Source: Pseudomonas sp. Teo4 (lineage in GTDB: Bacteria; Pseudomonadota; Gammaproteobacteria; Pseudomonadales; Pseudomonadaceae). From it: 64,000 nt of DNA. Each line of letters starts with the position of its first letter. Positions within the stretch are counted from its first letter, which is position 1. The DNA lies in assembly GCF_034387475.1 (NCBI RefSeq), contig NZ_JAXCIL010000001.1, forward strand, positions 2,046,001 through 2,110,000. The letters are read 5' to 3'. The notes below the pieces were generated by a model. It saw only the letters and a program-made list of their open reading frames with translations. It did not search any database and was not told where the DNA came from. This document shows positions 1 through 64,000 of the stretch, one piece after another. The position numbers were made by a program, and so were the translations under genes.

Positions 1-444
1 ATCCGCAACGTCGATTCGGCCCAGTACGTCAACCGCCTGATGGCCCGCGACTACGACATGATCGTGACGGGCTACCCTGTCACGCTGTCGCCCGGTGCCG
101 AGCTGTACAACTATTTCGGCTCGGCGGCCGCCAACGACCCCGGCTCGAACAACCTGATGGTGCTCAAGGACCCGGCGGTGGACGTGCTGATCGACGGCCT
201 GGTCCGTGCCAGCACCCAGGCCGACATGCTGCGCCACGCCCACGCCCTGGACCGCGTGCTGCAATGGAACTACTACTGGATCCCCAACTACTACCCACCC
301 GGCAGTTCCACCGCCTGGTGGAACCGCTTCGGCCTGCCCAAGGTCCAGGCCGCCTACGATGAAGGCCTGGACACCTGGTGGGAAATCAGCCCCACTGCGC
401 TGACCAACGCGCAAATGGCCGAGCGCCGGAAGAAGTCGCCATGA
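1..444 (+). CDS. Oligopeptide ABC transporter substrate-binding protein, C-terminal part (cut by window edge)
   Basis: The frame is open from base 1 and ends in TGA at 442-444, leaving about 147 residues of a family-5 extracellular solute-binding protein. The tail (aromatic-rich [11 protein letters not shown], then [10 protein letters not shown] and a closing WWEI segment) resembles the C-terminus of YejA-type peptide binding proteins. The stop overlaps the next gene by 4 bases, and two YejB/YejE-type permeases follow, so this is the periplasmic receptor of that importer. The signal peptide lies outside the window. The ligand cannot be read from the sequence; peptides or peptide-like compounds are the family norm. 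Confidence 0.85.
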
Positions 445-1499
445 CTGCCTATATTTTGCGTCGCCTGTTGTTGATCATCCCGACCCTGCTGGCGATCCTG
501 CTGGTCAACTTCGTCATCGTCCAGGCTGCACCGGGCGGCCCGGTCGAGCAGGCGGTGGCCAGGCTGCAGGGCCTGGGCGGCGCTGCGCCGGGGGCGCGGG
601 CCGAGGCCGTGCATGGCGAGTCCCGCGCCAGCCGTGGCCTGGACCCGAAGATGATCGAAGAGATCAAACGCCAGTACGGCTTCGACAAGTCCGCCCCCGA
701 ACGGCTGTGGTTGATGCTCAAGCAGTATGCCCGGCTGGATTTCGGCCAGAGTTTCTTCCGTGGCGCCAAGGTGACCGACCTGATTCTGGAAAAGCTGCCG
801 GTGACCCTGTCGCTGGGCTTCTGGGCGACGCTGATCACTTATCTGGTCTCGATCCCGCTGGGTATCCGCAAGGCCGTGCGCCATGGCAGCCGCTTCGACG
901 CCTGGAGCAGCGCGCTGATCGTGATCGGTTATGCCCTGCCCTCGTTCCTGTTCGCCTTGCTGTTGATCGTGCTGTTCGCAGGCGGCACCTCGCTCAACTG
1001 GTTCCCCGTGCGCGGGCTGGTTTCGGAGAACTTCGACCAGCTCAGCCTGCTGGGCAAGGTTGCTGACTATTTCTGGCACCTGGTGCTGCCGGTTGGGGCG
1101 CTGGTGATCGGCGGCTTTGCCACGCTCACCCTGCTGACCAAGAACGCGTTCCTCGACGAGATCTCCCGCCAGTACGTGGTCACGGCCCGGGCCAAGGGCT
1201 TGAGCGAACGGCGGGTGCTGTACGGGCATGTGCTGCGCAATGCCATGCTGCTGGTCCTGGCCGGCCTGCCCCAGGCACTGATCACGGTGTTCTTCGCCGG
1301 TTCCCTGCTGATCGAGGTGATCTTCTCCCTCGATGGCCTGGGGCGCCTGAGCTATGAAGCGGCGGTGTCGCGCGACTACCCGGTGGTGTTCGGCACGCTG
1401 TTCATCTTCACCCTCGCGGGCCTGCTGTTCCGCCTCATAGGTGACTTGGCCTTCACCGTGCTCGACCCGCGCATCGACTTCGACACGAGGGCGCAATGA
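441..1499 (+). CDS. yejB: Peptide ABC transporter permease, YejB type
   Basis: The product has 352 residues. Its N-terminal membrane anchor begins [20 protein letters not shown], the hallmark of DppB/OppB/YejB permeases, followed by a long periplasmic insert (about 35-90) as in YejB. The cytoplasmic EAA-type loop that contacts the ATPase lies near residues 243-268 ([23 protein letters not shown]). The ATG at 441 overlaps the stop of the binding-protein gene and is preferred over an upstream in-frame Met because the family N-terminus starts here. The last codon overlaps the next permease by 4 bases, showing tight translational coupling. No ATP-binding subunit follows, so it must lie upstream or elsewhere. 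Confidence 0.9.
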
Positions 1500-2515
1500 T
1501 GCTGTCGCCGGTTTCGCGTCGTCGCCTGCAGCGTTTTCGCCGCAACCGCCTTGGCTGGATCTCGCTGTGGCTGTTCGCCGGGCTGCTGGTGCTGAGCCTG
1601 GGCGCTGAACTGGTGGCCAACGACAAGCCGCTGCTGCTTGGCTACAAGGGCGATCTGTATGTGCCGGCTCTCAAGCGTTACAGCGAGCAGCAGTTCGGCG
1701 GCCAGTTGCCGTTCCAGCCGGATTACCGCAGTGCCTATGTGCGTCAGCTGATCGAAAGCCAAGGCGGCTGGATGCTGTTCGCGCCCATTCCGTTCAGCGC
1801 CGACACGCCGAACTACGACCTGCAGGTTCCCACCCCTAGCCCACCAAGCCCAAGCAACTGGCTGGGCACCGACGACCAAGGGCGCGACGTGCTGGCCAGG
1901 GTGCTGTATGGCACACGGGTGTCGCTGCTGTTCGCCTTCGCCCTGACCGTGGTCAGCGTGCTGATCGGCGTGATTGCTGGCGCCTTGCAGGGGTACCACG
2001 GTGGGTGGGTCGACCTGCTCGGGCAACGGTTGCTGGAGGTGTGGTCGGGGTTGCCGGTGCTGTACCTGTTGATCATCCTCAGCGGCTTCGTCGAGCCAGA
2101 TTTCTGGTGGCTGCTGGGGATCATGGCACTGTTCTCGTGGCTGACCCTGGTCGATGTGGTGCGCGCCGAGTTTCTCCGTGGGCGCAACCTTGAGTACGTG
2201 AAGGCCGCCCGCGCCTTGGGGCTGCCGGACAGCCAGGTAATGCTGCGGCATATCCTGCCCAATGCGATGAACGCCACCCTGACCTACGTGCCCTTCATGC
2301 TCACCGGCGCCATCACCACCCTGACGGCATTGGACTTTCTCGGGTTCGGCATGCCGGCCGGCAGCGCTTCGCTGGGTGAACTGGTGACCCAGGGCAAGCA
2401 GCATCTGGAAGCGCCGTGGCTGGGCTTTACCGCGTTTTTCGCGTTGGCAGTGATTCTGTCGCTGCTGGTGTTCATTGGTGATGCCTTGCGTGAGGCGTTC
2501 GACCCTCGGGGGTAG
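1496..2515 (+). CDS. yejE: Peptide ABC transporter permease, YejE type
   Basis: The product has 339 residues: an N-terminal OppC_N-like segment with one membrane helix (about 18-40), a periplasmic stretch ending near [17 protein letters not shown], then the BPD-transport domain. The EAA loop is near 233-258 ([24 protein letters not shown]). The ATGA overlap with yejB shows co-translation. It forms a heterodimeric channel with YejB. The operon appears to end here because an inverted REP pair follows immediately and the next gene is a separate sigma-54 regulator with its own leader. Confidence 0.9.
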
Positions 2516-2524
2516 GTTGGCTGT

Positions 2525-2624
2525 GGCGGCCTTATCGCCGGCAAGCCGGCTCCCACAGGTACTGCGGTGATTTCAGAGTCGGCGCGGTCCCTGTGGGAGC
2601 CGACTTGCCGGCGATAGGGCCGCC
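2525..2624. repeat. Inverted pair of REP-type palindromes (GCCGGC family)
   Basis: Two arms face each other: 2525-2559 with the core CGCCGGCAAGCCGGCTCCCA, and 2590-2624 carrying its near-perfect reverse complement. Each arm can fold alone and the two can pair into one long cruciform. This is the usual intergenic REP arrangement of P. putida-group genomes. It follows the permease operon and may stop transcription or act as a gyrase or RAYT target. No RAYT transposase gene is seen nearby. Confidence 0.85.
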
Positions 2625-2686
2625 GATGTCTTCACCAAACCCAGGCCCAGCGCCATAATCCGCTACCCCATCACCAGGCCCCTTCC

Positions 2687-4069
2687 ATGCACGACAGCGA
2701 CAGCCTCAAGGACTACCCCCAGGTACGGCAACTGGCGATCCGCTCGCTGTTCGAGATCATCGAGCAATCCAGCGAAGGCACCGTGATCGTCGACCGCCAG
2801 GCCCGCATTGTCTGGATGAACGAGCGCTATGCACGGCGTTTTGGCCTGGCCGATGCCGCCAGCGCCATTGGCCAGCCGTGCGAGGCGGTGATCCCCGGCA
2901 GCCTGATGCGCGAGGTGGTCAGCAATGGCCGACCCATTCTGCTGGACATGCTCGATACCCCCAACGAGCCGCTGGTGGTCATGCGCCTGCCCATCCACGA
3001 TGACCAGGGTGCGCTGATCGGGGCCATCGGTTTTGCCTTGTTCGATGAGCTGCGCAGCCTGTCACCACTGCTCAAACGCTACTCGAGCATGCAGCAGGAG
3101 CTGGCCTCCACCCGCTCGCAGCTGCGGGCACGCCAGGCCAAGTACAGCTTCGCCCAGTTCGTCGGCAGTAGCACCGCGAGCCTTGAGGCCAAGCGCCGGG
3201 CGCGGCGTGGCGCGGGCAGTGATTCGCCGGTGTTGCTGCTGGGCGAAACCGGTACCGGCAAGGAGTTGCTGGCCCATGCCATTCACGCCGCCTCGGCACG
3301 GGCGCACAAGGCGTTCGTCAGCATCAACAGCGCAGCCATTCCGGAAACCTTGCTGGAGGCCGAGTTCTTCGGCACCGCCCCCGGGGCCTTTACCGGTGCC
3401 GACCGCAAAGGCCGCAGCGGCAAGCTGCAATTGGCCGAGGGCGGCACGCTGTTCCTGGACGAGATTGGTGACATGCCCCTGGCCCTGCAGAGCAAGTTGC
3501 TGCGCGTGCTGCAGGAAAAGGAATACGAGCCCGTCGGCTCCAACCAGATGCTGCGCAGCGATGTGCGCATCATCGCCGCCACGTCCATCGACCTGCAGGC
3601 TGCCATGGCGCGCGGAGCGTTTCGGGCCGACCTGTATTACCGCTTGAACGTGCTGCCCATCGAGGTGCCGCCCCTGCGTGAGCGCAGCGAAGACTTGCCA
3701 GCGCTGTGCGAGGCTATTCTGGCCGAGCTGGGCAGCCAGTACGAACTGGAGCCTGAAGCGCTGCAACTGCTGGCCCGGCATGCCTGGCCGGGGAATATCC
3801 GCGAGTTGCGCAATGTGCTGGAGCGGGCGACGTTGTTGGCCGACCAGCCAAGGTTGGGGGCTGGCGAGCTGCGAGCGGCGCTGGGGCCATTGAGCCCGGT
3901 GGCGGCACCGGTGATGCGGCAGACGTATCGGGAGGCGTGTGAACAGTTCGAACGCAAGCTGATTGCCGATGCGCTGCTGGAGTGTTCGGGCAATGTGCCG
4001 GAAGCCGCGAAGTCGCTAGGGCTGGGGCGGTCTACCTTGTACAAGAAGATGGTGGCGCTGGGGCATTAG
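2687..4069 (+). CDS. Sigma-54 dependent activator (PAS, AAA+, Fis-type HTH)
   Basis: The product has 460 residues. A PAS sensor (about 18-115) precedes an AAA+ domain with Walker A GETGTGKE (about 186), the sigma-54 contact loop GAFTGA (about 232) and Walker B LFLDEIGD (about 254). The C-terminal Fis-type helix-turn-helix (about 430-455) ends in RSTLYKKM. There is no response-regulator receiver domain, so the PAS domain probably reads a metabolite or redox signal. The next gene has a -24/-12 promoter with an IHF box, so the natural target is the 3-hydroxybutyrate permease/dehydrogenase operon. The specific inducer is inferred, not seen. Confidence 0.92.
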   Translation: MHDSDSLKDYPQVRQLAIRSLFEIIEQSSEGTVIVDRQARIVWMNERYARRFGLADAASAIGQPCEAVIPGSLMREVVSNGRPILLDMLDTPNEPLVVMRLPIHDDQGALIGAIGFALFDELRSLSPLLKRYSSMQQELASTRSQLRARQAKYSFAQFVGSSTASLEAKRRARRGAGSDSPVLLLGETGTGKELLAHAIHAASARAHKAFVSINSAAIPETLLEAEFFGTAPGAFTGADRKGRSGKLQLAEGGTLFLDEIGDMPLALQSKLLRVLQEKEYEPVGSNQMLRSDVRIIAATSIDLQAAMARGAFRADLYYRLNVLPIEVPPLRERSEDLPALCEAILAELGSQYELEPEALQLLARHAWPGNIRELRNVLERATLLADQPRLGAGELRAALGPLSPVAAPVMRQTYREACEQFERKLIADALLECSGNVPEAAKSLGLGRSTLYKKMVALGH

Positions 4070-4089
4070 TCTCATTTTAGAGACTAATG
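4064..4089. promoter_or_regulatory. Perfect 10-bp inverted repeat, candidate activator binding site
   Basis: CATTAGTCTC (4064-4073) and GAGACTAATG (4080-4089) flank a 6-base spacer. The left arm overlaps the stop codon of the sigma-54 activator. It lies about 195 bases upstream of the -24 element, within the normal range for an enhancer bound by such activators. It is AT-rich and unlike the REP units next to it. A terminator role is less likely because no T-run follows the right arm. Confidence 0.5.
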
Positions 4090-4107
4090 TTTCCATATGT
4101 AGATTGC

Positions 4108-4210
4108 AGCGAGGGCTTTGCCCTCGATCGCCGGCAAGCCGGCTCCTACAGGGAGGCGTGCTGTCTTTGTGGGAGCCGGCTTGCCGGCGATTGGGCTGCA
4201 CAGCAGCCCC
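4108..4210. repeat. Inverted REP pair (GCCGGC family) between activator and permease
   Basis: The arms TCGCCGGCAAGCCGGCTCC (from 4128) and GGAGCCGGCTTGCCGGCGA (to 4191) are perfect mirror copies separated by about 30 bases. Small hairpins GAGGGC-TTT-GCCCTC and GGGCTGC-ACA-GCAGCCC flank them. It is the same family as the pair at 2525-2624 and sits between the presumed enhancer and the promoter. Confidence 0.85.
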
Positions 4211-4263
4211 GACAGTCTCAACCCAGAGACAGCCACGCCAAGACTTCAAATATAATCCTTTTA

Positions 4264-4300
4264 AATCAACAACTTATATAATTGGCACGATTCCCGCTAT
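4264..4300 (+). promoter_or_regulatory. Sigma-54 (-24/-12) promoter with adjacent IHF box
   Basis: TTGGCACG-ATTC-CCGCT has GG at 4284-4285 and GC at 4296-4297, exactly 10 bases apart as sigma-54 requires. The -24 half is a full match; the -12 half keeps only the GC. Directly upstream, AATCAACAACTTA at 4264-4276 matches the IHF consensus WATCARNNNNTTR at every position. An IHF bend this close to the -24 element is unusual but workable. Transcription would start near 4309 and drive the permease at 4348. Confidence 0.8.
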
Positions 4301-4315
4301 CCCCTGGTCACCGAT

Positions 4316-4323
4316 AAAAACAA
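4316..4323 (+). promoter_or_regulatory. Candidate Crc/Hfq catabolite-repression motif
   Basis: AAAAACAA fits the AANAANAA motif and lies 25 bases before the permease start, just upstream of its AGGAG ribosome-binding site. Confidence 0.35.
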
Positions 4324-4347
4324 GACTCACCCAGGAGATTTACCCCG

Positions 4348-5739
4348 ATGACCGTGCTCATCGCAATGGCCGCCCTGGCCCTGCTGATGCTGGCCGCCTA
4401 CCGCGGCTACAGCGTAATCCTGTTCGCCCCCATCGCCGCCCTCGGCGCGGTGCTGCTCACTGACCCAGCCGCCGTGGCCCCCGCATTCACCGGGGTGTTC
4501 ATGGAGAAAATGGTCGGCTTCATCAAGCTCTACTTCCCGGTGTTCCTGCTAGGTGCGGTGTTCGGCAAGCTGATCGAGCTGTCGGGCTTCTCGCGCTCGA
4601 TCGTCGCGGCTGCCATTCGCCTGCTCGGCACCCGTCAGGCGATGCTGGTGATCGTGCTGGTCTGCGCCTTGCTCACCTACGGCGGCGTGTCGCTGTTCGT
4701 GGTGGTGTTTGCGGTCTACCCGTTCGCCGCCGAAATGTTCCGCCAAAGCGATATTCCCAAGCGGCTGATTCCGGCGACCATCGCCCTGGGCGCGTTCTCA
4801 TTCACCATGGACGCGCTGCCAGGCACCCCGCAGATCCAGAACATCATCCCCAGCACGTTCTTCAACACCACCGCCTGGGCAGCGCCCTGGCTGGGCCTGA
4901 TCGGCACGTTGTTCGTGTTCTGCACCGGCATGCTCTACCTGCAACGCCAGCGCAACAAGGCCCAGCGTGCCGGCGAAGGCTACGGCAACGACCTGCGCAA
5001 CGAACCGGAAACCGCCGCCGACCTGACCTTGCCCAACCCTTGGCTGGCCCTGTCGCCGCTGGTGCTGGTGGGGGTGATGAACCTGCTGTTCACCCACTGG
5101 ATTCCACAGTGGTACGGCCCCAGCCACACCCTGCAACTGCCGGGCATGAGCGCACCGGTCAATAGTGACGTGGCCAAGCTCACGGCGATCTGGGCGGTGC
5201 AGGCAGCGTTGCTGGTGGGCATCGTGATGGTGCTGGTGTGCGCCTTTGGCGCCATCCGCACGCGCCTGGCCGAGGGCACCAAGAGCGCGGTCGGTGGCGC
5301 ACTGCTGGCGGCCATGAACACTGCCTCGGAGTACGGCTTCGGCGCGGTGATCGCATCGCTGCCAGGCTTTCTGGTGCTGGCCGACGCCCTGCGCGCCATC
5401 CCCAACCCGCTGGTCAACGAAGCCATCACCGTCACCCTGCTGGCGGGCATCACCGGCTCGGCCTCCGGCGGCATGAGCATTGCCCTGGCGGCCATGAGCG
5501 AAAGCTTCATCGCCGCCGCCCACGCCGCCAACATTCCGCTGGAGGTGCTGCACCGGGTGGCCGCCATGGCCAGCGGCGGCATGGACACCCTGCCGCACAA
5601 TGGCGCGGTGATCACCTTGCTGGCGGTGACGGGCCTGACCCACCGCGAAGCCTATAAAGACATCTTCGGCATCACTTTGATCAAGACCCTGGCGGTATTC
5701 GTGGTCATCGCCACGTTCTACGCCACCGGCATCGTTTAA
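4348..5739 (+). CDS. GntP-family permease, probably for 3-hydroxybutyrate
   Basis: The product has 463 residues with about 12 hydrophobic segments, a typical GntP-family length and layout; the conserved Gly/Ala-rich region ITGSASGGMSIAL lies near 368-380. It is an inner-membrane proton symporter for small hydroxy-acids. It sits 10 bases ahead of 3-hydroxybutyrate dehydrogenase and behind a sigma-54 promoter, so 3-hydroxybutyrate is the likely substrate, with acetoacetate as an alternative. The ATG at 4348 has AGGAG about 10 bases upstream. Gluconate is unlikely given the neighbours. Confidence 0.85.
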   Translation: MTVLIAMAALALLMLAAYRGYSVILFAPIAALGAVLLTDPAAVAPAFTGVFMEKMVGFIKLYFPVFLLGAVFGKLIELSGFSRSIVAAAIRLLGTRQAMLVIVLVCALLTYGGVSLFVVVFAVYPFAAEMFRQSDIPKRLIPATIALGAFSFTMDALPGTPQIQNIIPSTFFNTTAWAAPWLGLIGTLFVFCTGMLYLQRQRNKAQRAGEGYGNDLRNEPETAADLTLPNPWLALSPLVLVGVMNLLFTHWIPQWYGPSHTLQLPGMSAPVNSDVAKLTAIWAVQAALLVGIVMVLVCAFGAIRTRLAEGTKSAVGGALLAAMNTASEYGFGAVIASLPGFLVLADALRAIPNPLVNEAITVTLLAGITGSASGGMSIALAAMSESFIAAAHAANIPLEVLHRVAAMASGGMDTLPHNGAVITLLAVTGLTHREAYKDIFGITLIKTLAVFVVIATFYATGIV

Positions 5740-5749
5740 GGAGCTTTAC

Positions 5750-6520
5750 ATGACGCTCAACGGCAAGACTGCACTCGTCACCGGTTCCACCAGCGGCATT
5801 GGCCTGGGCATCGCCCAGGTACTGGCCCGTGCTGGCGCCAACATCGTGCTCAACGGTTTCGGCGACCCAGCGCCCGCCCTGGCGGAGATCGGCCGCCACG
5901 GCGTCAGGGTGGTGCACCACCCGGCGGATTTGTCCGATGTGGCCCAGATCGAAGCGCTGTTCGCCCTGGCCGAACGCGAATTTGGCGGCGTCGATATTCT
6001 GGTCAACAACGCCGGTATCCAGCATGTGGCGCCGGTGGACCAGTTCCCGGTGGAAAGCTGGGACAAGATCATCGCCCTGAACCTGTCGGCGGTGTTCCAC
6101 GGTACCCGCCTGGCACTGCCGGGCATGCGCCAGCGCGACTGGGGGCGGATCATCAACATCGCCTCGGTGCACGGGCTGGTCGGCTCTACCGGCAAAGCCG
6201 CTTACGTGGCGGCCAAGCACGGCGTGGTCGGGCTGACCAAGGTGGTGGGCCTGGAAACCGCCACCAGCAACGTCACCTGCAATGCGATCTGCCCCGGTTG
6301 GGTACTGACACCACTGGTGCAGAAGCAGATCGACGACCGTGCCGCCAAGGGCGGCGACCCGCTGCAGGCACAATACGACTTGTTGGCCGAGAAACAACCT
6401 TCATTGGCCTTCGTCACTCCCGAGCACCTGGGTGAACTGGTATTGTTCCTGTGCAGCGAGGCCGCAAGCCAGGTCCGCGGCGCCGCCTGGAATGTCGATG
6501 GTGGCTGGCTGGCCCAGTAA
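5750..6520 (+). CDS. hbdH: 3-hydroxybutyrate dehydrogenase (SDR family)
   Basis: The product has 256 residues. The Rossmann glycine motif is TGSTSGIG (about 10-17), followed by NNAG (about 85) and the catalytic SVHG...YVAAK (Tyr about 152, Lys about 156). The start motif NGKTALVTGSTSGIGLGIA and the end NVDGGW are typical of bacterial D-3-hydroxybutyrate dehydrogenases. It oxidises 3-hydroxybutyrate to acetoacetate with NAD+. It lies in one operon with the permease (10-base gap, AAGGAG RBS) and feeds the acetoacetyl-CoA synthetase downstream. Confidence 0.92.
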   Translation: MTLNGKTALVTGSTSGIGLGIAQVLARAGANIVLNGFGDPAPALAEIGRHGVRVVHHPADLSDVAQIEALFALAEREFGGVDILVNNAGIQHVAPVDQFPVESWDKIIALNLSAVFHGTRLALPGMRQRDWGRIINIASVHGLVGSTGKAAYVAAKHGVVGLTKVVGLETATSNVTCNAICPGWVLTPLVQKQIDDRAAKGGDPLQAQYDLLAEKQPSLAFVTPEHLGELVLFLCSEAASQVRGAAWNVDGGWLAQ

Positions 6521-6577
6521 AGTGGGCGGCCTGGGCCTGGCGGTGGTCTTGCACCCGTTCGATTGCAAGGAGGCCGT

Positions 6578-7057
6578 ATGCGCCATACCCGTCTGTTCGC
6601 GATGTTTTCCCTGACCCTGACCATGGCCGCACCGGCGATGGCCGCCAAACTCGAAGATGTCGCGCCCTACCCCGAAGCCGAAAAAGGCTTCACCCGGCAG
6701 GTGATCCACCTGCCGGCCCAGCCCGATGAATCGGCCCACACCCTGGAAATCCTGGCGGGCAAGACCCTGCAGGTGGACTGCAACCGCCAGCGCCTGGCAG
6801 GCAGCCTGGAAGAAAAAACGCTGCAAGGCTGGGGCTACAGCTACTACCGCCTGGAAAAGGTCGGCGGCCCGGCCAGTACCCTGATGGCCTGCCCGGATGG
6901 CAAGAAGACCGAAGCCTTCGTGCCGGTGGTCGGTGAAGGCTTCATGGTCCGTTACAACAGCAAGCTGCCGGTGGTGGTGTATGTGCCGGAAGGTGTCGAG
7001 GTGCGCTACCGCGTATGGTCGGCATCGCCGGACGTACAAAAGGCTAAAGTGGAGTAA
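6578..7057 (+). CDS. eco: Ecotin, periplasmic serine-protease inhibitor
   Basis: The precursor has 159 residues, with a signal peptide ending about ...APAMA (about 22) and a mature ecotin fold: [54 protein letters not shown] and YRVW. The Met in STLMACP is at the reactive-site (P1) position, as in the E. coli protein, and the two cysteines of its disulfide are present. It inhibits chymotrypsin-fold proteases as a dimer, possibly including neutrophil elastase or predator proteases. The ATG at 6578 is chosen for its AAGGAGG at 6567-6573 over an in-frame ATG five codons upstream. It lies between two ketone-body genes with no obvious metabolic link. Confidence 0.93.
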
Positions 7058-7068
7058 GAGGACCACAG

Positions 7069-7173
7069 TCGGGGCCGCTTTGCGGCCCAATCGCAGGCTT
7101 CGCCAGCTCCCACCGGTTAAGTTGTAGCGCTGTAGGAGCTGGCGAAGCCTGCGATGGACTGCAAAGCAGTCCC
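7069..7173. repeat. Inverted pair of the second repeat type (CGCAGGCTTCGCCAGCTCC)
   Basis: TCGCAGGCTTCGCCAGCTCC (about 7091-7110) and its reverse complement GGAGCTGGCGAAGCCTGCGA (about 7135-7154) form a clean inverted pair, flanked by hairpins GGGCCGC-TTT-GCGGCCC and GGACTGC-AAA-GCAGTCC. The core differs from the GCCGGC-type REPs at 2525 and 4108 but matches the element at 43934, so at least two repeat families are present. Confidence 0.8.
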
Positions 7174-7200
7174 ATTACCCGATCGCAGCGGAGGTTCGGC

Positions 7201-9159
<1,959 letters not shown>

Positions 9160-9195
9160 TGGCGCCCTTTTTTGCCCCGAAGCACAGGTGTTCCC

Positions 9196-9471
9196 ATGAA
9201 AGCTCAAGCCCGCCATATCCTGGTCAAGACCGCTGAAGAAGCCGAGAAGCTCAAGCAGCGTATCGCCAACGGCGAGGCCTTCGACGTGCTGGCCAAGAAG
9301 TTCTCCACCTGCCCATCGGGCAAACGCGGTGGCGACTTGGGTGAAGTACGGCCGGGGCAACTGGTGGGGGCAGTCGACCAGGTGATCTTCAAGAAACCCC
9401 TGCGCGTGGTGCACGGGCCGATCAAAACCAAGTTTGGTTACCACCTGGTGCAAACCTTCTATCGCGACTGA
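9196..9471 (+). CDS. ppiC: Parvulin-type peptidyl-prolyl isomerase (PpiC)
   Basis: The product has 91 residues, a single rotamase domain with no signal peptide, so it is cytosolic. Landmarks are ARHILVKT, the FAKKFS-like segment with CPSGKRGGDLGE, and the end PIKTKFGYHLV, all matching E. coli PpiC almost in register. It catalyses cis-trans isomerisation of prolyl bonds. The ATG at 9196 is used rather than an in-frame ATG eight codons earlier because the family begins MKAQARHIL. Confidence 0.95.
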   Translation: MKAQARHILVKTAEEAEKLKQRIANGEAFDVLAKKFSTCPSGKRGGDLGEVRPGQLVGAVDQVIFKKPLRVVHGPIKTKFGYHLVQTFYRD

Positions 9472-9617
9472 CACAGCGTTATTGACGGCTGGCCACCTGG
9501 TAATTCTGCCAGTTGTCGCGTAACAGGCAATTTCCTACAAAGCAGGCAGGGCCGAGGCCGTGCCCATGAGCACGGTCCCAGGTAGTGGTCCGTTCAAATG
9601 GACACGGAGACCTGCCG

Positions 9618-11936
9618 ATGCGTTATCCACGCCTGCTTGCACCTGCTGCCTTTCCCCTGCTCACCCTGCCGCTGTTCGTCCATGCCCAGTCCCTGACGGT
9701 AGTCCCCGGCGATAGCCTTGGGGCGGTCGCACAGAGCCAGGCAGTCGACGATTTCAAAATGACCGGAGGGTCCCTGCAGTCCCTGAACCAAGGGCAAGGC
9801 TACGACACCTTCGAAATGAGCGACGGGCGCATCGTTGGCGCATTCGAGGATGGCGACCGAGCCATTTTCTCCGGTGGCCGCATCGGCCGGGTGGACCTCA
9901 AGCTTGCCGACAACTACTTCGAGATGTCCCAGGACACGGCGGTCGAAACCCGCATTGACGGGAACCTGGTCAGCGGCTTTGGCAATGACACCATCATCCT
10001 TCGCGGCGGTACCATCGGCGGCAACATCAGCACCAGCGGTGGCGTGGACAACATCACCGTCAGCGGCGGCGAATTGCGGGGCAACGTGTTGGCCAGCACA
10101 GGCAACGACGTCTTCACCTGGTCTGGAGGACGTATCGCCGGCCGCGTGGACCTCGGCATTGGCGATGACCGGGCGCTGCTCGCAGGGTTGCCCAGTGACC
10201 GATTGACCATCCAACTAGACGGTGGCGCCGGCAACGACAACCTGACCTTCGACGCCAGCCAGGTGAACGGCGGCGCGCAGTACTTGAACTGGGAACAGGT
10301 CGACCTGAACAACGCCAGCAACCTGGCCCTGGACGACACGTTGGTACTGGGTGATGCCTCCAGCGGCACCGGAACCCTGAACATCGACGCCAGCAGCACC
10401 CTCGCCTCGCGCCAAGGCACGCTGGCCCCCTTTACCCCTGAGCAACGAGCAACGCTGAACAACGCCGGCACCCTCGACCTGAGCGGCGGCAACGACGCCC
10501 AGGGCCGCCTGACCGTACAAGGCAATTACCAGGGCAACAATGGCGTGCTTCGCCTGAACAGCGTGCTGGCCGGCGACGACGCCGCATCTGACCGCCTGGT
10601 GGTCAGCCAGGGCAGCATCAGCGGCACCACCAACCTGAACATCACCAACCTAGGCGGGACGGGCGCAGCAACCCAGGCCAACGGCATTCAGGTGGTCGAG
10701 GCCCGGGACGGTGCGACCAGTACCGCTACAGCCTTTACCCAAACCCAGACGCTCTCGGTGGGCGCCTATGACTACCGCTTGTTCAAAGGTGGGGTAACGG
10801 CGGGCAGCGAAAACAGCTGGTATCTGCGTTCGACGCTGGTGGCAGCGCCCGCACCCACTAGCGTGCCCGACCCTGAACAGCCCGACCCTGAGGTGCCCCC
10901 GGCAGTGACGCCGCCAGTTGCCGCGCCCGCACCAGGGCAACCCGACCTGCCAGCGCCCGTGGCCGGCTTGAGCATTCCGTTGTACCGCCCGGAAGTTCCT
11001 GTCTACGCCGCAGCCCCAAGGGGCGCTGCGATCATCGCCCGGCAAGCCTTGGGTACCTTCCACCAGCGTCAAGGCGACCAACAACTGCTCAGCAATCAGG
11101 GCGGATTGTCCGCCAGCTGGGGCCAGGCCTACGGCGGCACACTGCGCCAGCACTGGAGCGGGACCGTCAGCCCGAGCCTGGATGGCGACCTGTATGGCTT
11201 CAAGGTCGGCCAGGACCTGTACGCTGTGCTCAACGACAACAGCTACCGCCAGCATGTCGGTGTGTACGTCAGCCATAGCCGGCTGGAGGCTGACGTCAAG
11301 GGCTTCGCCCTGGCCCTGGAGGACCGCAGTGTCGGTGACCTGAAGCTTGATGGCGACAGCCTGGGCGCCTACTGGACCCTGGTGGGGCCACAGCACTGGT
11401 ACGTCGACGCCGTGCTGCAGTACACCGACCTCGACGGCCGCGCACGCTCGAATCGCGGCGACAAACTGAACATCGACGGCAACGCCTGGACCGCCTCACT
11501 GGAGTCCGGTTACCCGTTCACCATTTCCGAGCACTGGACGCTTGAACCGCAGGCACAGTTGATCGCCCAGAAAGTCTCGTTGGACAGCGCAAACGATAGC
11601 GTCTCGCACATAAGCCATGATGCGCAGGTGGAGTTGACCGGGCGGCTTGGCGCACGCCTTGAAGGCTCGTTCGCAGGCTCCAGCGCACGCCTGCTGCAGC
11701 CCTATGCACAGCTCAACCTGTGGCACGGCGACGGGGGCCGCGACACCTTGACCTTCGATGGCGTGGACAAGATCAAGACCGACTACCGCTACACCTCGGC
11801 GCAGCTCGAAGCTGGGCTGGTGGCGCAGGTGAATGCAGCGTTGAGCCTGCATGGCGGTGTGCAGTACAGCACCAACCTCGACAGCCGCCAGCAGGAAGCC
11901 AGCGGCGTCAATCTGGGCATGCGCTGGCAGTTCTAG
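9618..11936 (+). CDS. Autotransporter (type Va secretion), repetitive passenger and beta-barrel
   Basis: The product has 772 residues. A signal peptide (1 to about 24, ending VHAQS) is followed by a passenger (about 25-420) rich in short glycine-containing strand repeats such as FSGGRIGRVDL, LRGGTIGGNI and WSGGRIAGRVDL, as expected of a beta-helix. A proline-rich linker (about 415-450) comes next, then a C-terminal barrel (about 500-772) ending ...GMRWQF with the final Phe needed for barrel assembly. There is no visible protease triad or lipase GDSL motif, so the passenger is probably an adhesin. The ATG at 9618 is preceded by GGAGA. Its stop overlaps the stop of the convergent exporter gene within one CTAG. 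Confidence 0.9.
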   Translation: MRYPRLLAPAAFPLLTLPLFVHAQSLTVVPGDSLGAVAQSQAVDDFKMTGGSLQSLNQGQGYDTFEMSDGRIVGAFEDGDRAIFSGGRIGRVDLKLADNYFEMSQDTAVETRIDGNLVSGFGNDTIILRGGTIGGNISTSGGVDNITVSGGELRGNVLASTGNDVFTWSGGRIAGRVDLGIGDDRALLAGLPSDRLTIQLDGGAGNDNLTFDASQVNGGAQYLNWEQVDLNNASNLALDDTLVLGDASSGTGTLNIDASSTLASRQGTLAPFTPEQRATLNNAGTLDLSGGNDAQGRLTVQGNYQGNNGVLRLNSVLAGDDAASDRLVVSQGSISGTTNLNITNLGGTGAATQANGIQVVEARDGATSTATAFTQTQTLSVGAYDYRLFKGGVTAGSENSWYLRSTLVAAPAPTSVPDPEQPDPEVPPAVTPPVAAPAPGQPDLPAPVAGLSIPLYRPEVPVYAAAPRGAAIIARQALGTFHQRQGDQQLLSNQGGLSASWGQAYGGTLRQHWSGTVSPSLDGDLYGFKVGQDLYAVLNDNSYRQHVGVYVSHSRLEADVKGFALALEDRSVGDLKLDGDSLGAYWTLVGPQHWYVDAVLQYTDLDGRARSNRGDKLNIDGNAWTASLESGYPFTISEHWTLEPQAQLIAQKVSLDSANDSVSHISHDAQVELTGRLGARLEGSFAGSSARLLQPYAQLNLWHGDGGRDTLTFDGVDKIKTDYRYTSAQLEAGLVAQVNAALSLHGGVQYSTNLDSRQQEASGVNLGMRWQF

Positions 11937-12556
11937 CGGCGCGCCGCCAGCAACCCGAGGCCGGCGCAGCCAAGCAAGGAAGCGCTGACTCGGTTGAACA
12001 ACCGACGCGGCCCCGGCTGGTTGAACCAACGCTGCATGTAGGCGCCCAGCCCCGCGTAGATGGCGATGGCGGCCCATTCCAGCAGCAGGAACAGCACGCC
12101 CAGCCAAAGGAACTGTTCGCTCACCGGGGTGGCGCTGCCCACCGACACGAACTGCGGCAGGAAGGCGGTGAAGATCAAGATGGCCTTGGGGTTGCCTGCC
12201 GCTACCCAGAACTCCTGGCGGGCCAGGCGCCAGGTGCCGCGCGGATGGTCACTGGCGACCACCGCCTCGCCCACCGGGGCACGCCACAGCTGCCAGGCGA
12301 TGTAGAACAGGTATGCCGCGCCCACCACCTTGATCGCCAGGAACAGGTACTCGCTGGTATGCAGCACCACGGCCAGGCCCATGGCCGCCAGCGCGATCAT
12401 GCCGCTGAAGGCGACGATGCGCCCACCGCCGGCCACGCAGGCCGTGCGCAGGCCATAGCGGCTGGCGTTGTGTAGCGACAGCAGGTTGTTCGGCCCGGGT
12501 GCCATGTTCAGGGCAAAGCAGGCGGGAATGAATAACAGCAGGCTCGACAGGTCCAT
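11933..12556 (-). CDS. LysE/RhtB-family amino-acid exporter
   Basis: The product has 207 residues with about six hydrophobic helices. The N-terminal signature PGPNNLLSLHNASRYG is the conserved LysE/RhtB motif, and WVAAGNPKAILIFTAFLPQF the second conserved block. It exports an amino acid or analogue across the inner membrane. The start at 12556 has AGGAG seven bases upstream, so the longer frame beyond it is ignored. It diverges from an AraC regulator at 12695, which is its likely regulator. The specific substrate is unknown. Confidence 0.88.
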   Translation of the reverse strand: MDLSSLLLFIPACFALNMAPGPNNLLSLHNASRYGLRTACVAGGGRIVAFSGMIALAAMGLAVVLHTSEYLFLAIKVVGAAYLFYIAWQLWRAPVGEAVVASDHPRGTWRLARQEFWVAAGNPKAILIFTAFLPQFVSVGSATPVSEQFLWLGVLFLLLEWAAIAIYAGLGAYMQRWFNQPGPRRLFNRVSASLLGCAGLGLLAARR

Positions 12557-12694
12557 TCTTGTTCTCCTAGACATCAGGCGCTCATTTCGGCGTTTACCCG
12601 CGCCTGGGTCAAGGTACAGCCATGGGAAAAAACTGTATGGTCGCCCCAGTGACCTCGGCGCTGCTAAGCTGCCGGCTTGATCAAGGAGCCAACC

Positions 12695-13510
12695 ATGCCC
12701 GCTTCCCCCGCGCTGTGGCGCGATGCGGCGCTGCCTTTTGTCGAAAGCCGCCGCGCCTGCGATAGCCGTGCCTGTTACAAGGCCCATAGCCACCCCACCT
12801 TCTCCATCGGCGCAGTGGATGCCGGTAGCAGCTATTTCACCGGGGCCGGGGCCGGGCAAGCGCACCTTACACCTGGCACCCTGGTGCTGGTTCCGGCGCA
12901 GCGCGTGCATGCCTGCAACCCCGAGCCTGGCCAGGCCTGGAGCTACCAGATGCTGCATGTGGACGCCCACTGGCTGGCGCAACTGCGCCTGGAGTCTGGG
13001 CTTGCCGCGGCGGAGCCTGGGGCACCTGCACGCATCAGCCGGAACCCCGCGCTGTACCGTGAGTTCTGCGAGTTGAATGGGCTGCTGTTCTCCAAGGCCA
13101 GCACAGCGGAAAAGGAAGCGGCACTGGTGGCCTTCCTCGGCGACCATGACTTTTCCGTGCACCCGCCGCTGCATCCGGCACCTGCACCGTCACTGGATGC
13201 ACCTACCCTGCGCCGGCTGATCGCGCGTATCGAGGCTGACGACCCGGCCGAACTGAGCCTGGGTTCGATGGCCGAACTGGCGGGCCTGGGCCGTTATCAG
13301 CTGATCCGCGCCTTTCGCGCCGCCACCGGCCTGACGCCCCATGCCTACCTGTTGAACGCACGCATCAACCGAGGCCGGCACTGGCTGGCCCAGGGGCATG
13401 AGCTGGCCGAAGTGGCATACCGCCTGGGGTTTGCTGACCAGAGCCATTTCCAGCGAGTGTTCAAGGCCCATGTGGGCGTCACCCCGGGGCAGTACCGGGC
13501 CCCGCAATAA
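12695..13510 (+). CDS. AraC-family transcriptional regulator
   Basis: The product has 271 residues. An N-terminal cupin-like arm (about 15-120, with HSHPTFSIG and LVLVPAQRVHACNP) precedes a double helix-turn-helix (about 180-271) with LAGLGRYQLIRAFRAATGLTPHAYL and the canonical LGFADQSHFQRVFKAHVGVTPGQYR. The ATG at 12695 follows AAGGAG. It diverges from the LysE-type exporter at 12556 with a 138-base gap, and another LysE-type exporter follows at 13577, so it probably controls one or both. Confidence 0.9.
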   Translation: MPASPALWRDAALPFVESRRACDSRACYKAHSHPTFSIGAVDAGSSYFTGAGAGQAHLTPGTLVLVPAQRVHACNPEPGQAWSYQMLHVDAHWLAQLRLESGLAAAEPGAPARISRNPALYREFCELNGLLFSKASTAEKEAALVAFLGDHDFSVHPPLHPAPAPSLDAPTLRRLIARIEADDPAELSLGSMAELAGLGRYQLIRAFRAATGLTPHAYLLNARINRGRHWLAQGHELAEVAYRLGFADQSHFQRVFKAHVGVTPGQYRAPQ

Positions 13511-13576
13511 TCTTCAATACGCGCCATCGGCGTCGACGCCAGACTCGGGTTTTGCCAACCCAGGTAGCCCCGTCTC

Positions 13577-14191
13577 ATGGAGCAGTTTCTGATCGTCGCT
13601 TTCGCTCACTTCCTGGCCCTGCTTTCGCCTGGCCCGGACTTCTTCCTGGTGGCGCGCAGTTCGGTGTCCGCTGGCTGGCGGGTTGCCAGCGGCGCATGCC
13701 TGGGTATCGCTCTGGCCAACGGGGTGTTTATCGTCAGCGCCTTCGCCGGCCTTGCCATTCTGCGCGATGGCGGCGCCCTGTTCATCGCATTGCAAGTGGC
13801 GGGGGCAGGTTATCTACTGTACATCGGCACGCTGTTTCTGCGCCACGCTGGGCAGACCCAGCTGGCAACGGTGGGTGAACCCACGGCGGTCAGCGGCTGG
13901 TGGCGCTGTATGGGCATGGGCTTTGTGTCCGGTATCCTCAACCCCAAGAACGCCCTGTTCTATGCAAGCCTGGCCAGCATGGTCGCCAGCAGCAGCGGCG
14001 CATGGAAAACCGTCTATGCCGGCTGGATGTTCAGCATCGTGCTGGCCTGGGACCTGCTGGTAGCCATAGCCATCGGCAATCGCAGGGTGCTCAGGCGCTT
14101 CGCCCGCGCCTTGCCGTGGCTGGAACGGCTCAGTGGAGCCTTGCTGATCACGCTAGCCATGGCGCTGCTCGGCCACCTGGTGTCGGGTTGA
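13577..14191 (+). CDS. LysE/RhtB-family exporter (second copy)
   Basis: The product has 204 residues and six helices. LLSPGPDFFLVARSSVSAGWRVA is the family signature; GFVSGILNPKNALFYASL is the second conserved block. It is only distantly similar to the exporter at 11933, so it is not a recent duplicate. It lies 66 bases after the AraC gene on the same strand and may be co-transcribed. Its last 44 bases run antisense over the end of the phosphatase gene at 14148. Confidence 0.88.
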   Translation: MEQFLIVAFAHFLALLSPGPDFFLVARSSVSAGWRVASGACLGIALANGVFIVSAFAGLAILRDGGALFIALQVAGAGYLLYIGTLFLRHAGQTQLATVGEPTAVSGWWRCMGMGFVSGILNPKNALFYASLASMVASSSGAWKTVYAGWMFSIVLAWDLLVAIAIGNRRVLRRFARALPWLERLSGALLITLAMALLGHLVSG

Positions 14192-14864
14192 CCAAGGTCA
14201 GTGTATGCAGGTCCATCAGGCTGAAATGGCCTCGGCTCCAACCGCCGGTATCCAGGTGCCAGACATTGCCCAGCAACGTGGCCTCACGCAAGGGCGTGTG
14301 CCCTACCAGCAGCGCCCGCAGCCCTTCCACGGTGTGGGTGTCGCCTTCCTGCAGGCGTTTGCGCGACCACTGGCAAAACTCGCAGACCTTGGGTTCGAGC
14401 ACACCTTCGAGCTGAGCACGCAACTCGCTCCAGTCGGCGAACGGGCTGTCGGCGTGCAACAAGCCGACAAGGCCTTCGGCAGTCTGCACTTCAATGGCGA
14501 TCGGCATGCGGACAAACGCCTCGACAAAACGCAGTTGCTCGGCCGTGGGCAAGTCGAGAAACCAACCGCCACCTGCGGTGCGATACATGTCCGGGTCCAG
14601 CCGACCACCGTTCAGGTGGTTCACCGCCAACGACTCGTGGTTACCTTGCACGGCATGGAACCAGGGCCGGGCCAGCCAATCCAGTACTGCTTCGCTTTCC
14701 GGGCCTCGGTCTACCAGGTCACCGACACTGAACAGGCGGTCGACCTCGGGGTCGAACCCTACCACTTCCAACAGGTGCTCAAGGCGGCTGAAATGCCCGT
14801 GGATATCACCCACAGCCAGGTCACGCCCCTTGGCATTGGCGGCTATCCGCCGAAACCGGCTCAT
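14148..14864 (-). CDS. PrpA-like serine/threonine protein phosphatase (metallophosphoesterase)
   Basis: The product has 238 residues. The three metal-site motifs of PPP-type phosphatases are GDIHGH (about 19-24), GDLVDRG (about 47-53) and GNHE (about 74-77); a late LLVGHTPL supplies a metal-binding His. Length and motif order fit the bacterial PrpA/PrpB or phage-lambda type, two-metal (usually Mn) enzymes. The 3' end overlaps the convergent exporter by 44 bases. The target protein is unknown. Confidence 0.88.
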   Translation of the reverse strand: MSRFRRIAANAKGRDLAVGDIHGHFSRLEHLLEVVGFDPEVDRLFSVGDLVDRGPESEAVLDWLARPWFHAVQGNHESLAVNHLNGGRLDPDMYRTAGGGWFLDLPTAEQLRFVEAFVRMPIAIEVQTAEGLVGLLHADSPFADWSELRAQLEGVLEPKVCEFCQWSRKRLQEGDTHTVEGLRALLVGHTPLREATLLGNVWHLDTGGWSRGHFSLMDLHTLTLVNPTPGGRAAPWLA

Positions 14865-14939
14865 TACACTATTCCTCTACGGCCGCGCACATGGCAGGCG
14901 TAAAATGGTCGTACACGCAGTCCGCCCCGGAGGTGCATC

Positions 14940-15455
14940 ATGCGTACCGCCCTTGTGTGTGCCGTGCTCATGGCGCTTTCAGTAGATAGCATGGCACAAG
15001 GCACACAACCCATGCAGGTTCAGGTGCATTTTGATCACCCTGAGCACTTCCGTGATGCCAGCCTCGACAGCGCAGGTTACGAACGCGGCGCCGATGACTA
15101 TGTCATGAAGACCTTGACCCAGTACCTGCAGAAGCTTGGCCAGCGCTACCTGCAACCTGGCCAGCAGCTGGTCATAGACATCCGTGACATCGACCTGGCC
15201 GGGCGCTTTGAACCCTGGCACAGCAATGCCTACGATGTGCGCTTCATGCGCGAGATCACCTGGCCAACCATCGACCTGACCTACACCCTGAGCCAACCCG
15301 GCCAGCCCGACAAGAAAGCCCAGGAACGGGTCAGCGACAAGATGTACCTCAGCCGCCCAGGACGGGTGGCCAGCAGCAGCGACCGCCTGTACGCGGAAAA
15401 AGCCATGCTCAACGACTGGTTCCGTCAACGTTTCGCAACACAACCAGCGTCCTGA
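14940..15455 (+). CDS. DUF3016 family exported protein
   Basis: The product has 171 residues with a signal peptide (1 to about 20, ...VDSMAQG). The mature part contains VQVHFDHPEHFRDAS, GQQLVIDIRDIDLAG and DVRFMREITWPTIDLTYTL, typical of DUF3016, a periplasmic family of unknown role common in Pseudomonas. The RBS is GGAGG at 14930-14934. It stands alone between two unrelated genes. Confidence 0.8.
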   Translation: MRTALVCAVLMALSVDSMAQGTQPMQVQVHFDHPEHFRDASLDSAGYERGADDYVMKTLTQYLQKLGQRYLQPGQQLVIDIRDIDLAGRFEPWHSNAYDVRFMREITWPTIDLTYTLSQPGQPDKKAQERVSDKMYLSRPGRVASSSDRLYAEKAMLNDWFRQRFATQPAS

Positions 15456-15531
15456 TTGTCTGTTCACTGGTACGGGAAAGCGCGCTGGTAGTATGCTCGG
15501 GGTTTGGATCCATACCAGGGACGGGCTTGCC

Positions 15532-16275
15532 ATGAAACTCTGTGCCGTACAATTGGCGTCGCGCAAGGGCGACCTAGAGGGCAACCTCCAGCGCCATCGC
15601 TATTGCATCGAGCAGGCCGCGGCCCTCGGCGCCAGGCTCGTGGTGTTTCCCGAACTGTCCCTGACCGGTTACGAACCCACCCTGGCCCGCCAGCTGGCCC
15701 TGCCCGTCTCGTCGGCGCGGCTCGACCCGCTGCAGGCGTCGTGCGACCGCCATGGCATCACGGTCGCATTCGGCCTGCCGCTGCCGACACCCAACGGCAT
15801 TCACATTGGCATGCCCATCCTGCGCCCCGGCGAACCGAGGCTGACCTATGCCAAACAGCGTCTGCACGACGACGAGCTACCGTTTTTCGCTGCCGCCATG
15901 CAAAGCCTGGTGTTCGAGGTGGACGAACAGCACATCGCGCCAGCCATCTGCTATGAATCCATGTTCATGGCCCATGCTGAAAAGGTCCGCGCCCAAGGGG
16001 CCGGTCTGTATCTGGTGAGCGTGGCCAAAACCGCCAAGGGTATCCGCGAAGGCTACGAGCATTACCCCGAAGTGGCCCGGCGCTTGAACATGCCCGTGCT
16101 GATGGCCAACTGTGTCGGGCCGGCCGACACCTTCATCGGTGCCGGCGGTTCTGCAGCCTGGGACAGCCACGGGAACCTGCTGGCAGCACTGGACGAGCGG
16201 ACTGAGGGCCTGGTGATGATGGACCTCGCGACAGCCAGCGCCACTGCCCTGACGCTGCCAGACCTGCCTGCATGA
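15532..16275 (+). CDS. Carbon-nitrogen hydrolase (nitrilase superfamily)
   Basis: The product has 247 residues. The Glu-Lys-Cys triad is visible: Glu in VFPELSLTGYEP (about 42), Lys in TYAKQRLH (about 108) and Cys in PAICYESM (about 140). It hydrolyses a non-peptide C-N bond, as in amidases or deaminated-glutathione amidase. The start at 15532 (MKLCAVQLAS) fits the family N-terminus; a longer frame upstream lacks conservation. Its stop overlaps the start of the small membrane protein at 16272 (ATGA), so the two are translationally coupled. Confidence 0.88.
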   Translation: MKLCAVQLASRKGDLEGNLQRHRYCIEQAAALGARLVVFPELSLTGYEPTLARQLALPVSSARLDPLQASCDRHGITVAFGLPLPTPNGIHIGMPILRPGEPRLTYAKQRLHDDELPFFAAAMQSLVFEVDEQHIAPAICYESMFMAHAEKVRAQGAGLYLVSVAKTAKGIREGYEHYPEVARRLNMPVLMANCVGPADTFIGAGGSAAWDSHGNLLAALDERTEGLVMMDLATASATALTLPDLPA

Positions 16276-16514
16276 AGTATCTGCTGCTTGCCCTGACAAG
16301 CTACAGCACCACCTACTACGTGGTCGGTTTGTTGATTCACGGCCAATTGGCCGACATCGCCGAAGGGCTTCGCCATCGACCGGATGCGCCGACGCCCGCC
16401 CAGTACCTGCGCGAAGTGCGCCCCCAGGCCCGCCGCGCCCATCGAGCGTACACGCTGCTGGCAGGGTCGGTGCTTGCGTTGGGCTTCTGCCTGTTGGCCA
16501 GCTGGATAAGCTGA
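16272..16514 (+). CDS. Small two-helix membrane protein, unknown
   Basis: The product has 80 residues with hydrophobic segments at about 2-22 and 60-79 and a charged loop between them (PQARRAHRAY). It is coupled to the nitrilase-family gene by an ATGA overlap. No family was recognised. Confidence 0.65.
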   Translation: MKYLLLALTSYSTTYYVVGLLIHGQLADIAEGLRHRPDAPTPAQYLREVRPQARRAHRAYTLLAGSVLALGFCLLASWIS

Positions 16515-16518
16515 ACGC

Positions 16519-17019
16519 TTACAAATCCAAGGCCAGGCTCTGGCGCCCTTCCAGTGCCAGCAGATATTGCTTGGCCTGCAGACCACCAGCAAAGCCAGTC
16601 AAGCTGCCCGAAGCGCCGATCACCCGATGGCAGGGGGCGATGATTGAAATCGGATTGCGTCCATTGGCCGCCCCGACCGCCCGCACCGCGCTGGGGTTGC
16701 CGATCTGCCGGGCAATCTCGCTGTAGCTGCGGGTTTCACCGAAAGGGATGGTCAGCAGCGCCGCCCACACCTGACGCTGGAACTCGGTGCCGGCAAAATC
16801 CAGCGCCAATTCGAAGTGCTGCCGGGCGCCGGCAAAGTACTCGCCCAACTGGCGTGCTGTTTCCAGCAACACCGGGTGGGCATCGTCCCGGTGCAGCTCG
16901 CCCAGGCGAACGCGATTTTCGCGCTCCTCCTCCCATAGCACCGCCGCCAGTTGCTGGCCGCGGGCCACCAGGGTCAGGGTGCCGACAGGGGATGCCATGA
17001 GGGTGAATGCGCAGGACAT
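16519..17019 (-). CDS. ogt: Methylated-DNA--protein-cysteine methyltransferase
   Basis: The product has 166 residues. The alkyl-accepting cysteine is in PCHRVI (about 130), preceded by VGAANGRNPISIIA, with the DNA-binding region RQVWAALLTIPFGETRSYSEIA ahead of it. It removes O6-methyl from guanine by irreversible self-alkylation. Length and lack of an Ada domain indicate the constitutive Ogt type. A Met seven codons in (MASPVGTLTL) is an equally possible start, since neither has a clear Shine-Dalgarno. It is convergent with the gene at 16272. Confidence 0.93.
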   Translation of the reverse strand: MSCAFTLMASPVGTLTLVARGQQLAAVLWEEERENRVRLGELHRDDAHPVLLETARQLGEYFAGARQHFELALDFAGTEFQRQVWAALLTIPFGETRSYSEIARQIGNPSAVRAVGAANGRNPISIIAPCHRVIGASGSLTGFAGGLQAKQYLLALEGRQSLALDL

Positions 17020-17171
17020 GGAAGGCTCAGCTCAAAAAGACGTTCGACGCACTCTAACCCCGCCCCCACCGCTGTGCATCCGCTTTCTTGCTCGAGCATT
17101 TCCAGACCGCCATCAACCGAGTGTGAGCGAGCCGTCATTTATTCATGAGCCTCCTTGATGCCTAACCGCAG

Positions 17172-17207
17172 CCGGACTAATACTTAAGTCTCTGCCTGGG
17201 GAGGCAC
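17172..17207 (+). promoter_or_regulatory. Conserved leader with Shine-Dalgarno in a hairpin (copy 1)
   Basis: This 36-base block matches the one at 20723-20758 in 33 positions although the genes are 3.5 kb apart. It contains CTAATACTTAAG, a possible sigma-S-type -10 region, and a perfect 5-bp hairpin TGCCT-GGGG-AGGCA (17193-17206) that holds the Shine-Dalgarno GGGGAGG. The ATG lies 6 bases after the block. Confidence 0.6.
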
Positions 17208-17212
17208 AAAAC

Positions 17213-17428
17213 ATGCAACCAAGATTCGTTATCGTTCCGGCGGTACCCATCGAAAAGGAGTCATTCCGGATCGGTGCGAGGTACTACGCGGCGACCACTT
17301 GCGGTGGCTTCGACATCTACGACAATCAGGCCAAAGAGCGGCTCAAACCAAGCTACCCGAACAGGACGACTGCGGAGGCGCAATGCCTGCGCATGAACGC
17401 GTCGGGTGACGCGGCGCCTATGTCGTAA
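17213..17428 (+). CDS. Small conserved Pseudomonas protein (paralogue of 20764)
   Basis: The product has 71 residues with no signal peptide or membrane helix. The core MQPRFVIVPAVP, ESFRIG, FDIYDNQ and KERLK is shared almost exactly with the protein at 20764, and the sequence diverges after about residue 48. The basic, aromatic character suggests a small folded domain, but no function is recognised. The shared leader makes stress- or stationary-phase control plausible. Confidence 0.75.
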   Translation: MQPRFVIVPAVPIEKESFRIGARYYAATTCGGFDIYDNQAKERLKPSYPNRTTAEAQCLRMNASGDAAPMS

Positions 17429-17474
17429 GAGACCGGCGCCGCTACGCTGACACGTCGTGCAGGAGGGTTGGTTG

Positions 17475-18137
17475 ATGTGCGGGCGCCTTTCTCAATACCG
17501 AGGCATTCACGACTTCGTCGACACGCTGGCCATGCCGGGGGCCTGGCGCAACAACATCGACGGGCCTGGCGAACCTCGATACAACGTCGCCCCCTCGACC
17601 CCGGTGGTGGTGCTGAGGGTGGACGAAGCGGGCCTCAGAGCAGACCGGGTGAAATGGGGGTGGCGGCCGCACTGGGCCGAAGACCGCGCACCGCCGATCA
17701 ACGCTCGGGTCGAGAAAGTCGCACATGGTGCGTTTTTTCGGGCGATCTGGCCCCACCGGGCGATTACCCCGGTCGACAACTGGTACGAATGGGTCGATGA
17801 GGGCGGGCCCAAGAAGCAGCCCTACCTGATCAGGCGCCGCGACGGCCGCCCTGCCCTCTGTGCCTCGATCGGCCAATTCGCCGGCCAGGCCAATGACGGC
17901 TTCGTGATCATCACCGCCGATGCCCAGGGCGGCATGGTCGATGTGCATGACCGGCGCCCGATCGTACTGTCACCTGAGCTTGCCAGGGCCTGGCTGGCCT
18001 CCACGACGGCGCCGGCTCAGGCTGAGCAGATGGCGCTGAACCTGGGCGAACCGGCCGACGCCTTCGAGTGGTACCGGGTAAGTACTGCCGTGGGTAATGT
18101 GCGTAACCAGGGGCCGGCGTTGATCCAGCCAGCCTGA
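17475..18137 (+). CDS. yedK: SRAP-domain protein (YedK/HMCES), abasic-site DNA-protein crosslinker
   Basis: The product has 220 residues. It starts MCGRLSQY: removal of Met exposes the catalytic Cys2 that bonds abasic sites in single-stranded DNA. The conserved RYNVAPSTPV (Asn), WYEW (Glu, about 105) and VHDRRPIVL (His) are all present. It shields abasic DNA during replication. The ATG at 17475 is required because Cys must be residue 2; a frame six codons longer exists but would bury it. Confidence 0.94.
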   Translation: MCGRLSQYRGIHDFVDTLAMPGAWRNNIDGPGEPRYNVAPSTPVVVLRVDEAGLRADRVKWGWRPHWAEDRAPPINARVEKVAHGAFFRAIWPHRAITPVDNWYEWVDEGGPKKQPYLIRRRDGRPALCASIGQFAGQANDGFVIITADAQGGMVDVHDRRPIVLSPELARAWLASTTAPAQAEQMALNLGEPADAFEWYRVSTAVGNVRNQGPALIQPA

Positions 18138-18467
18138 TCAGTCCAGGCAGTCCCGCGCCGCCTGGCGCAGCTTGTCACCTGCAAAGAAACCACCCTTGTA
18201 GAAGGTGGCCAGGCTACCGTCATGATGTTTGACGACTTCCAGCACCTCATCGGACGCCAAGGCGCTGGGCACGGTCAGTCGATAACCGTTGTTGATCGAT
18301 TTCTGCACCGTCAGCGGGGCGATGGCTTGCCACTTCGGCAGTACGCAGGCGGCGTAGTCCTCAGGTGATTTCTTGGTGGTTTTGCTGCCGGTGGGGGCTG
18401 ATGGCGATGCGCAGGCAGCCAAGGTGGCGGCCAGCGCAAAGGGAAATAGCAAGCGGAAGGTATGCAT
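18138..18467 (-). CDS. Small lipoprotein, unknown
   Basis: The product has 109 residues with a lipobox LAAC (Cys about 19) after a hydrophobic signal. The mature part has CVLPKWQAIAP and a C-terminal basic/acidic segment ending CLD. It resembles small outer-membrane lipoproteins of Pseudomonas, but the family is not recognised. It abuts yedK tail to tail with no gap. Confidence 0.7.
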   Translation of the reverse strand: MHTFRLLFPFALAATLAACASPSAPTGSKTTKKSPEDYAACVLPKWQAIAPLTVQKSINNGYRLTVPSALASDEVLEVVKHHDGSLATFYKGGFFAGDKLRQAARDCLD

Positions 18468-18627
18468 GAACGAGGCGACCGAAATGAAGTGCTGGCATTT
18501 TACTGAGCCGTCGCAGAGAACTCCAACCCACCAAAGTCGGCAGAGACCCTCATTCTGGATATCGGCGCAAGTATGAGTGGGCTGTGCGTGCCACTGAAGG
18601 CTGAGACGGTCTGCGACGTTTTACCAA

Positions 18628-18709
18628 TTGGCCCTCACCTGCAACTGTCTACAATGGGCCTCGCTGACGGATCAGCACCCATCGGAAAGCCCGCCTCGGC
18701 GGGCTTTCC
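18628..18709 (+). ncRNA. Candidate short transcript or leader: promoter plus orphan hairpin
   Basis: The 350-base gap between 18467 and 18818 has no convincing gene. It contains a sigma-70-like pair, TTGGCC (18628) and TACAAT (18650) with a 16-base spacer. A perfect 12-bp hairpin GGAAAGCCCGCC-TC-GGCGGGCTTTCC follows at 18684-18709. The hairpin terminates no visible gene, so it may end a short (about 50-nt) RNA or attenuate the osmE leader. The T-run is weak on both strands. Confidence 0.3.
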
Positions 18710-18817
18710 CCTGCCCCGGCTGTTTGCAGACGCACGATGTTTGCACCCCTTGCAGAACTCAACTTTAATTTTTGATGGCTGCGAAGTTTTCATCGACTCA
18801 CCCTCGGGAGTGCGACT

Positions 18818-19180
18818 ATGAAAACATTGACTCTTGCGCTGGCAATGGTGCTTGCCGCGGCAGTGGGTTGCTCCAGCAACTCGTCCCTGTATCAGGACCA
18901 ACCATTGGTCTCGAAAGTTGCCGAAGGCATGAACAAGACGCAAGTCGTACAGATCGGCGGGCAACCGCAATCAGTAAGCGAGCGTACGGTGGTGCCGGGC
19001 ACGTGTTTCGACTACACGCTGGTCAAGTCAGGACAACAGCAGGCCTACAGCGTCAGCTTCGATGAAGCGGGCAAAGTCGATAAAAAGAGTTTCATGACCT
19101 GTGCGCAGTGGAGCCATGCCCAGCAGAAATCCCGCGAGCCGCTGAACAACATGGGCGGTATGGGTGGTGCTGGTTATTAG
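18818..19180 (+). CDS. osmE: OsmE-like osmotically inducible lipoprotein
   Basis: The product has 120 residues with a lipobox (VGCSS, Cys about 18). The SmpA/OmlA/OsmE domain follows: QPLVSKVAEGMNKTQVVQIGGQP, then VPGTCFDYTL and a second cysteine in SFMTCAQW. Order and size match OsmE. It is an envelope lipoprotein usually raised by osmotic stress and sigma-S. A hairpin lies in the region ahead of it (18684-18709). The C-terminus is glycine- and methionine-rich (NNMGGMGGAGY). Confidence 0.82.
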   Translation: MKTLTLALAMVLAAAVGCSSNSSLYQDQPLVSKVAEGMNKTQVVQIGGQPQSVSERTVVPGTCFDYTLVKSGQQQAYSVSFDEAGKVDKKSFMTCAQWSHAQQKSREPLNNMGGMGGAGY

Positions 19181-19323
19181 CGTCATGGCGCTGCACAGGT
19201 TCATTGCTGGCGCCATCACCTACTCCACTGGTCGGCCAAGTACTGCGTTTGGATAAAACAGGCGCTTACTGGTGGTCATGCTTTCTGGCCCGACGCAGCA
19301 GACGTCAATCGAGGTGAGCCGCC

Positions 19324-19575
19324 ATGAGACGCATCCACAAGATCATCCAATTGCGCCGCCGTCAGTTGCACTTCTATCTGCCGCCCAGCGGGCTGGACCC
19401 AGAACTCCCTGCCCCAGCCCCAAACCCGGTGGTCACCCTGCAGGTGGCCCGAGTTCGGGGAGTGGCCTTACCCACGACTGGGGAGACTGGGGATCAGGCG
19501 TTGGCTTGCAGAAACACGAATATCGCCACGACATCCACGGTCAGCACGGCAGTTACGATGAAGCTCAAGAAGTAG
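19324..19575 (+). CDS. Hypothetical small protein, uncertain
   Basis: This 83-codon frame has a GAGGTGA ribosome-binding site six bases before the ATG, a basic N-terminus (RRIHKIIQLRRRQ) and a proline-rich middle. No family was recognised, and the end is low-complexity Thr/Val. It may be a real small gene or chance. Confidence 0.35.
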   Translation: MRRIHKIIQLRRRQLHFYLPPSGLDPELPAPAPNPVVTLQVARVRGVALPTTGETGDQALACRNTNIATTSTVSTAVTMKLKK

Positions 19576-19701
19576 AGGTCATTCTGGAACATGGCTGCAT
19601 ACCCCGCTTTGTCAGTGTTACTGGGTAGCAGCAAAACGCGTTCCAACCCTGGCAGCAAAGCCGGGGTGCAGGGCTAAATGCCAAGAGGGCTACACACAAA
19701 C

Positions 19702-19730
19702 AAAAAACCCGGCCTAATTGGCCGGGTTCA
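19702..19730 (-). terminator. Intrinsic terminator of the DUF2790 gene
   Basis: Read on the minus strand, the stem AACCCGGCC-AATTA-GGCCGGGTT is followed by a run of T residues (19707-19702). It lies 17 bases past the stop of the DUF2790 gene. Confidence 0.85.
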
Positions 19731-19745
19731 CTTTTTACGAATCCA

Positions 19746-19994
19746 TCAATTGTCGTGGCAACCGTTACCCATGACGCTGTATTCCATGATGTGTTTTTGC
19801 CCCTGGTGGTCGAGGTAGACCATCTGGATAGGCACCACGCCACACACATTGGGTACTTGGTCCTGGTGAACAACTTTGGCGATATCCGGGTGCGAGCCAT
19901 AGGTGTATTGCTCTACCGCAGGTTCATCCGCAAAAGCCATTTGAGCACTCACCATTACACAAGAAGCAGCAATCAATGCTTTGAACAGTTTCAT
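19746..19994 (-). CDS. DUF2790 family small exported protein
   Basis: The product has 82 residues. The signal peptide MKLFKALIAASCVMVSAQMAFA is cleaved before DEPAVEQYTYG. The mature domain (HPDIAKVV, VCGVVPIQMVYLD, MEYSVMGNGC) matches the DUF2790 family, often several copies per Pseudomonas genome and linked to metal or stress responses. The start at 19994 gives a proper signal peptide; a longer frame to 20066 would hide it. A strong terminator follows. Confidence 0.82.
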   Translation of the reverse strand: MKLFKALIAASCVMVSAQMAFADEPAVEQYTYGSHPDIAKVVHQDQVPNVCGVVPIQMVYLDHQGQKHIMEYSVMGNGCHDN

Positions 19995-20142
19995 TTTCCA
20001 TATCCCAACGATGCAAACGATTAACGTCTTCAGTCGGAAAAAAAGGCCGAAGGCTTTAGAAAGCACCAGAGGGAGGTTTGCATGGACCCAGGGAAGTTGG
20101 TGCTTAGTGGCTTCGTCTGAAGCTGTGCCTAGTTTAAGGCGG

Positions 20143-20163
20143 TGGTGTTTTTGATAAACACCA
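20143..20163. promoter_or_regulatory. Perfect 8-bp inverted repeat in the 19994-20395 gap
   Basis: TGGTGTTT-TTGAT-AAACACCA. The 400-base divergent gap between the DUF2790 gene and the HHH protein otherwise shows no gene. The repeat may be an operator for the DUF2790 gene, 150 bases away. Confidence 0.4.
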
Positions 20164-20394
20164 AAGACAGGAAAGCATTTTTAGTGAATTTGCAACAATC
20201 GGGAATCGTGTGTACACAAGGCCCGCGTCGGGGCGTATTGCTGAGCCGATAATCCTGGCCTACTCCTTGACCTGACAAACCCCATTTGCTCGGTTCTTGC
20301 CGGTGTACGAAACATCAAGTCAGCGGCTTGTAGCAGTGACCTTCATCATAGGGCAAGCTTCGCAAGGCCCGTTGACCAGAAAAGGATTTCGCAC

Positions 20395-20643
20395 ATGCCA
20401 TTTACACCAAACGAACGCGCTGCACTACTGGAACTCAAGGGGGTAGGCCCTACCGTGATTGCCAGGTTTGAGCAGATGGGGATCGAGTCTCTGTCCGAGC
20501 TCGGCAAGTCGAACGTTGCTGACATTCTCTCCCGAGCCAGCGCCGCAACAGGGTCGACATGCTGGAAGAACAGCCCTCAAGCCAGGGCAGCCATCACAGC
20601 CGCCGTTGATCTTGCGAAACACACTGTAGACGCAGAGCAGTAG
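20395..20643 (+). CDS. Small helix-hairpin-helix protein
   Basis: The product has 82 residues. The N-terminal half ERAALLELKGVGPTVIARFEQMGI with LSELGKSN is a helix-hairpin-helix DNA-binding motif, like the TfoX C-terminal or Cdd1-type small proteins. The rest is helical (ARAAITAAVDLAKH). AAAGGA lies upstream. It probably binds DNA non-specifically; the role is unknown. Confidence 0.75.
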   Translation: MPFTPNERAALLELKGVGPTVIARFEQMGIESLSELGKSNVADILSRASAATGSTCWKNSPQARAAITAAVDLAKHTVDAEQ

Positions 20644-20722
20644 CCCGATGGTTCATGGCGGCGAGGCATGACACGCGCCGTCATTGAATCGTCTCGATGA
20701 GTCATATTGATGCTTCCACCAA

Positions 20723-20758
20723 CCGGACTGATACTTAGGTTTCTGCCTGGGGAGGCAC
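20723..20758 (+). promoter_or_regulatory. Conserved leader with Shine-Dalgarno in a hairpin (copy 2)
   Basis: It differs from the copy at 17172-17207 by three transitions. The hairpin TGCCT-GGGG-AGGCA (20744-20757) is unchanged and again holds the ribosome-binding site. Confidence 0.6.
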
Positions 20759-20763
20759 TCAAC

Positions 20764-21000
20764 ATGCAACCAAGATTCGTGATCGTTCCGGCGGTGCCCG
20801 TCGAAGGTGAATCCTTCCGCATCGGCAACCGGTTCTACGCCGCCGCCGTTTCGGTTGGTTTTGACATATACGACAACCAAGAGAAAGAAAGGCTCAAGCG
20901 CGGGTTCATCAACAGATCGGACGCAGCGGCTGCGTGTGACAACATGAATGCCGACACACGAAACCCATCGCAGCTGTTTCCCTTGTTGCGTACGGACTGA
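20764..21000 (+). CDS. Small conserved Pseudomonas protein (paralogue of 17213)
   Basis: The product has 78 residues. Most of residues 1-45 match the protein at 17213 (MQPRFVIVPAVPVEGESFRIG, FDIYDNQEKERLK). The C-terminal part differs (NTRNPSQLFPLLRTD-like tail). The ATG at 20764 is fixed by the shared leader. Function unknown. A hairpin GGGCTGC-TCT-GCAGCCC at 21104-21120 may close the transcript. Confidence 0.75.
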   Translation: MQPRFVIVPAVPVEGESFRIGNRFYAAAVSVGFDIYDNQEKERLKRGFINRSDAAAACDNMNADTRNPSQLFPLLRTD

Positions 21001-21203
21001 GGCGACACAAAACAGCGCATCTTTGCTTTGGGGCGCCGAGAAGGTAAGGCGAAAGCCTATCTGCTCCAACCCTCTCGCTTCTCTCTTGAGGTGGCAAGTG
21101 TTTGGGCTGCTCTGCAGCCCATCAAGCAAATGGCCACCGCGGCTGACGCTTGCGAGTAGACCGACAGCTCGACAAGCATCAACCGCGTTCTCCAGCCCAA
21201 ACC

Positions 21204-22118
21204 TTACAGCTTGCCCTTGAAGAATGGCGCCAGCACCGACACCGCCTCGTCCACGTATTTCGGCACGTCATACAGCGACATGTGGTTGGCGCCTTCGACG
21301 ACATGCAACTGCTTGTCCTGGCTCGCGGCGCGGGCCAACAGGTCATCGCTCATCCACTTGCTGCCCGCCACGCTGCCGGCCACGGCGAGAATGGGTTGGG
21401 TCAGGAAGGCTTCGGCCTTGTTGTAGGCGTCGTAAGTGATGATCTGGGTCAGGCTGCGAGCGGTCATGAAACCGGGGGCATTGGGGTGTTCGCAACGAGG
21501 CGTGTGGTAATACTCCCAGGCCTCGCGCAGTTCGGCGTTGGGGGCATCCTCCTCACGCATCGGCGCCAACGGCAGCGTAGCCAGTTCGGTTTTGCTGGCA
21601 TCGGCGGTGCGAGCGTTCGAACCGAACTCGATGTAACCCACTGCATCGGCATCGGCGACGGTATTTTCCCAGCCGTTGCGGAACATCTGGCCGATGTTCA
21701 CCGCACTGACCGTCGCCAGGGCCTTGATGCGACGGTCGTTGATCGCCGCGTTGGCGCTGTAGCCGCCACCGGCACAGATGCCCATGGCGCCGATACGCTG
21801 CGGGTCGACATAGGCCAACGTCGTCAGGTAGTCGATCACGGCGCTGATGTCTTCGGTTCGAACGTAGGGGTTCTCCAACTGGCGCGGCAGGCCAGTGCTT
21901 TCGCCTTGGTACGAGGCATCGAAGGCAATCGTCAGCAAGCCTTGCTCAGCCAGCTTGCGTGCGTAAAGGCCTGCGGTCTGCTCCTTCACGCCACCACCTG
22001 GGTGGGCAATGACAACCGCAGGGTACTGCTTGCCTTCGTCGAAACCGACAGGCTCGTGGATGATCGCTGCCAGGGTGATGCCTTGGCCATTGAGGTTGTT
22101 GATGCTGACGTTACGCAT
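21204..22118 (-). CDS. Alpha/beta hydrolase, dienelactone-hydrolase-like, with cysteine at the nucleophile position
   Basis: The product has 304 residues. The nucleophile elbow reads GICAGGG (about 115-121): a cysteine replaces the usual serine, as in dienelactone hydrolases. The oxyanion region is VVIAHPGGGVKEQ, and a late His is in EGANHMSLYD. It is probably a cytosolic esterase or lactonase. It diverges from a LysR gene at 22237 with a 118-base gap, the usual arrangement for a LysR and its target. Substrate unknown. Confidence 0.85.
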   Translation of the reverse strand: MRNVSINNLNGQGITLAAIIHEPVGFDEGKQYPAVVIAHPGGGVKEQTAGLYARKLAEQGLLTIAFDASYQGESTGLPRQLENPYVRTEDISAVIDYLTTLAYVDPQRIGAMGICAGGGYSANAAINDRRIKALATVSAVNIGQMFRNGWENTVADADAVGYIEFGSNARTADASKTELATLPLAPMREEDAPNAELREAWEYYHTPRCEHPNAPGFMTARSLTQIITYDAYNKAEAFLTQPILAVAGSVAGSKWMSDDLLARAASQDKQLHVVEGANHMSLYDVPKYVDEAVSVLAPFFKGKL

Positions 22119-22236
22119 GAGGCTACTCCTGCTGAGGAAAAGGACACCAGGTCACTCGATGCCTGTATGGTAGCCAAGCCATTAGCGTGTAAAAATCACC
22201 TAAAACTTACATGAGTCGTCAGGAATACTTAACAAT

Positions 22237-23163
22237 ATGACAACTCCACCCTCCCTGCTTCCGGCACTGGCCTGGTTCGTTCACATTGCACGTCACCGCA
22301 GCTTCACCAAGGCTGCGCTGGAGATGGACATGTCGCGCGCGGCGCTGTCCCAGCACCTCAAGGCGCTGGAGCAGCAGTTGAACGTCAGGCTGCTGCACCG
22401 TACGACACGGGACATGTCGCTTACTGAAGAAGGGCAACGCCTGTTCGATGCCATCGTTCCCGCGTTACGCAGCATCGACGTGGCGGTCGCGGAACTGGGT
22501 GAAGCACAGTCCGAACCCAGCGGTCTGATCCGCGTGAACACCTCACGCATCGCTGCAAGAACCTTGTTGGAACCCTACCTGGGCGAACTCATGGCGCGCT
22601 GGCCGGGTTTGCGCCTGGAACTGATGCTCAACGACGGCTTTGCCAACATTATCGCCGAAGGCTCGGATGTTGGAATCCGCCTGGGGGAAAGCCTGGACGA
22701 GAACATGGTCGCCGTCCCCATCAGCCCCCGTGTCGAAATGGCCGTCGTCGGCTCGCCCGCCTACTTCGAGCGTCACGGTATCCCGCAGACACCCGCCGAC
22801 CTCGTGCATCACAACTGCCTGGCCTATCGCTTCACGTCCAGCGGCATACTCGACCGCTGGACCTTCACTTCGCCGGACGCCGACGGCCACACCCAGGCAC
22901 TGGAACCGCGAGGTAGCGCGGTGTTCAACGACGATGAAAGCATGCTCAAGGCGGCGCTGCAGGGCATCGGCCTGATCAAGCACCTGGACTTGTGCGTGCG
23001 CGAGCAGTTGCAAAGCGGTGAGCTCGTCCGCGTGCTCCAGCCTTGGTGCCAGCCGTTCGCAGGGTTCTATCTCTATGTGCCGACACGCGCACAAATGCCC
23101 GGCAAAGTGCGGGCACTGATTGATTTTCTGCTGGAGAAACGCGCCCTTCTGGAGTCTGCCTGA
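22237..23163 (+). CDS. LysR-family transcriptional regulator
   Basis: The product has 308 residues. The N-terminal winged helix-turn-helix reads FVHIARHRSFTKAALEMDMSRAALSQHLKALEQQL, followed by RLLHRTTRDMSLTEEG; the periplasmic-binding-like effector domain spans about 90-300. It faces the alpha/beta hydrolase at 22118 and likely controls it. Its end lies 11 bases from the end of the MFS gene on the other strand. Confidence 0.9.
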   Translation: MTTPPSLLPALAWFVHIARHRSFTKAALEMDMSRAALSQHLKALEQQLNVRLLHRTTRDMSLTEEGQRLFDAIVPALRSIDVAVAELGEAQSEPSGLIRVNTSRIAARTLLEPYLGELMARWPGLRLELMLNDGFANIIAEGSDVGIRLGESLDENMVAVPISPRVEMAVVGSPAYFERHGIPQTPADLVHHNCLAYRFTSSGILDRWTFTSPDADGHTQALEPRGSAVFNDDESMLKAALQGIGLIKHLDLCVREQLQSGELVRVLQPWCQPFAGFYLYVPTRAQMPGKVRALIDFLLEKRALLESA

Positions 23164-23173
23164 CACTGCGCGG

Positions 23174-24337
23174 TCAACGTCGGCCACCGAGCAGGCCACA
23201 CAGCAGCATCGCCAGTGCGAAAACCAGCACCATCGGTGTCACGCCATAGTGTGAGGCGAATACCCCAAACAGCAATGGCAAGATCGTCTGCACCAGGTTG
23301 TTGAGCGACATGGACAAACCCACGCTCTCGTTCACCTGCCCGCTCGGCGCGGCGTCGTAGATCATGGCCAAGGCAACCGGTACGCCGACCCCCAGAGGCA
23401 GTGCCAGCAACCAGCTCAACGCGGCCAACAGGAGAGGGTCGCGCACCCAGGGCATCACCCCATAGACCAACGCGCCTGCCACCACTGCGCCTTTGAGCGT
23501 GGACTTGATCTCGAAGCGCCGGGTCAGCAAGGGCGTGCACAGCCTGGATACAAAAGTGCCAACCGCGAAAGCCCCCAGGATCCACCCGGCTTCGAGCGCC
23601 CCAAGGCCCACCTGGCTGATATGCAGCGACAACACGAACGGATAGATCGACTGGGCTGCCACGAACACACTGCTGATCAGGATCCAGCCTCGCAGGTCGG
23701 CCTGTGCCAACAGCATCCGGGCCGGTCGCGAAGCTTTGCTCGCAGTGCCTTGGCGGCGCTTGTGCTGGAACAGGTGCCCGCCCAGTGCCAGTACCGCCAG
23801 CGAGATCAACGAAAAGACGCCCAACGTCAGCATGGCCGCTGTGCTGCCCCAATACTGGTAGGTTGCCCCCACTATCAATGGCCCGGAGAACTGGAAAAGC
23901 GAATACCCCAGAACCAGGTACCCCAGGTCTCGGGCTCGCTGAGTCACATCCTCGACGGCTCCGATTGCCTGAGTGGCGGCCATGTGCGCAAACACGCCGC
24001 CCGCTCCGACCAGGCCGGCTACCACCAGCAATGCGAACGCACGCGGAATCAGCATGAACACCAGGGCGGCGACGACTGCCAGGCTGGCGGCAAAGGCCAT
24101 CGGCCACAAAGTGCCGACGCGGTCGAGCCAGCGACCGAATCCAAGGCTGAAAAGCATCGGCACCGCCGTGAACATGGCCGCCGTCGCCCCCACGAACAGC
24201 GCACTGGCCCCCATCGACAGCGCCAGCAAAGGGACCACCAGCCGTGCGGCGAACATCGAGGCCAGGTTCAGGCCTGCGACCGTGCAGGTTCCGACGAAAC
24301 CCAGTGTGGAGGTTGTTGCAGTGGGTAGACGCATCAT
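23174..24337 (-). CDS. MFS transporter
   Basis: The product has 387 residues with about 12 hydrophobic helices. The loop after helix 2 reads FGRWLDRVGTLWP, a variant of the MFS motif A. The start is set at 24337 (MMRLPTATTS) because GAGGA lies just upstream. It is probably a drug or metabolite exporter; the substrate is not visible. It diverges from the SDR at 24474, and the gap contains a full TTCC-N7-GGAA palindrome shared with the catabolic region. Confidence 0.85.
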   Translation of the reverse strand: MMRLPTATTSTLGFVGTCTVAGLNLASMFAARLVVPLLALSMGASALFVGATAAMFTAVPMLFSLGFGRWLDRVGTLWPMAFAASLAVVAALVFMLIPRAFALLVVAGLVGAGGVFAHMAATQAIGAVEDVTQRARDLGYLVLGYSLFQFSGPLIVGATYQYWGSTAAMLTLGVFSLISLAVLALGGHLFQHKRRQGTASKASRPARMLLAQADLRGWILISSVFVAAQSIYPFVLSLHISQVGLGALEAGWILGAFAVGTFVSRLCTPLLTRRFEIKSTLKGAVVAGALVYGVMPWVRDPLLLAALSWLLALPLGVGVPVALAMIYDAAPSGQVNESVGLSMSLNNLVQTILPLLFGVFASHYGVTPMVLVFALAMLLCGLLGGRR

Positions 24338-24375
24338 CCATTCCTCATCCCAACTCAGATACTTCACTGCCCAGG

Positions 24376-24390
24376 TTCCGATTTCCGGAA
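24376..24390. promoter_or_regulatory. IclR-type operator candidate, site 1 of 9
   Basis: TTCCGATTTCCGGAA, a perfect TTCC-N7-GGAA palindrome (GTTCC...GGAAC with flanks), sits between the divergent MFS and SDR genes. It lacks the C at the eighth position that the other eight sites share. Confidence 0.55.
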
Positions 24391-24473
24391 CACCGGGTTG
24401 AAACCTCACCCGGCCTCGCCACGGCCGCTTCTAATATCGGCGCACACAAAATCACGGCAGGGAGACTCCTCTG

Positions 24474-25283
24474 ATGAAACCACTGGCAGGACAAGTCGCG
24501 CTGGTCACTGGCGCGGCACGGGGCATCGGCCGCGCGGTCGCGCAGCGCTTGGCCGAAGATGGCGCCCTGGTGATCGTGTCCGACCGCGACGCTGACGCAG
24601 CCAACGCAGTCGCACACCGGCTCAGTGCACTTGGCCACCAGGCCACCAGCCTGAGTCTCGACGTCACCGATCATGTGGCCGTGCAGGCCAGCATCGAGCA
24701 GATCTGCGCCGAGCATGGCCGTATCGACGTACTGGTCAGCAACGCCGGTGCCGGCAAGTCCAAACCCTTCCTGGACATGAGCGAAGCGGAGTTGCAGTCG
24801 CAGATGGCGCTGAACTTCGGCTCGGTGTATGTGCTGGCCCAGGCGTGTGCGCGCAAGATGCAGATGGCAGGCTACGGCCGGGTCATCTTCGTGTCTTCCG
24901 TCACCGGCTTGGCCGGGCCGGTCGAGCTGTCGGCCTACGGCGCCATGAAAGCCGGACAGCTGGGCCTGATGCGCGCCATGGCCCTGGAGCTGGGCGAGCA
25001 CGGCATCACTACCAACGCCGTGGCCCCAGGGCCGACCGACACCGAGCTGCTGCGGGTGGCGTGGTCCGCCGAGCAGGTCGCCGAAGCCGGCGAGCGCATC
25101 CCTGCGCGCCGGATCGGCAAGCCTGAAGAAGTCGCCCACGCCGTGAGCTTCCTGGCCTCGCCGGGGGCGGCCTTCATCAACGGGGTTGTGCTGCCGGTAG
25201 ACGGCGGCTTCACCGCGGCGGGCGGTTACATGGCCGAGGTTTATCGGCAGCGCAAGGCGCATCAGAACAGCGCCAGGTTGTAG
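24474..25283 (+). CDS. Short-chain dehydrogenase/reductase (3-oxoacyl-ACP reductase type)
   Basis: The product has 269 residues. The cofactor motif is TGAARGIG (about 13-20), then SNAG (about 88) and VSSVTG...YGAMKAG (Tyr about 154, Lys about 158). The C-terminus VDGGF is typical of classical SDRs. It oxidises a hydroxy group or reduces a keto group, with NAD(H) or NADP(H). The preceding intergenic operator suggests it belongs to the catabolic regulon, where it could act on a hydroxyacyl-CoA or an alcohol. Its 3' end overlaps the convergent porin gene by 22 bases. Confidence 0.85.
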   Translation: MKPLAGQVALVTGAARGIGRAVAQRLAEDGALVIVSDRDADAANAVAHRLSALGHQATSLSLDVTDHVAVQASIEQICAEHGRIDVLVSNAGAGKSKPFLDMSEAELQSQMALNFGSVYVLAQACARKMQMAGYGRVIFVSSVTGLAGPVELSAYGAMKAGQLGLMRAMALELGEHGITTNAVAPGPTDTELLRVAWSAEQVAEAGERIPARRIGKPEEVAHAVSFLASPGAAFINGVVLPVDGGFTAAGGYMAEVYRQRKAHQNSARL

Positions 25284-26573
25284 TTGAGCACCACGCGTAT
25301 CTGGTCCTGGTCCGGCGCCACCTCGCTGCGTAATTTGCCTTGCATCAGGCTGATACCCAGCCCGCGCGCCGGGCCACTCTGGATCGCGTAATTGAGGATC
25401 AGGTCGGTTTCACGCTCGCGCCGGTCGCCATCGCGTGCGGTCTTGATGCCTTCCGAGTTCTGATGGTTGAAGATCAGGCTCAAACCCGGCACACCCATTG
25501 CGACGAAGTCGTAGCTGTACTGGGCAATTACCGTGTCCTGGCCGGCGCGACCGAAGTTCGAGAGGATGCGCTCGGTGGTCAGGTACGAGCTTGCCCCCTG
25601 CCCCCACGCCCCCACCCAAGGTCCCCTGGTTGGGCTGGACGAAGTTGCTGTCATCGGACACACGCTGGTAACCCAGCAGCACGCTATGCCCCGAGAAGGC
25701 ATAGTTGAAGGTCAGGCTCCAGGTGTCGTTGTCGATCTCGCCACGGCCATCAGGGGTGTATCCGGCGACTCGATACCCAGGTTTTCCAGAGGCGTTGGCA
25801 CCTTCGCCACGGGTACGGAAGTACCTCAGATCGGTCTTCAGGCTCTGCCCTTCAGCCAGTTTCCAGGTATGTACGGCACCGGCGAACTGTTGCCGGTAGT
25901 AGTCTTCCAGGGAGGATTGGTAGTACTGCAGCAACAGGTTGTCCTGCGGTTTGTAGTCGACGCCGGCAAAACGAAAGTCATTGCTTTCACGCTGCCCACC
26001 GGTTACCGCAATCCCTGTCCGATCACTGGAGGCACGGCCCACGGCCTGGGTCAGCTTGCCAACGGTGAAGGTCAAGCCGTCGATTTCCTTGGAGGTCAGG
26101 ATCCCGCCCTGGTAGGTCTGCGGCAGTGGCCGCGTGTCGCTATAGACCAGAATGGGCAGGGTTGGCATCAAGGTGCCCAGCTTCAGCTCGGTCGCCGAGG
26201 CCTTGAGCTTCAACGTCAGCCCCAGGTGGCTCCACTCGTCGGCGGCGCGGTCGCCGTTGGAATTGAGCACCGTGCTTCCCTGGTGTCGCCCTTTGCCGCT
26301 GTCCAGCTTGAGCCCGAGCAGGCCCAGGGCATCCACGCCGACCCCAAGGGCACCATCGGTATAGCCGGACTGGTACTGCAGGCGAAAGCCCTGGGCCCAC
26401 TCCTCGGCTTTCGAGGGGCCGGTATGCCCCTCGCGAAAATCACTGTTGATGTAGAAATTGCGCATGCCCAGGTTCAGCTTCGAATCCTTCAGGAAGTCCG
26501 CTGTTGCAGCGCTTGAGAAAACCGGCCCGATCAACGGGATCAACACATACAAAGAGCCTTTCAGCACACTCAC
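25262..26573 (-). pseudogene. OprD-family outer-membrane porin, disrupted by a +1 frameshift
   Basis: Residues 1 to about 325 (signal peptide, DFLKDSKLNLGMRNFYINSDF, PILVYSDTRPLPQTYQGG, GELDNDTW-like and GYQRVSDDSNFVQP) read in one minus frame. The rest (WGQGASSYLTTERILSNFG to the end VVLNYNLALF) reads in the neighbouring frame. The frame changes at 25594-25613, three runs of five C on the plus strand, and the total length is 3n+1, so one extra base explains it; removal gives about 436 residues, the OprD norm. The GTG start at 26573 follows GAGGG. It is a porin for an organic acid, next to the TRAP genes. It is either a true lesion or a homopolymer sequencing error. Confidence 0.8.
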
Positions 26574-26588
26574 AGGATCGCCCTCTTG

Positions 26589-26596
26589 TTCTTGTT
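26589..26596 (-). promoter_or_regulatory. Candidate Crc/Hfq motif at the porin start
   Basis: On the minus strand AACAAGAA (within an extended AAAAAACAAGAACAAGAGGG) precedes the GTG start by about 15 bases and runs into its ribosome-binding site. Confidence 0.5.
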
Positions 26597-26698
26597 TTTT
26601 GGATAGCGACGTCCCAGGCCGGGCACCGAAAGGTGCCAGCCGGGCGTGGTTGTAGTGGTGAGGAAGTTGCGCGTCGCGCGGGCGCTGCCCGCTTTCGA

Positions 26699-27982
26699 CT
26701 ACATGTTGGCGGGCAGCCAGAGCACCAGCTGCGGGAACACCAGCAGCAGCGCAATGGTCACGCCCATCGACAGGACATAGGGGAAGCAGCCCCTGAACAC
26801 CTGCGTGACCGGCATCTTCGAGTACTTCGAGACCACGAAGCAGTTCAGCCCTACTGGTGGAGTCACCAGCCCGATCTCGGCGACGATGATCATGATGATG
26901 CCGAACCACACCAGGTCATAACCCAGCGCTGAAACCAGAGGCGCCACCACCGGCACGGTCAATACCAGGATCGCCATCTGGTCGAGGAAAAAGCCCAGTA
27001 TCAGGTACATGAACACCAACGCCAGGATGATTACCCAGGGCGCCACCGGCAAACCCCCGACCCAACCGATCAGGTCCTGGGTCACGTGAGTGAGGGCGAA
27101 GAACAACGAAAACACCTTGGCCCCGACAATGATGAACGCGATCATGCACGAGGTGCGCGTCGCCCGCGCCAGCAACTCGGTGAAGGCTTCCCATGACGGC
27201 TTGCCCCGGCACAGGTACAGCACGCCCGCGAAGAACGCCGCCAATGCAGCGGTCTCGGTGGGTGTGGCGATACCTGAATACACCACCCCGGTGATCGCGC
27301 CGAACAACATCAGCACTGGCAACACGGACTTGAGCAAGGCCAGCTTCTGGCCCAGTGGCACCGGGTCCGACAGTGGCGCACGGCTCGGGTCCAGCTTGAC
27401 CAGGGTGTAGACCGTGACCACGATGGTCAACGTCACCAGCAAGCCGGGCACCACCCCGGCCATCAGCAGGCGAGCGATGTTCACGTTGGCGATCAGGCCA
27501 TACACCATCATGATGATGCTCGGCGGAATCAGCATGGCCAGGGTGCCGGAAACGGCCACGCAGCCACCGGCCATGCGAGGCTCGTAACCGTGCTTGAGCA
27601 TGGCCATCAGCGAGGTGGACGACAGCGTTGCCGCCGATGCCGTCGACGAGCCACAGATCGCGCCAAACCCGGCCCCCGAGAACGCCGTTGCAATGCCTAG
27701 GCCGCCCGGGAAGCGACCGAACCAGGCAGCGCCGGTACGGAACAGATCATCGGTAACCCCGGACTTGAGGACGAACTCGGCCATCAGCAGGAACATCGGA
27801 ATGGTGATGAATTCGTAGACGATCGCCGACTCACGGGCCACCGACCCGAGCATCAGCGCCTTCGCGTCGGCCCCGCCCACCAGCAGCAAGCCGGCAGCAC
27901 CGACAATCGCCATGGAAAACGCGATAGGCGCACCCAAGCCGATAAGAACCAGCAAGGCGACAAAGAAGATTGCGGCAAGCAT
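26699..27982 (-). CDS. dctM: TRAP transporter large permease, DctM type
   Basis: The product has 427 residues with 12 or more hydrophobic helices. Landmarks are the N-terminal IGLGAPIAFSMAIVGAAG and the conserved GGGAxGAICGSSTASAATLS-like region, plus the C-terminal TPPVGLNCFVV. It is the ion-coupled channel of a DctPQM system and lies 2 bases after dctQ. It imports an organic acid together with Na+. The conserved TPPVGLN block suits carboxylates. Confidence 0.9.
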   Translation of the reverse strand: MLAAIFFVALLVLIGLGAPIAFSMAIVGAAGLLLVGGADAKALMLGSVARESAIVYEFITIPMFLLMAEFVLKSGVTDDLFRTGAAWFGRFPGGLGIATAFSGAGFGAICGSSTASAATLSSTSLMAMLKHGYEPRMAGGCVAVSGTLAMLIPPSIIMMVYGLIANVNIARLLMAGVVPGLLVTLTIVVTVYTLVKLDPSRAPLSDPVPLGQKLALLKSVLPVLMLFGAITGVVYSGIATPTETAALAAFFAGVLYLCRGKPSWEAFTELLARATRTSCMIAFIIVGAKVFSLFFALTHVTQDLIGWVGGLPVAPWVIILALVFMYLILGFFLDQMAILVLTVPVVAPLVSALGYDLVWFGIIMIIVAEIGLVTPPVGLNCFVVSKYSKMPVTQVFRGCFPYVLSMGVTIALLLVFPQLVLWLPANM

Positions 27983-27984
27983 GA

Positions 27985-28524
27985 TCAGAACTCCTCCTGC
28001 AGCTCGAGCGCCGGGTCCTTGCCCTGGCTCAGCACCATCACGCAGTGATGCACCAGGCGCACGGCCAGCAAGGCCGCGCCGAGTACGATGGGCAGATACG
28101 ACAGCCAGACAGGCCAGGCCTGCGAGCCATGGATGTACTCATGCTCGTGCAACGCCTCCAACAGGCTGTTGCCGGCGCTGTAGGCAAGCACGGCAAACAC
28201 CATCGCGGCGAACAACGACAGCAGCACGTCGACCCAGGCGCGCAAGCGCGGTCCCATGCGCTCGGTGAACAGCTCCAGACGAATGTGGTCGCCATGGCGG
28301 AAGGTATCGGCAGCGGCAAGGTAGGACACCGCCACCATCAGGTAGTAGCTGACCGACTCGGTCACCCAAGGGATCGGCGCGCCGAGGGCATAGCGGGCGA
28401 CGGCGTCGCTGCCCACCAGGAACATGATCGCGACCAGGCATAACCCCGCAATCGCCGCGCCCGATTTTTCCAACCGCTTGAATGTGGTATTCATCAAAAT
28501 GCCCCGTGGTCCAGTGGTTGCCAT
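27985..28524 (-). CDS. dctQ: TRAP transporter small permease, DctQ type
   Basis: The product has 179 residues and four hydrophobic helices (about 25-45, 60-80, 100-120, 142-165), with the family block YALGAPIPWVTESVSYYLMV. The start at 28524 has GGAG about nine bases upstream; MNTTFKRLEK ten codons in is an alternative. It lies 3 bases after dctP and 2 before dctM, in one operon. Confidence 0.85.
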   Translation of the reverse strand: MATTGPRGILMNTTFKRLEKSGAAIAGLCLVAIMFLVGSDAVARYALGAPIPWVTESVSYYLMVAVSYLAAADTFRHGDHIRLELFTERMGPRLRAWVDVLLSLFAAMVFAVLAYSAGNSLLEALHEHEYIHGSQAWPVWLSYLPIVLGAALLAVRLVHHCVMVLSQGKDPALELQEEF

Positions 28525-28527
28525 GGT

Positions 28528-29589
28528 TCAGATCTCCTGCCCATTCGTGCCTTGGAAGGTCTTGAGCACGCCTTTGCCGTCCTGCCCGACCGCCTGCATG
28601 TCCGCCAGCCAGGCATCGATGACCTGCTTCAACTTGTCGTTCCAGCGACTGATTTCTGCGGGTGTGAGTTGGGCGACCTGATGACCGCGGTGTTTCACCA
28701 TGTCCTCGCGAATTTTCCGGTCGTCCTCGTCCAGGCCCTGGCAGAAGGTTTCCTGGGTCGCTTGTGCGGCCTGGGTCATGACTGCCTGGATGTCCGTCGG
28801 CAACTTCGCCCAGGCCTGCTGGCTGATGGCGAAGGCGATCACCCCGCCGCCAAGGTTGACGCCGTCCACGGCGTAGCGGGTAAGGTCTTCGAGGTTGTAG
28901 GGAGGCAGGCCGTAATGCAGGAAGATCGCGCCATCGACAGTGCCCCGGGACAACGCTTCGTAAGTCTCCGACGACGGGATCTGTACCGGCACTCCACCCA
29001 GGGCCTGGGCAGTCTTGATCATCGATGCGCCCGTGCTGCGCAGCTTCAGGCCCTGGACCTCGTCCAGGCGGGTGATCGGCTTGCGGGTGGTCATCAACGT
29101 GTAGGGCGGCATGGCGGCAACGAACAGCACGTGCAACCCCTGGCGCGCGAACTCGCCCTCACCCAGCACGCCTGCTGGTCGGGCCAGTTTCCAGTAACGC
29201 CGGGTGCCTTCACAGGCATTGGCGTACATGCCCGGCAGTTCGGCTACCGACGACATCGGCAGCTTCTCGGACTCATAGGACGGGATGAAAATGGCGATAT
29301 CGGCCAGGCCAGAGCGCAACAGGCTGAAGTAGTCCTTGCCCAGTTGGCCTGCGGGGTAGAGTTCGAACGCGATTCGCCCGTTCGAGGCTTGCTTCACCTG
29401 CTCGGTGAAGACGGCGCCAGCATCGGTCCACAAGTAGTGCTTGCTGGAAAACCGATGGGCGAACTTGAGGGTCAGCGGCGTTTGCGCGAAAGCCGGCAAC
29501 GCCGTACCGGCAACGGCAGTCACAAGCAGGCTTGCCTGCAGCAGACGGCGTAGCCGCCCGGGTTTACGGGTGCGATTGTTCACTAGCAT
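28528..29589 (-). CDS. dctP: TRAP transporter substrate-binding protein, DctP type
   Basis: The product has 353 residues. The signal peptide ends near ALPAFAQT (about 36). The mature protein begins LTLKFAHRFSSKHYLW and carries LKLRSTGASMIKTAQALGGVPVQIP: the arginine in KLRSTG is the carboxylate-binding residue of DctP receptors, so the ligand is an organic acid. It is first in dctPQM, and P. aeruginosa's itaconate operon has a comparable TRAP set. An AATAAGAA motif (29608-29615) and an operator half-site (29709-29723) lie upstream. Confidence 0.9.
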   Translation of the reverse strand: MLVNNRTRKPGRLRRLLQASLLVTAVAGTALPAFAQTPLTLKFAHRFSSKHYLWTDAGAVFTEQVKQASNGRIAFELYPAGQLGKDYFSLLRSGLADIAIFIPSYESEKLPMSSVAELPGMYANACEGTRRYWKLARPAGVLGEGEFARQGLHVLFVAAMPPYTLMTTRKPITRLDEVQGLKLRSTGASMIKTAQALGGVPVQIPSSETYEALSRGTVDGAIFLHYGLPPYNLEDLTRYAVDGVNLGGGVIAFAISQQAWAKLPTDIQAVMTQAAQATQETFCQGLDEDDRKIREDMVKHRGHQVAQLTPAEISRWNDKLKQVIDAWLADMQAVGQDGKGVLKTFQGTNGQEI

Positions 29590-29607
29590 GACTCTTGTCC
29601 TTACTTG

Positions 29608-29615
29608 TTCTTATT
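29608..29615 (-). promoter_or_regulatory. Candidate Crc/Hfq motif at dctP
   Basis: AATAAGAA on the minus strand lies about 20 bases before the dctP start, in an A-rich leader with a second AAGGACAAG box. Confidence 0.45.
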
Positions 29616-29708
29616 AGGCCGAGCTACGCTCGCGGCAGGTTTAGCCTGACCGCGTGAAACGAGGATGCGGGCATCCCCAGAACAGCGTCAATCAAGCAGT
29701 CCGCATCG

Positions 29709-29723
29709 TTCCGTACAGTGACG
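29709..29723 (-). promoter_or_regulatory. IclR-type operator candidate, site 2 of 9 (half-site)
   Basis: TTCCGTACAGTGACG sits 120 bases before dctP. Its left half is perfect and the right half is degenerate. The 14 bases GTTCCGTACAGTGA (29708-29721) occur identically at 61772-61785, next to the IclR gene. Confidence 0.5.
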
Positions 29724-29830
29724 CAAGGAACCTTGCAGGCTGTTTTTCGATGGAAAAAAACCGCCGCGGCCGAAGACGGTATGGCCGGGCGGTTGTAATG
29801 GAGCGCGGTACGAAGTGTTGCGCGGCAGGC

Positions 29831-31177
29831 CTACTTCACCCGCTGCGCCTCATGCGCCGCCTGCGTGTTGAGGCGGCGGTAAGCCGAGGCGCGCTCATCG
29901 ACCAGCGCGATGGCCAGCGCCCCTACCAGCGATACACAGGCAATGACCAGGAAGTTGCCCATCAAGGGCAATTGCAAGGCCACCAGCAAACCGATGACGA
30001 TGGGGGCCGATACAGCACCGATGCGCCCCAGCCCGGTGGCAAAACCCAGGCCGGTGGAGCGGATCGACGCGGGGTAGAAATGCGCGGTGTAGATGTACAC
30101 CAACAGCTGCGTGCCCATGGTCGAGGCGCCTACCAGCATCACCACCAGCGACAAGGGTTGCACGCCCTGAGCCAGCATCATCAGCGCCACGGCGCCGACG
30201 ATGAACAGGACGAAGCTCACCCACTTCAGGCCCAGGCGGTCCCCCACCCAGCCACCGACCACTGCGCCCAGCAGGCCACCGGTGTTGAACGCGATCAGGT
30301 AATTCAATGCCGACCCCAGGTCGTGGCCAGCCAGGTTCATCAGCTTCACCAGCCAGGAACTCAGCGCATAGAGCACGAACAACCCGGCAATGCCGGCAAC
30401 CCAGAACATCACCGTGCTGAAGCCACGCCCCTCGCTGAACAGGCGCCCCACAGTGTCTCCGGATTGCTGGTCCACCTCTGGCAGCACGAACTCGCTGTCG
30501 GCCGGCAACTGCAGCTCCGGCCGCAAGCGTCGGGCCGAGGCCAGTAGCGCCTGGCTACCCTGCTTGCGCAGGACGAACGCCAGAGACTCAGGCATGTACC
30601 GGAGGATGAACGGGATCAACAGCAGCGGTATAGCCGCCACGAAAAACACCGACTGCCAGCCATGGACGACCAGCAACTGCTTGCCCAACAGTGCGGCCAG
30701 CATGCTGCCCAGCGCATAGCCGCAGCACATCAGGGTCATCAGCACGTTGCGCACCTTGCGCGGCGCGTACTCCGACATCAATGACACGACGTTCGGCACC
30801 GCGCCGCCCATGCCGATACCGGCCAAAAAACGCAGCGCACTGAAGCTCAACGGTTCATGGGCGAACCCCGCCGCCGCCGTGAACGCACTGAACAGCAGCA
30901 CACACAGGGCAACCGCACGACGCCGCCCGATACGGTCGGCCAAGGTGCCGAACAGGATCGCGCCCAGCACCATGCCCACCAGCCCTGAACTGGCCATGAA
31001 GCCGGCACTGGTCGCCTCGGCGCCCATGCCCTGCATGATCGCCGGCAGCGCCGCACCGACGATCGCCAGGTCATAACCATCGATGATCAACAGGCCGAAA
31101 CACCAGGCCAGCACCGTCCAGTGCAGCCCGGTCAGGCGCGCCTCTTCGGTCAAGCCATGTAGCTCGATACGTTGCAT
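29831..31177 (-). CDS. MFS aromatic/organic acid:H+ symporter (AAHS family)
   Basis: The product has 448 residues and 12 helices. DGYDLAIVGAALPAI near the first helix and FGTLADRIGRRR in the 2-3 loop are AAHS signatures (as in PcaK, BenK, VanK). It imports an organic, often aromatic, acid with protons. The start at 31177 follows GAGGAG. It is a second uptake route beside the TRAP system, so the cell may take up two related substrates or a substrate and its intermediate. Confidence 0.85.
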   Translation of the reverse strand: MQRIELHGLTEEARLTGLHWTVLAWCFGLLIIDGYDLAIVGAALPAIMQGMGAEATSAGFMASSGLVGMVLGAILFGTLADRIGRRRAVALCVLLFSAFTAAAGFAHEPLSFSALRFLAGIGMGGAVPNVVSLMSEYAPRKVRNVLMTLMCCGYALGSMLAALLGKQLLVVHGWQSVFFVAAIPLLLIPFILRYMPESLAFVLRKQGSQALLASARRLRPELQLPADSEFVLPEVDQQSGDTVGRLFSEGRGFSTVMFWVAGIAGLFVLYALSSWLVKLMNLAGHDLGSALNYLIAFNTGGLLGAVVGGWVGDRLGLKWVSFVLFIVGAVALMMLAQGVQPLSLVVMLVGASTMGTQLLVYIYTAHFYPASIRSTGLGFATGLGRIGAVSAPIVIGLLVALQLPLMGNFLVIACVSLVGALAIALVDERASAYRRLNTQAAHEAQRVK

Positions 31178-31194
31178 GACATCCACTCCTCTTG

Positions 31195-31202
31195 TTCTTG
31201 TT
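31195..31202 (-). promoter_or_regulatory. Candidate Crc/Hfq motif at the AAHS transporter
   Basis: AACAAGAA on the minus strand lies directly before the GAGGAG ribosome-binding site. Confidence 0.5.
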
Positions 31203-31265
31203 GTGTAGTGGCCAGTGCGGCCGTTGTTGCGTGTGGAGGTGCCTGCCGGCTGGGGACGCCGGCGA

Positions 31266-32765
31266 TTACAGGTCGAGGTTGAAGTTGACGGTCTTGAGTT
31301 CGGTGAAGGCCTCGATGGCGGCCCAGCCGCCCTCGCGCCCCACCCCGGAGCGCTTGACCCCGCCGAATGGCGCGTTGGGTACGCTGGCAAAACCATTGAC
31401 CCCCAGCGACCCGGTACGCACCGACCGGGCGACGCGGAAGGCCCGGGAGATATCGCTGGTGTACAACGCACCTGCCAGGCCGAAGGCGCTGTCATTGGCG
31501 ATGCGCACGGCTTCTTCCTCGGTGTCGAACGGGATGACGCACAGCACCGGGCCGAAAATCTCTTCCTGCGCGATACGCATGTCATTGCGAACGTTTACGA
31601 ACAGTGCCGGGTTGATCCAGTTGCCGTTCTCAAGGTCACCACCAGCGAGATCCCCGCCGGCCAACAGCTCGGCGCCTTCCTGCTGGCCGCTGCGCACCAG
31701 GTCGAGGATACGTGTCACCTGGCGCTTGGAGATGATCGGTGCCGAGGTGGTGGCGGGGTCGAAGGGGTCGCCGAAACGCACGCGCGTCAACTGCTCACCG
31801 GCGTGATGGATGAACTCGTCGAGGATCGAGCGGTGCACCACGGCGCGTGAGGGCGTGGTGCACACTTGCCCGGAAAGGAACGTCGAACACAGCCCCATCA
31901 GGCTGCTGGCCGCTCCGGCGACATCGCGGCAATCGGGGAACACCAGCGCGGCACTCTTGCCGCCCAGTTCCAGTGACAGACGCTTCATGTTGGCGCCGCT
32001 GGACTGAAGAATCCTTTCGCCCACTTCGGGACTGCCGGTGAAGGTCACCTTGTCGACCCCGGGGTGGCTCGACAAGGCCGCGCCCGCCTCTGCGCCACCG
32101 GTCACCAGGTTGAACACGCCCGGTGGCAGGTCACTTTCGGCAATGATTTCAGCCAGGCGGTGAACCGCGATGCCGGCGTATTCCGATGGCTTGACCACCA
32201 CCGTGCAACCGCAGGCCAGCGCCGGGGCGACTTTCATGGCGAACGACATGATCGGCCCGTTCCACGGCAGGATGGCCGCGACCACGCCCACCGGCTCGCG
32301 GAACGACAGGTAGTGCAGGTTCGAGGCGCCGGAAAACTGCGGGTAGGTTTCGCCGTTGATCTTGTCGATCCAGCCGAGGAAGTGGTCGAAGATATCCGCC
32401 GCCGCTCGGGGGGAAACCCGCGACTGGCGGCTGAAGCTCAAGGGCATGCCGTTATCCAGGCTCTGCAGCGCCGCCAACTCCTCCTGCGCGGCGAGGATGC
32501 GGTCCATGATCGGGCGCAACAGGCGGCGACGGTCCTGGGCGGCCATGCGCGGCCACGGGCCTTCGTCGAAGGCCTTGCGCGCCGCCCTCACCGCCATGTC
32601 GACACCGCCGTGACCGGCATCGGCGAAATGGGTCATGACCTCGTTGCTGGCAGGGTGGATCTGTTCGAAACGCTGCGCGTCCCAGGTACGCCACTGGCCA
32701 TCAATGAACAGCTTGCCAGGGGTTACGCCGAGGGCATCGCGTTGGGCAGTCAGGCTGACACGCAT
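31266..32765 (-). CDS. NAD(P)+-dependent aldehyde dehydrogenase
   Basis: The product has 499 residues, typical for the ALDH superfamily. The catalytic Cys is in SGQVCTTPSR (about 300), the Glu in LELGGKS (about 265), and the cofactor motif FTGSPEVG (about 242). PWNGPIMSF replaces the more common PWNFP. It oxidises an aldehyde to an acid. It shares a divergent promoter region with the MmgE/PrpD gene, where two full operator palindromes lie, and an AACAACAA motif precedes its start. The AAHS transporter follows 88 bases downstream. Confidence 0.9.
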   Translation of the reverse strand: MRVSLTAQRDALGVTPGKLFIDGQWRTWDAQRFEQIHPASNEVMTHFADAGHGGVDMAVRAARKAFDEGPWPRMAAQDRRRLLRPIMDRILAAQEELAALQSLDNGMPLSFSRQSRVSPRAAADIFDHFLGWIDKINGETYPQFSGASNLHYLSFREPVGVVAAILPWNGPIMSFAMKVAPALACGCTVVVKPSEYAGIAVHRLAEIIAESDLPPGVFNLVTGGAEAGAALSSHPGVDKVTFTGSPEVGERILQSSGANMKRLSLELGGKSAALVFPDCRDVAGAASSLMGLCSTFLSGQVCTTPSRAVVHRSILDEFIHHAGEQLTRVRFGDPFDPATTSAPIISKRQVTRILDLVRSGQQEGAELLAGGDLAGGDLENGNWINPALFVNVRNDMRIAQEEIFGPVLCVIPFDTEEEAVRIANDSAFGLAGALYTSDISRAFRVARSVRTGSLGVNGFASVPNAPFGGVKRSGVGREGGWAAIEAFTELKTVNFNLDL

Positions 32766-32781
32766 GTCGGCTTCCTTAACA

Positions 32782-32789
32782 TTGTTGTT
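32782..32789 (-). promoter_or_regulatory. Candidate Crc/Hfq motif at the aldehyde dehydrogenase
   Basis: AACAACAA on the minus strand lies about 17 bases before the start, with AAGGA between them. Confidence 0.5.
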
Positions 32790-32850
32790 TTCGACTGCGG
32801 CCCATGCTCGGCTGCCCCCTCGACCGTGGTCAATGCAGACACCGCCACTG

Positions 32851-32865
32851 TTCCGCGCAGTGGAA
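32851..32865. promoter_or_regulatory. IclR-type operator candidate, site 3 of 9 (full)
   Basis: TTCCGCGCAGTGGAA, extended to GTTCC...GGAAC by its flanks, lies in the divergent ALDH-PrpD promoter region. Confidence 0.65.
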
Positions 32866-32885
32866 CGGTGGCGATCGCGGGTGCT

Positions 32886-32900
32886 TTCCATTGGCCGGAA
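32886..32900. promoter_or_regulatory. IclR-type operator candidate, site 4 of 9 (full)
   Basis: TTCCATTGGCCGGAA (reverse TTCCGGCCAATGGAA) is centred 35 bases from site 3. Two sites in one divergent promoter suggest cooperative binding. Confidence 0.65.
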
Positions 32901-32964
32901 CAAACTCGCTCGGTCGATTGCCGCAACAGGCCTGGAGGCCTTCAATGCCCAATCAACAGCGGCA

Positions 32965-32975
32965 AACAACAAGAA
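32965..32975 (+). promoter_or_regulatory. Candidate Crc/Hfq motif at the MmgE/PrpD gene
   Basis: AACAACAAGAA gives two overlapping AANAANAA matches and merges with the AAGGA ribosome-binding site. Confidence 0.55.
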
Positions 32976-32983
32976 GGACAACC

Positions 32984-34393
32984 ATGAAGAAGTTCCTCCC
33001 CCTGCACGCAGAAGACCCCATGGCCACCTTGTGCCGAATGGCCCTGGAGACCACCTACGACGACCTGCCAGCAGCCGTGCTTCGCCATACCCGTCATACC
33101 TTGCTGGACGCCATGGCGGTGACCATCGGCGGCTCGGGCATGGACGGGATTCCGGCAATCGTCGACCTGGTCAAGGAAAAAGGTGGCGCGCCGCAAACCG
33201 CGCTGCCCTTTTATGGGGGCCGAGTACCGGCGGCCGAAGCAGCCCTGGCACTCGGGCCGATGCCTCGCGCCATGGACTGTGGCGACCTGCACGAAGAGGC
33301 CGGCCACATCAGCGAGTACATCGTCACCAGCCTGCTGGCCGCCACGGGCCTCACCGGGCCGGTGAGCGGGCGCGAATTCCTGGTGGCCATGGCCATCGGC
33401 CAGGAAATCCTCGTGCGCATCGGTAGCGCCTACAAGGTGATCAACCGGGCAATCACCGCGCAGGACTGCGGCGGCCACTACATTTTTGGCGCCGTTGCCG
33501 CCGTGGGCCGCCTGATCGGCCTGACCCAGGAGCAACTGGAAAATGCCCAGGGTATCGCCAGGACCATGACCCAGCCGCACACCATGGGGATCTATGCACC
33601 GGCCACGCTGATGGTACGGGTGCACCACGGCCTGGTCTGCCAGGCTGCGATCACCGCGTGCCAACTGGCGCAACGCGGCATCACCGGCCCACGCCAGGAG
33701 GTACTGTGCGGGCCCAAAGGCTTCCTCGCCACCGCCCGCTGGGAAACCGAGCCACAATGGCTGACCGATGGGCTGGGCGAGCGCTGGATGCTGGAGCAGA
33801 TCATCACCAAGGGCTACAGCGCCTGCTACTTCTCCCATTCGTCCATCGATGGCATCCGCGATCAGATGCATACCCACGGTTTCGGCGCCAGCGACATCGC
33901 ACACATACAGATCGCGGTGTCCACGCCAGGTTGGCGCGCGGTATGCGAGCCGGTGGAGAAGAAGTGGCATCCGCGCACGGTGCCCGAATGCCAGTTCAGC
34001 TTGCCATACGCCGTCGCCAGCGCAGCCTTCGACGACAAGGTGTTCCTTGAAACCTATTCGATCGAGGCCAGGGAACGCCCAGAGGTGCGCGAGTTGATGA
34101 CACGTATTTCAGCCATCGAACAGCCGGATGTCTCTGATTGGGGCGCGCGCCTGACCACGACGCTACACGATGGCCGAGTGCTGGAAGGCGCCTACACCTA
34201 TGTGAAGGGACACCCTCGCAACCCCTTCACCGAACAGGACTTCATCGACAAGTTCAGGCTCTGCGCGCCCTACTCCGTGCTGCCCCTGGGCGAGGCGGTG
34301 GTGGAAGGCATGATCCGCAATGTTCTGGCCCTGGAGCAATTCGATGACGTGGTGCCGGTGCTGATCGACCCCTTGCTGCCCCCGGCAGCGTGA
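32984..34393 (+). CDS. MmgE/PrpD-family protein (first copy)
   Basis: The product has 469 residues. MmgE/PrpD enzymes include 2-methylcitrate dehydratase and cis-aconitate decarboxylase. Here the N-terminal all-helical domain has DAMAVTIGGSG and the central DCGDLHEEAGHISEYIVTSLLAATG. At this place most members have a DDTH...HPG-type active-site stretch, which the second copy at 55485 keeps, so this copy may handle a different substrate. The start at 32984 follows AAGGA. It diverges from the aldehyde dehydrogenase. P. aeruginosa's itaconate operon also has a MmgE/PrpD gene. Confidence 0.85.
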   Translation: MKKFLPLHAEDPMATLCRMALETTYDDLPAAVLRHTRHTLLDAMAVTIGGSGMDGIPAIVDLVKEKGGAPQTALPFYGGRVPAAEAALALGPMPRAMDCGDLHEEAGHISEYIVTSLLAATGLTGPVSGREFLVAMAIGQEILVRIGSAYKVINRAITAQDCGGHYIFGAVAAVGRLIGLTQEQLENAQGIARTMTQPHTMGIYAPATLMVRVHHGLVCQAAITACQLAQRGITGPRQEVLCGPKGFLATARWETEPQWLTDGLGERWMLEQIITKGYSACYFSHSSIDGIRDQMHTHGFGASDIAHIQIAVSTPGWRAVCEPVEKKWHPRTVPECQFSLPYAVASAAFDDKVFLETYSIEARERPEVRELMTRISAIEQPDVSDWGARLTTTLHDGRVLEGAYTYVKGHPRNPFTEQDFIDKFRLCAPYSVLPLGEAVVEGMIRNVLALEQFDDVVPVLIDPLLPPAA

Positions 34394-34432
34394 TCAGGCT
34401 CTAATGCCAGACGAGGCCAGCCTCGCAAGTTG

Positions 34433-35581
34433 TCAGCGCGGCTCGCTGGCCTCGTACAGCCCACAGCGGCGCCCCACGCCGCTCTGCTCCTGATCGACCA
34501 CCGCTCGCCACCAACGCTCGCCGGTACGCGGAGCATGCAAGTCGACCCGCTCACCCATCCGCGGCGTCGCCACCTCTATGCCGTGCTGCCCGGCCCACTC
34601 GATCACTTGCTCGAATGGCGCATACCAGGCATGCAGCGCCAGGTCGAACGTGCCGTTATGAATCGGCAGCAACCAGCGCCCACCCAGGTCGCGATGCGCC
34701 TGCACCGTTTGGCTCGGGTGCATGTGCACGTAAGGCCAATGCTCGTCGTAGGCACCGGTTTCCATCAGGGTCAGGTCGAAGGGACCGAAGCGTCGGCCAA
34801 TTTCGGCAAAACCGTTGAAATAACCAGTATCGCCGCTGAAAAAGATCCGCAAAGCCGACGCCTCAATCACCCAGGAGCACCACAGTGTCCGGTTGCCGTC
34901 ACGCAGGCCGCGCCCGGAAAAGTGCTGGGCCGGCGTAGCGGTCAGACGCAGACCGCCCGCCTCGATACCCTGCCACCAATCGAGTTGACGCACCTTGGCG
35001 GCGGGGACACCCCAGGCCTGCAGGCGGTCGCCCACCCCCAACGGCGTGAGGAACAGCTCGACCTTGGGCGCCAGCGCCTTGATGGTCGCCTTGTCCAGGT
35101 GGTCATAGTGGTCATGGGAAAGAATCACCCCACGGATCGGCGGCAGTTCGTCCAGCTCCACAGGGGGTGCATGGAAACGCTTCGGGCCGGCAAAGGGCAC
35201 GGGCGATGCCCGTTTGGAGAACACTGGATCGGTCAGCCACCAACCACCTTCGAGCTTGAACAGCACCGTGGAATGGCCCAGGCGGAACAGGCTGGCGTCG
35301 GGTGCGGCATCGAGTTGCGCGCGGGTCAGGCGCAGAACCGGCACTGGCGCCCGTGGGACGGTGAACTTCGGCTTGTTGAACAAGGCGTTCCAGATCACCT
35401 TGGCATCTGGCTCTGGCATGTCCGCTGGGCGCGGCGTCAGATTATGAAAGCGTCCCTGGCGCATCTGGGGCGAATGTCCGTGGTCGGCAATCGGAGCGCT
35501 GAGCGATGGATAACGTTTCAAAGGCGTGTTTTTCCGTGGGCGGGAGCAAACCCGGAGCCCACAGTATAAGTACCGGTTCAT
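34433..35581 (-). CDS. Metallo-beta-lactamase fold hydrolase (RomA/NAPE-PLD type)
   Basis: The product has 382 residues. Zinc motifs are SHDHYDHLD (HxHxDH), an upstream LGHSTVLF, FSGDTGYF and a late LPIHNGTF. The order fits the outer RomA/UlaG branch of MBL-fold phosphodiesterases or lactonases. The start at 35581 (MNRYLYC) is weakly supported; a Met near residue 43 (MRQGRF) is possible. It faces the YkgJ-type gene with a 154-base gap. Whether it serves the catabolic region is not clear, as no operator was seen. Confidence 0.85.
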   Translation of the reverse strand: MNRYLYCGLRVCSRPRKNTPLKRYPSLSAPIADHGHSPQMRQGRFHNLTPRPADMPEPDAKVIWNALFNKPKFTVPRAPVPVLRLTRAQLDAAPDASLFRLGHSTVLFKLEGGWWLTDPVFSKRASPVPFAGPKRFHAPPVELDELPPIRGVILSHDHYDHLDKATIKALAPKVELFLTPLGVGDRLQAWGVPAAKVRQLDWWQGIEAGGLRLTATPAQHFSGRGLRDGNRTLWCSWVIEASALRIFFSGDTGYFNGFAEIGRRFGPFDLTLMETGAYDEHWPYVHMHPSQTVQAHRDLGGRWLLPIHNGTFDLALHAWYAPFEQVIEWAGQHGIEVATPRMGERVDLHAPRTGERWWRAVVDQEQSGVGRRCGLYEASEPR

Positions 35582-35734
35582 GCGTACCCTTGCCCAATCC
35601 AGCGAGGTTAGTGCCCAATTCTGCGAAACCGATTGCATCCATCGCGAATCGGGCAAGAAGAACAGAGGAACAGGCAAAGAAAGTGGCAGGTGACTTCGTA
35701 GCATGCGCCCGTTCACCTTCTCGGAGCCATGCGC

Positions 35735-36484
35735 ATGACCGTTCCCGTCTCTTTCAACTGTGTCGGCTGCGGCGTGTGCTGCAAAGGCCGCTTCGTGCCC
35801 TTGAGCCTGGCCGAAGCCGAAACCTGGCTGGCTCGGGGCGACGATGTGGTCATCCTGCTGGAAGCCTTCGCCACCCGCCACGAGGCCCAGAACAACGCCT
35901 CCTACCGGCACGATGCCGCACGCTCCGACCAGGTGCGCTCGGGTTCGGCCGACCTGCAAGTCATCGCCATATTTGCCGCCTCGGTACTGCACGGCTGCCC
36001 GAACCTGCAGGCGGACGATCGCTGCGGTATCTACGCCGAGCGCCCGCTGGTGTGCCGGATCTATCCAATGGAGGTCAACCCGTTCATCGCCCTGAACCCG
36101 AGCACCAAGGAATGCCCGGCACCGGCCTGGACAGCTCCGGATGGCGAGCTGCTTATAGCCTCCGATGGGCAGCCACCGCTGGAGCTGCGCCGGCTGATCG
36201 AAGCGTCGCGCCAGGCCGACCGCGATGACGCCCGGGCCAAGGTCGACATCTGCCGTCACCTGGGCTTGAGTACCGCAGCCTGGAAGGGCAATGGGCTTAC
36301 CGCCTACTTCCCCACTCCTGAGAAGCTACTGCAGGCCATCGCCCGTCAACGCACGGAACCAGCCCCGCCAGTGCAGTGGACGGTACGCGCCCACGGAGGT
36401 GTGTTGATCGAGCAATTGACGCAATCGGGCGTGCAGCTGACGGGCGAGGCGCCCGAGCATGTATTCATCCCCTTGGCGGGATGA
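35735..36484 (+). CDS. YkgJ-family cysteine-cluster protein (metal binding)
   Basis: The product has 249 residues. CVGCGVCC near the N-terminus and later CPNL, CGIYAERPLVCRIYP and CPAP give the eight-cysteine cluster of YkgJ proteins, thought to hold Zn or Fe. The C-terminal 90 residues are not conserved in the family. The ATG at 35735 is eight bases after GGAG; the ATG six bases earlier is too close to it. It may be a metal chaperone. Confidence 0.8.
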   Translation: MTVPVSFNCVGCGVCCKGRFVPLSLAEAETWLARGDDVVILLEAFATRHEAQNNASYRHDAARSDQVRSGSADLQVIAIFAASVLHGCPNLQADDRCGIYAERPLVCRIYPMEVNPFIALNPSTKECPAPAWTAPDGELLIASDGQPPLELRRLIEASRQADRDDARAKVDICRHLGLSTAAWKGNGLTAYFPTPEKLLQAIARQRTEPAPPVQWTVRAHGGVLIEQLTQSGVQLTGEAPEHVFIPLAG

Positions 36485-36513
36485 CAGCTCCCGCCATGGG
36501 CCTCTCGCTCGCT

Positions 36514-37215
36514 TCAAACGATGCGCAGCACCTCGGCCAGCGAGGCTCGGTTGGTGCGGAAGCTGTTCACCGGATGCTCGGTATCGGCGTAACCGAAAGA
36601 GATGCCGCAGACCATATGGCGGTCATCACCGATGCCGAAATACTCGCGAATGAAGCGTGCATGACGGGCCAGCGCCGCCTGTGGCGCCGTCGCCACGCCG
36701 TGGGCCTGGGCCGCCAACAGGAAGGCAGAGATGAAACCACCGCAATCCACTGCCGCGTAAGGCCCAAGGTCGGCGCGGGTGGTGAGGATGGCGACATGGG
36801 GGGCGCCGAACATCCGGAAGTTTTCCAGGCTCTGCTGGGCATAGCGTTCCTTGTCGCCACGGGCGATGCCCAGTGCTTCGTACAGTTTGAAACCTGCTTC
36901 ACGCCGACGGTCTGCATACACATCCCGATACGCCTCCGGAAACGGAATGTCCGAGTCGGTCTCAGTGTGCGTCATCGCCCGCGCCATCAACGCCTCGCGA
37001 AACGCCTCGGTACTTTGCCCGGAGGTCACCAGCACCTGCCATGGCTGGGTGTTGCACCACGATGGCGTGCGCCGCGCAATGTCGACCATATCCTCGATCA
37101 CGGCCTGAGGGACGGCATCCGGGCGGTACGCCCGACAGGTGGAACGGCCGCTGAGCAGGCGCTTGAGCAAGTCGGCATCGGGGTTGTGGGTGAGGTGTTC
37201 GGTTGCGTCTTTCAT
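36514..37215 (-). CDS. Nitroreductase-family flavoprotein
   Basis: The product has 233 residues. SGRSTCRAYRPDAVP near the N-terminus binds FMN phosphate; PSWCNTQPWQVLV and the late ISFGYADTEHPVN are also family landmarks. It is an FMN oxidoreductase that reduces nitro or enone groups with NAD(P)H. It lies 39 bases after the alpha/beta hydrolase on the same strand, so the two probably form one transcript under the divergent promoter at 38.3 kb. Confidence 0.88.
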   Translation of the reverse strand: MKDATEHLTHNPDADLLKRLLSGRSTCRAYRPDAVPQAVIEDMVDIARRTPSWCNTQPWQVLVTSGQSTEAFREALMARAMTHTETDSDIPFPEAYRDVYADRRREAGFKLYEALGIARGDKERYAQQSLENFRMFGAPHVAILTTRADLGPYAAVDCGGFISAFLLAAQAHGVATAPQAALARHARFIREYFGIGDDRHMVCGISFGYADTEHPVNSFRTNRASLAEVLRIV

Positions 37216-37254
37216 TGTTGGTATCGTCCACGGGCGAAATGGGGTAAACAGGCG

Positions 37255-38160
37255 TCAGCTTGCGCTGGCGCCAAGCAGCAGATGCCGGCTCAGGAAGTCC
37301 CAGGCGGCCTTTCCGAAAGCGTCGTTGCGGTCACCTGCCACCATGTGCCGCGCATCGGCGACACTCAGGTGCTCGGCGTGCGGGCACAAGGTCAGGAAGT
37401 CTTGCAGCCCCTCCTGCGAGACCACGTCGGACTGGGCGCCACGCACCAGCAGCGTCGGCAGGCGCAGTTGCCGGGCACAGTCGGACAAGCGTTCGTAACG
37501 CGCCACCAGGTCAAGAGGCGTATCCAGGTAACGCGGATCCCAGTGCCAGTGCAGGCGGCCATCGGGCGCGCCTCGAAGGTTCTTCACCAGCCCCTGGGTA
37601 CTGGCCGGCTTGCGCCGTTGCGGCTGGTAGCGGCTGATTGCTTCGGCGACCTCATCCAGCGAAGCGAAGCCGTTGTCGTGCTGTTGCATGAACGCCTTGA
37701 TACGGGCCACACCCGACGCCTCGCAGCGTGGCACCACGTCCACCAGAATCAGCGCACGGGCCTCGATCCGACCTTCGCCGACACCGACAAGGCTGGTGAT
37801 ACCGCCCATGGATGCGCCGATGAGCACTGGCGGTCGCCCACCGTGGCTGGCGATCACCGCTTTGAGGTCCTGCACCATGGCGTCAGTGCTGTAGTCGCCA
37901 CTGGGGCTCCACTGCGAATCGCCATGCCCGCGGGCATCCAGTGCAATGGCATGACACCCGGCAGCAGCCAGCAACTTGCCGGTAGCGCCCCAGGCATGAC
38001 GGGTCTGCCCGCCACCGTGCAGCAAAATCACCAGCGGCCCCGCCGGGTCGCCCCAGCTGTCTCCCGCCAGGACAAGCCCCTCCCCGCCCTGCCAATGCTG
38101 CGTGGGCTGTGGGGTGCCGGGCAATCGCCTGCGTGTCGCCGTGGTTGCTGAACCTGCCAT
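37255..38160 (-). CDS. Alpha/beta hydrolase
   Basis: The product has 301 residues. The nucleophile elbow is GASMGG (Ser about 118), the oxyanion block HGGGQTRHAWG, an acid in VRGAQSDVVS and a His in DARHMVAGD. It is an esterase or a C-C hydrolase of the meta-cleavage type. It is divergent from the CitE operon, with two operator palindromes between them, so it may prepare an ester or lactone substrate for that operon. Substrate unknown. Confidence 0.85.
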   Translation of the reverse strand: MAGSATTATRRRLPGTPQPTQHWQGGEGLVLAGDSWGDPAGPLVILLHGGGQTRHAWGATGKLLAAAGCHAIALDARGHGDSQWSPSGDYSTDAMVQDLKAVIASHGGRPPVLIGASMGGITSLVGVGEGRIEARALILVDVVPRCEASGVARIKAFMQQHDNGFASLDEVAEAISRYQPQRRKPASTQGLVKNLRGAPDGRLHWHWDPRYLDTPLDLVARYERLSDCARQLRLPTLLVRGAQSDVVSQEGLQDFLTLCPHAEHLSVADARHMVAGDRNDAFGKAAWDFLSRHLLLGASAS

Positions 38161-38273
38161 GTTTGCCTCCTGCCCCGAAGGTTGCTATCGCCTTGCTTAC
38201 GCGGCAAGGACCTTACAGTTGTTAGGTAGCCTGCCTTGCCGTTGGCATCCTGACAAGGAGCAACACGTCACTG

Positions 38274-38288
38274 TTCCGTTCTTTGGCG
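38274..38288 (+). promoter_or_regulatory. IclR-type operator candidate, site 5 of 9 (degenerate right half)
   Basis: TTCCGTTCTTTGGCG. The left half is perfect. It is 52 bases from site 6. Confidence 0.5.
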
Positions 38289-38325
38289 CAAATACCGCGC
38301 TTTATAGCAACGAAAGGGCCACAAA

Positions 38326-38340
38326 TTCCAAAGTACGGAA
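38326..38340. promoter_or_regulatory. IclR-type operator candidate, site 6 of 9 (full)
   Basis: TTCCAAAGTACGGAA (reverse TTCCGTACTTTGGAA), in the 304-base gap between the hydrolase and the CitE operon. No gene lies in that gap. Confidence 0.65.
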
Positions 38341-38441
38341 ATATTCCACCACCTCGCTTGGCGCCGATCAGCTCGCGGATACATGCTGGACCCCAGGCAA
38401 ATGCCGCTCATTAATCTAACTGTCGTTAGGCTAACCAGCAA

Positions 38442-38449
38442 AACAAGAA
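38442..38449 (+). promoter_or_regulatory. Candidate Crc/Hfq motif at the CitE operon
   Basis: AACAAGAA runs straight into the AAGGAG ribosome-binding site, 14 bases before the start. Confidence 0.55.
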
Positions 38450-38463
38450 GGAGTACTCGCACG

Positions 38464-39354
38464 ATGGCTTCCACTACCATCAAACCGATCCGCTCGATGA
38501 TGTTCGTGCCCGGCAACAAGCCGAACATGATCGAGAAGGCTGCCGGCGCCAAGGCCGATGCACTGATCCTCGACCTGGAGGACAGCGTGCCGGCGGACCT
38601 GAAGGTCGAGGCCCGCGGTATCGTCAAGTCCAAGATCGCCTGGCTGGCCGAGCAAAAACAGCGCATCTGGGTGCGTATCAACCGTAGCGCCCACCTGTAC
38701 GACTTCGATGACATCCTCGCCGTGGTCAGCCCGTTGGTCGAAGGCATCGTCATCTCCAAGCCGTGCGGCCCCGAGGACATCCACACCGTCTCGTCCATGC
38801 TGGCCGAGGCGGAATACCGGGCCGGCGTACCGGTCGGTCATACCCTGGTCATCCCGCTGCTGGAAACCGCCCGCTCCCTGCAGTTGGCTTACGAGATCGC
38901 CCAGCACGAGCGCGTGCCGGCCATCGTTGGCGCCACCGCCAAGAACGCCGATGTGGCCCGTGCGCTGAAGACCGTGTGGTCGCTGGAAGGCCGCGAGACC
39001 CAGTACCTCAAGTCGCGCATCGTCATGGCCGCCCGCGCCGCCGGCAAGTTGCCGATCGGTGGTGTATGGCAGCAGGTGCACGACCTGGAAGGCCTGAAGG
39101 TGTCTTCGGCCAACGACCGCCAGCTGGGCATGAGCGGCGAACTGGTGTTGCACCCGTCCAACATCGAGATCGTCAACCGCACCTACAGCCCCACCGAAGA
39201 AGAAGTGGCCCTCTACCAGGGAATGATCGACGCCCTGGAAAAAGCCCAGGCCGAAGGCCGTGCCTCATGCATCTACGACGGTGAGCACATCGACATCGCC
39301 CACGCCAAGACCGCCCGCGAAGTCATCGAACTCGCTCGCGCCTTCAATCACTGA
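38464..39354 (+). CDS. CitE-like CoA-ester lyase (HpcH/HpaI family), copy 1
   Basis: The product has 296 residues. The family core RSMMFVPGNKPNMIEKA, LILDLEDSVP, the magnesium/CoA region VRINRS, LVIPLLETARSL (Glu) and SGELVLHPSNIEIVN (His-Pro) are all present. It cleaves a beta-hydroxyacyl-CoA by retro-Claisen reaction, as do citramalyl-CoA, malyl-CoA or methylmalyl-CoA lyases. It heads an operon with MaoC hydratase, ACAD and two CoA-transferases. Citramalyl-CoA (to acetyl-CoA and pyruvate) or methylmalyl-CoA (to propionyl-CoA and glyoxylate) are likely substrates, by inference. Confidence 0.9.
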   Translation: MASTTIKPIRSMMFVPGNKPNMIEKAAGAKADALILDLEDSVPADLKVEARGIVKSKIAWLAEQKQRIWVRINRSAHLYDFDDILAVVSPLVEGIVISKPCGPEDIHTVSSMLAEAEYRAGVPVGHTLVIPLLETARSLQLAYEIAQHERVPAIVGATAKNADVARALKTVWSLEGRETQYLKSRIVMAARAAGKLPIGGVWQQVHDLEGLKVSSANDRQLGMSGELVLHPSNIEIVNRTYSPTEEEVALYQGMIDALEKAQAEGRASCIYDGEHIDIAHAKTAREVIELARAFNH

Positions 39355-39366
39355 GGAGACAAGAAA

Positions 39367-39828
39367 ATGGCCGGACTTTACTTCGAAGAATTCAAGCCGG
39401 GGATGGTGATCGAGCATGCCATTCGCCGTACCGTGACCGAGACGGACAACATCCTGTTCTCGGCCATGACCTACAACTGCGCGCCGCTGCACATCGATGC
39501 CGAGTACAGCGCCAATACCTTCTATGGCCAGCGCCTGGTCAACAGCATGTTCCTGCTGGCCCTGGTGGCCGGGATCACCGTGTACGAAACGACCCTCGGC
39601 ACCACCTTGGGCAACCTGGGCTTTGGCGAAATCGCCTTCCCCAAGCCAACCTTCCACGGCGACACCATCCGCGTGCAGACCGAGATCGTCGACACCCGCC
39701 TGTCCAAGAGCCGCAACGACTCCGGTATCGTCACCTTCAAGCACGTGGCCAAGAACCAGCGCGATGAAGTCGTCTGTACGGCGGTGCGCACCGGCCTGAT
39801 GATGCTGCGCCCGACCGCGCAGGCTTGA
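39367..39828 (+). CDS. MaoC-type (R)-hydratase
   Basis: The product has 153 residues, a single hot-dog domain. The hydratase motif is TETDNILFSAMTYNCAPLHIDAEYS (catalytic Asp-His pair). It hydrates an enoyl-CoA. It lies 12 bases after the lyase gene, and its natural product here would be the beta-hydroxyacyl-CoA cleaved by that lyase. Size and fold resemble the itaconyl-CoA or mesaconyl-CoA hydratases. Confidence 0.88.
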   Translation: MAGLYFEEFKPGMVIEHAIRRTVTETDNILFSAMTYNCAPLHIDAEYSANTFYGQRLVNSMFLLALVAGITVYETTLGTTLGNLGFGEIAFPKPTFHGDTIRVQTEIVDTRLSKSRNDSGIVTFKHVAKNQRDEVVCTAVRTGLMMLRPTAQA

Positions 39829-39840
39829 GGAGAACCCGCC

Positions 39841-41007
39841 ATGGATTACCAACTCACAGCCGACCAGCGGGCCATCGTCGATGCCGCAGAGAAGATCTGC
39901 GCCAACTTTCCGCTCGAATACTGGCGCAACAAGGACAAGAACCACGCGTTTCCCCATGAGTTCTTCGAAGCCGTGGCCCGTGATGGCTGGCTGGGGATCT
40001 GCATGCCGGAAAACGTCGGCGGCGCCAACCTGGGCGTGACCGAGGCCGCCTTGTTCATGCGCACCGTCGCCGAATGCGGCGGTCAGGCGGCAGCCTCGAC
40101 CATCCACATGAATATCTTCGGCCTGCAGCCTGTCGTGCATTTTGGCACCGAGGCGCAGAAACAGGCCTGGCTGCCACCCTTCGCCCGTGGCGAACACAAG
40201 GCCTGCTTCGCGGTCACCGAGCCGGACACCGGCCTGGACACCACCAAGCTGCGTTGCGTGGCCAGAAAGCAAGCCGATGGCAACTACATCCTTTCGGGCA
40301 AGAAGGTGTTCATCTCCACCGCCCAGGTCGCCGACCACATGCTGATCCTGGCGCGCACCACGCCGATCGAAGAGGTCAAGAAGCACAGCGAAGGCCTGAG
40401 CCTGTTCTACACCAAGCTCGATCGCAACTACGTCGATATCCGTGAAATCGACAAGCTCGGCCGCGCCGCCGTGGACACCAACGAGCTGTTCATCGACAAC
40501 ATGCCGCTGTCCAAGGATTCGCTGATCGGCGAAGAAGGCAAAGGCTTGAGCTACATCTTCCACGGCATGAACGCCGAGCGGGTACTGGTTTCCGCCGAGC
40601 AGATCGGCATCGGCCGCGCCGTGCTCAAACTGGCCACCCAATACGCCAAGGAACGCGTGGTGTTCGGCCGGCAGATCGGCATGAACCAGGGCGTGCAGCA
40701 TCCACTGGCGCGCAACTGGGCCGAACTGGAAGCGGCCAACCACATGATTTTCGCCGCCGCCGACCTGTACGACAAAGGCCTGCCCTGTGGCTCCGAGGCC
40801 AATGCCGCCAAGCTGCTGGCATCGGAGGCGTGCATGCAGGCCTGCCAGACCTCGATTCTCACCCATGGCGGCTTCGGCTACGCCAAGGAGTACCACGTCG
40901 AGCGTTTCATGCGCGAAGCCTGGATCGGCTACATCGCACCGGTCACGCCGCAACTGATTCTGTCGAACATCGCCGAGCGCAAGCTCGGGCTGCCGAAGTC
41001 CTACTAA
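39841..41007 (+). CDS. Acyl-CoA dehydrogenase, copy A
   Basis: The product has 388 residues, the full three-domain ACAD. FAVTEPDTGLDTTKL binds FAD, and THGGFGYAKEYHVER closes the C-terminal helical domain. The catalytic Glu is in GMNAER (about 245), the isovaleryl-CoA-dehydrogenase position; the usual late YEG is missing. It introduces a double bond between alpha and beta carbons. It ends LGLPKSY; the protein at 50716 ends LGMPRSY and shares the same motifs, so they are paralogues. Position between hydratase and CoA-transferase suggests it acts on the freshly formed acyl-CoA. Confidence 0.92.
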   Translation: MDYQLTADQRAIVDAAEKICANFPLEYWRNKDKNHAFPHEFFEAVARDGWLGICMPENVGGANLGVTEAALFMRTVAECGGQAAASTIHMNIFGLQPVVHFGTEAQKQAWLPPFARGEHKACFAVTEPDTGLDTTKLRCVARKQADGNYILSGKKVFISTAQVADHMLILARTTPIEEVKKHSEGLSLFYTKLDRNYVDIREIDKLGRAAVDTNELFIDNMPLSKDSLIGEEGKGLSYIFHGMNAERVLVSAEQIGIGRAVLKLATQYAKERVVFGRQIGMNQGVQHPLARNWAELEAANHMIFAAADLYDKGLPCGSEANAAKLLASEACMQACQTSILTHGGFGYAKEYHVERFMREAWIGYIAPVTPQLILSNIAERKLGLPKSY

Positions 41008-41074
41008 ATCTGCGCGATGCCTGGCCCGGTTCAACCGCCAGGCATCGGTCGCAAACGGGTTCCAGGAGACAACA

Positions 41075-42313
41075 ATGTCAACAACAAGACCTCTGGAAGG
41101 TATCCGCGTCCTCGATTTGACCGTCGCGCTGTCAGGCCCTTACGCCTCGCTGCTGCTGGGCGGCATGGGCGCCGAAGTGATCCGCATCGAATCACCCGGC
41201 GGTAGCGACATCGCCCGCAGCAACCCGCCTTTCCTCGGTGCCGACGGCCTGAACTTCGGCGCACCCGGCGAGGACGAGATTTCCCTGTCGATTCTCAACC
41301 GCGCACGCAACAAGAAAAGCATCACCCTTGACCTGAAGAGCGAACAGGGCAAGGCGCTGTTCATGCAACTGGCGCAGAAAGCCGATGTGATCCTGGAAAA
41401 CTTCAGCGAAGGCGTCACGGCCAAGCTGGGCGTGGACTACGAGCGCGTGCAGCCACACAACCCGAACATCATCTATGCCTCGATCAAGGCCATGGGTGAG
41501 CCCAGCGCCTACCCAGGGCTCAAGGGCATGGACATCATCGTCCAGGCCTTGAGCGGCATCATGGAAGTCACCGGTTTCGCCGATGGCCCACCCACCCGCT
41601 GCGGCCTGCCAATTGCCGACATGGTCGCGCCGATGTACGCGGTCAATGGCATCCTCGCCGCACTGATCCACCGTGGCCGTACCGGCGTAGGCCAGCACGT
41701 GCAGGTGTCCATGCTCGATTGCCTGGCCTCGTGGGTCGCCGAAGAACACTTCGACGTCATGGGTCAGGCCGGCTACCCGATGCGTTCCGGCAACTTCCAT
41801 GACCGCCTCGCGCCCTTCGGCGTCTATCGAACCCTGGACGGCCATATCGCCATCGTCGCCTTCCACCCCGAGTGGATGCGTGGCCTGCTCGATGCCCTCG
41901 GCCAGCCGGAGCTGATCGACGACCCGCGCTTCGCCCACCGCGGCCCGCGCATGCGCCATGCGACCGAACTCAATGCCATCATCGAGGCCTGGACCAGCCA
42001 ACGCAGCAGTGCCGAGGCGATCGAGGAACTGGGCCGCAAGCGCGGCGTACCGGCCGCCCCCGTGCGCACACCGCAACAGATGCTGGACGACCGTCGCCTG
42101 CATGAACGCGGCGCCATTCTGGAACTGTCGCACCCACATAACGGCCCTACCGGCGCGGTGGGCATGGGGCTGCCGATCCAGTTCTCGGCCACCCCTTCGC
42201 AATTCGATCAGCCGGCCATGGCGCTGGGCGCCGCCAACGAAGATGTCTATACCCGCCTGCTGGGCCTGAGCCCCGAGCAGATCAGCCACCTGCGCGAGCA
42301 GGGCATCGTCTAG
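41075..42313 (+). CDS. CaiB-type (family III) CoA-transferase, copy 1
   Basis: The product has 412 residues. The N-terminal GIRVLDLTVALSGPYASLLLGGMGAEVI binds CoA. The catalytic Asp is in GLPIADMVAP (about 182). It moves CoA from a donor such as succinyl-CoA to an acid without ATP. It is followed by a second CaiB gene 47 bases later. An AACAACAA motif covers codons 2-5 (41080-41087), a position where Crc/Hfq could block translation. Confidence 0.92.
   Translation: MSTTRPLEGIRVLDLTVALSGPYASLLLGGMGAEVIRIESPGGSDIARSNPPFLGADGLNFGAPGEDEISLSILNRARNKKSITLDLKSEQGKALFMQLAQKADVILENFSEGVTAKLGVDYERVQPHNPNIIYASIKAMGEPSAYPGLKGMDIIVQALSGIMEVTGFADGPPTRCGLPIADMVAPMYAVNGILAALIHRGRTGVGQHVQVSMLDCLASWVAEEHFDVMGQAGYPMRSGNFHDRLAPFGVYRTLDGHIAIVAFHPEWMRGLLDALGQPELIDDPRFAHRGPRMRHATELNAIIEAWTSQRSSAEAIEELGRKRGVPAAPVRTPQQMLDDRRLHERGAILELSHPHNGPTGAVGMGLPIQFSATPSQFDQPAMALGAANEDVYTRLLGLSPEQISHLREQGIV
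41080..41087 (+). promoter_or_regulatory. Candidate Crc/Hfq motif inside the first codons of the CoA-transferase
   Basis: AACAACAA at codons 2-5, just after the ATG. Confidence 0.5.
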
Positions 42314-42360
42314 CCTGGCCCGCCGTGGCACAGGCCGCGGCGGCGTAGAAGGAGATCACC

Positions 42361-43503
42361 GTGGGACCCTTGCAAGGTGTACATATCGTCGAGTTCGCCG
42401 GCATCGGGCCGGCCCCCTTGTGTGCGATGCTGCTGGCCGACCTTGGCGCCACCGTCATCCGCATCGACCGCGTCACCCCGGCCGACATCGGCCTGGCCCG
42501 CCCCCTGGAATACGACCTGGTGCTGCGCAACCGCAAGACCATCAGGGTGGACCTGAAGGACCCCAAAGGCATGGCCCTGGTGCATGACCTGGTGGGCCGC
42601 GCCGACGCTGTGATCGAAGGTTTCCGCCCTGGCGTGATGGAGCGCCTGGGCCTCGGCCCCGACGCGTGCCTTGAGCGTAATCCCAAACTGGTCTACGGCC
42701 GGATGACCGGTTGGGGCCAGGAGGGTCCGCTGGCCCACAGTGCCGGGCACGATATCAACTACATCGCCATCACCGGTGTACTCGATGCCATCGGCCGCAA
42801 AGGGTCGCCGCCCACCGTTCCGCTGAACGTGCTGGGCGACTATGCAGGCGGCTCGCTGTACCTGGCCATCGGACTGCTCAGCGGCATTCTCGAAGCCCGT
42901 GGTTCAGGCAAGGGCCAGGTGGTGGACGCGGCCATCGTCGATGGCGTGACCTCGCTGATGACGGTGCTGCTCGGACTATGGCACGCCGGCATGATGAACG
43001 AGGGCCGTGGCAACAACCTGCTGGACTCCGGCTCGCCGTTCTATGACGTCTATGCCTGCGCCGACGGCCAGTACGTGTCGGTCGGCCCCATCGAGCGCAA
43101 GTTCTACCTGCAATTGCTGGAAAAACTCGAACTCGACGCGCCCGAACTGCGCGAGCAATACGATCGCGCCCATTGGCCGGCAATCCGCGATGCCCTGGGC
43201 CAACGCTTTGCCAGCCAGCCTCGCGCCCATTGGGAACAACTGCTGGCCGGCAGCGACTGCTGTTTCTCGCCAGTGCTCGACCTTGCGCAGGCCATGCAAC
43301 ACCCGCATCTGCAAGCGCGGGAGACCTTCGTCGAGGTGGGTGGAATAATGCAGCCGGCCCCTGCTCCACGCTTCTCCCGCACACCGCCGGCGCGCCCCAC
43401 GCCACCGGCTGCGGCGACGACGGAGAACGCGCGGGCCGCGTTGGCGCAATGGCTGTCAGAGGCAAGCATCGAAGCTTACGCTGCCACTGGGGCCTTCCAA
43501 TGA
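42361..43503 (+). CDS. CaiB-type (family III) CoA-transferase, copy 2
   Basis: The product has 380 residues with a GTG start after AGAAGGAG. VHIVEFAGIGPAPLCAMLLADLGATVI marks the family, and the Asp is in VLGDYAGGS (about 160). The tail is proline-rich (about 345-360) and closes with AYAATGAFQ. Tandem CaiB genes are known for two-subunit enzymes such as benzylsuccinate CoA-transferase and succinyl-CoA:malate CoA-transferase. Alternatively this copy resembles alpha-methylacyl-CoA racemases, which would set the configuration for the dehydrogenase. Confidence 0.88.
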   Translation: MGPLQGVHIVEFAGIGPAPLCAMLLADLGATVIRIDRVTPADIGLARPLEYDLVLRNRKTIRVDLKDPKGMALVHDLVGRADAVIEGFRPGVMERLGLGPDACLERNPKLVYGRMTGWGQEGPLAHSAGHDINYIAITGVLDAIGRKGSPPTVPLNVLGDYAGGSLYLAIGLLSGILEARGSGKGQVVDAAIVDGVTSLMTVLLGLWHAGMMNEGRGNNLLDSGSPFYDVYACADGQYVSVGPIERKFYLQLLEKLELDAPELREQYDRAHWPAIRDALGQRFASQPRAHWEQLLAGSDCCFSPVLDLAQAMQHPHLQARETFVEVGGIMQPAPAPRFSRTPPARPTPPAAATTENARAALAQWLSEASIEAYAATGAFQ

Positions 43504-43901
43504 CACCGGCGCGCGTGCTGGAGCAGGTGCTCGAACAGTGGAGCGATGCCGCTGCGAGTTGGGACGCTGACGCCCTGGGGGCCTGCTACAGCGCCGATGC
43601 CGGGCTGCATGGCGGGCGTCCGGGGCACAGCCTCGGGCGCTCGGCCATCGTGGCGTACTTCGCCAGCTACGACGCAGTGATTCGTTCGGGTGTCGTGCAG
43701 GCCCTGGACCAGGAAGTGTCGCAGCCCGCCGAGGGCCTGCTGGTGGCCCAAGGGCATGTGCGCATGAGCTTCGTCCTGGGCGATGGGCGCGAGACGGTGA
43801 GCCTGCTGCGCTCGACCTTGGTGCTGCGTGTCGAAGAGGGTGTGTGGAGAATCTGGCGGCACCATTTTTCCCCGGTGCCAGAAGCGCCGCCCTTGGGCTG
43901 A
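43500..43901 (+). CDS. NTF2-like / SnoaL-DUF4440-type small protein
   Basis: The product has 133 residues. WDADALGACYSADAGL and the closing WRIWRHHFSP fit the NTF2-like cone fold, which often has a pocket for isomerisation or hydration. It overlaps the CoA-transferase stop by ATGA, so it is the last gene of the CitE operon. Function unknown; a ketosteroid-isomerase-like accessory step is possible. Confidence 0.75.
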   Translation: MTPARVLEQVLEQWSDAAASWDADALGACYSADAGLHGGRPGHSLGRSAIVAYFASYDAVIRSGVVQALDQEVSQPAEGLLVAQGHVRMSFVLGDGRETVSLLRSTLVLRVEEGVWRIWRHHFSPVPEAPPLG

Positions 43902-43933
43902 CGATTCATAAGTGGTGAGTCAGTGGGAACTCT

Positions 43934-44047
43934 ATGGGAGGTGGCGTAGCCTGCGATCGAGGGCGTAGCCCTCGCATGATCACGTATTGGGGCTGCTACG
44001 CAGCCCATCGCAGCGGTTCGGCGCCCCGACTACGCCAGCTCCCACAC
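43934..44047. repeat. Inverted repeat pair (CGTAGCCTGCGAT type) after the CitE operon
   Basis: TGGGAGGTGGCGTAGCCTGCG and the distant GACTACGCCAGCTCCCA form the outer arms, with small hairpins GAGGGC-GTA-GCCCTC and GGGCTGC-TAC-GCAGCCC within. It is related to the pair at 7069, not to the GCCGGC type. It closes the CitE operon and separates it from the opposing TetR gene. Confidence 0.7.
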
Positions 44048-44122
44048 AGATCGCGCAAGCTTTTTAGAGATTGAGCACAGCACATACCTCAGGGACTCTC
44101 GACCAGATAAGAGCACTTGGCT

Positions 44123-44731
44123 CTACGACCTCGGCCGTACCCCGTCGAAAAAGATTGCGCAAAACTCCTCCACCACCGCCTCGGCCGTACCCTTCTGCGG
44201 ATCGAACCAGTTCAACGCCGAGTTGATGGTACCGAGCACGAACACCCGGCACAGCGCCAGGTTCACGTCTTCGCGCAAGTAACCCTCGTCACGCAAACGG
44301 TGCAGCAGGCCATCCCAGAATGCCTGGTGACGTTCACGCCGGCGCAATTGACGCTGCTGAACCTTCTCCGGCAGCTGCTCATGCAACCGGCCGCGGGCGA
44401 AGGCGTAGTCGCCGTATTGCACCAGGCCCGTCAACTGGCCGACCAGCGCCGCCTTGAAACTGTCCTCGGCCGTCGCACCAGCAGGTAGCGAGTCCATGCG
44501 TCGATAGATGTGCCGTACGATGCGCTCGGCACCATGCTCCATGACCGCGTCTACCAACTCTTCCTTGGACGAGAAGTGGTAATAGATGCTGGCAGCCTCG
44601 ATCCCGGCCTGCTCGGCAATCTGGCGCATGGTCGTGGCGGTGTAACCCTGGGCACCGAACGCGCGGGCAGCGAGTCGCATGAGCCGTTCGCGGGTGTCTT
44701 CGGCAGAGGGAGTGGCTTGACGTCGCGCCAT
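44123..44731 (-). CDS. TetR-family regulator
   Basis: The product has 202 residues. The HTH (about 15-60) reads AARAFGAQGYTATTMRQIAEQAGIEAASIYYHFSSKEELV, typical of TetR. The ligand domain follows. The start at 44731 (MARRQATPSAEDTRERL) fits the family; the frame runs further upstream without conservation. It lies downstream of, and on the same strand as, the acyl-CoA operon at 44903-55227, so it may be its regulator, sensing an acyl-CoA. A palindrome at 55305 is one possible target. Confidence 0.88.
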   Translation of the reverse strand: MARRQATPSAEDTRERLMRLAARAFGAQGYTATTMRQIAEQAGIEAASIYYHFSSKEELVDAVMEHGAERIVRHIYRRMDSLPAGATAEDSFKAALVGQLTGLVQYGDYAFARGRLHEQLPEKVQQRQLRRRERHQAFWDGLLHRLRDEGYLREDVNLALCRVFVLGTINSALNWFDPQKGTAEAVVEEFCAIFFDGVRPRS

Positions 44732-44902
44732 CGGTAGCGGGCATTCCTGTTGGTCGGGTGAACGTTGGAAATGGTAACCGTCGGCTTGCCAGTGCTCAAA
44801 CGGTGTTTGTCGAAAGCGAGGTGGCCTGGTCGCAAGCCAAGCGCACGACCACCGGGTTGCGTGGACCCGTTGGCTGCGCTCTTGACTCACGATCAGGCCA
44901 GT

Positions 44903-46138
44903 TCAGAGCCCCGCCGCCAAGGCGAGCGATTCACGAAAATCAGGATGGGCAATCTCCACCATTCGCCGCACCCGCTCACGCAGGTCGCAGTGACGTAGAT
45001 CCGCCACCCCATACTCCGTCACGATGAAACCGGCATCAGCACGAGGCGTGCTGACCGGCCCCGACAGGCAACCGACCACCCTGCTCTGCCGGCCGCCCAG
45101 CGCCGTGGCTGGCAGGGCAATGATCGGCAGGCCACCGCGAGAGGCATGGGCGCCACGCTGGAAGTCCATGGCGCCGCCCACTGCGCCCACGTACAGGCCA
45201 CCGGCGATTTCGGCGTTGACCTGGCCCGTGAGGTCGACCTCGATGGCCGAATTGATGGTCACCAACCGATCCAGGCTGCGCAGCACATCCAGCGAGTGGG
45301 TGTAAGCCGTCGAACGCAGCTGGACCCGAGGGTTGTCGTGGGCATAACGGTAGATACGCTCGCCCCCGAACAGCACACCGCCTATGCTGACCCCGACATC
45401 GCGAGTCTTGCGCGCATTGTTGATGATGCCCTGCTCCATCAGGTCGGCCACCTTGTCGCCAATGGCGCCGGAGTGGATGCCCAGGTCGCGGTGCGAGCGC
45501 AGGCCATCGAGCACGGCCTCCGGCAAGCTGCCCAATCCCAGCTGCAAGGTCGCGCCATCCTCGACCAAGCCGGCGATGTGCCGTGCGATGGTTTGTTCCA
45601 CCTCCCCAGACTGCGCACCGGGTACCTCCAGCACAGGCCGGTCGGTACGTACCAGCAGGTCGATGTCCCGTGGGTCCAGGTACTCACCGTGGGTCCAGGG
45701 TGCCTGGGCATTGACCTCGGCGACCACCAGGCGTGCCGAGCGCACCAACGGTGCCAGGTACTCGGCGGCAACACTGAAACTGAAGCCTTGCGGCCCCTCG
45801 GCGACCTGCAACAGCAGCACGTCCACAGGCGCCAGGACCGTGGCGAGCTGGGAATAGTGGCACGGCAGGATATCCAGCCGTTGCTCACGCGCCAACGCTC
45901 GGTTACGCGCGGCACCACAGTAGGACTGGAAGCGTACCTGGGCAGCATTTGCCGGAGAGACGCTGTCTGCCAGGCTCATGCCGACGAAGGCGTTGAAGCG
46001 CCCAATACCTTCACGTTGAGCCATCAGGCGCTCAGTGAGCGCTGTCGGCTCGGCACCGCCCTGCCCCCACACCACCCGGTCGCCCGGGTGGACCAGCGCA
46101 CAGAAGTCGAGCGCATCGAGGCTGATTTGTTCCGTCAT
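44903..46138 (-). CDS. Acetyl-CoA hydrolase/transferase family protein
   Basis: The product has 411 residues, the length of 4-hydroxybutyrate or butyryl-CoA transferases. The probable catalytic Glu is in NSAIEVDLTGQVN (about 300), and the C-terminal signature is GAVGGAMDFQRGA. It moves CoA between acids. It lies 12 bases after thiolase in the same operon. With three CaiB-type enzymes also here, the region has a second chemistry (family I) for CoA transfer. Confidence 0.88.
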   Translation of the reverse strand: MTEQISLDALDFCALVHPGDRVVWGQGGAEPTALTERLMAQREGIGRFNAFVGMSLADSVSPANAAQVRFQSYCGAARNRALAREQRLDILPCHYSQLATVLAPVDVLLLQVAEGPQGFSFSVAAEYLAPLVRSARLVVAEVNAQAPWTHGEYLDPRDIDLLVRTDRPVLEVPGAQSGEVEQTIARHIAGLVEDGATLQLGLGSLPEAVLDGLRSHRDLGIHSGAIGDKVADLMEQGIINNARKTRDVGVSIGGVLFGGERIYRYAHDNPRVQLRSTAYTHSLDVLRSLDRLVTINSAIEVDLTGQVNAEIAGGLYVGAVGGAMDFQRGAHASRGGLPIIALPATALGGRQSRVVGCLSGPVSTPRADAGFIVTEYGVADLRHCDLRERVRRMVEIAHPDFRESLALAAGL

Positions 46139-46150
46139 GGCGGGTACTCC

Positions 46151-47347
46151 TCAGGCCCGCTCGAAGATCGCGGCCAGGCCCTGGCCGCCGCCGATGCACA
46201 TCGTCTCCAGGGCCAAACGCCCCTGGCGACGCTGCAGCTCATGCAGCACCGAGGTCATGATGCGCATGCCTGTCGCACCCACCGGGTGCCCCAGCGAGAT
46301 CCCCGAACCATTGACGTTGAGCCGCTGCGGGTCGTTCCAGCCCCAGCCCTTGAGCACCGCCAGCACCTGGCAGGCAAAGGCCTCGTTGACCTCCACCAGG
46401 TCCATCTGGTCGAAGCCCAGGCCGGTACGGGCGAACAGCTTGTTCACCGCCGGCACCGGGCCGATACCCATGGTTGCCGGCTCGCACCCCGCCGCTGCCC
46501 AGCTGTGCAGGTAGCCGATCGGCTCCAGCCCCAGCTCGTCCAGCTTGTCTTCGGCGACCACCAGGCAAGCGGCAGCGGCATCGTTCTGCTGCGAGGCGTT
46601 GCCAGCAGTGACCGTGCCACCCTTGGTCAAGGTGCGCAGACCGGCCAGTTTCTCCAGGGTGGAATCGCCGCGCACGCCTTCATCGCGGCTCACCAGCACA
46701 GGCTCGCCGCGTTTCTGCGGGACACTGACCGGCACGATTTCGGCATCGAAGCGGCCCGCTTCCCAGGCCGCTGCAGCACGCTGCTGGCTGCGGGCGGCAA
46801 AGGCGTCGGACTCTTCGCGGCTGATGTTGTATTCCCGCGCCAGGTTCTCGGCGGTCTCGATCATTCCCGAAATACGCCCGAAGCGGTGCTCCGGCTGCGA
46901 GCGCTCGCGACCGCGGTCCAGGCGGTCGTGCAACGTCACGGAACCCGCCTTGGAGCCCCAGCGCATGTCAGTGCTGTAGTACTCGATGTTGCTCATGCTT
47001 TCTACGCCGCCGGCCAGCACCACATCGACGGCGCCGGTCTGCACCATCATCGCGGCGCTGATCAGCGCCTGCAGGCCGCCCCCGCAGCGGCGGTCCAGCT
47101 GCATGCCCGGCACGCTCACCGGCAGGCCCGCTTCCAGGGCGATCCAGCGCCCCACGCATGGCGTTTCCGAGTTGGCGTAGGACTGGGCGAACACCACATC
47201 GTCGATACGCGCGGGGTCCAGCCGCGTCTGCGCCAAAATGGCCTTGACCACCTCGGCCCCCAGACGCTCCACCGGCACACCGCGCAGGCTGCCGCCAAAG
47301 GCACCCACCGGCGTACGCCGGGGGGCCACGATCGCTGCTCTTCTCAT
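46151..47347 (-). CDS. Thiolase (acetyl-CoA acyltransferase)
   Basis: The product has 398 residues. The nucleophile Cys is in LDRRCGGGLQA (about 88), the His in GHPVGATGMRI (about 357) and the second Cys in CIGGGQG (about 385). It splits a 3-ketoacyl-CoA with CoA. The start at 47347 follows GAGGA; a longer frame upstream is not conserved. In the operon after etfA, it would finish a beta-oxidation branch with the SDR at 52062. Confidence 0.93.
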   Translation of the reverse strand: MRRAAIVAPRRTPVGAFGGSLRGVPVERLGAEVVKAILAQTRLDPARIDDVVFAQSYANSETPCVGRWIALEAGLPVSVPGMQLDRRCGGGLQALISAAMMVQTGAVDVVLAGGVESMSNIEYYSTDMRWGSKAGSVTLHDRLDRGRERSQPEHRFGRISGMIETAENLAREYNISREESDAFAARSQQRAAAAWEAGRFDAEIVPVSVPQKRGEPVLVSRDEGVRGDSTLEKLAGLRTLTKGGTVTAGNASQQNDAAAACLVVAEDKLDELGLEPIGYLHSWAAAGCEPATMGIGPVPAVNKLFARTGLGFDQMDLVEVNEAFACQVLAVLKGWGWNDPQRLNVNGSGISLGHPVGATGMRIMTSVLHELQRRQGRLALETMCIGGGQGLAAIFERA

Positions 47348-47363
47348 GATGACTTTCCTCTGC

Positions 47364-48293
47364 TTACAACACGGCTTGCAGTTGCGGCACGACCTCGAAC
47401 AGGTCACCCACCAGGCCGTAGTCGGCCACCTGGAAGATCGGCGCTTCTTCATCCTTGTTGATCGCCACGATCACCTTGGAATCCTTCATGCCCGCCAGGT
47501 GCTGGATCGCACCCGAGATGCCGACGGCAATGTACAGCTGCGGCGCGACGATCTTGCCGGTCTGGCCGACCTGCATGTCGTTGGGCACGAAGCCTGCGTC
47601 GACTGCGGCGCGCGACGCCCCCACGGCAGCACCGAGCTTGTCGGCGAGGCTGTACAAAAGGCTGAAGTTGTCGCCGTTCTGCATGCCCCGGCCACCGGAC
47701 ACCACGATCTTGGCGGCGGTCAGCTCCGGTCGGTCGGACTTGGCCAACGCTTCACCGACAAAGGCAGATACCCGCGCATCGAATGCACTGGCCAGTACCT
47801 CGACGCTGGCCGCGCCACCTTCGCTACTGGCGGCATCGAAACCTGTGCTACGCACGCTCAACACCTTCACTGGCGCGCTGGATTGCACGGTGGCGATGGC
47901 ATTGCCGGCGTAGATCGGGCGTTTGAAGGTGTCGGGGCTGACCACTTCGATGATCTCGGAGATCTGGTCCACGTCCAGCTGCGCGGCAACCCGTGGCAGG
48001 TAGTTCTTGCCCTGAGTGGTGGCCGGGGCCAGCACGTGGCTGTAGCCGCCCGCCAGGGAAACCACCAGCGGCGCGATGTTCTCCGGCAACTGGTGCGCGT
48101 ATGCCGCGTGGTCGGCCACCAGTACTTTGCTCACACCGGCCACTTGTGCGGCAGCTTCGGCGACAGCGCCAACGTTGCTACCGGCCACCAGCACGGTGAT
48201 GTCGCCGCCAATCTGCAGCGCAGCGGTGATCGTGTTGAGGGTCGCGGCACCCAGGGCGCCATTGGAGTGTTCAGCAACAACCAGGATAGCCAT
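47364..48293 (-). CDS. etfA: Electron transfer flavoprotein alpha subunit
   Basis: The product has 309 residues. The FAD-binding C-terminal half has [48 protein letters not shown], the family signature. It accepts electrons from acyl-CoA dehydrogenases and passes them to ETF-ubiquinone oxidoreductase. Its start overlaps the stop of etfB by one base. A dedicated copy inside a catabolic operon suggests strong flux from the four dehydrogenases here. Confidence 0.94.
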
Positions 48294-49042
48294 CAGATCA
48301 CCTTCGCTTCGTTCTTGAGTTTCTCGACCAGTTCAGCCACCGACTTGACCTTGATGCCCGCGCTGCGAGCAGCCGGTGCTTCGACCTTGAGAGTCTTGGT
48401 GGTGGAGACAGTGGCAACGCCCAGCGCATCTGGAGTCACGGTCTCCAGCGGCTTCTTCTTGGCCTTCATGATGTTCGGCAGCGACGCGTAGCGCGGCTCG
48501 TTCAAGCGCAGGTCGGTGGTGACGATCGCCGGCAGGTTCAGGGCGACGGTCTGCAGGCCGCCATCGACTTCGCGGGTGACGTTCAACGTGTCGCCCGCCA
48601 CCTCGACCTTGGAGGCGAAAGTGCCCTGGGCGTATCCGGTCAGCGCGGCCAGCATCTGACCGGTCTGGTTGTTGTCGCTGTCGATGGCCTGCTTGCCAAG
48701 GATCACCAGCTGCGGCTGCTCTTTGTCGACGATGGCCTTGAGCGCCTTGGCGATGGCCAGCGAGCCCAGTTCGGCATCGGTTTCGACCAGCACGGCGCGG
48801 TCGGCGCCCAGCGCCAGGGCGGTACGCAGTTGTTCCTGCGCCGAGCCCGGCCCCACGGACGCCACCACCACTTCAGTGGCAACCCCTTGCTCCTTCAGGC
48901 GCACCGCTTCTTCCACGGCGATTTCGCAGAACGGGTTCAGGGCCATCTTCACATTGGCCAGGTCCACGCCAGTCTGGTCGGCCTTGACCCGGACCTTGAC
49001 GTTGTAATCGACCACGCGCTTTACCGCGACGAGGATTTTCAT
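48293..49042 (-). CDS. etfB: Electron transfer flavoprotein beta subunit
   Basis: The product has 249 residues. [20 protein letters not shown] and [20 protein letters not shown] are typical of EtfB, and a conserved C-terminal [13 protein letters not shown] recognition loop docks to dehydrogenases. It lies 2 bases after the CitE-like gene and is followed by etfA. Confidence 0.94.
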
Positions 49043-49044
49043 GT

Positions 49045-49866
49045 TTAGAGCTCTCCAACAGGGGCGGAACGGGAAAGGATGCGGCGGGCGCGCTCGATCA
49101 GCGGGCGATCGACCATCGCCCCATCGACCTGCACGGCACCGCCGTCGCGTACGGCTTCCAGGACCCGACAGGCCCAGTTCAAGGTTTGCGCATCCGGCAA
49201 GAACGCCTCGGTGATTGGCGCAATTTGGCGGGGGTGGATCGCCAGCTTGCCGGCAAAACCCAGGTTGCTGGCGGTCAGGGCGTCCTGATGCACCGGCGCC
49301 GGGTCGTCGAAGCTGGGGGTGACGCCATCGAGCGGTGCCGGCAGCCCGGCCAGCCGCGACTGCAACACCAGGGCGCTGCGCATATACGCCAGCGCCTCCC
49401 AGCTCGGCTGACAGCCCAGGTCCAGGGCCAGGTCAAGCGAACCAAACGCGGCCTGGACCACACCCGATTCACGCAGCAAACCACCCAGGTCGGCGAAGGC
49501 CCCAGCGGTTTCCACCAGGGCGATCACCGGCACCTGGCGCCCGAGCAGGTAGTGCACCAGGCGGATGTCTGCGGCACTTTCGGCCTTGGCCAGCATGAGC
49601 GCATCGAAACGCGCCTCACGCAGGGCCGCCAGGTCGGCCTGGAAGTCCGGCGTACTGGCCGCGTTGATGCGCACGATCACCGTCACACCGTCGATGCCGT
49701 GGTTGGCCACCGCCTCGCGGGCGGCAGCCCGTTTGCTGGCGCCCACCGCGTCCTCCAGGTCGAGGATCACCGCATCGGCACCGCTCGCGGCGGCCTTGGC
49801 GAACCGTTCAGGCCGGTCGCCCGGCACGAACAGCGGCGCCATGGGAGGCTGGAAATCGGTCAACAT
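49045..49866 (-). CDS. CitE-like CoA-ester lyase, copy 2
   Basis: The product has 273 residues. [44 protein letters not shown] and [11 protein letters not shown] match copy 1 and the CitE/HpcH family. It is shorter than copy 1 and only moderately similar, so it likely cleaves a different hydroxyacyl-CoA. The start at 49866 overlaps the end of the dehydratase gene by 7 bases. It is followed by etfB. Confidence 0.9.
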
Positions 49867-50705
49867 GTCGCGCTCGCCTCCATGTTCAGGTTGCCGTCGG
49901 CATCCTGGGTCCAGGCCAGCAGGCTGTCGCCCTGCGCTTTCCACGACACCGCGGCGCGGAATACCCGCCCCGCGATCAGCGGTACCTGGCCGCGATAGGC
50001 AAAGCGCGCCGGTACACGACCGGCGTGCCGAGCCGCCAGGTTGAACAGCAGGCTGGCTTGTAGAGGCCCGTGCACCACCAGCCCCTGGTAGCCCTCCACC
50101 TCGGTGGCGTAAGGCAGGTCGTAATGGATACGGTGGGCATTGAAGGTCAGCGCCGAATAACGCATCAGCAGAGTGGGTGGCGTCTCCACCCAACGCTGCA
50201 ATTCGCCCGCACGCTCCGGGCCACCGGCCGACGCTGCTGCGCCCTCGGCTGGCCCGCGATAGACGATGTCCTGGCGTTCACGAATGGCCAGCACACCTTC
50301 GCAGGACAACTCATGCTCGACGGTGACGAAGCACAGTTTGCCGCTACGCCCTTCCTTGAAGCGGATGTCGCGGATGGTCGACAGGCGCTGGATCGGCTTG
50401 CCGATGGGCAGCGGGGCCAAGGTTTGAACCTCGCCACCGGCCCACATGCGCCGAGGCAGCAACACCGGCGGCAGAAAGCCACCGCGGCGCGGATGACCAT
50501 CCTCGCCCAACTCGGCCATGCTCGCCGCTGCCGGGCTAGGCGCCAGACACCAGTGCAGGCCTGGCGGGGCGAACCCCTCGGACTCCCACAGGTGCGGCGC
50601 CAGCGTGGCCTGGTAGGCTTCGAGCATCTGTGGCGTGATGACCGCCTCGCAGCGTTCCTGACGCCCCAGCCACTCTTGCAGTTGACCCAGATCGTTATCG
50701 CTCAT
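49860..50705 (-). CDS. Double hot-dog acyl-CoA hydratase (HTD2 / mesaconyl-C4-CoA hydratase-like)
   Basis: The product has 281 residues. Two hot-dog halves are joined; the hydratase motif YSALTFNAHRIHYDLPYA carries the catalytic region, and YQGLVVHGPLQASLL follows. The same type is found in mesaconyl-C4-CoA hydratase and itaconyl-CoA hydratase. It would supply the hydroxyacyl-CoA for the CitE-like lyase that overlaps it. That pairing is the core step order of itaconate and mesaconate breakdown. Confidence 0.85.
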   Translation of the reverse strand: MSDNDLGQLQEWLGRQERCEAVITPQMLEAYQATLAPHLWESEGFAPPGLHWCLAPSPAAASMAELGEDGHPRRGGFLPPVLLPRRMWAGGEVQTLAPLPIGKPIQRLSTIRDIRFKEGRSGKLCFVTVEHELSCEGVLAIRERQDIVYRGPAEGAAASAGGPERAGELQRWVETPPTLLMRYSALTFNAHRIHYDLPYATEVEGYQGLVVHGPLQASLLFNLAARHAGRVPARFAYRGQVPLIAGRVFRAAVSWKAQGDSLLAWTQDADGNLNMEASATC

Positions 50706-50715
50706 GACCCTGGCC

Positions 50716-51882
50716 TCAGTAGGAACGCGGCATGCCCAGCACGTGCTCGGCGACGTAGCTGAGGATCAGGTTGGTGGAGATCGGCGCCACCTGGTACAGG
50801 CGGGTCTCGCGGAACTTGCGCTCCACGTCGTATTCCTCGGCGAAGCCGAAGCCGCCGTGGGTCTGCAAGCAGGCGTTGGCCGCTTCCCAGGACGCATCGG
50901 CGGCCAGCATCTTGGCCATGTTGGCCTCGGCGCCGCAGTCCTGGCCGGCTTCGTACTTGGCCAGCCCTTCACGCACCATCAGCTCGGCGGCGCGCATCTG
51001 CGCATAGGCTTTGGCGATGGGGAACTGCACGCCCTGGTTCTGGCCGATGGCGCGACCGAAGACCTTGCGGTCGTTGGCGTAATCCACCGCCCGGCGGATG
51101 AACCACTTGGCATCGCCGATACATTCGGAGGCGATCAGCAGGCGTTCGGCGTTCATACCCGAGAGGATGTAGCGAAAACCCTTGCCCTCCTCGCCCACCA
51201 GGTTGGCCGCTGGCACTTCCATGTTGTCGAAGAACACTTCGCAGCTGTTGTGGTTCATCATCGTGCGGATGGGCTGGATGGTCAGGCCGTTGCCCAGCAC
51301 CTGGCGCATGTCGACGATGAAGGTCGACAGGCCATCGGTCTTTTTCGCCACCTGGTCACGCGGCGTGGTGCGGGCCAACAGCAGCATGAGGTCGGAATGT
51401 TCGGCACGGCTGGTCCAGACCTTCTGGCCGTTGACGATGAACTTGTCACCCTCACGACGGGCAAAGGTGCGCAATGAAGTGGTATCGGTGCCGCTGGTGG
51501 GTTCGGTGACACCAAAGGCCTGTAAGCGCAGCTCGCCACTGGCCACCCCCGTCAGGTACTGGGCCTTCTGCTCATCGGAGCCATGGCGCAGCACGGTGCC
51601 CATGGTGTACAGCTGGGCATGGCAGGCCGCGCCGTTGCAACCGGTTTCCTGGATGGTTTCAAGGATCGCGGCGGCGGCCGACAGGCCTAGTCCGGAACCA
51701 CCATATTCTTCAGGGATGAGTACCGAGAGGAAACCCGACTCGGTCAGGGCGTTGACGAACTCGGTGGGGTAACCGCGCACTTCGTCCAGCTTGCGCCAGT
51801 ACTCGCCTGGGAAGCGTGCGCACAGCTTGCGAACTTCTTCGCGGATTTCCGGGTAGCTTTCTTGTGGGTTGTTGTAGCTCAT
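50716..51882 (-). CDS. Acyl-CoA dehydrogenase, copy B (paralogue of 39841)
   Basis: The product has 388 residues, the same length as the protein at 39841. FGVTEPTSGTDTTSL, GMNAER (Glu about 244), THGGFGFAEEYDVER and the end LGMPRSY are shared in the same order. Start at 51882 (MSYNNPQESYPEIR). It lies 10 bases before the hydratase. Two such paralogues, one in each block, suggest the two blocks work on related acyl-CoAs. Confidence 0.92.
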   Translation of the reverse strand: MSYNNPQESYPEIREEVRKLCARFPGEYWRKLDEVRGYPTEFVNALTESGFLSVLIPEEYGGSGLGLSAAAAILETIQETGCNGAACHAQLYTMGTVLRHGSDEQKAQYLTGVASGELRLQAFGVTEPTSGTDTTSLRTFARREGDKFIVNGQKVWTSRAEHSDLMLLLARTTPRDQVAKKTDGLSTFIVDMRQVLGNGLTIQPIRTMMNHNSCEVFFDNMEVPAANLVGEEGKGFRYILSGMNAERLLIASECIGDAKWFIRRAVDYANDRKVFGRAIGQNQGVQFPIAKAYAQMRAAELMVREGLAKYEAGQDCGAEANMAKMLAADASWEAANACLQTHGGFGFAEEYDVERKFRETRLYQVAPISTNLILSYVAEHVLGMPRSY

Positions 51883-51935
51883 CGACTCGACCTCGTGATG
51901 ACGCATGTAGGGCAATCGGGTTGTGTTGCCGCCAC

Positions 51936-52025
51936 CGGCCTCATCGCCGGCAAGCCGGCTCCCACACCAGCGCTGCAATTCCTGGGAGTTGCGCTGTACA
52001 GGTGGGAGCTGGCATGCCGACGACG
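51936..52025. repeat. REP-type inverted pair inside the operon (GCCGGC family, imperfect)
   Basis: The left arm ATCGCCGGCAAGCCGGCTCCC (51943-51963) is intact; the right arm (GTGGGAGCTGGCATGCCGAC, from 52002) has drifted. It lies in a 179-base gap between ACAD copy B and the SDR, so it may reduce expression of downstream genes or mark an operon joint. Confidence 0.65.
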
Positions 52026-52061
52026 CGGCACGTCAGCGACGCTTGGTGACAGGGATACGCG

Positions 52062-52967
52062 TCAGACCGGGTCCCAGCAGAACACGTCGGCGCTGACTTG
52101 CAGCGGGGTGAAGGAGCCCGACAGCGCCGGCATGCCGTGCTCGGCGATGGCCTGTGGTGTCCAGCCCTCACCCTGCTGCACCGAGCGCACCGGGCGGTTC
52201 TGGCTCATCAGCAGGATCTCGTTGCGGCGCACGGTGAACACCTGCCCGTTAACGTCCTTGGCCTGGTCGGACAGCAGGTACACCGCCAGCGGCGCGTTCT
52301 TTTCCGGGGTCATCTGTTTCAGGCGCTCGACCCGGGCTTTCTCTTCCGGCGTCACATCCGGGATGGCGCTGGTCATGCGGCTCCAGGCGAATGGCGCCAG
52401 GCAGTTGGAGCGCACGTTGTAGCGCTGCATGTCCAGGGCGATGGACTTGCTCAGCGCCACCATGCCCAGCTTGGCCGCCGAATAGTTGGCCTGGCCGACG
52501 TTGCCGATCAGCGCCGAGGTGCTGACCATGTGCACGAAGGCGCCGCTGTTCTGCGCACGGAAGCGTTCGGCCGCAGCGCGGCTGACGTAGAAGCTGCCGT
52601 TCAGGTGCACGTTGATCACCGATTGCCAGTCCTCGACGCTCATCTTGTGGAAGATCACGTCGCGGATGATCCCGGCGTTGTTCACCACGCCATCGATGCG
52701 GCCGAAGCTGTCCATGGCGCAGGCGATGATGTTCTGCGCGCCGTTCCAGTCGGCGACGCTGTCGGTGTTGATCACCGCGCGCCCACCAAGGCCCTCGATC
52801 AGTCTCAGGGTTTCCTGGGCCGGGGTGGACGAACCACCCTCGCCGCCCAGGGACACACCCACGTCATTGATCACCACCGAGGCGCCGGCACGCGCCATTT
52901 CCACCGCGATGGCTCGGCCAATGCCGCCACCGGCACCGGTGACCACCACTACTTTGTTGTCGAGCAT
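52062..52967 (-). CDS. SDR-family 3-hydroxyacyl-CoA dehydrogenase type
   Basis: The product has 301 residues. TGAGGGIGRAIA (about 11-22), NNAG (about 95), VSTSALIGNVGQANYSAAK (Ser about 150, Tyr about 164, Lys about 168) are the classical motifs. The C-terminal extension of about 70 residues is seen in SDRs of peroxisomal multifunctional-enzyme type 2 and steroid degradation. It oxidises a 3-hydroxyacyl-CoA to the ketoacyl-CoA for thiolase. It lies 21 bases after ACAD alpha. Confidence 0.88.
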   Translation of the reverse strand: MLDNKVVVVTGAGGGIGRAIAVEMARAGASVVINDVGVSLGGEGGSSTPAQETLRLIEGLGGRAVINTDSVADWNGAQNIIACAMDSFGRIDGVVNNAGIIRDVIFHKMSVEDWQSVINVHLNGSFYVSRAAAERFRAQNSGAFVHMVSTSALIGNVGQANYSAAKLGMVALSKSIALDMQRYNVRSNCLAPFAWSRMTSAIPDVTPEEKARVERLKQMTPEKNAPLAVYLLSDQAKDVNGQVFTVRRNEILLMSQNRPVRSVQQGEGWTPQAIAEHGMPALSGSFTPLQVSADVFCWDPV

Positions 52968-52988
52968 GTCGTTCTCTCCGTCGTTCGC

Positions 52989-54146
52989 TTACAGGCCGAG
53001 CATCGCCTTGGCCAGGATGTTGCGCTGGATCTCCGAGCTGCCGCCGTAGATGGTCGCGGGGCGTGCCTGGAGGAACAGGCCGGTGGGGTTCAAGTTGCCG
53101 TTGCCTTCGATCGGCTCCAGATAGGCGGCGTACTCGCCGCTGATCTCCAGCATGTAATCGGTGATGCGCTGGAACAGCTCGGTCTGGTGCACCTTGAGCA
53201 GCGACACGTCGGCGCCCAGGTTCTCGCCACGGCGCAGGCGCTCGGCGAAGGTCTCGAACAGCAGCTTGTGGTCGTCCAGGTCCAGGCGCAGGCGGGTCAG
53301 GCGGTCGCGGAAACCGGGCTCGTCGTTCAGGCCCAGGTGCTCACCGAGAATTTCCAGGCGGGTCAGCGCGTTGGCCGATTGCTTGGGCGAACCGAGGAAG
53401 ATCCGCTCGAAGCCCAGCAGCGCCTTGGCCATGGTCCAGCCGGCGTTCATCTCGCCGACCAGGTTGGCCTTGGGCACGCGCACATCGTCGAAGAACACCT
53501 CGCACAGCTCGTCGTGCAGGTCGAGGTTGAGGATCGGCCGCACAGTCACACCGGGGCTGTCCATCGGCACCAGCACGAAACTGATGCCTTCTTGTTTCTT
53601 CGCTGTCTTGTCAGTGCGCACCAGCATGAAGATCCAGTCGGCGTCGGTGGCCAGGGTGGTCCAGATCTTCTGGCCGTTGATCACCCACTCGTCACCGTCG
53701 AGTAGCGCTTCGGTGCGCAGGCTGGCCAGGTCAGAGCCGGCGTTCGGCTCGCTGTAGCCCTGGCACCAGATGTGCTCGCCGCTGAGGATGCGCGGCAGGA
53801 AATACTGCTGTTGCTCAGGCGAGCCGTAGCGGATCAGCAACGGGCCAAGCAGCATGATGCCGTGGTCCGGGGTGCGGGCCACGCCGTGGTTCTCGAACTC
53901 TTCGGTGTAGATCAGCTGCTTGGCCGCCGACAGGCCCATGCCGCCGAATTCGCGGGGCCAGCCTGGGCACAGCCAGCCGTGCGCGGAGAGGGTCATGTAC
54001 CAGTCCTTGACCTCTTCCCAATGCAGGCGCTTGGGCAGGTCGCGCAGCTCGTCCGGGAAGTGGGCGAGCAGGAACTCGCGTACGGTCTGGCGGAACGCGT
54101 CGTCGCTCAGGGCGTTGAAATCGGGCAGTTGCGGTTTGTCGCTCAT
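52989..54146 (-). CDS. Acyl-CoA dehydrogenase, likely catalytic subunit of a heteromer
   Basis: The product has 385 residues. QGYSEPNAGSDLASLRT binds FAD, and ATIYGGSSEIQRNILAK ends the protein. The late Glu of MCAD (YEGT) is replaced by Gly (YGGS); a Glu in LGFER (about 247) is the probable base. It lies 10 bases after a shorter ACAD, so the pair may form an alpha2-beta2 enzyme like those of steroid or bile-acid side-chain breakdown. Confidence 0.9.
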   Translation of the reverse strand: MSDKPQLPDFNALSDDAFRQTVREFLLAHFPDELRDLPKRLHWEEVKDWYMTLSAHGWLCPGWPREFGGMGLSAAKQLIYTEEFENHGVARTPDHGIMLLGPLLIRYGSPEQQQYFLPRILSGEHIWCQGYSEPNAGSDLASLRTEALLDGDEWVINGQKIWTTLATDADWIFMLVRTDKTAKKQEGISFVLVPMDSPGVTVRPILNLDLHDELCEVFFDDVRVPKANLVGEMNAGWTMAKALLGFERIFLGSPKQSANALTRLEILGEHLGLNDEPGFRDRLTRLRLDLDDHKLLFETFAERLRRGENLGADVSLLKVHQTELFQRITDYMLEISGEYAAYLEPIEGNGNLNPTGLFLQARPATIYGGSSEIQRNILAKAMLGL

Positions 54147-54156
54147 GGTCGGGTCC

Positions 54157-55227
54157 TCAGGCACTGGCCAGGCGTGGCATGCAGGCGTCGTAGCGGCGAC
54201 GGTGCTGGTCGGATGACCCATACAGGTTGGCCAGGGTCATGGCCTTGCGCAGGTACAGGCCGACGTCGCATTCGTCGGTGTAACCGATGGCGCCGTGCAG
54301 CTGGACCGCCTGGCGGGTCACCAGCAAAGCGGCGTCGGCGGCGCGGGCCTTGGCCCGGGAAACGGCGGCGCGACGTTGGGTAGCCGGCGCGCCGGCATCG
54401 CAGGTGGCCGCGGCCGCTTCGAGGCTGGCGCGCCATAGCGCCAGTTGCAGCTTGAGGTCCACGGCGCGGTGTTGCAGGGCCTGGAAGTTGCCGATGGTCT
54501 GGCCGAACTGCTTGCGGGTGCGCAGGTAGTCCAGGGTAAGAGCGAAGGCCTGTTCGGCGGCGCCCAGCAGGTAGGCGGCGGTACCCAGCATGGCTTCATC
54601 GAGGGCATCCGACAGGGCCTGGGCCGGCAGCGGCAAGGTCTCGGCCGGGGCATTGTCCAGATGCAGATGGCCGAAATGGCCACCGTCCTGGGTGGTGACG
54701 ATGTCCAGGCTCACGCCGGGCGCCTTGGCGTCCACCAGGGCCAGCCCCTCTGGCGTGCTGACCAGGAAACCATCCGCCGCGCCCGCCATGGGAATGCACA
54801 GTTTTCGCCCGGTGACGCGGCCATCACGCAGGCGGGTCCAGCCTTCGGCGGTATCCAGGCTGTCGACTTCCTCCTGCAGGGCCGGCAGCAGCAGGCGCTC
54901 GCCACTCAACTGCGCGGCCAGTTGCTCGCCATCGAGCAGGCGTGCGGCCAGCACCGCCGGCACGAAGGGCTCGGGCAGCAAGGCGGCGCCGAACACTTCC
55001 AGCAACGCGCAGTACTCGGCCATGCCCAGGCCAATACCGCCCTGAGCCTCGGGCACGGACAGGCCCAACCAGCCGTTTTCGGCCATCTCACGCCATACCG
55101 CCCCATCGACTCCGGGCACCTCATAGCGCAGCCCACGCACCCGGCCCAGCTCGCTGGCAGGTGCGAACGCGGCTGCGCTATCGCGAATCATGCGGATGTT
55201 TTCCAAACGTTCTTCAGACGAATGCAT
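54157..55227 (-). CDS. Acyl-CoA dehydrogenase, likely non-catalytic partner subunit
   Basis: The product has 356 residues, shorter than normal. The N-terminal helical and middle domains are reduced, and there is no FAD-type TEP.SGSD motif or recognisable catalytic Glu. The C-terminal half has AYLLGAAEQAFALTLDYLRTRKQFGQTIGNFQALQHR and QLHGAIGYTDE, as in ACADs. This division of motifs fits heteromeric ACADs. It is first in the 55227-44903 operon. Confidence 0.85.
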   Translation of the reverse strand: MHSSEERLENIRMIRDSAAAFAPASELGRVRGLRYEVPGVDGAVWREMAENGWLGLSVPEAQGGIGLGMAEYCALLEVFGAALLPEPFVPAVLAARLLDGEQLAAQLSGERLLLPALQEEVDSLDTAEGWTRLRDGRVTGRKLCIPMAGAADGFLVSTPEGLALVDAKAPGVSLDIVTTQDGGHFGHLHLDNAPAETLPLPAQALSDALDEAMLGTAAYLLGAAEQAFALTLDYLRTRKQFGQTIGNFQALQHRAVDLKLQLALWRASLEAAAATCDAGAPATQRRAAVSRAKARAADAALLVTRQAVQLHGAIGYTDECDVGLYLRKAMTLANLYGSSDQHRRRYDACMPRLASA

Positions 55228-55304
55228 CTCGGTCTCCTGGTTGCCCGGCAGTCACCCGGCAACATGTGTCGTCGGCAGCGAAGTCGTCACAGCCTTGGAC
55301 CAAT

Positions 55305-55321
55305 ATTTCGCCATATGAAAT
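55305..55321. promoter_or_regulatory. Palindrome ATTTC-N7-GAAAT before the ACAD operon
   Basis: It lies 78 bases upstream of the first ACAD gene in a gap with no gene. It is AT-rich and unlike the TTCC-type operators, so it could be the TetR site or a promoter element. Confidence 0.35.
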
Positions 55322-55380
55322 ACCATTTCAATAGATGACTCCCTGCTGGCAGGGGTTTTCGGAAGGGCAATTCGGCTTCG

Positions 55381-55395
55381 TTCCGAGCAATGGAA
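55381..55395. promoter_or_regulatory. IclR-type operator candidate, site 7 of 9 (full)
   Basis: TTCCGAGCAATGGAA agrees with the consensus at every fixed position and sits 154 bases before the first ACAD gene. It joins this operon to the same regulon as the CitE block. Confidence 0.65.
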
Positions 55396-55484
55396 TTTGC
55401 CCATCGCCTGCCCTGCGAAAACGACAACGCCTTGCTCCAGGCAAGGCGTTGAAGGGCACCACTGAGCGCGACAGCGAGAACGCG

Positions 55485-56894
55485 TCAGGCAGCGAACAGC
55501 GCTGTCAGGTCGGTCACCTGCGCTTGCAACGGCAGCTCACGCAACGTCGCCAGCAAGGCCCGGGCACGCTGCTCGCCGAGCACCTCGGTGGTCAGCTCCA
55601 TGAACTTGGCATCCTGCTGGGCCTCGGACATGGGGTTCTCCAGCGAGCCAATGGGCTGCTCGACGAACAGGTGCTGCTGGGTATCGTCGGTGAACGTCAG
55701 GGTCAGGTCGGCGACGAACTTTCCGGGGTAGCGCTGTTCGATCTCGGGTGACTCGCTGATGCGGATGGCGCGGGCCACTTCCAGCACGGGCGCCATGTCG
55801 ACCTTGCCCGCCAGGTAGTCACGGTGCACCGCATAGCCATTGCCCTGGCCCAACAGCGCGAAGGCTATCTGTACCGGCAGGCTGAACTGCACATGCTCGA
55901 TGTTGGCCGGCGAGTAGGCATTGGCATTGGCGTTGCCCACGACCGTGTTGAACGCCGGGTGGATACGCGCATGCACTTCACGGATACGCTCCAGTTGCCC
56001 CGCATACGGCGTCAACGCATCGATGTAGGCATGGGTGCAATAGCAGGCGCAGTAGGCCTTGAGCCAGACGTTGCCGATTTCGAACGGCTGGTCCAGGCCG
56101 AAACGCGCCTCGGCGCCTTCGCCTGGCCCGCGCTGCACGAAGGTACGCAAGAAGCCTTTGTTGCCGGTCAGGAAGGCCCTTGGCCCGGTGATGCCCGCCG
56201 CAGCCATGCTGGCAGCGACCATGCCGTTGCGCGTGCCGATACCCGCATGCACCCGCTTGATCGAGCCACCCGTGGAGGTGTACTCGGTGGTGCCTCCCGC
56301 ATGGCTCAAGGCGATGGCCAAGGCATGCAAGGTGGTTTCAGCATCGAAGCCACGCAGCTTGGCCGCCACCGCTGCAGCGCCGAAGTTCGACAGCACCGCG
56401 TGGGGTTGATAACCCCGTTTGAGCAGTTCCGGTGCGGCCAACATGCCGATACGGGCATAGACCTCGTAACCGGCAACCATGGCGGTGATCACTTCCTCGA
56501 GCGTCGAGCCCAGTTCTTCGCCGATCGCCAGGGCTGCGGGAATCACGCAGCTGCCTGGGTGGCTGGCACTGGTTGCATGGGCGTCGTCGTATTCGAAGCC
56601 ATGACCATAGGCCCCATTGACGAAGGCGGCATCGGCAGCACTCATGCGCAGGTCGCTGGCGGCCACACGGCTGTTGCCCGGGGCATGCTGGGCACGCACG
56701 AAGTCCAGCACCTGCCGTGACCATGGCATCTGCGCGGTGCCGACCTGCAGGGCGACCTGGTCGCGCAACAGGCGGCTCACGCCGGCCAGCGCAGCCTTGT
56801 CCAGGTGCTCGTAACGCAGTTGCTGGATCAGTTGAACCACGGCCTGTTCCAGGCTCGGGCAGTTTTCAAGGGTTTGCTTGTCAGCTTGGCTCAT
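55485..56894 (-). CDS. MmgE/PrpD-family protein (second copy)
   Basis: The product has 469 residues. The active-site block YGHGFEYDDAHATSASHPGSCVIPAALA is the canonical MmgE/PrpD form (2-methylcitrate dehydratase, cis-aconitate decarboxylase). It is the same length as the copy at 32984 but differs at this block. It lies in a run PrpD-ADH-ALDH-SMP30 on the minus strand. A dehydratase on a branched tricarboxylate or dicarboxylate is likely, by family. Confidence 0.87.
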   Translation of the reverse strand: MSQADKQTLENCPSLEQAVVQLIQQLRYEHLDKAALAGVSRLLRDQVALQVGTAQMPWSRQVLDFVRAQHAPGNSRVAASDLRMSAADAAFVNGAYGHGFEYDDAHATSASHPGSCVIPAALAIGEELGSTLEEVITAMVAGYEVYARIGMLAAPELLKRGYQPHAVLSNFGAAAVAAKLRGFDAETTLHALAIALSHAGGTTEYTSTGGSIKRVHAGIGTRNGMVAASMAAAGITGPRAFLTGNKGFLRTFVQRGPGEGAEARFGLDQPFEIGNVWLKAYCACYCTHAYIDALTPYAGQLERIREVHARIHPAFNTVVGNANANAYSPANIEHVQFSLPVQIAFALLGQGNGYAVHRDYLAGKVDMAPVLEVARAIRISESPEIEQRYPGKFVADLTLTFTDDTQQHLFVEQPIGSLENPMSEAQQDAKFMELTTEVLGEQRARALLATLRELPLQAQVTDLTALFAA

Positions 56895-56933
56895 GTGAAG
56901 TCCGTTCCTTTGTTGTCATTACCCTGAACAGGG

Positions 56934-58004
56934 TCAGAAAAGAAACACGCCCTTGCCGCCCGCCTGGCCATCGAAATGGCGGTAGGCTTCGACGGCCTGG
57001 TCCAGGCGCCAGTGGTCGGTGAACAATTTGTCCACCTCCACGCCATGGCGGGCGATGAACTGCGCGCATTCGTTCATGCCGGCCTGGGAGAAGGTGTACG
57101 AACCGATTACCGTGCGTTGACGGCCAATCAGGTCCTTCATGGCATCCACATTCAGGTTGCCGCCAATCGCCACCAGGGCGATCCGTCCCCAGGTCGCGGT
57201 GCAGCGCACCGCCTGCTGGCGTGGCGCCTCGCCGCCAGCGCAGTCCATGGAGCAAGACACGCCCTTGCCGCGGGTGATGCGCATGATCTCCTCGACCGCG
57301 TCCACCTGGCTGCCGTCGACCACATGGGTCGCCCCTAGCGCCTTGGCCCGGGCAATGCGCTCGGCGCTGATGTCCACGCCAATCACTTCGACCCCCATGG
57401 CCGCCGCCAACTGCACGGCGGACAGCCCCACCGGCCCCAGGCCGAACACCGCCAGGGTGTCGCGGGCACTGATGTCCAGGCGCAGCAGCGCGCCATAGGC
57501 GGTACCGGTGCCACAGGCGATCGCGGCACCACCGGCGAAGGTGATCTCGTCGGGCAGGTGCACCAGGCAGGACGCCGGGGTTTTCATGTAGTCGGCATGG
57601 CTGCCGTGGGCGATGACCCCGTGCACCGTGGCGCCGTGATCACACAGCTGGGTCCAGCCGGTACGGCAGGAGTCGCAGCACGTGCAGCCTTCGTAGTGGA
57701 ACACCATGACCCGGTCGCCAATCTTGAAACGCGTCGGGTCGATCCCGGCGCCAATAGCGACGATCTCGCCGCAGGGCTCATGCCCGCCAATGATGGGCTG
57801 GGTTTCGTCGATGCCACGGGAGGCCAAGTCCTTGAAGCCCAGCGAACGAATGATCTGCACAGGGTCGTGCCGATAAAAATGCAGGTCACTGCCGCACATG
57901 CCTGATGCCCGCATGCGGATCACGGCCTCGCCCGGCCCCGGGGTGGGGTCGGCAAAGTCGAGGATCTCCAGCTTGCGGTCGCCTCTGAATACAACGCCAC
58001 GCAT
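56934..58004 (-). CDS. Zinc-dependent alcohol dehydrogenase (MDR family)
   Basis: The product has 356 residues. Catalytic zinc ligands are in GMCGSD (Cys about 36) and GGHEPCGE (His-Glu about 73); four structural-zinc cysteines are clustered in CTCCDSCRTGWTQLC (about 103-117). The Rossmann motif is GLGPVGLSAV. It oxidises a primary or secondary alcohol. The aldehyde dehydrogenase starts upstream at 59561, and the pair would take an alcohol to an acid. Confidence 0.92.
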   Translation of the reverse strand: MRGVVFRGDRKLEILDFADPTPGPGEAVIRMRASGMCGSDLHFYRHDPVQIIRSLGFKDLASRGIDETQPIIGGHEPCGEIVAIGAGIDPTRFKIGDRVMVFHYEGCTCCDSCRTGWTQLCDHGATVHGVIAHGSHADYMKTPASCLVHLPDEITFAGGAAIACGTGTAYGALLRLDISARDTLAVFGLGPVGLSAVQLAAAMGVEVIGVDISAERIARAKALGATHVVDGSQVDAVEEIMRITRGKGVSCSMDCAGGEAPRQQAVRCTATWGRIALVAIGGNLNVDAMKDLIGRQRTVIGSYTFSQAGMNECAQFIARHGVEVDKLFTDHWRLDQAVEAYRHFDGQAGGKGVFLF

Positions 58005-58070
58005 AATCTTCTCCGGTAATCGCTCTTGTACTTGTTCTGTTCCGAATGCCTGTGTCGCAGCCACGGTGGC

Positions 58071-59561
58071 TTACATGCGCAGCATCACGGCCTTGACCTG
58101 GGTGTAGGCGTCGATCGACTCCTGGCCAAACTCGCGGCCCCAGCCAGACTGCTTGTAGCCGCCGAACGGCATGGCCGGGTCGGCTTCGCCATAGGTGTTG
58201 ATCCACACCCGCCCTGCCTTGAGCGCACGCACCACCTTGTGCGCCCGGCCGATGTCACGGGTCCAGACCGCAGCCGACAGGCCGTAGCTGGTGTCATTGC
58301 CTTGTAGCACCGCGTCTTCTTCATCATCGAAGGCGATCACCGACAGCACCGGCCCGAAGATCTCTTCCTGGGCGATGCGCATGCGGTTGTTCACCTGGCC
58401 GAACACGGTCGGCTCGACGAAATAGCCAGCGCCAGACCATGGGGCACCGCCCAGACGCAGTTGCGCGCCCTCCTCCTGGCCTGCGTCGATGTACGAACGC
58501 ACGCGGTCGCGCTGCTTGGCCGAAATCAGCGGGCCGAGCTTGGTGTCGGCAGCCAGCGGGTCGCCGACCTTGAAGGTGGCCGCCAGGCTGGCCACGCGCT
58601 CCAGCACCTCGTCATACACCGCGCGCTGCACGAACAGCCGGGTCCCGGCCGAACACACCTGGCCGGAGTTGCCGCAGAAGGTCTTGACCGCCGCCTGCAC
58701 CGCCTTTTCCAGGTCGGCGTCGGCGAACACGACGTTGGGCGCCTTGCCGCCCAGTTCCAGGGTGACCTTCTTCAAGTTCGAGGTGGAGGCCTGCACGATC
58801 TGCTTGCCCACGGCGGTGGACCCGGTGAAGGCGATCTTGTCCACATCCTGGTGCAGCGACAACGCGGCGCCCGCGGTGTGGCCAAACCCCGGCAGCACGT
58901 TGATCACGCCCGGTGGCAGGTCGGTTTCCTGAATCAGTTCGGCCAGCCGCAATGAGCTCAGCGAGGCCAGGTCCGCCGGCTTGAGCACCAGGGTATTGCC
59001 ACAGCACAAGGCGTTGGCCAGCTTGATCGAGGCCATCAGCACCGGGACGTTCCAGGGGATGATCTGCCCGCACACACCCAACGGCTCGCGCAGGGTATAG
59101 ACGAAACCGGTGGCGTCGGAAGGAACGGTGCTGCCATGGATTTTCGAGCACCAGCCGGCGTAGTAACGGAAGATGTCCGCCGCGGCGGTGGCGGCGGCCT
59201 TGGCGTACCACAGCGGCATGCCGTTATCGAGGGTTTCGATGGCGGCCAGTTCATCGGCATGGCGATCGATCTGCTCGGCGATGCGCAGCAGCATGCGGGT
59301 GCGCGCATGGGACGAAATACCGCTCCAGGCGGCATTTTCAAAGGCCTTGCGCGCAGCGACCACGGCCGCATCGACATCGGCGCTGTCGGCTTCGGCAATC
59401 CGGCACAGCAGTTGTTCGGTGGCCGGGTTGAGGGTTTCGAAGGTGCTGCCCGAGGCGGCATCCTGCCACCTGCCGCCGATCAGCAGCCGCTTGTGCCCGG
59501 AAGCGATCCAGGCGCGGGCGCTGGCGACGCCGGCGTTCGGGTTGAGGGGGTCGGTACTCAT
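58071..59561 (-). CDS. NAD(P)+-dependent aldehyde dehydrogenase (second copy)
   Basis: The product has 496 residues. Cys in NSGQVCSAGTR (about 300), Glu in LELGGKAPNV (about 266), FTGSTAVG (about 243) and PWNVPVLM are all present. It is more like betaine/retinal-type ALDHs than the copy at 31266. The RBS is AAGGAG. With the ADH it forms an oxidation module for a primary alcohol. Confidence 0.93.
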   Translation of the reverse strand: MSTDPLNPNAGVASARAWIASGHKRLLIGGRWQDAASGSTFETLNPATEQLLCRIAEADSADVDAAVVAARKAFENAAWSGISSHARTRMLLRIAEQIDRHADELAAIETLDNGMPLWYAKAAATAAADIFRYYAGWCSKIHGSTVPSDATGFVYTLREPLGVCGQIIPWNVPVLMASIKLANALCCGNTLVLKPADLASLSSLRLAELIQETDLPPGVINVLPGFGHTAGAALSLHQDVDKIAFTGSTAVGKQIVQASTSNLKKVTLELGGKAPNVVFADADLEKAVQAAVKTFCGNSGQVCSAGTRLFVQRAVYDEVLERVASLAATFKVGDPLAADTKLGPLISAKQRDRVRSYIDAGQEEGAQLRLGGAPWSGAGYFVEPTVFGQVNNRMRIAQEEIFGPVLSVIAFDDEEDAVLQGNDTSYGLSAAVWTRDIGRAHKVVRALKAGRVWINTYGEADPAMPFGGYKQSGWGREFGQESIDAYTQVKAVMLRM

Positions 59562-59642
59562 GCATTTCTCCTTGCCTGAATGGAATGCGGGGCCTGCCAC
59601 GGCCGATCCATGGCAGGCGTATCTGGCGTGTGTCGGCGAGGC

Positions 59643-60533
59643 TCAGGCAGCAGGGACATCCACGCGGGTGGACAGCACCTGGCTGAGCGGATTGTTGCGA
59701 CGCACTTCGGGGTCGAATTCGGCTGGCGTCACGCACATGAACAACGTGCGGCCATCGGCGCCACCCAGGGCGCAGGAGTAGCAGTTCAGATCGCCGGTCT
59801 GTACTTCATCGACGATCTCGCCGCCCGGCATCACGCGCAGGGCTCGGGTCTTGGTGAAATCGGCCACCCAGATGGCGCCCTCGGCATCGACCGAGGCAAT
59901 GCCATCGCTGGCGACCACGATCTCGCCCATGGCCTTGAAGATATCCTCGTTCTGGGGAATCGGGCCGAAACGCGCCCAGTCGCGGCGGGCGGACAACGAG
60001 CCGTCGGCCTGGATGTCGAAGGCCGACATGCGGTTGCCGAATGACTCGGCCACTACCAGGGTCTTGCCGTCAATCACCGTAGAGCCGTTGGGGAAATGCA
60101 GCGGCTCGCTGACCACGGTCACGCTGCCGTCCGGGTCGACGCGCACCAGCCTCGCGGGCCGACGGGGTGCGAAGCGCATCACGTCGAAGCCCAGGTTGCC
60201 GACCCAGGCGCGGCCTTGCGCGTCCACCACCATGTCGTTGGGCTCGAACTCCTGGTGCGGGCCGAGTTCGGCATGCACCACCAGGCTGCCGTCGTGCTCG
60301 CGGCGCAACAGGCGACGGTCATGCATGGACACCACCAGCAGGCGTCCATCGGGCAACCAGCCGATGCCCGACGGGCAACCCGGCACCTCGGCTTCCTTGC
60401 GCAGCTCGGTGCCATCGTCGTTTACCGAGTACACGGCGAACGAGTACAGGTCACTGAACCAGAAACGTCCCTGATACCAGCGTGCGCCTTCGGTGTGGGT
60501 CAGGCCATCGAGCAGTACAGACAGTTTTCTCAT
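59643..60533 (-). CDS. SMP-30/gluconolactonase-family hydrolase
   Basis: The product has 296 residues, a six-bladed propeller. Metal-site residues are Glu in THTEGARW (about 15), Asn in HFPNGST (about 150) and Asp in VASDGIAS (about 200). It opens a lactone ring with a divalent metal. It is placed before alcohol and aldehyde dehydrogenases, giving the order lactone, hydroxy acid, aldehyde, dicarboxylate. A degenerate operator lies 130 bases upstream. Confidence 0.88.
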   Translation of the reverse strand: MRKLSVLLDGLTHTEGARWYQGRFWFSDLYSFAVYSVNDDGTELRKEAEVPGCPSGIGWLPDGRLLVVSMHDRRLLRREHDGSLVVHAELGPHQEFEPNDMVVDAQGRAWVGNLGFDVMRFAPRRPARLVRVDPDGSVTVVSEPLHFPNGSTVIDGKTLVVAESFGNRMSAFDIQADGSLSARRDWARFGPIPQNEDIFKAMGEIVVASDGIASVDAEGAIWVADFTKTRALRVMPGGEIVDEVQTGDLNCYSCALGGADGRTLFMCVTPAEFDPEVRRNNPLSQVLSTRVDVPAA

Positions 60534-60662
60534 GACGCGTTCTCTTGTTTGTCTTGTCGAACATCATGTCGGGCCGACCTGCTCGTGCTTGCGGCAGGTT
60601 CGACGCGCGTGGACTCATTGCAGCCCTGGCGGGCGTTGCGGGCAAGCAGGCAAGGCTGCTTG

Positions 60663-60677
60663 TCCCGTACTTCGGAA
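60663..60677 (-). promoter_or_regulatory. IclR-type operator candidate, site 8 of 9 (one mismatch)
   Basis: TCCCGTACTTCGGAA. The right half is perfect, the left half has one change. It lies upstream of SMP-30, in the SMP-30/MetA gap. Confidence 0.5.
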
Positions 60678-60702
60678 AGTGCTTGGCAATGCTGCTCGCC
60701 GG

Positions 60703-61626
60703 TCAGAACACATGCAGGTAGCGCAGGCGCAGCTGCTGGCTCATCTTGAAGCCGTTCTCCACATCAAGATCACGGAACAGGCCGACCATGAACTGGTCAG
60801 CCGGTGTCAGCATGGTGCTGCCCTGAATGTAGAAACCGCGGGTCTTGACCTGGTCGCCCTGCAACTGCCCGTCGACTTCGGTTTCGCCACCCTGGTCGAA
60901 ATACACGCCCACGCCCAGCTGGGATGCGCCGGGGTCGTTGAACAGGTAGGTCACCCCGCCCTTGGCCTCGTACCAGGGGCGTTGGCGGCGTGTGAGCTTG
61001 TCCGGGCCGTATTCGTCGTTCTTGCCGTAGAAGTCGGCTTCCAGCAACACGTCCAGGTCGAAGTGTTCGCCCAGACCACGCTGGTAGCCCAGCTGCAACA
61101 CCGCCTTCCAGCGGTTTTCACCCGGGTTGAGAAAGTCCTTGTGGTCGTACTCGCCCAGCGGCAGGTACAGCCAAGGGCCGATGGTCAGGTACTCGCGGTT
61201 CGCCCGGTCGACATGCAGCCAGAACGGGATGCCGATGAAGGGGTCGCCCATGCCGGCGGTGTGGTCCAGCCCTGCGACGTTGTCCGGCGACATGTTCTGG
61301 TGGGTCAGGATCAAGGACGGGTTGATGATGAACGAGTCTCCCACCTGGGTCGGGTGGGCATACCGCAGGATGGTCGTGTTGACATCGAGCTTGGCGCGGT
61401 TGTCGATGATCTGGCTGTTCTTGTACATGTCCGAGTTCTTCGAATTGATCATGTACAGCGCCATCAGGTCATGGCCGGGCATGGGGGCGGCGAAGTCACC
61501 GATATCGGCGCCCAGGGCATGGGCCCTGGAAATCGGCCAGAGCAGGCATATCGGCACCAGCAGCATGGCCAGCAGGGGGTACAACGCGCGCAGGGTAAAC
61601 TCCCGCACGTCAGGGCGATTGAGCAT
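60703..61626 (-). CDS. Phenol-MetA/SphA-type outer-membrane transport protein
   Basis: The product has 307 residues. The signal peptide (1 to about 37, ending RAHALG) is followed by beta-strand-rich repeats such as LVVNPSLILTH-like, HLDHTAGMGDPFIGIPFWLHVDR and YLTIGPWLYLPLGEYD; it closes with LRLRYLHVF, a barrel end. This matches the Phenol_MetA_deg family, found beside degradation genes for phenols and other organics. It is probably the outer-membrane route for the substrate. The start at 61626 has GGAGA upstream and an AACAACAA motif. Confidence 0.85.
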   Translation of the reverse strand: MLNRPDVREFTLRALYPLLAMLLVPICLLWPISRAHALGADIGDFAAPMPGHDLMALYMINSKNSDMYKNSQIIDNRAKLDVNTTILRYAHPTQVGDSFIINPSLILTHQNMSPDNVAGLDHTAGMGDPFIGIPFWLHVDRANREYLTIGPWLYLPLGEYDHKDFLNPGENRWKAVLQLGYQRGLGEHFDLDVLLEADFYGKNDEYGPDKLTRRQRPWYEAKGGVTYLFNDPGASQLGVGVYFDQGGETEVDGQLQGDQVKTRGFYIQGSTMLTPADQFMVGLFRDLDVENGFKMSQQLRLRYLHVF

Positions 61627-61646
61627 GGGAACATCTCCACTTTTTA

Positions 61647-61654
61647 TTGTTGTT
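61647..61654 (-). promoter_or_regulatory. Candidate Crc/Hfq motif at the MetA-type protein
   Basis: AACAACAATAA on the minus strand, about 20 bases before the start, gives two overlapping AANAANAA matches. Confidence 0.5.
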
Positions 61655-61772
61655 CTGAAGCGAGGCACCCTACGGGTGGATGGCCTGGTTCGATGCCGTG
61701 GCCGGCATTGCGTCGGCGTCAGGGCCAGTCAAAGGCAGATGCCCCGGCAAGGCAAGCAGCGGCCGCCGGGGG

Positions 61773-61787
61773 TTCCGTACAGTGAGA
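61773..61787 (+). promoter_or_regulatory. IclR-type operator candidate, site 9 of 9 (half-site)
   Basis: TTCCGTACAGTGAGA lies between the divergent MetA-type gene and the IclR gene, 90 bases before the latter. Its left 14 bases equal those of the TRAP site at 29708. Confidence 0.55.
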
Positions 61788-61875
61788 GCAGAGCGTGTAA
61801 ATGCGCGTCGAGGTTCAGCTGCACGCCGCTGCTTGCTAAGATCGCCGCACTCCCTTGCCCTGCCCCGGACTGCCT

Positions 61876-62679
61876 GTGAACACACCTGCCAAGCCCTCGT
61901 TCAAACCCGTTGAAGCCGTTGCCCGAGCCCTGAAAGTGCTGCGCGTGGTCAGCGAGGAACGCCAGGCCACGGTGGCGTCGATCCACCGCAAGACCGGCCT
62001 GGACAAAGCCACCATCGTGCGCATGCTCGAGACCCTGCATCACGAAGGGTACGTGACCAAGGACACGGAGCGGGCGCAGTACTCGGTGACCGCCCGGACC
62101 TTGCTGTTGAGCCAGGGATACGAGAAATCGCGCTGGCTTGCCGGCGTCGCCGAACCGAGCCTGGCGCGCTTTCGCAATACCATCGGCTGGCCTTCGGACA
62201 TCGCGGTGTTCGATGTCGATGCCATGGTGGTGCTGCAGACCTCGCGGGAAAGCGGTGGGCCCTTGTCGTTCAATCGCCGCCCAGGGTTTCGCTCACCCAT
62301 GCTGGCCACCTCGATCGGCATTGCCTACCTGGCGTTCTGCCCGGCCGATGAACGCCAGCGGATCATCGGGCAACTGGCAGCCGTGGACGAACCCTGGAAC
62401 CAGTTGGCCCGCGAACCGCAGCGGCTCGATGCGCTTCTCGAACACACACGTAAGGACGGTTTCGCGGTAATGAGCGATGACTACAGCGAGCAGGTGTTCG
62501 CCGGCAATGTCTGGGCCATGGGCGTGCCGGTGATGCACGACGGCGAGCTGTTCGCGGCCTTGAACGTGATGATGCTCAAGAATGCGGTCAGCCTGCCTGA
62601 GGCCCGCAAGAAGATCCTCGGGCCGCTGCGGCAGGTGGCGGATGAAATTGCCAGGGAACTGGCCGCAGCGAGGGACTGA
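61876..62679 (+). CDS. IclR-family transcriptional regulator
   Basis: The product has 267 residues from the GTG at 61876 (or 274 from a TTG at 61855; neither has a clear Shine-Dalgarno). The winged HTH (about 12-70) reads VARALKVLRVVSEERQATVASIHRKTGLDKATIVRMLETL. The effector domain ends with AALNVMMLKNAVSLPEARKKILGPL. It is the only IclR in the window, diverges from the MetA-type gene and sits next to a copy of the palindrome found at eight other places, so it is the leading candidate to bind it. Confidence 0.92.
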   Translation: MNTPAKPSFKPVEAVARALKVLRVVSEERQATVASIHRKTGLDKATIVRMLETLHHEGYVTKDTERAQYSVTARTLLLSQGYEKSRWLAGVAEPSLARFRNTIGWPSDIAVFDVDAMVVLQTSRESGGPLSFNRRPGFRSPMLATSIGIAYLAFCPADERQRIIGQLAAVDEPWNQLAREPQRLDALLEHTRKDGFAVMSDDYSEQVFAGNVWAMGVPVMHDGELFAALNVMMLKNAVSLPEARKKILGPLRQVADEIARELAAARD

Positions 62680-62710
62680 ACCCGATCAGGGCCGCGATCT
62701 TCAGCGGTGC

Positions 62711-63895
62711 TCAGACCGTACCATTGGCACGCAGCGCCTCGATCTGGCCCAGCGAGAACCCGAACTCACGCAGCACCTCCTCGGTATGCTCGCCGCTGAG
62801 CGGCGCATGCTTGCGAATCGCCAGCGGCGTGCGTGACAGGCTCACCGGAGCGGCAACATAAGGCACCTCTGGCTCGACCCCTGGATGGCGCAAGCGCACG
62901 AACGCGCCGCTCTCGGCAATGGCCGGGTCGCTGTTGACCTCGGCAGGGGAATACACAGGCCCTGCCGGGATCTTGGCCTTGGCCAGTTCGTCCAGGGCCT
63001 GCTCCCTGGAGCGCCCCGCGCACCACTCGCCCATCAGCCCCGACAGCACCTCACCATGCTGCCCACGCAGTTCATCGTCGGCAAAGCGCGGGTCATCAAG
63101 CAGCTCCGGCTGCCCCATGATCTTCGCCCAGCGGCGGAACATGGCCGGGCCAATGACCTGGACGATGATCCAGCCATCGCGGGTACGGAAGATATCCGAT
63201 GGCCCGTAGCTCTGGCTGCGGTTGCCCGTGGCCTGGCGCTGCAGGCCCAGCACCTGCTCCTCGATCAGGTAACCGCTCGAGAAGTTCAGGGCTGTCTGCA
63301 ACAACGAGGCGCCCACTTGCTGGCCCTGGCCACTGCGCTCGCGCTCATAGAGGGCAGCCACTGCCCCCAGGGCACAGGCGATGCCGGTGCAGTAATCCAC
63401 CACCGGCAGCATCGACTTGATGGGCTGCTCGGGATAACCGGACAAGTACACCCCGCCACTCATGACCTGCCCCACACCGTCGAAGCCGATCTTCTCGCGC
63501 AGCAATGCGCTGTCGCCGAACGCCGAAGGCGCAACCAGCACGATATCCGGCTTGATCGCCTTGAGCGTTTCGTAGTCGAGCCCCAGGTTGGCCAAGGTCG
63601 GCGCTGGCATGTTGGCGATCACCACATCGGCATCCGCCACCAGGCGCCGGACGATGGCCCGCCCTTCTTCACTGGCGATCTCCAGGGTGAGCGAGCGCTT
63701 GTTGCGGTTCGACTGCAGGAACACCGCACCATCGCCCTGCTCGGTGACTGGCATGACGAAACGGTCCTCACTACCACCGACCCGGTCGATACGGATCACG
63801 TCCGCGCCCATGTCGGCCAGCAGCGCACCGCAGAACGGCCCCGCGATGTATCGCCCGAAGTCGAGCACCCTGATTCCAGCTAGCACTTGCGCCAT
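62711..63895 (-). CDS. CaiB-type (family III) CoA-transferase, copy 3
   Basis: The product has 394 residues. GIRVLDFGRYIAGPFCGALLADMGADVI and VVDYCTGIA (Asp about 167) are diagnostic. NRNKRSLTLEIASEEGRAIV is a further family block. It moves CoA to a carboxylic acid. It faces the IclR gene tail to tail with a 31-base gap, and the next gene upstream on the same strand is only partly in view. Confidence 0.92.
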   Translation of the reverse strand: MAQVLAGIRVLDFGRYIAGPFCGALLADMGADVIRIDRVGGSEDRFVMPVTEQGDGAVFLQSNRNKRSLTLEIASEEGRAIVRRLVADADVVIANMPAPTLANLGLDYETLKAIKPDIVLVAPSAFGDSALLREKIGFDGVGQVMSGGVYLSGYPEQPIKSMLPVVDYCTGIACALGAVAALYERERSGQGQQVGASLLQTALNFSSGYLIEEQVLGLQRQATGNRSQSYGPSDIFRTRDGWIIVQVIGPAMFRRWAKIMGQPELLDDPRFADDELRGQHGEVLSGLMGEWCAGRSREQALDELAKAKIPAGPVYSPAEVNSDPAIAESGAFVRLRHPGVEPEVPYVAAPVSLSRTPLAIRKHAPLSGEHTEEVLREFGFSLGQIEALRANGTV

Positions 63896-63933
63896 AGAAG
63901 TCTCTCTTGCTCTTCGTTGAATGGCCGGCCCCG

Positions 63934-64000
63934 TCAGAAGGGGCCTTCCAGATCCTGTAGCAGCTGTTCAAGTTCCGGGGCGGCTTCCAGCAAAGCCTTG
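63934..64000 (-). CDS. C-terminal end of an unknown gene (cut by window edge)
   Basis: Twenty-one codons (KALLEAAPELEQLLQDLEGPF) end in TGA at 63936-63934. The tail is helical and acidic. It lies 38 bases before the CoA-transferase and is probably in its operon. Too short to identify. Confidence 0.55.
   Translation of the reverse strand, partial: KALLEAAPELEQLLQDLEGPF

Follow-up and report, generated by a model that had tools for sequence, protein, structure and literature searches.

Clustered TTCCG palindromes as candidate IclR-type operators of a catabolic gene cluster in Pseudomonas sp. Teo4

The 64-kb stretch of the Pseudomonas sp. Teo4 genome analysed here (the window) carries 15-bp palindromes of the form TTCCG-N5-YGGAA, a subset of TTCC-N7-GGAA that we term class A, and these appear to be genuine switches controlling a single set of catabolic genes. 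The class A regulator is probably not the IclR-family protein R1, but a pair of IclR proteins, R2 and R3, encoded mostly past the window end. Judging from sequence comparison, we put the probability that R2 and/or R3 read the class A operators, with R1 acting as a second layer on a different palindrome (TTTCR-N5-YGAAA, class B), at roughly 77%. The sites, their positions and clustering, the regulator genes and the co-occurrence of motifs and regulators across species were all observed directly.

Class A sites in the catabolic cluster

Six exact TTCC-N7-GGAA copies occur in the window, compared with 0.66 in shuffled sequences, and none of 100 shuffles reached six; with one mismatch permitted the excess was modest (28 vs 16.7). 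Five of these copies are the full sites already recorded in a preliminary description of this DNA (Table 1), the sixth lies within a gene at 12077, and three more exact copies follow past the window end. The site at 60663 is likewise confirmed as a one-mismatch copy, and those at 38274, 29709 and 61773, described as degenerate or half copies, retain the left arm but have a degraded right one, the 14 bases GTTCCGTACAGTGA being common to 29709 and 61773. Taking the better orientation of each, eight of these nine copies have C at position 8, the exception being 24376, and the codon-usage gene caller that defined gene and gap boundaries places all nine between genes.

Table 1. Operator-like sites and regulator genes within and near the window (window numbering).
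Feature	Position	Strand	Context
Class A operator TTCCGATTTCCGGAA	24376..24390	.	Between MFS gene (-) and SDR gene (+)
Class A left half-site GTTCCGTACAGTGA	29709..29723	+	Upstream of TRAP operon (dctP -)
Class A operator TTCCGCGCAGTGGAA	32851..32865	+	Between aldehyde dehydrogenase (-) and MmgE/PrpD gene (+)
Class A operator TTCCGGCCAATGGAA (- strand)	32886..32900	-	35 bp from 32851 site, same gap
Degenerate class A copy TTCCGTTCTTTGGCG	38274..38288	+	Between alpha/beta hydrolase (-) and citE-like lyase (+)
Class A operator TTCCGTACTTTGGAA (- strand)	38326..38340	-	Shares gap with 38274 copy
Class B palindrome TTTCGCCATATGAAA, then third TTTCA box	55306..55320	.	Upstream of acyl-CoA dehydrogenase operon
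Class A operator TTCCGAGCAATGGAA	55381..55395	+	Upstream of acyl-CoA dehydrogenase operon (-)
One-mismatch class A copy TCCCGTACTTCGGAA	60663..60677	+	Upstream of SMP-30 gene (-)
Class A left half-site GTTCCGTACAGTGA	61773..61787	+	Upstream of R1
R1, IclR-family regulator	61876..62679	+	Proposed reader of class B, not class A
R2, IclR-family gene	63934-64725	-	Last 67 bases (63934..64000) in window
R3, IclR-family gene	64719-65579	-	Outside window
Class A, exact copies	68510, 69498, 71366		Past window end, intergenic
Class B	69422, 69563		Past window end (L016)

Across the 6.51-Mb genome, TTCC-N7-GGAA was found at 141 places (reversed control 69), or one per 46 kb, and the earlier estimate of less than one chance copy in 40 kb thus holds. 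The narrower form TTCCG-N5-YGGAA, which all eight exact cluster sites match in at least one orientation, occurs at 39 places (24 per strand; reversed control 15), and eight of these are packed into 47 kb where 0.23 would be expected, five inside the window and three beyond. Uncorrected for the choice of the region by its sites, the Poisson P was 1.4e-10 for this form and 8e-6 when all TTCC-N7-GGAA copies were counted. The spacer is specific: between 24376 and 71380, N7 yields eight copies and each of the other 12 spacers (2 to 14) none or one. A comparison of copies inside genes with copies between them, named beforehand as the result that could overturn the proposal, placed all eight cluster sites in gaps, compared with 5 of 31 strict sites elsewhere in the genome (Fisher 2e-5).

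Class B shares some of these gaps. The two classes have the same spacing and lie 65-76 bp apart in two shared gaps; the distance from 55306 to 55381 is 75 bp.

Regulator genes and their relatives

All three proteins contain HTH_IclR (PF09339) and IclR_C (PF01614) domains, each above its gathering score. R2 and R3 lie downstream of genes for a ligase and an enoyl-CoA hydratase, on the same strand, and the class A site at 68510 stands upstream of this ligase/enoyl-CoA hydratase/R3/R2 gene row. Because the window holds just the last 67 bases of R2, the link of the palindromes to R2 and R3 could hardly be seen in the preliminary description, which assigned the palindromes to R1.

Among kin genomes few orthologues of R3 were found, although a search at E 1e-60 gave 51 R3 relatives overall. 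At E 1e-60, one other was found among 398 Pseudomonas genomes, with coordinates matching those of the P. guariconensis locus; at 1e-40 there were six others among 199 genomes, all at 36-39%, and one other (39%) among 369 genomes of the class. For R1, a search of 274 genomes of the class at 1e-50 returned only the genome of origin. As so few orthologues were present among kin genomes, plasmid records were used, of which the best 4 of 49 matches were examined. R2 was present in all seven examined loci carrying R3 at at least 44% identity. An alignment-based scan of genome contigs yielded 63 R1 loci; a single-sequence scan of such contigs found nothing. One comparison of clusters drew on 46 query frames, the matches of the OprD and HpcH2 frames being excluded since these frames held stops.

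Motif counts at these loci, given as strict A, half-A (TTCCGTACNNYG) and class B, come from related loci and are not independent. The clusters of our genome, P. citronellolis and P. guariconensis, which encode R1, R2 and R3, gave 15, 7 and 8 (shuffles 0.65, 0.2 and 0.25), and in the latter two species, too, the MaoC-to-ligase stretch and the region upstream of the acyl-CoA dehydrogenase operon contain class A or half-A sites. The counts were 0, 0 and 3 for P. entomophila and a Nevskia MAG, where R1 was found and R2 and R3 were not. Four betaproteobacterial loci with R3 and R2 gave 1, 10 and 0 (shuffles 0.2, 0.3 and 0.15); their sites are mostly half-sites, of the form TTCCGTAC-NN-YG (n=10), and neither the TTTCR palindrome nor, on the stretches searched, R1 was found there. 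The 59 other R1 loci gave 13, 0 and 70 (shuffles 3.75, 1.0 and 3.5). Half-A separates loci with and without R2/R3 cleanly, while strict A also exceeds shuffles in the 59 other R1 loci, where 9 of its 13 copies lie in open frames of more than 200 aa and 4 outside. The R1-only label of these loci comes from the fetched stretch; searches of entire genomes for R3 and R2 covered 27 of the 63, and some of the genomes encode R2/R3-like proteins at 30-39%. Whole-genome counts of the GTTCCGTACNNYG half-site in 27 R1-bearing genomes lay between 0 and 5, with no separation by R2/R3 presence. The three-box class B pattern matched 58 times in 59 R1 loci, compared with 0 in shuffles, and 9 times in the three clusters with R1, R2 and R3 (pattern counts, not per locus).

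A layered model and its alternatives

Because the TTCCG motif tracks R2 and R3 across loci, we posit that these proteins are the class A readers. Class A promoter sites of the catabolic operons, the uptake operons, R1 and the R2/R3 gene row itself would be bound by R2 and/or R3, and this binding may respond to an intermediate of the pathway, possibly a CoA thioester or a carboxylic acid. R1 would read the three-box TTTCR-N5-YGAAA sites in two of the class A gaps, 65-76 bp away. Binding, effector, sign of regulation and the part of R2, R3 or both are what we infer from these data.

A more elaborate version, which we regard as possible but doubtful, has R2 and R3 acting as a heteromer on an asymmetric operator with halves GTTCCGTAC and TTCCA, and R1 forming a layer of its own at a distance of about seven helical turns, such that three IclR proteins set one pathway. 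Unlike arms are paired in 12 of 16 full class A sites (permutation p 0.03), a test that left out three exact TTCC-N7-GGAA copies without the TTCCG-N5-YGGAA form (our 12077, in a gene; P. guariconensis 36955; L115:13179). The centre base of unlike-arm sites was C in 16, G in 2 and T in 1, a count biased by half-sites picked with TTCCGTAC; in the 12 full unlike-arm palindromes it was C in 9, G in 2 and T in 1 (p 0.07). Among 20 of 90 literature titles, none named an IclR heterodimer.

A different reader of class A, whether the TetR (44123), the LysR (22237) or a regulator whose gene lies elsewhere, is improbable. A B. arboris relative of the TetR (64%) does adjoin a half-A site, but TetR was found in just two of seven clusters with class A or half-A (our own and B. 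arboris), and is absent from the tblastn listings of P. citronellolis, P. guariconensis, P. hospita and two Cupriavidus stretches; TetR is disfavoured by this distribution. A TetR-type palindrome of a different kind sits at 38416, and the 15-bp form of class A fits IclR group 1 as given in PMC8222616. The candidate TetR palindrome, CTAACN4GTTAG, has one exact and one near copy, with three matches against 7.2 expected when two mismatches are permitted.

The original proposal, with R1 as reader of the TTCCG palindromes and regulator of both blocks as well as of itself, is likewise improbable. R1 belongs to the right family and has a half-site upstream of its gene, but of 63 loci of its relatives, 31 have TTTCR-N5-YGAAA within 400 bp upstream and one has TTCC-N7-GGAA there. 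Class A is absent from the fetched 20 kb of the P. entomophila and Nevskia loci despite the presence of R1, and half-A is present in four loci where R1 was not found. The motif of its relatives and the co-occurrence pattern thus both disfavour R1. Since the helix stretch DKATIVRMLETL is invariant across 24 aligned R1 sequences, a private change of R1 DNA specificity in this genome also seems unlikely.

Unspecific reading, in which R1, R2 and R3 all recognize both classes as group 1 variants distinguished by two positions of the arms, would agree with their equal spacing and their occurrence 65-76 bp apart in the same gaps, but we consider it very unlikely, as each class is absent from loci lacking the other regulator. 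Chance or coding constraint as the origin of the sites has practically no probability left: TTCC-N7-GGAA is common in the genome, at twice the reversed control, and genes hold 26 of the 31 strict class A sites outside the cluster, but the density, spacer and gap tests reject this origin, and class A sites recur in related clusters.

Comparison with known IclR operators

Our best reading of class A is an operator of known IclR kind within a layered design. According to PMC8222616, one variant of the IclR group 1 operator is GTTYCRYW3RYGRAAC, and class A resembles it in its TTYCR-N5-YGRAA arms, its 15-bp spacing and its association with regulators of catabolic genes. This fit supports the earlier proposal of one catabolic and uptake regulon with IclR-type operators. 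Of the 27 class A sites listed, 24 have a G before the left arm, as in group 1. Class A differs from group 1 in that its arms are often unlike each other and its centre is C in 22 of the 27 sites, 11 of the 27 having been selected, or being selectable, with TTCCGTAC alone, rather than A/T (W3), which is a consensus tendency and not a strict rule. Tandem IclR sites are 18-22 bp apart in many, though not all, groups; site pairs here are 18 bp apart in P. citronellolis (11611/11629) and 35 and 52 bp apart in the window. The operator of GenR, an IclR-family regulator of Corynebacterium glutamicum, is tabulated in PMC8222616 as ATTCC-N7(5)-GGAAT and is similar to class A, although GenR belongs to a gentisate pathway and an actinobacterium. 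Class B resembles the PcaU-type three-box sites, TTTCR-N5-YGAAA followed by TTTCR with boxes alternating in direction, as described in PMC8222616, whereas R1 itself differs from the PcaU type, scoring best with MhpR (PRK09834) models, below their cut-offs.

In the open-access papers searched, TTCCGTAC was not found together with IclR, and a literature search on the pathway substrate gave nothing related. Our analysis offers a testable operator and regulator assignment for a CoA-thioester catabolic cluster found here in a few Pseudomonas and Burkholderiales, and illustrates that the closest regulator gene in view is not always the right one. Two palindromes, related yet distinct, seem to serve adjacent IclR proteins within shared promoters, which makes the cluster a natural case for how IclR paralogues keep their specificities apart.

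Gene Content of the Region

The gene content of the region reads as that of a CoA-thioester pathway. Genes within the window encode regulators (LysR, TetR and the IclR-family protein R1), transport and outer-membrane proteins (OprD porin, TRAP transporter, aromatic-acid MFS transporter and Phenol_MetA_deg outer-membrane protein) and enzymes (SDR, two aldehyde dehydrogenases, two MmgE/PrpD, citE-like lyases, MaoC hydratase, several acyl-CoA dehydrogenases, CaiB CoA-transferases, thiolase, two ETF subunits and SMP-30). Past the window follow R2, R3, an enoyl-CoA hydratase, an acetate/acetoacetate-CoA-ligase-like enzyme, a second MaoC gene and ETF-quinone oxidoreductase (ETF-QO), and the three IclR genes R1, R2 and R3 lie inside 4 kb. 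In the OprD porin gene, one frame stays open across about 280 of the 394 profile positions and the remainder seemingly lies in another, which points to a frameshift or assembly error.

Positions of genes and motifs (window numbering, continued past the window end; L-numbers are fetched loci)
Feature	Position	Strand	Remark
R1	61876-62679	+	IclR family
R2	63934-64725	-	IclR family
R3	64719-65579	-	IclR family
OprD porin gene	25262-26575		
TetR gene	44123		
TTCC-N7-GGAA	12077		within a gene
TTCC-N7-GGAA	68510		beyond window
TTCC-N7-GGAA	69498		beyond window
TTCC-N7-GGAA	71366 (L016:7366)		beyond window
Class B	55306		
Class B	69422		
Class B	69563		
CTAACTGTCGTTAG	38416-38429		citE promoter gap
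CTAACTGTCGTTAG, one mismatch	38212-38225		citE promoter gap
Strict class A, R1 loci	L044:9787, L054:20055, L058:12533, L073:20633		outside open frames >200 aa
CCTAACGTTNGTNAGG box	L112:11811, L115:11812		Cupriavidus loci
OXA-labelled stretch	L110:2548-3753		

Distribution of the Class A Palindrome

In the sequence surveyed (contig C1, bases 2046001-2110000; genome size 6.51 Mb), TTCC-N7-GGAA occurs six times, compared with 0.66 in shuffles, and includes all five full copies reported in the preliminary description. Three further copies stand just beyond the window end, and the whole genome holds 141. The strict form TTCCG-N5-YGGAA (class A) was counted at 39 places genome-wide, 8 of them within 24376-71380 (expected 0.23). 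Across these 47 kb the N7 spacer gives 8 copies and every other spacer from 2 to 14 gives 0 or 1. GTTCCGTACNNYG is found at 8 places in the genome, three in the cluster and five within genes elsewhere.

A scan of genome and window bore out the earlier placement of the sites between genes. According to a gene caller trained on the codon use of 28 genes from the region, by which 88% of 20-72 kb is coding, all 8 strict cluster sites are intergenic, compared with 5/31 elsewhere in the genome; four weaker copies and the three class B sites (TTTCR-N5-YGAAA) are likewise intergenic. The full class A site at 71366 lies just 3' of the ETF-QO gene; it has no evident gene downstream to control, and the next gene called faces towards it. 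The CTAACTGTCGTTAG pair flanks the class A sites of the citE promoter gap and is perhaps the operator of the TetR; with two mismatches allowed, the count of such palindromes is not above chance.

Motifs at Loci of Related Regulators

The preliminary description had named R1 as the regulator of the class A sites. This assignment is not upheld by the R1 relatives (63 loci), of which 31 have class B in the 400 bp upstream of the R1 match (single-letter shuffles 0.0) and one has TTCC-N7-GGAA there (0.28). Pseudomonas entomophila and a Nevskia MAG carry R1, the acyl-CoA dehydrogenase operon and class B, and the 20 kb fetched contain no class A; their genomes yielded no R3 at E 1e-30 and no R2 at E 1e-45. 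Counting against a link of class A to R2/R3, the other 59 loci, labelled R1-only from the fetched stretch, contain 13 strict class A places versus 3.75 in shuffles, nine of them within open frames of more than 200 aa. The whole-genome search covered 27 of the 63 genomes and found R3 orthologues in two (P. citronellolis and P. guariconensis) and only distant R3-like proteins (30-38%) in ten. Class B is not commoner genome-wide than its reversed control (18 vs 16); its clustering is unusual (3 in 47 kb vs 0.11 expected).

In P. citronellolis and P. guariconensis all three regulators (R1, R2 and R3) occur together with the core operons and the two motif classes. R3 (44-47%) and R2 (54-57%) also occur at plasmid loci of Burkholderia arboris, Paraburkholderia hospita, Cupriavidus pinatubonensis and Cupriavidus sp. 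P-10, the best four of 49 matching plasmid records, and R1 was not found on these stretches (about 12 kb each side). They contain five, three, one and one TTCCGTAC-NN-YG half-sites, respectively, several upstream of R3, with gap placement taken from tblastn matches and one locus's annotation rather than the gene caller; in its full form, the class A palindrome is rare at the betaproteobacterial loci (1). Motif totals across locus groups were compared with dinucleotide shuffles, and related loci are not independent events.

A CCTAACGTTNGTNAGG box is common to both Cupriavidus loci and stands about 190 bp upstream of R3. The OXA beta-lactamase label predicted in PLSDB for L110 (100% identity) is probably misplaced, as the same stretch matches the cluster thiolase (76% over 401 aa). 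TTYCR-N5-CGRAA palindromes stand 79-145 bp upstream of distant R2/R3-like IclR genes (30-38%) in L096, L098, L099 and L104, and a wider clade may therefore use the motif; the form TTYCR-N5-YGRAA occurs within 280 bp upstream in 7/15 loci (L090-L104).

Proposed Regulation

PMC8222616 describes group 1 operators and three-box sites, and gives the GenR operator as ATTCC-N7(5)-GGAAT. Class A matches group 1 in arms and spacing but has mostly C at the centre, where group 1 has A/T, and class B plus a third box fits the three-box type; both are accordingly members of a known operator kind.

The predicted targets of R1 are the class B sites in two gaps, the acyl-CoA dehydrogenase gap and the MaoC/ETF-QO gap. 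In the first, the centre-to-centre distance between class B and class A is 75 both here and in P. citronellolis, and 74 in P. guariconensis, values for which shared ancestry alone could account; in the second, the distances here are 76 and 65. The boldest reading compatible with the evidence, an R2/R3 heteromer reading an asymmetric operator, appears unlikely. We posit from motif distribution that R2 and/or R3 probably bind class A upstream of the catabolic operons and ahead of the ligase/R3/R2 gene row, as well as the half-sites at the TRAP operon and ahead of R1. Repression and activation by R1 and R2/R3 would both be compatible with the sequence. Through the sites ahead of their own gene row and of R1, R2 and/or R3 would control their own expression and that of R1.
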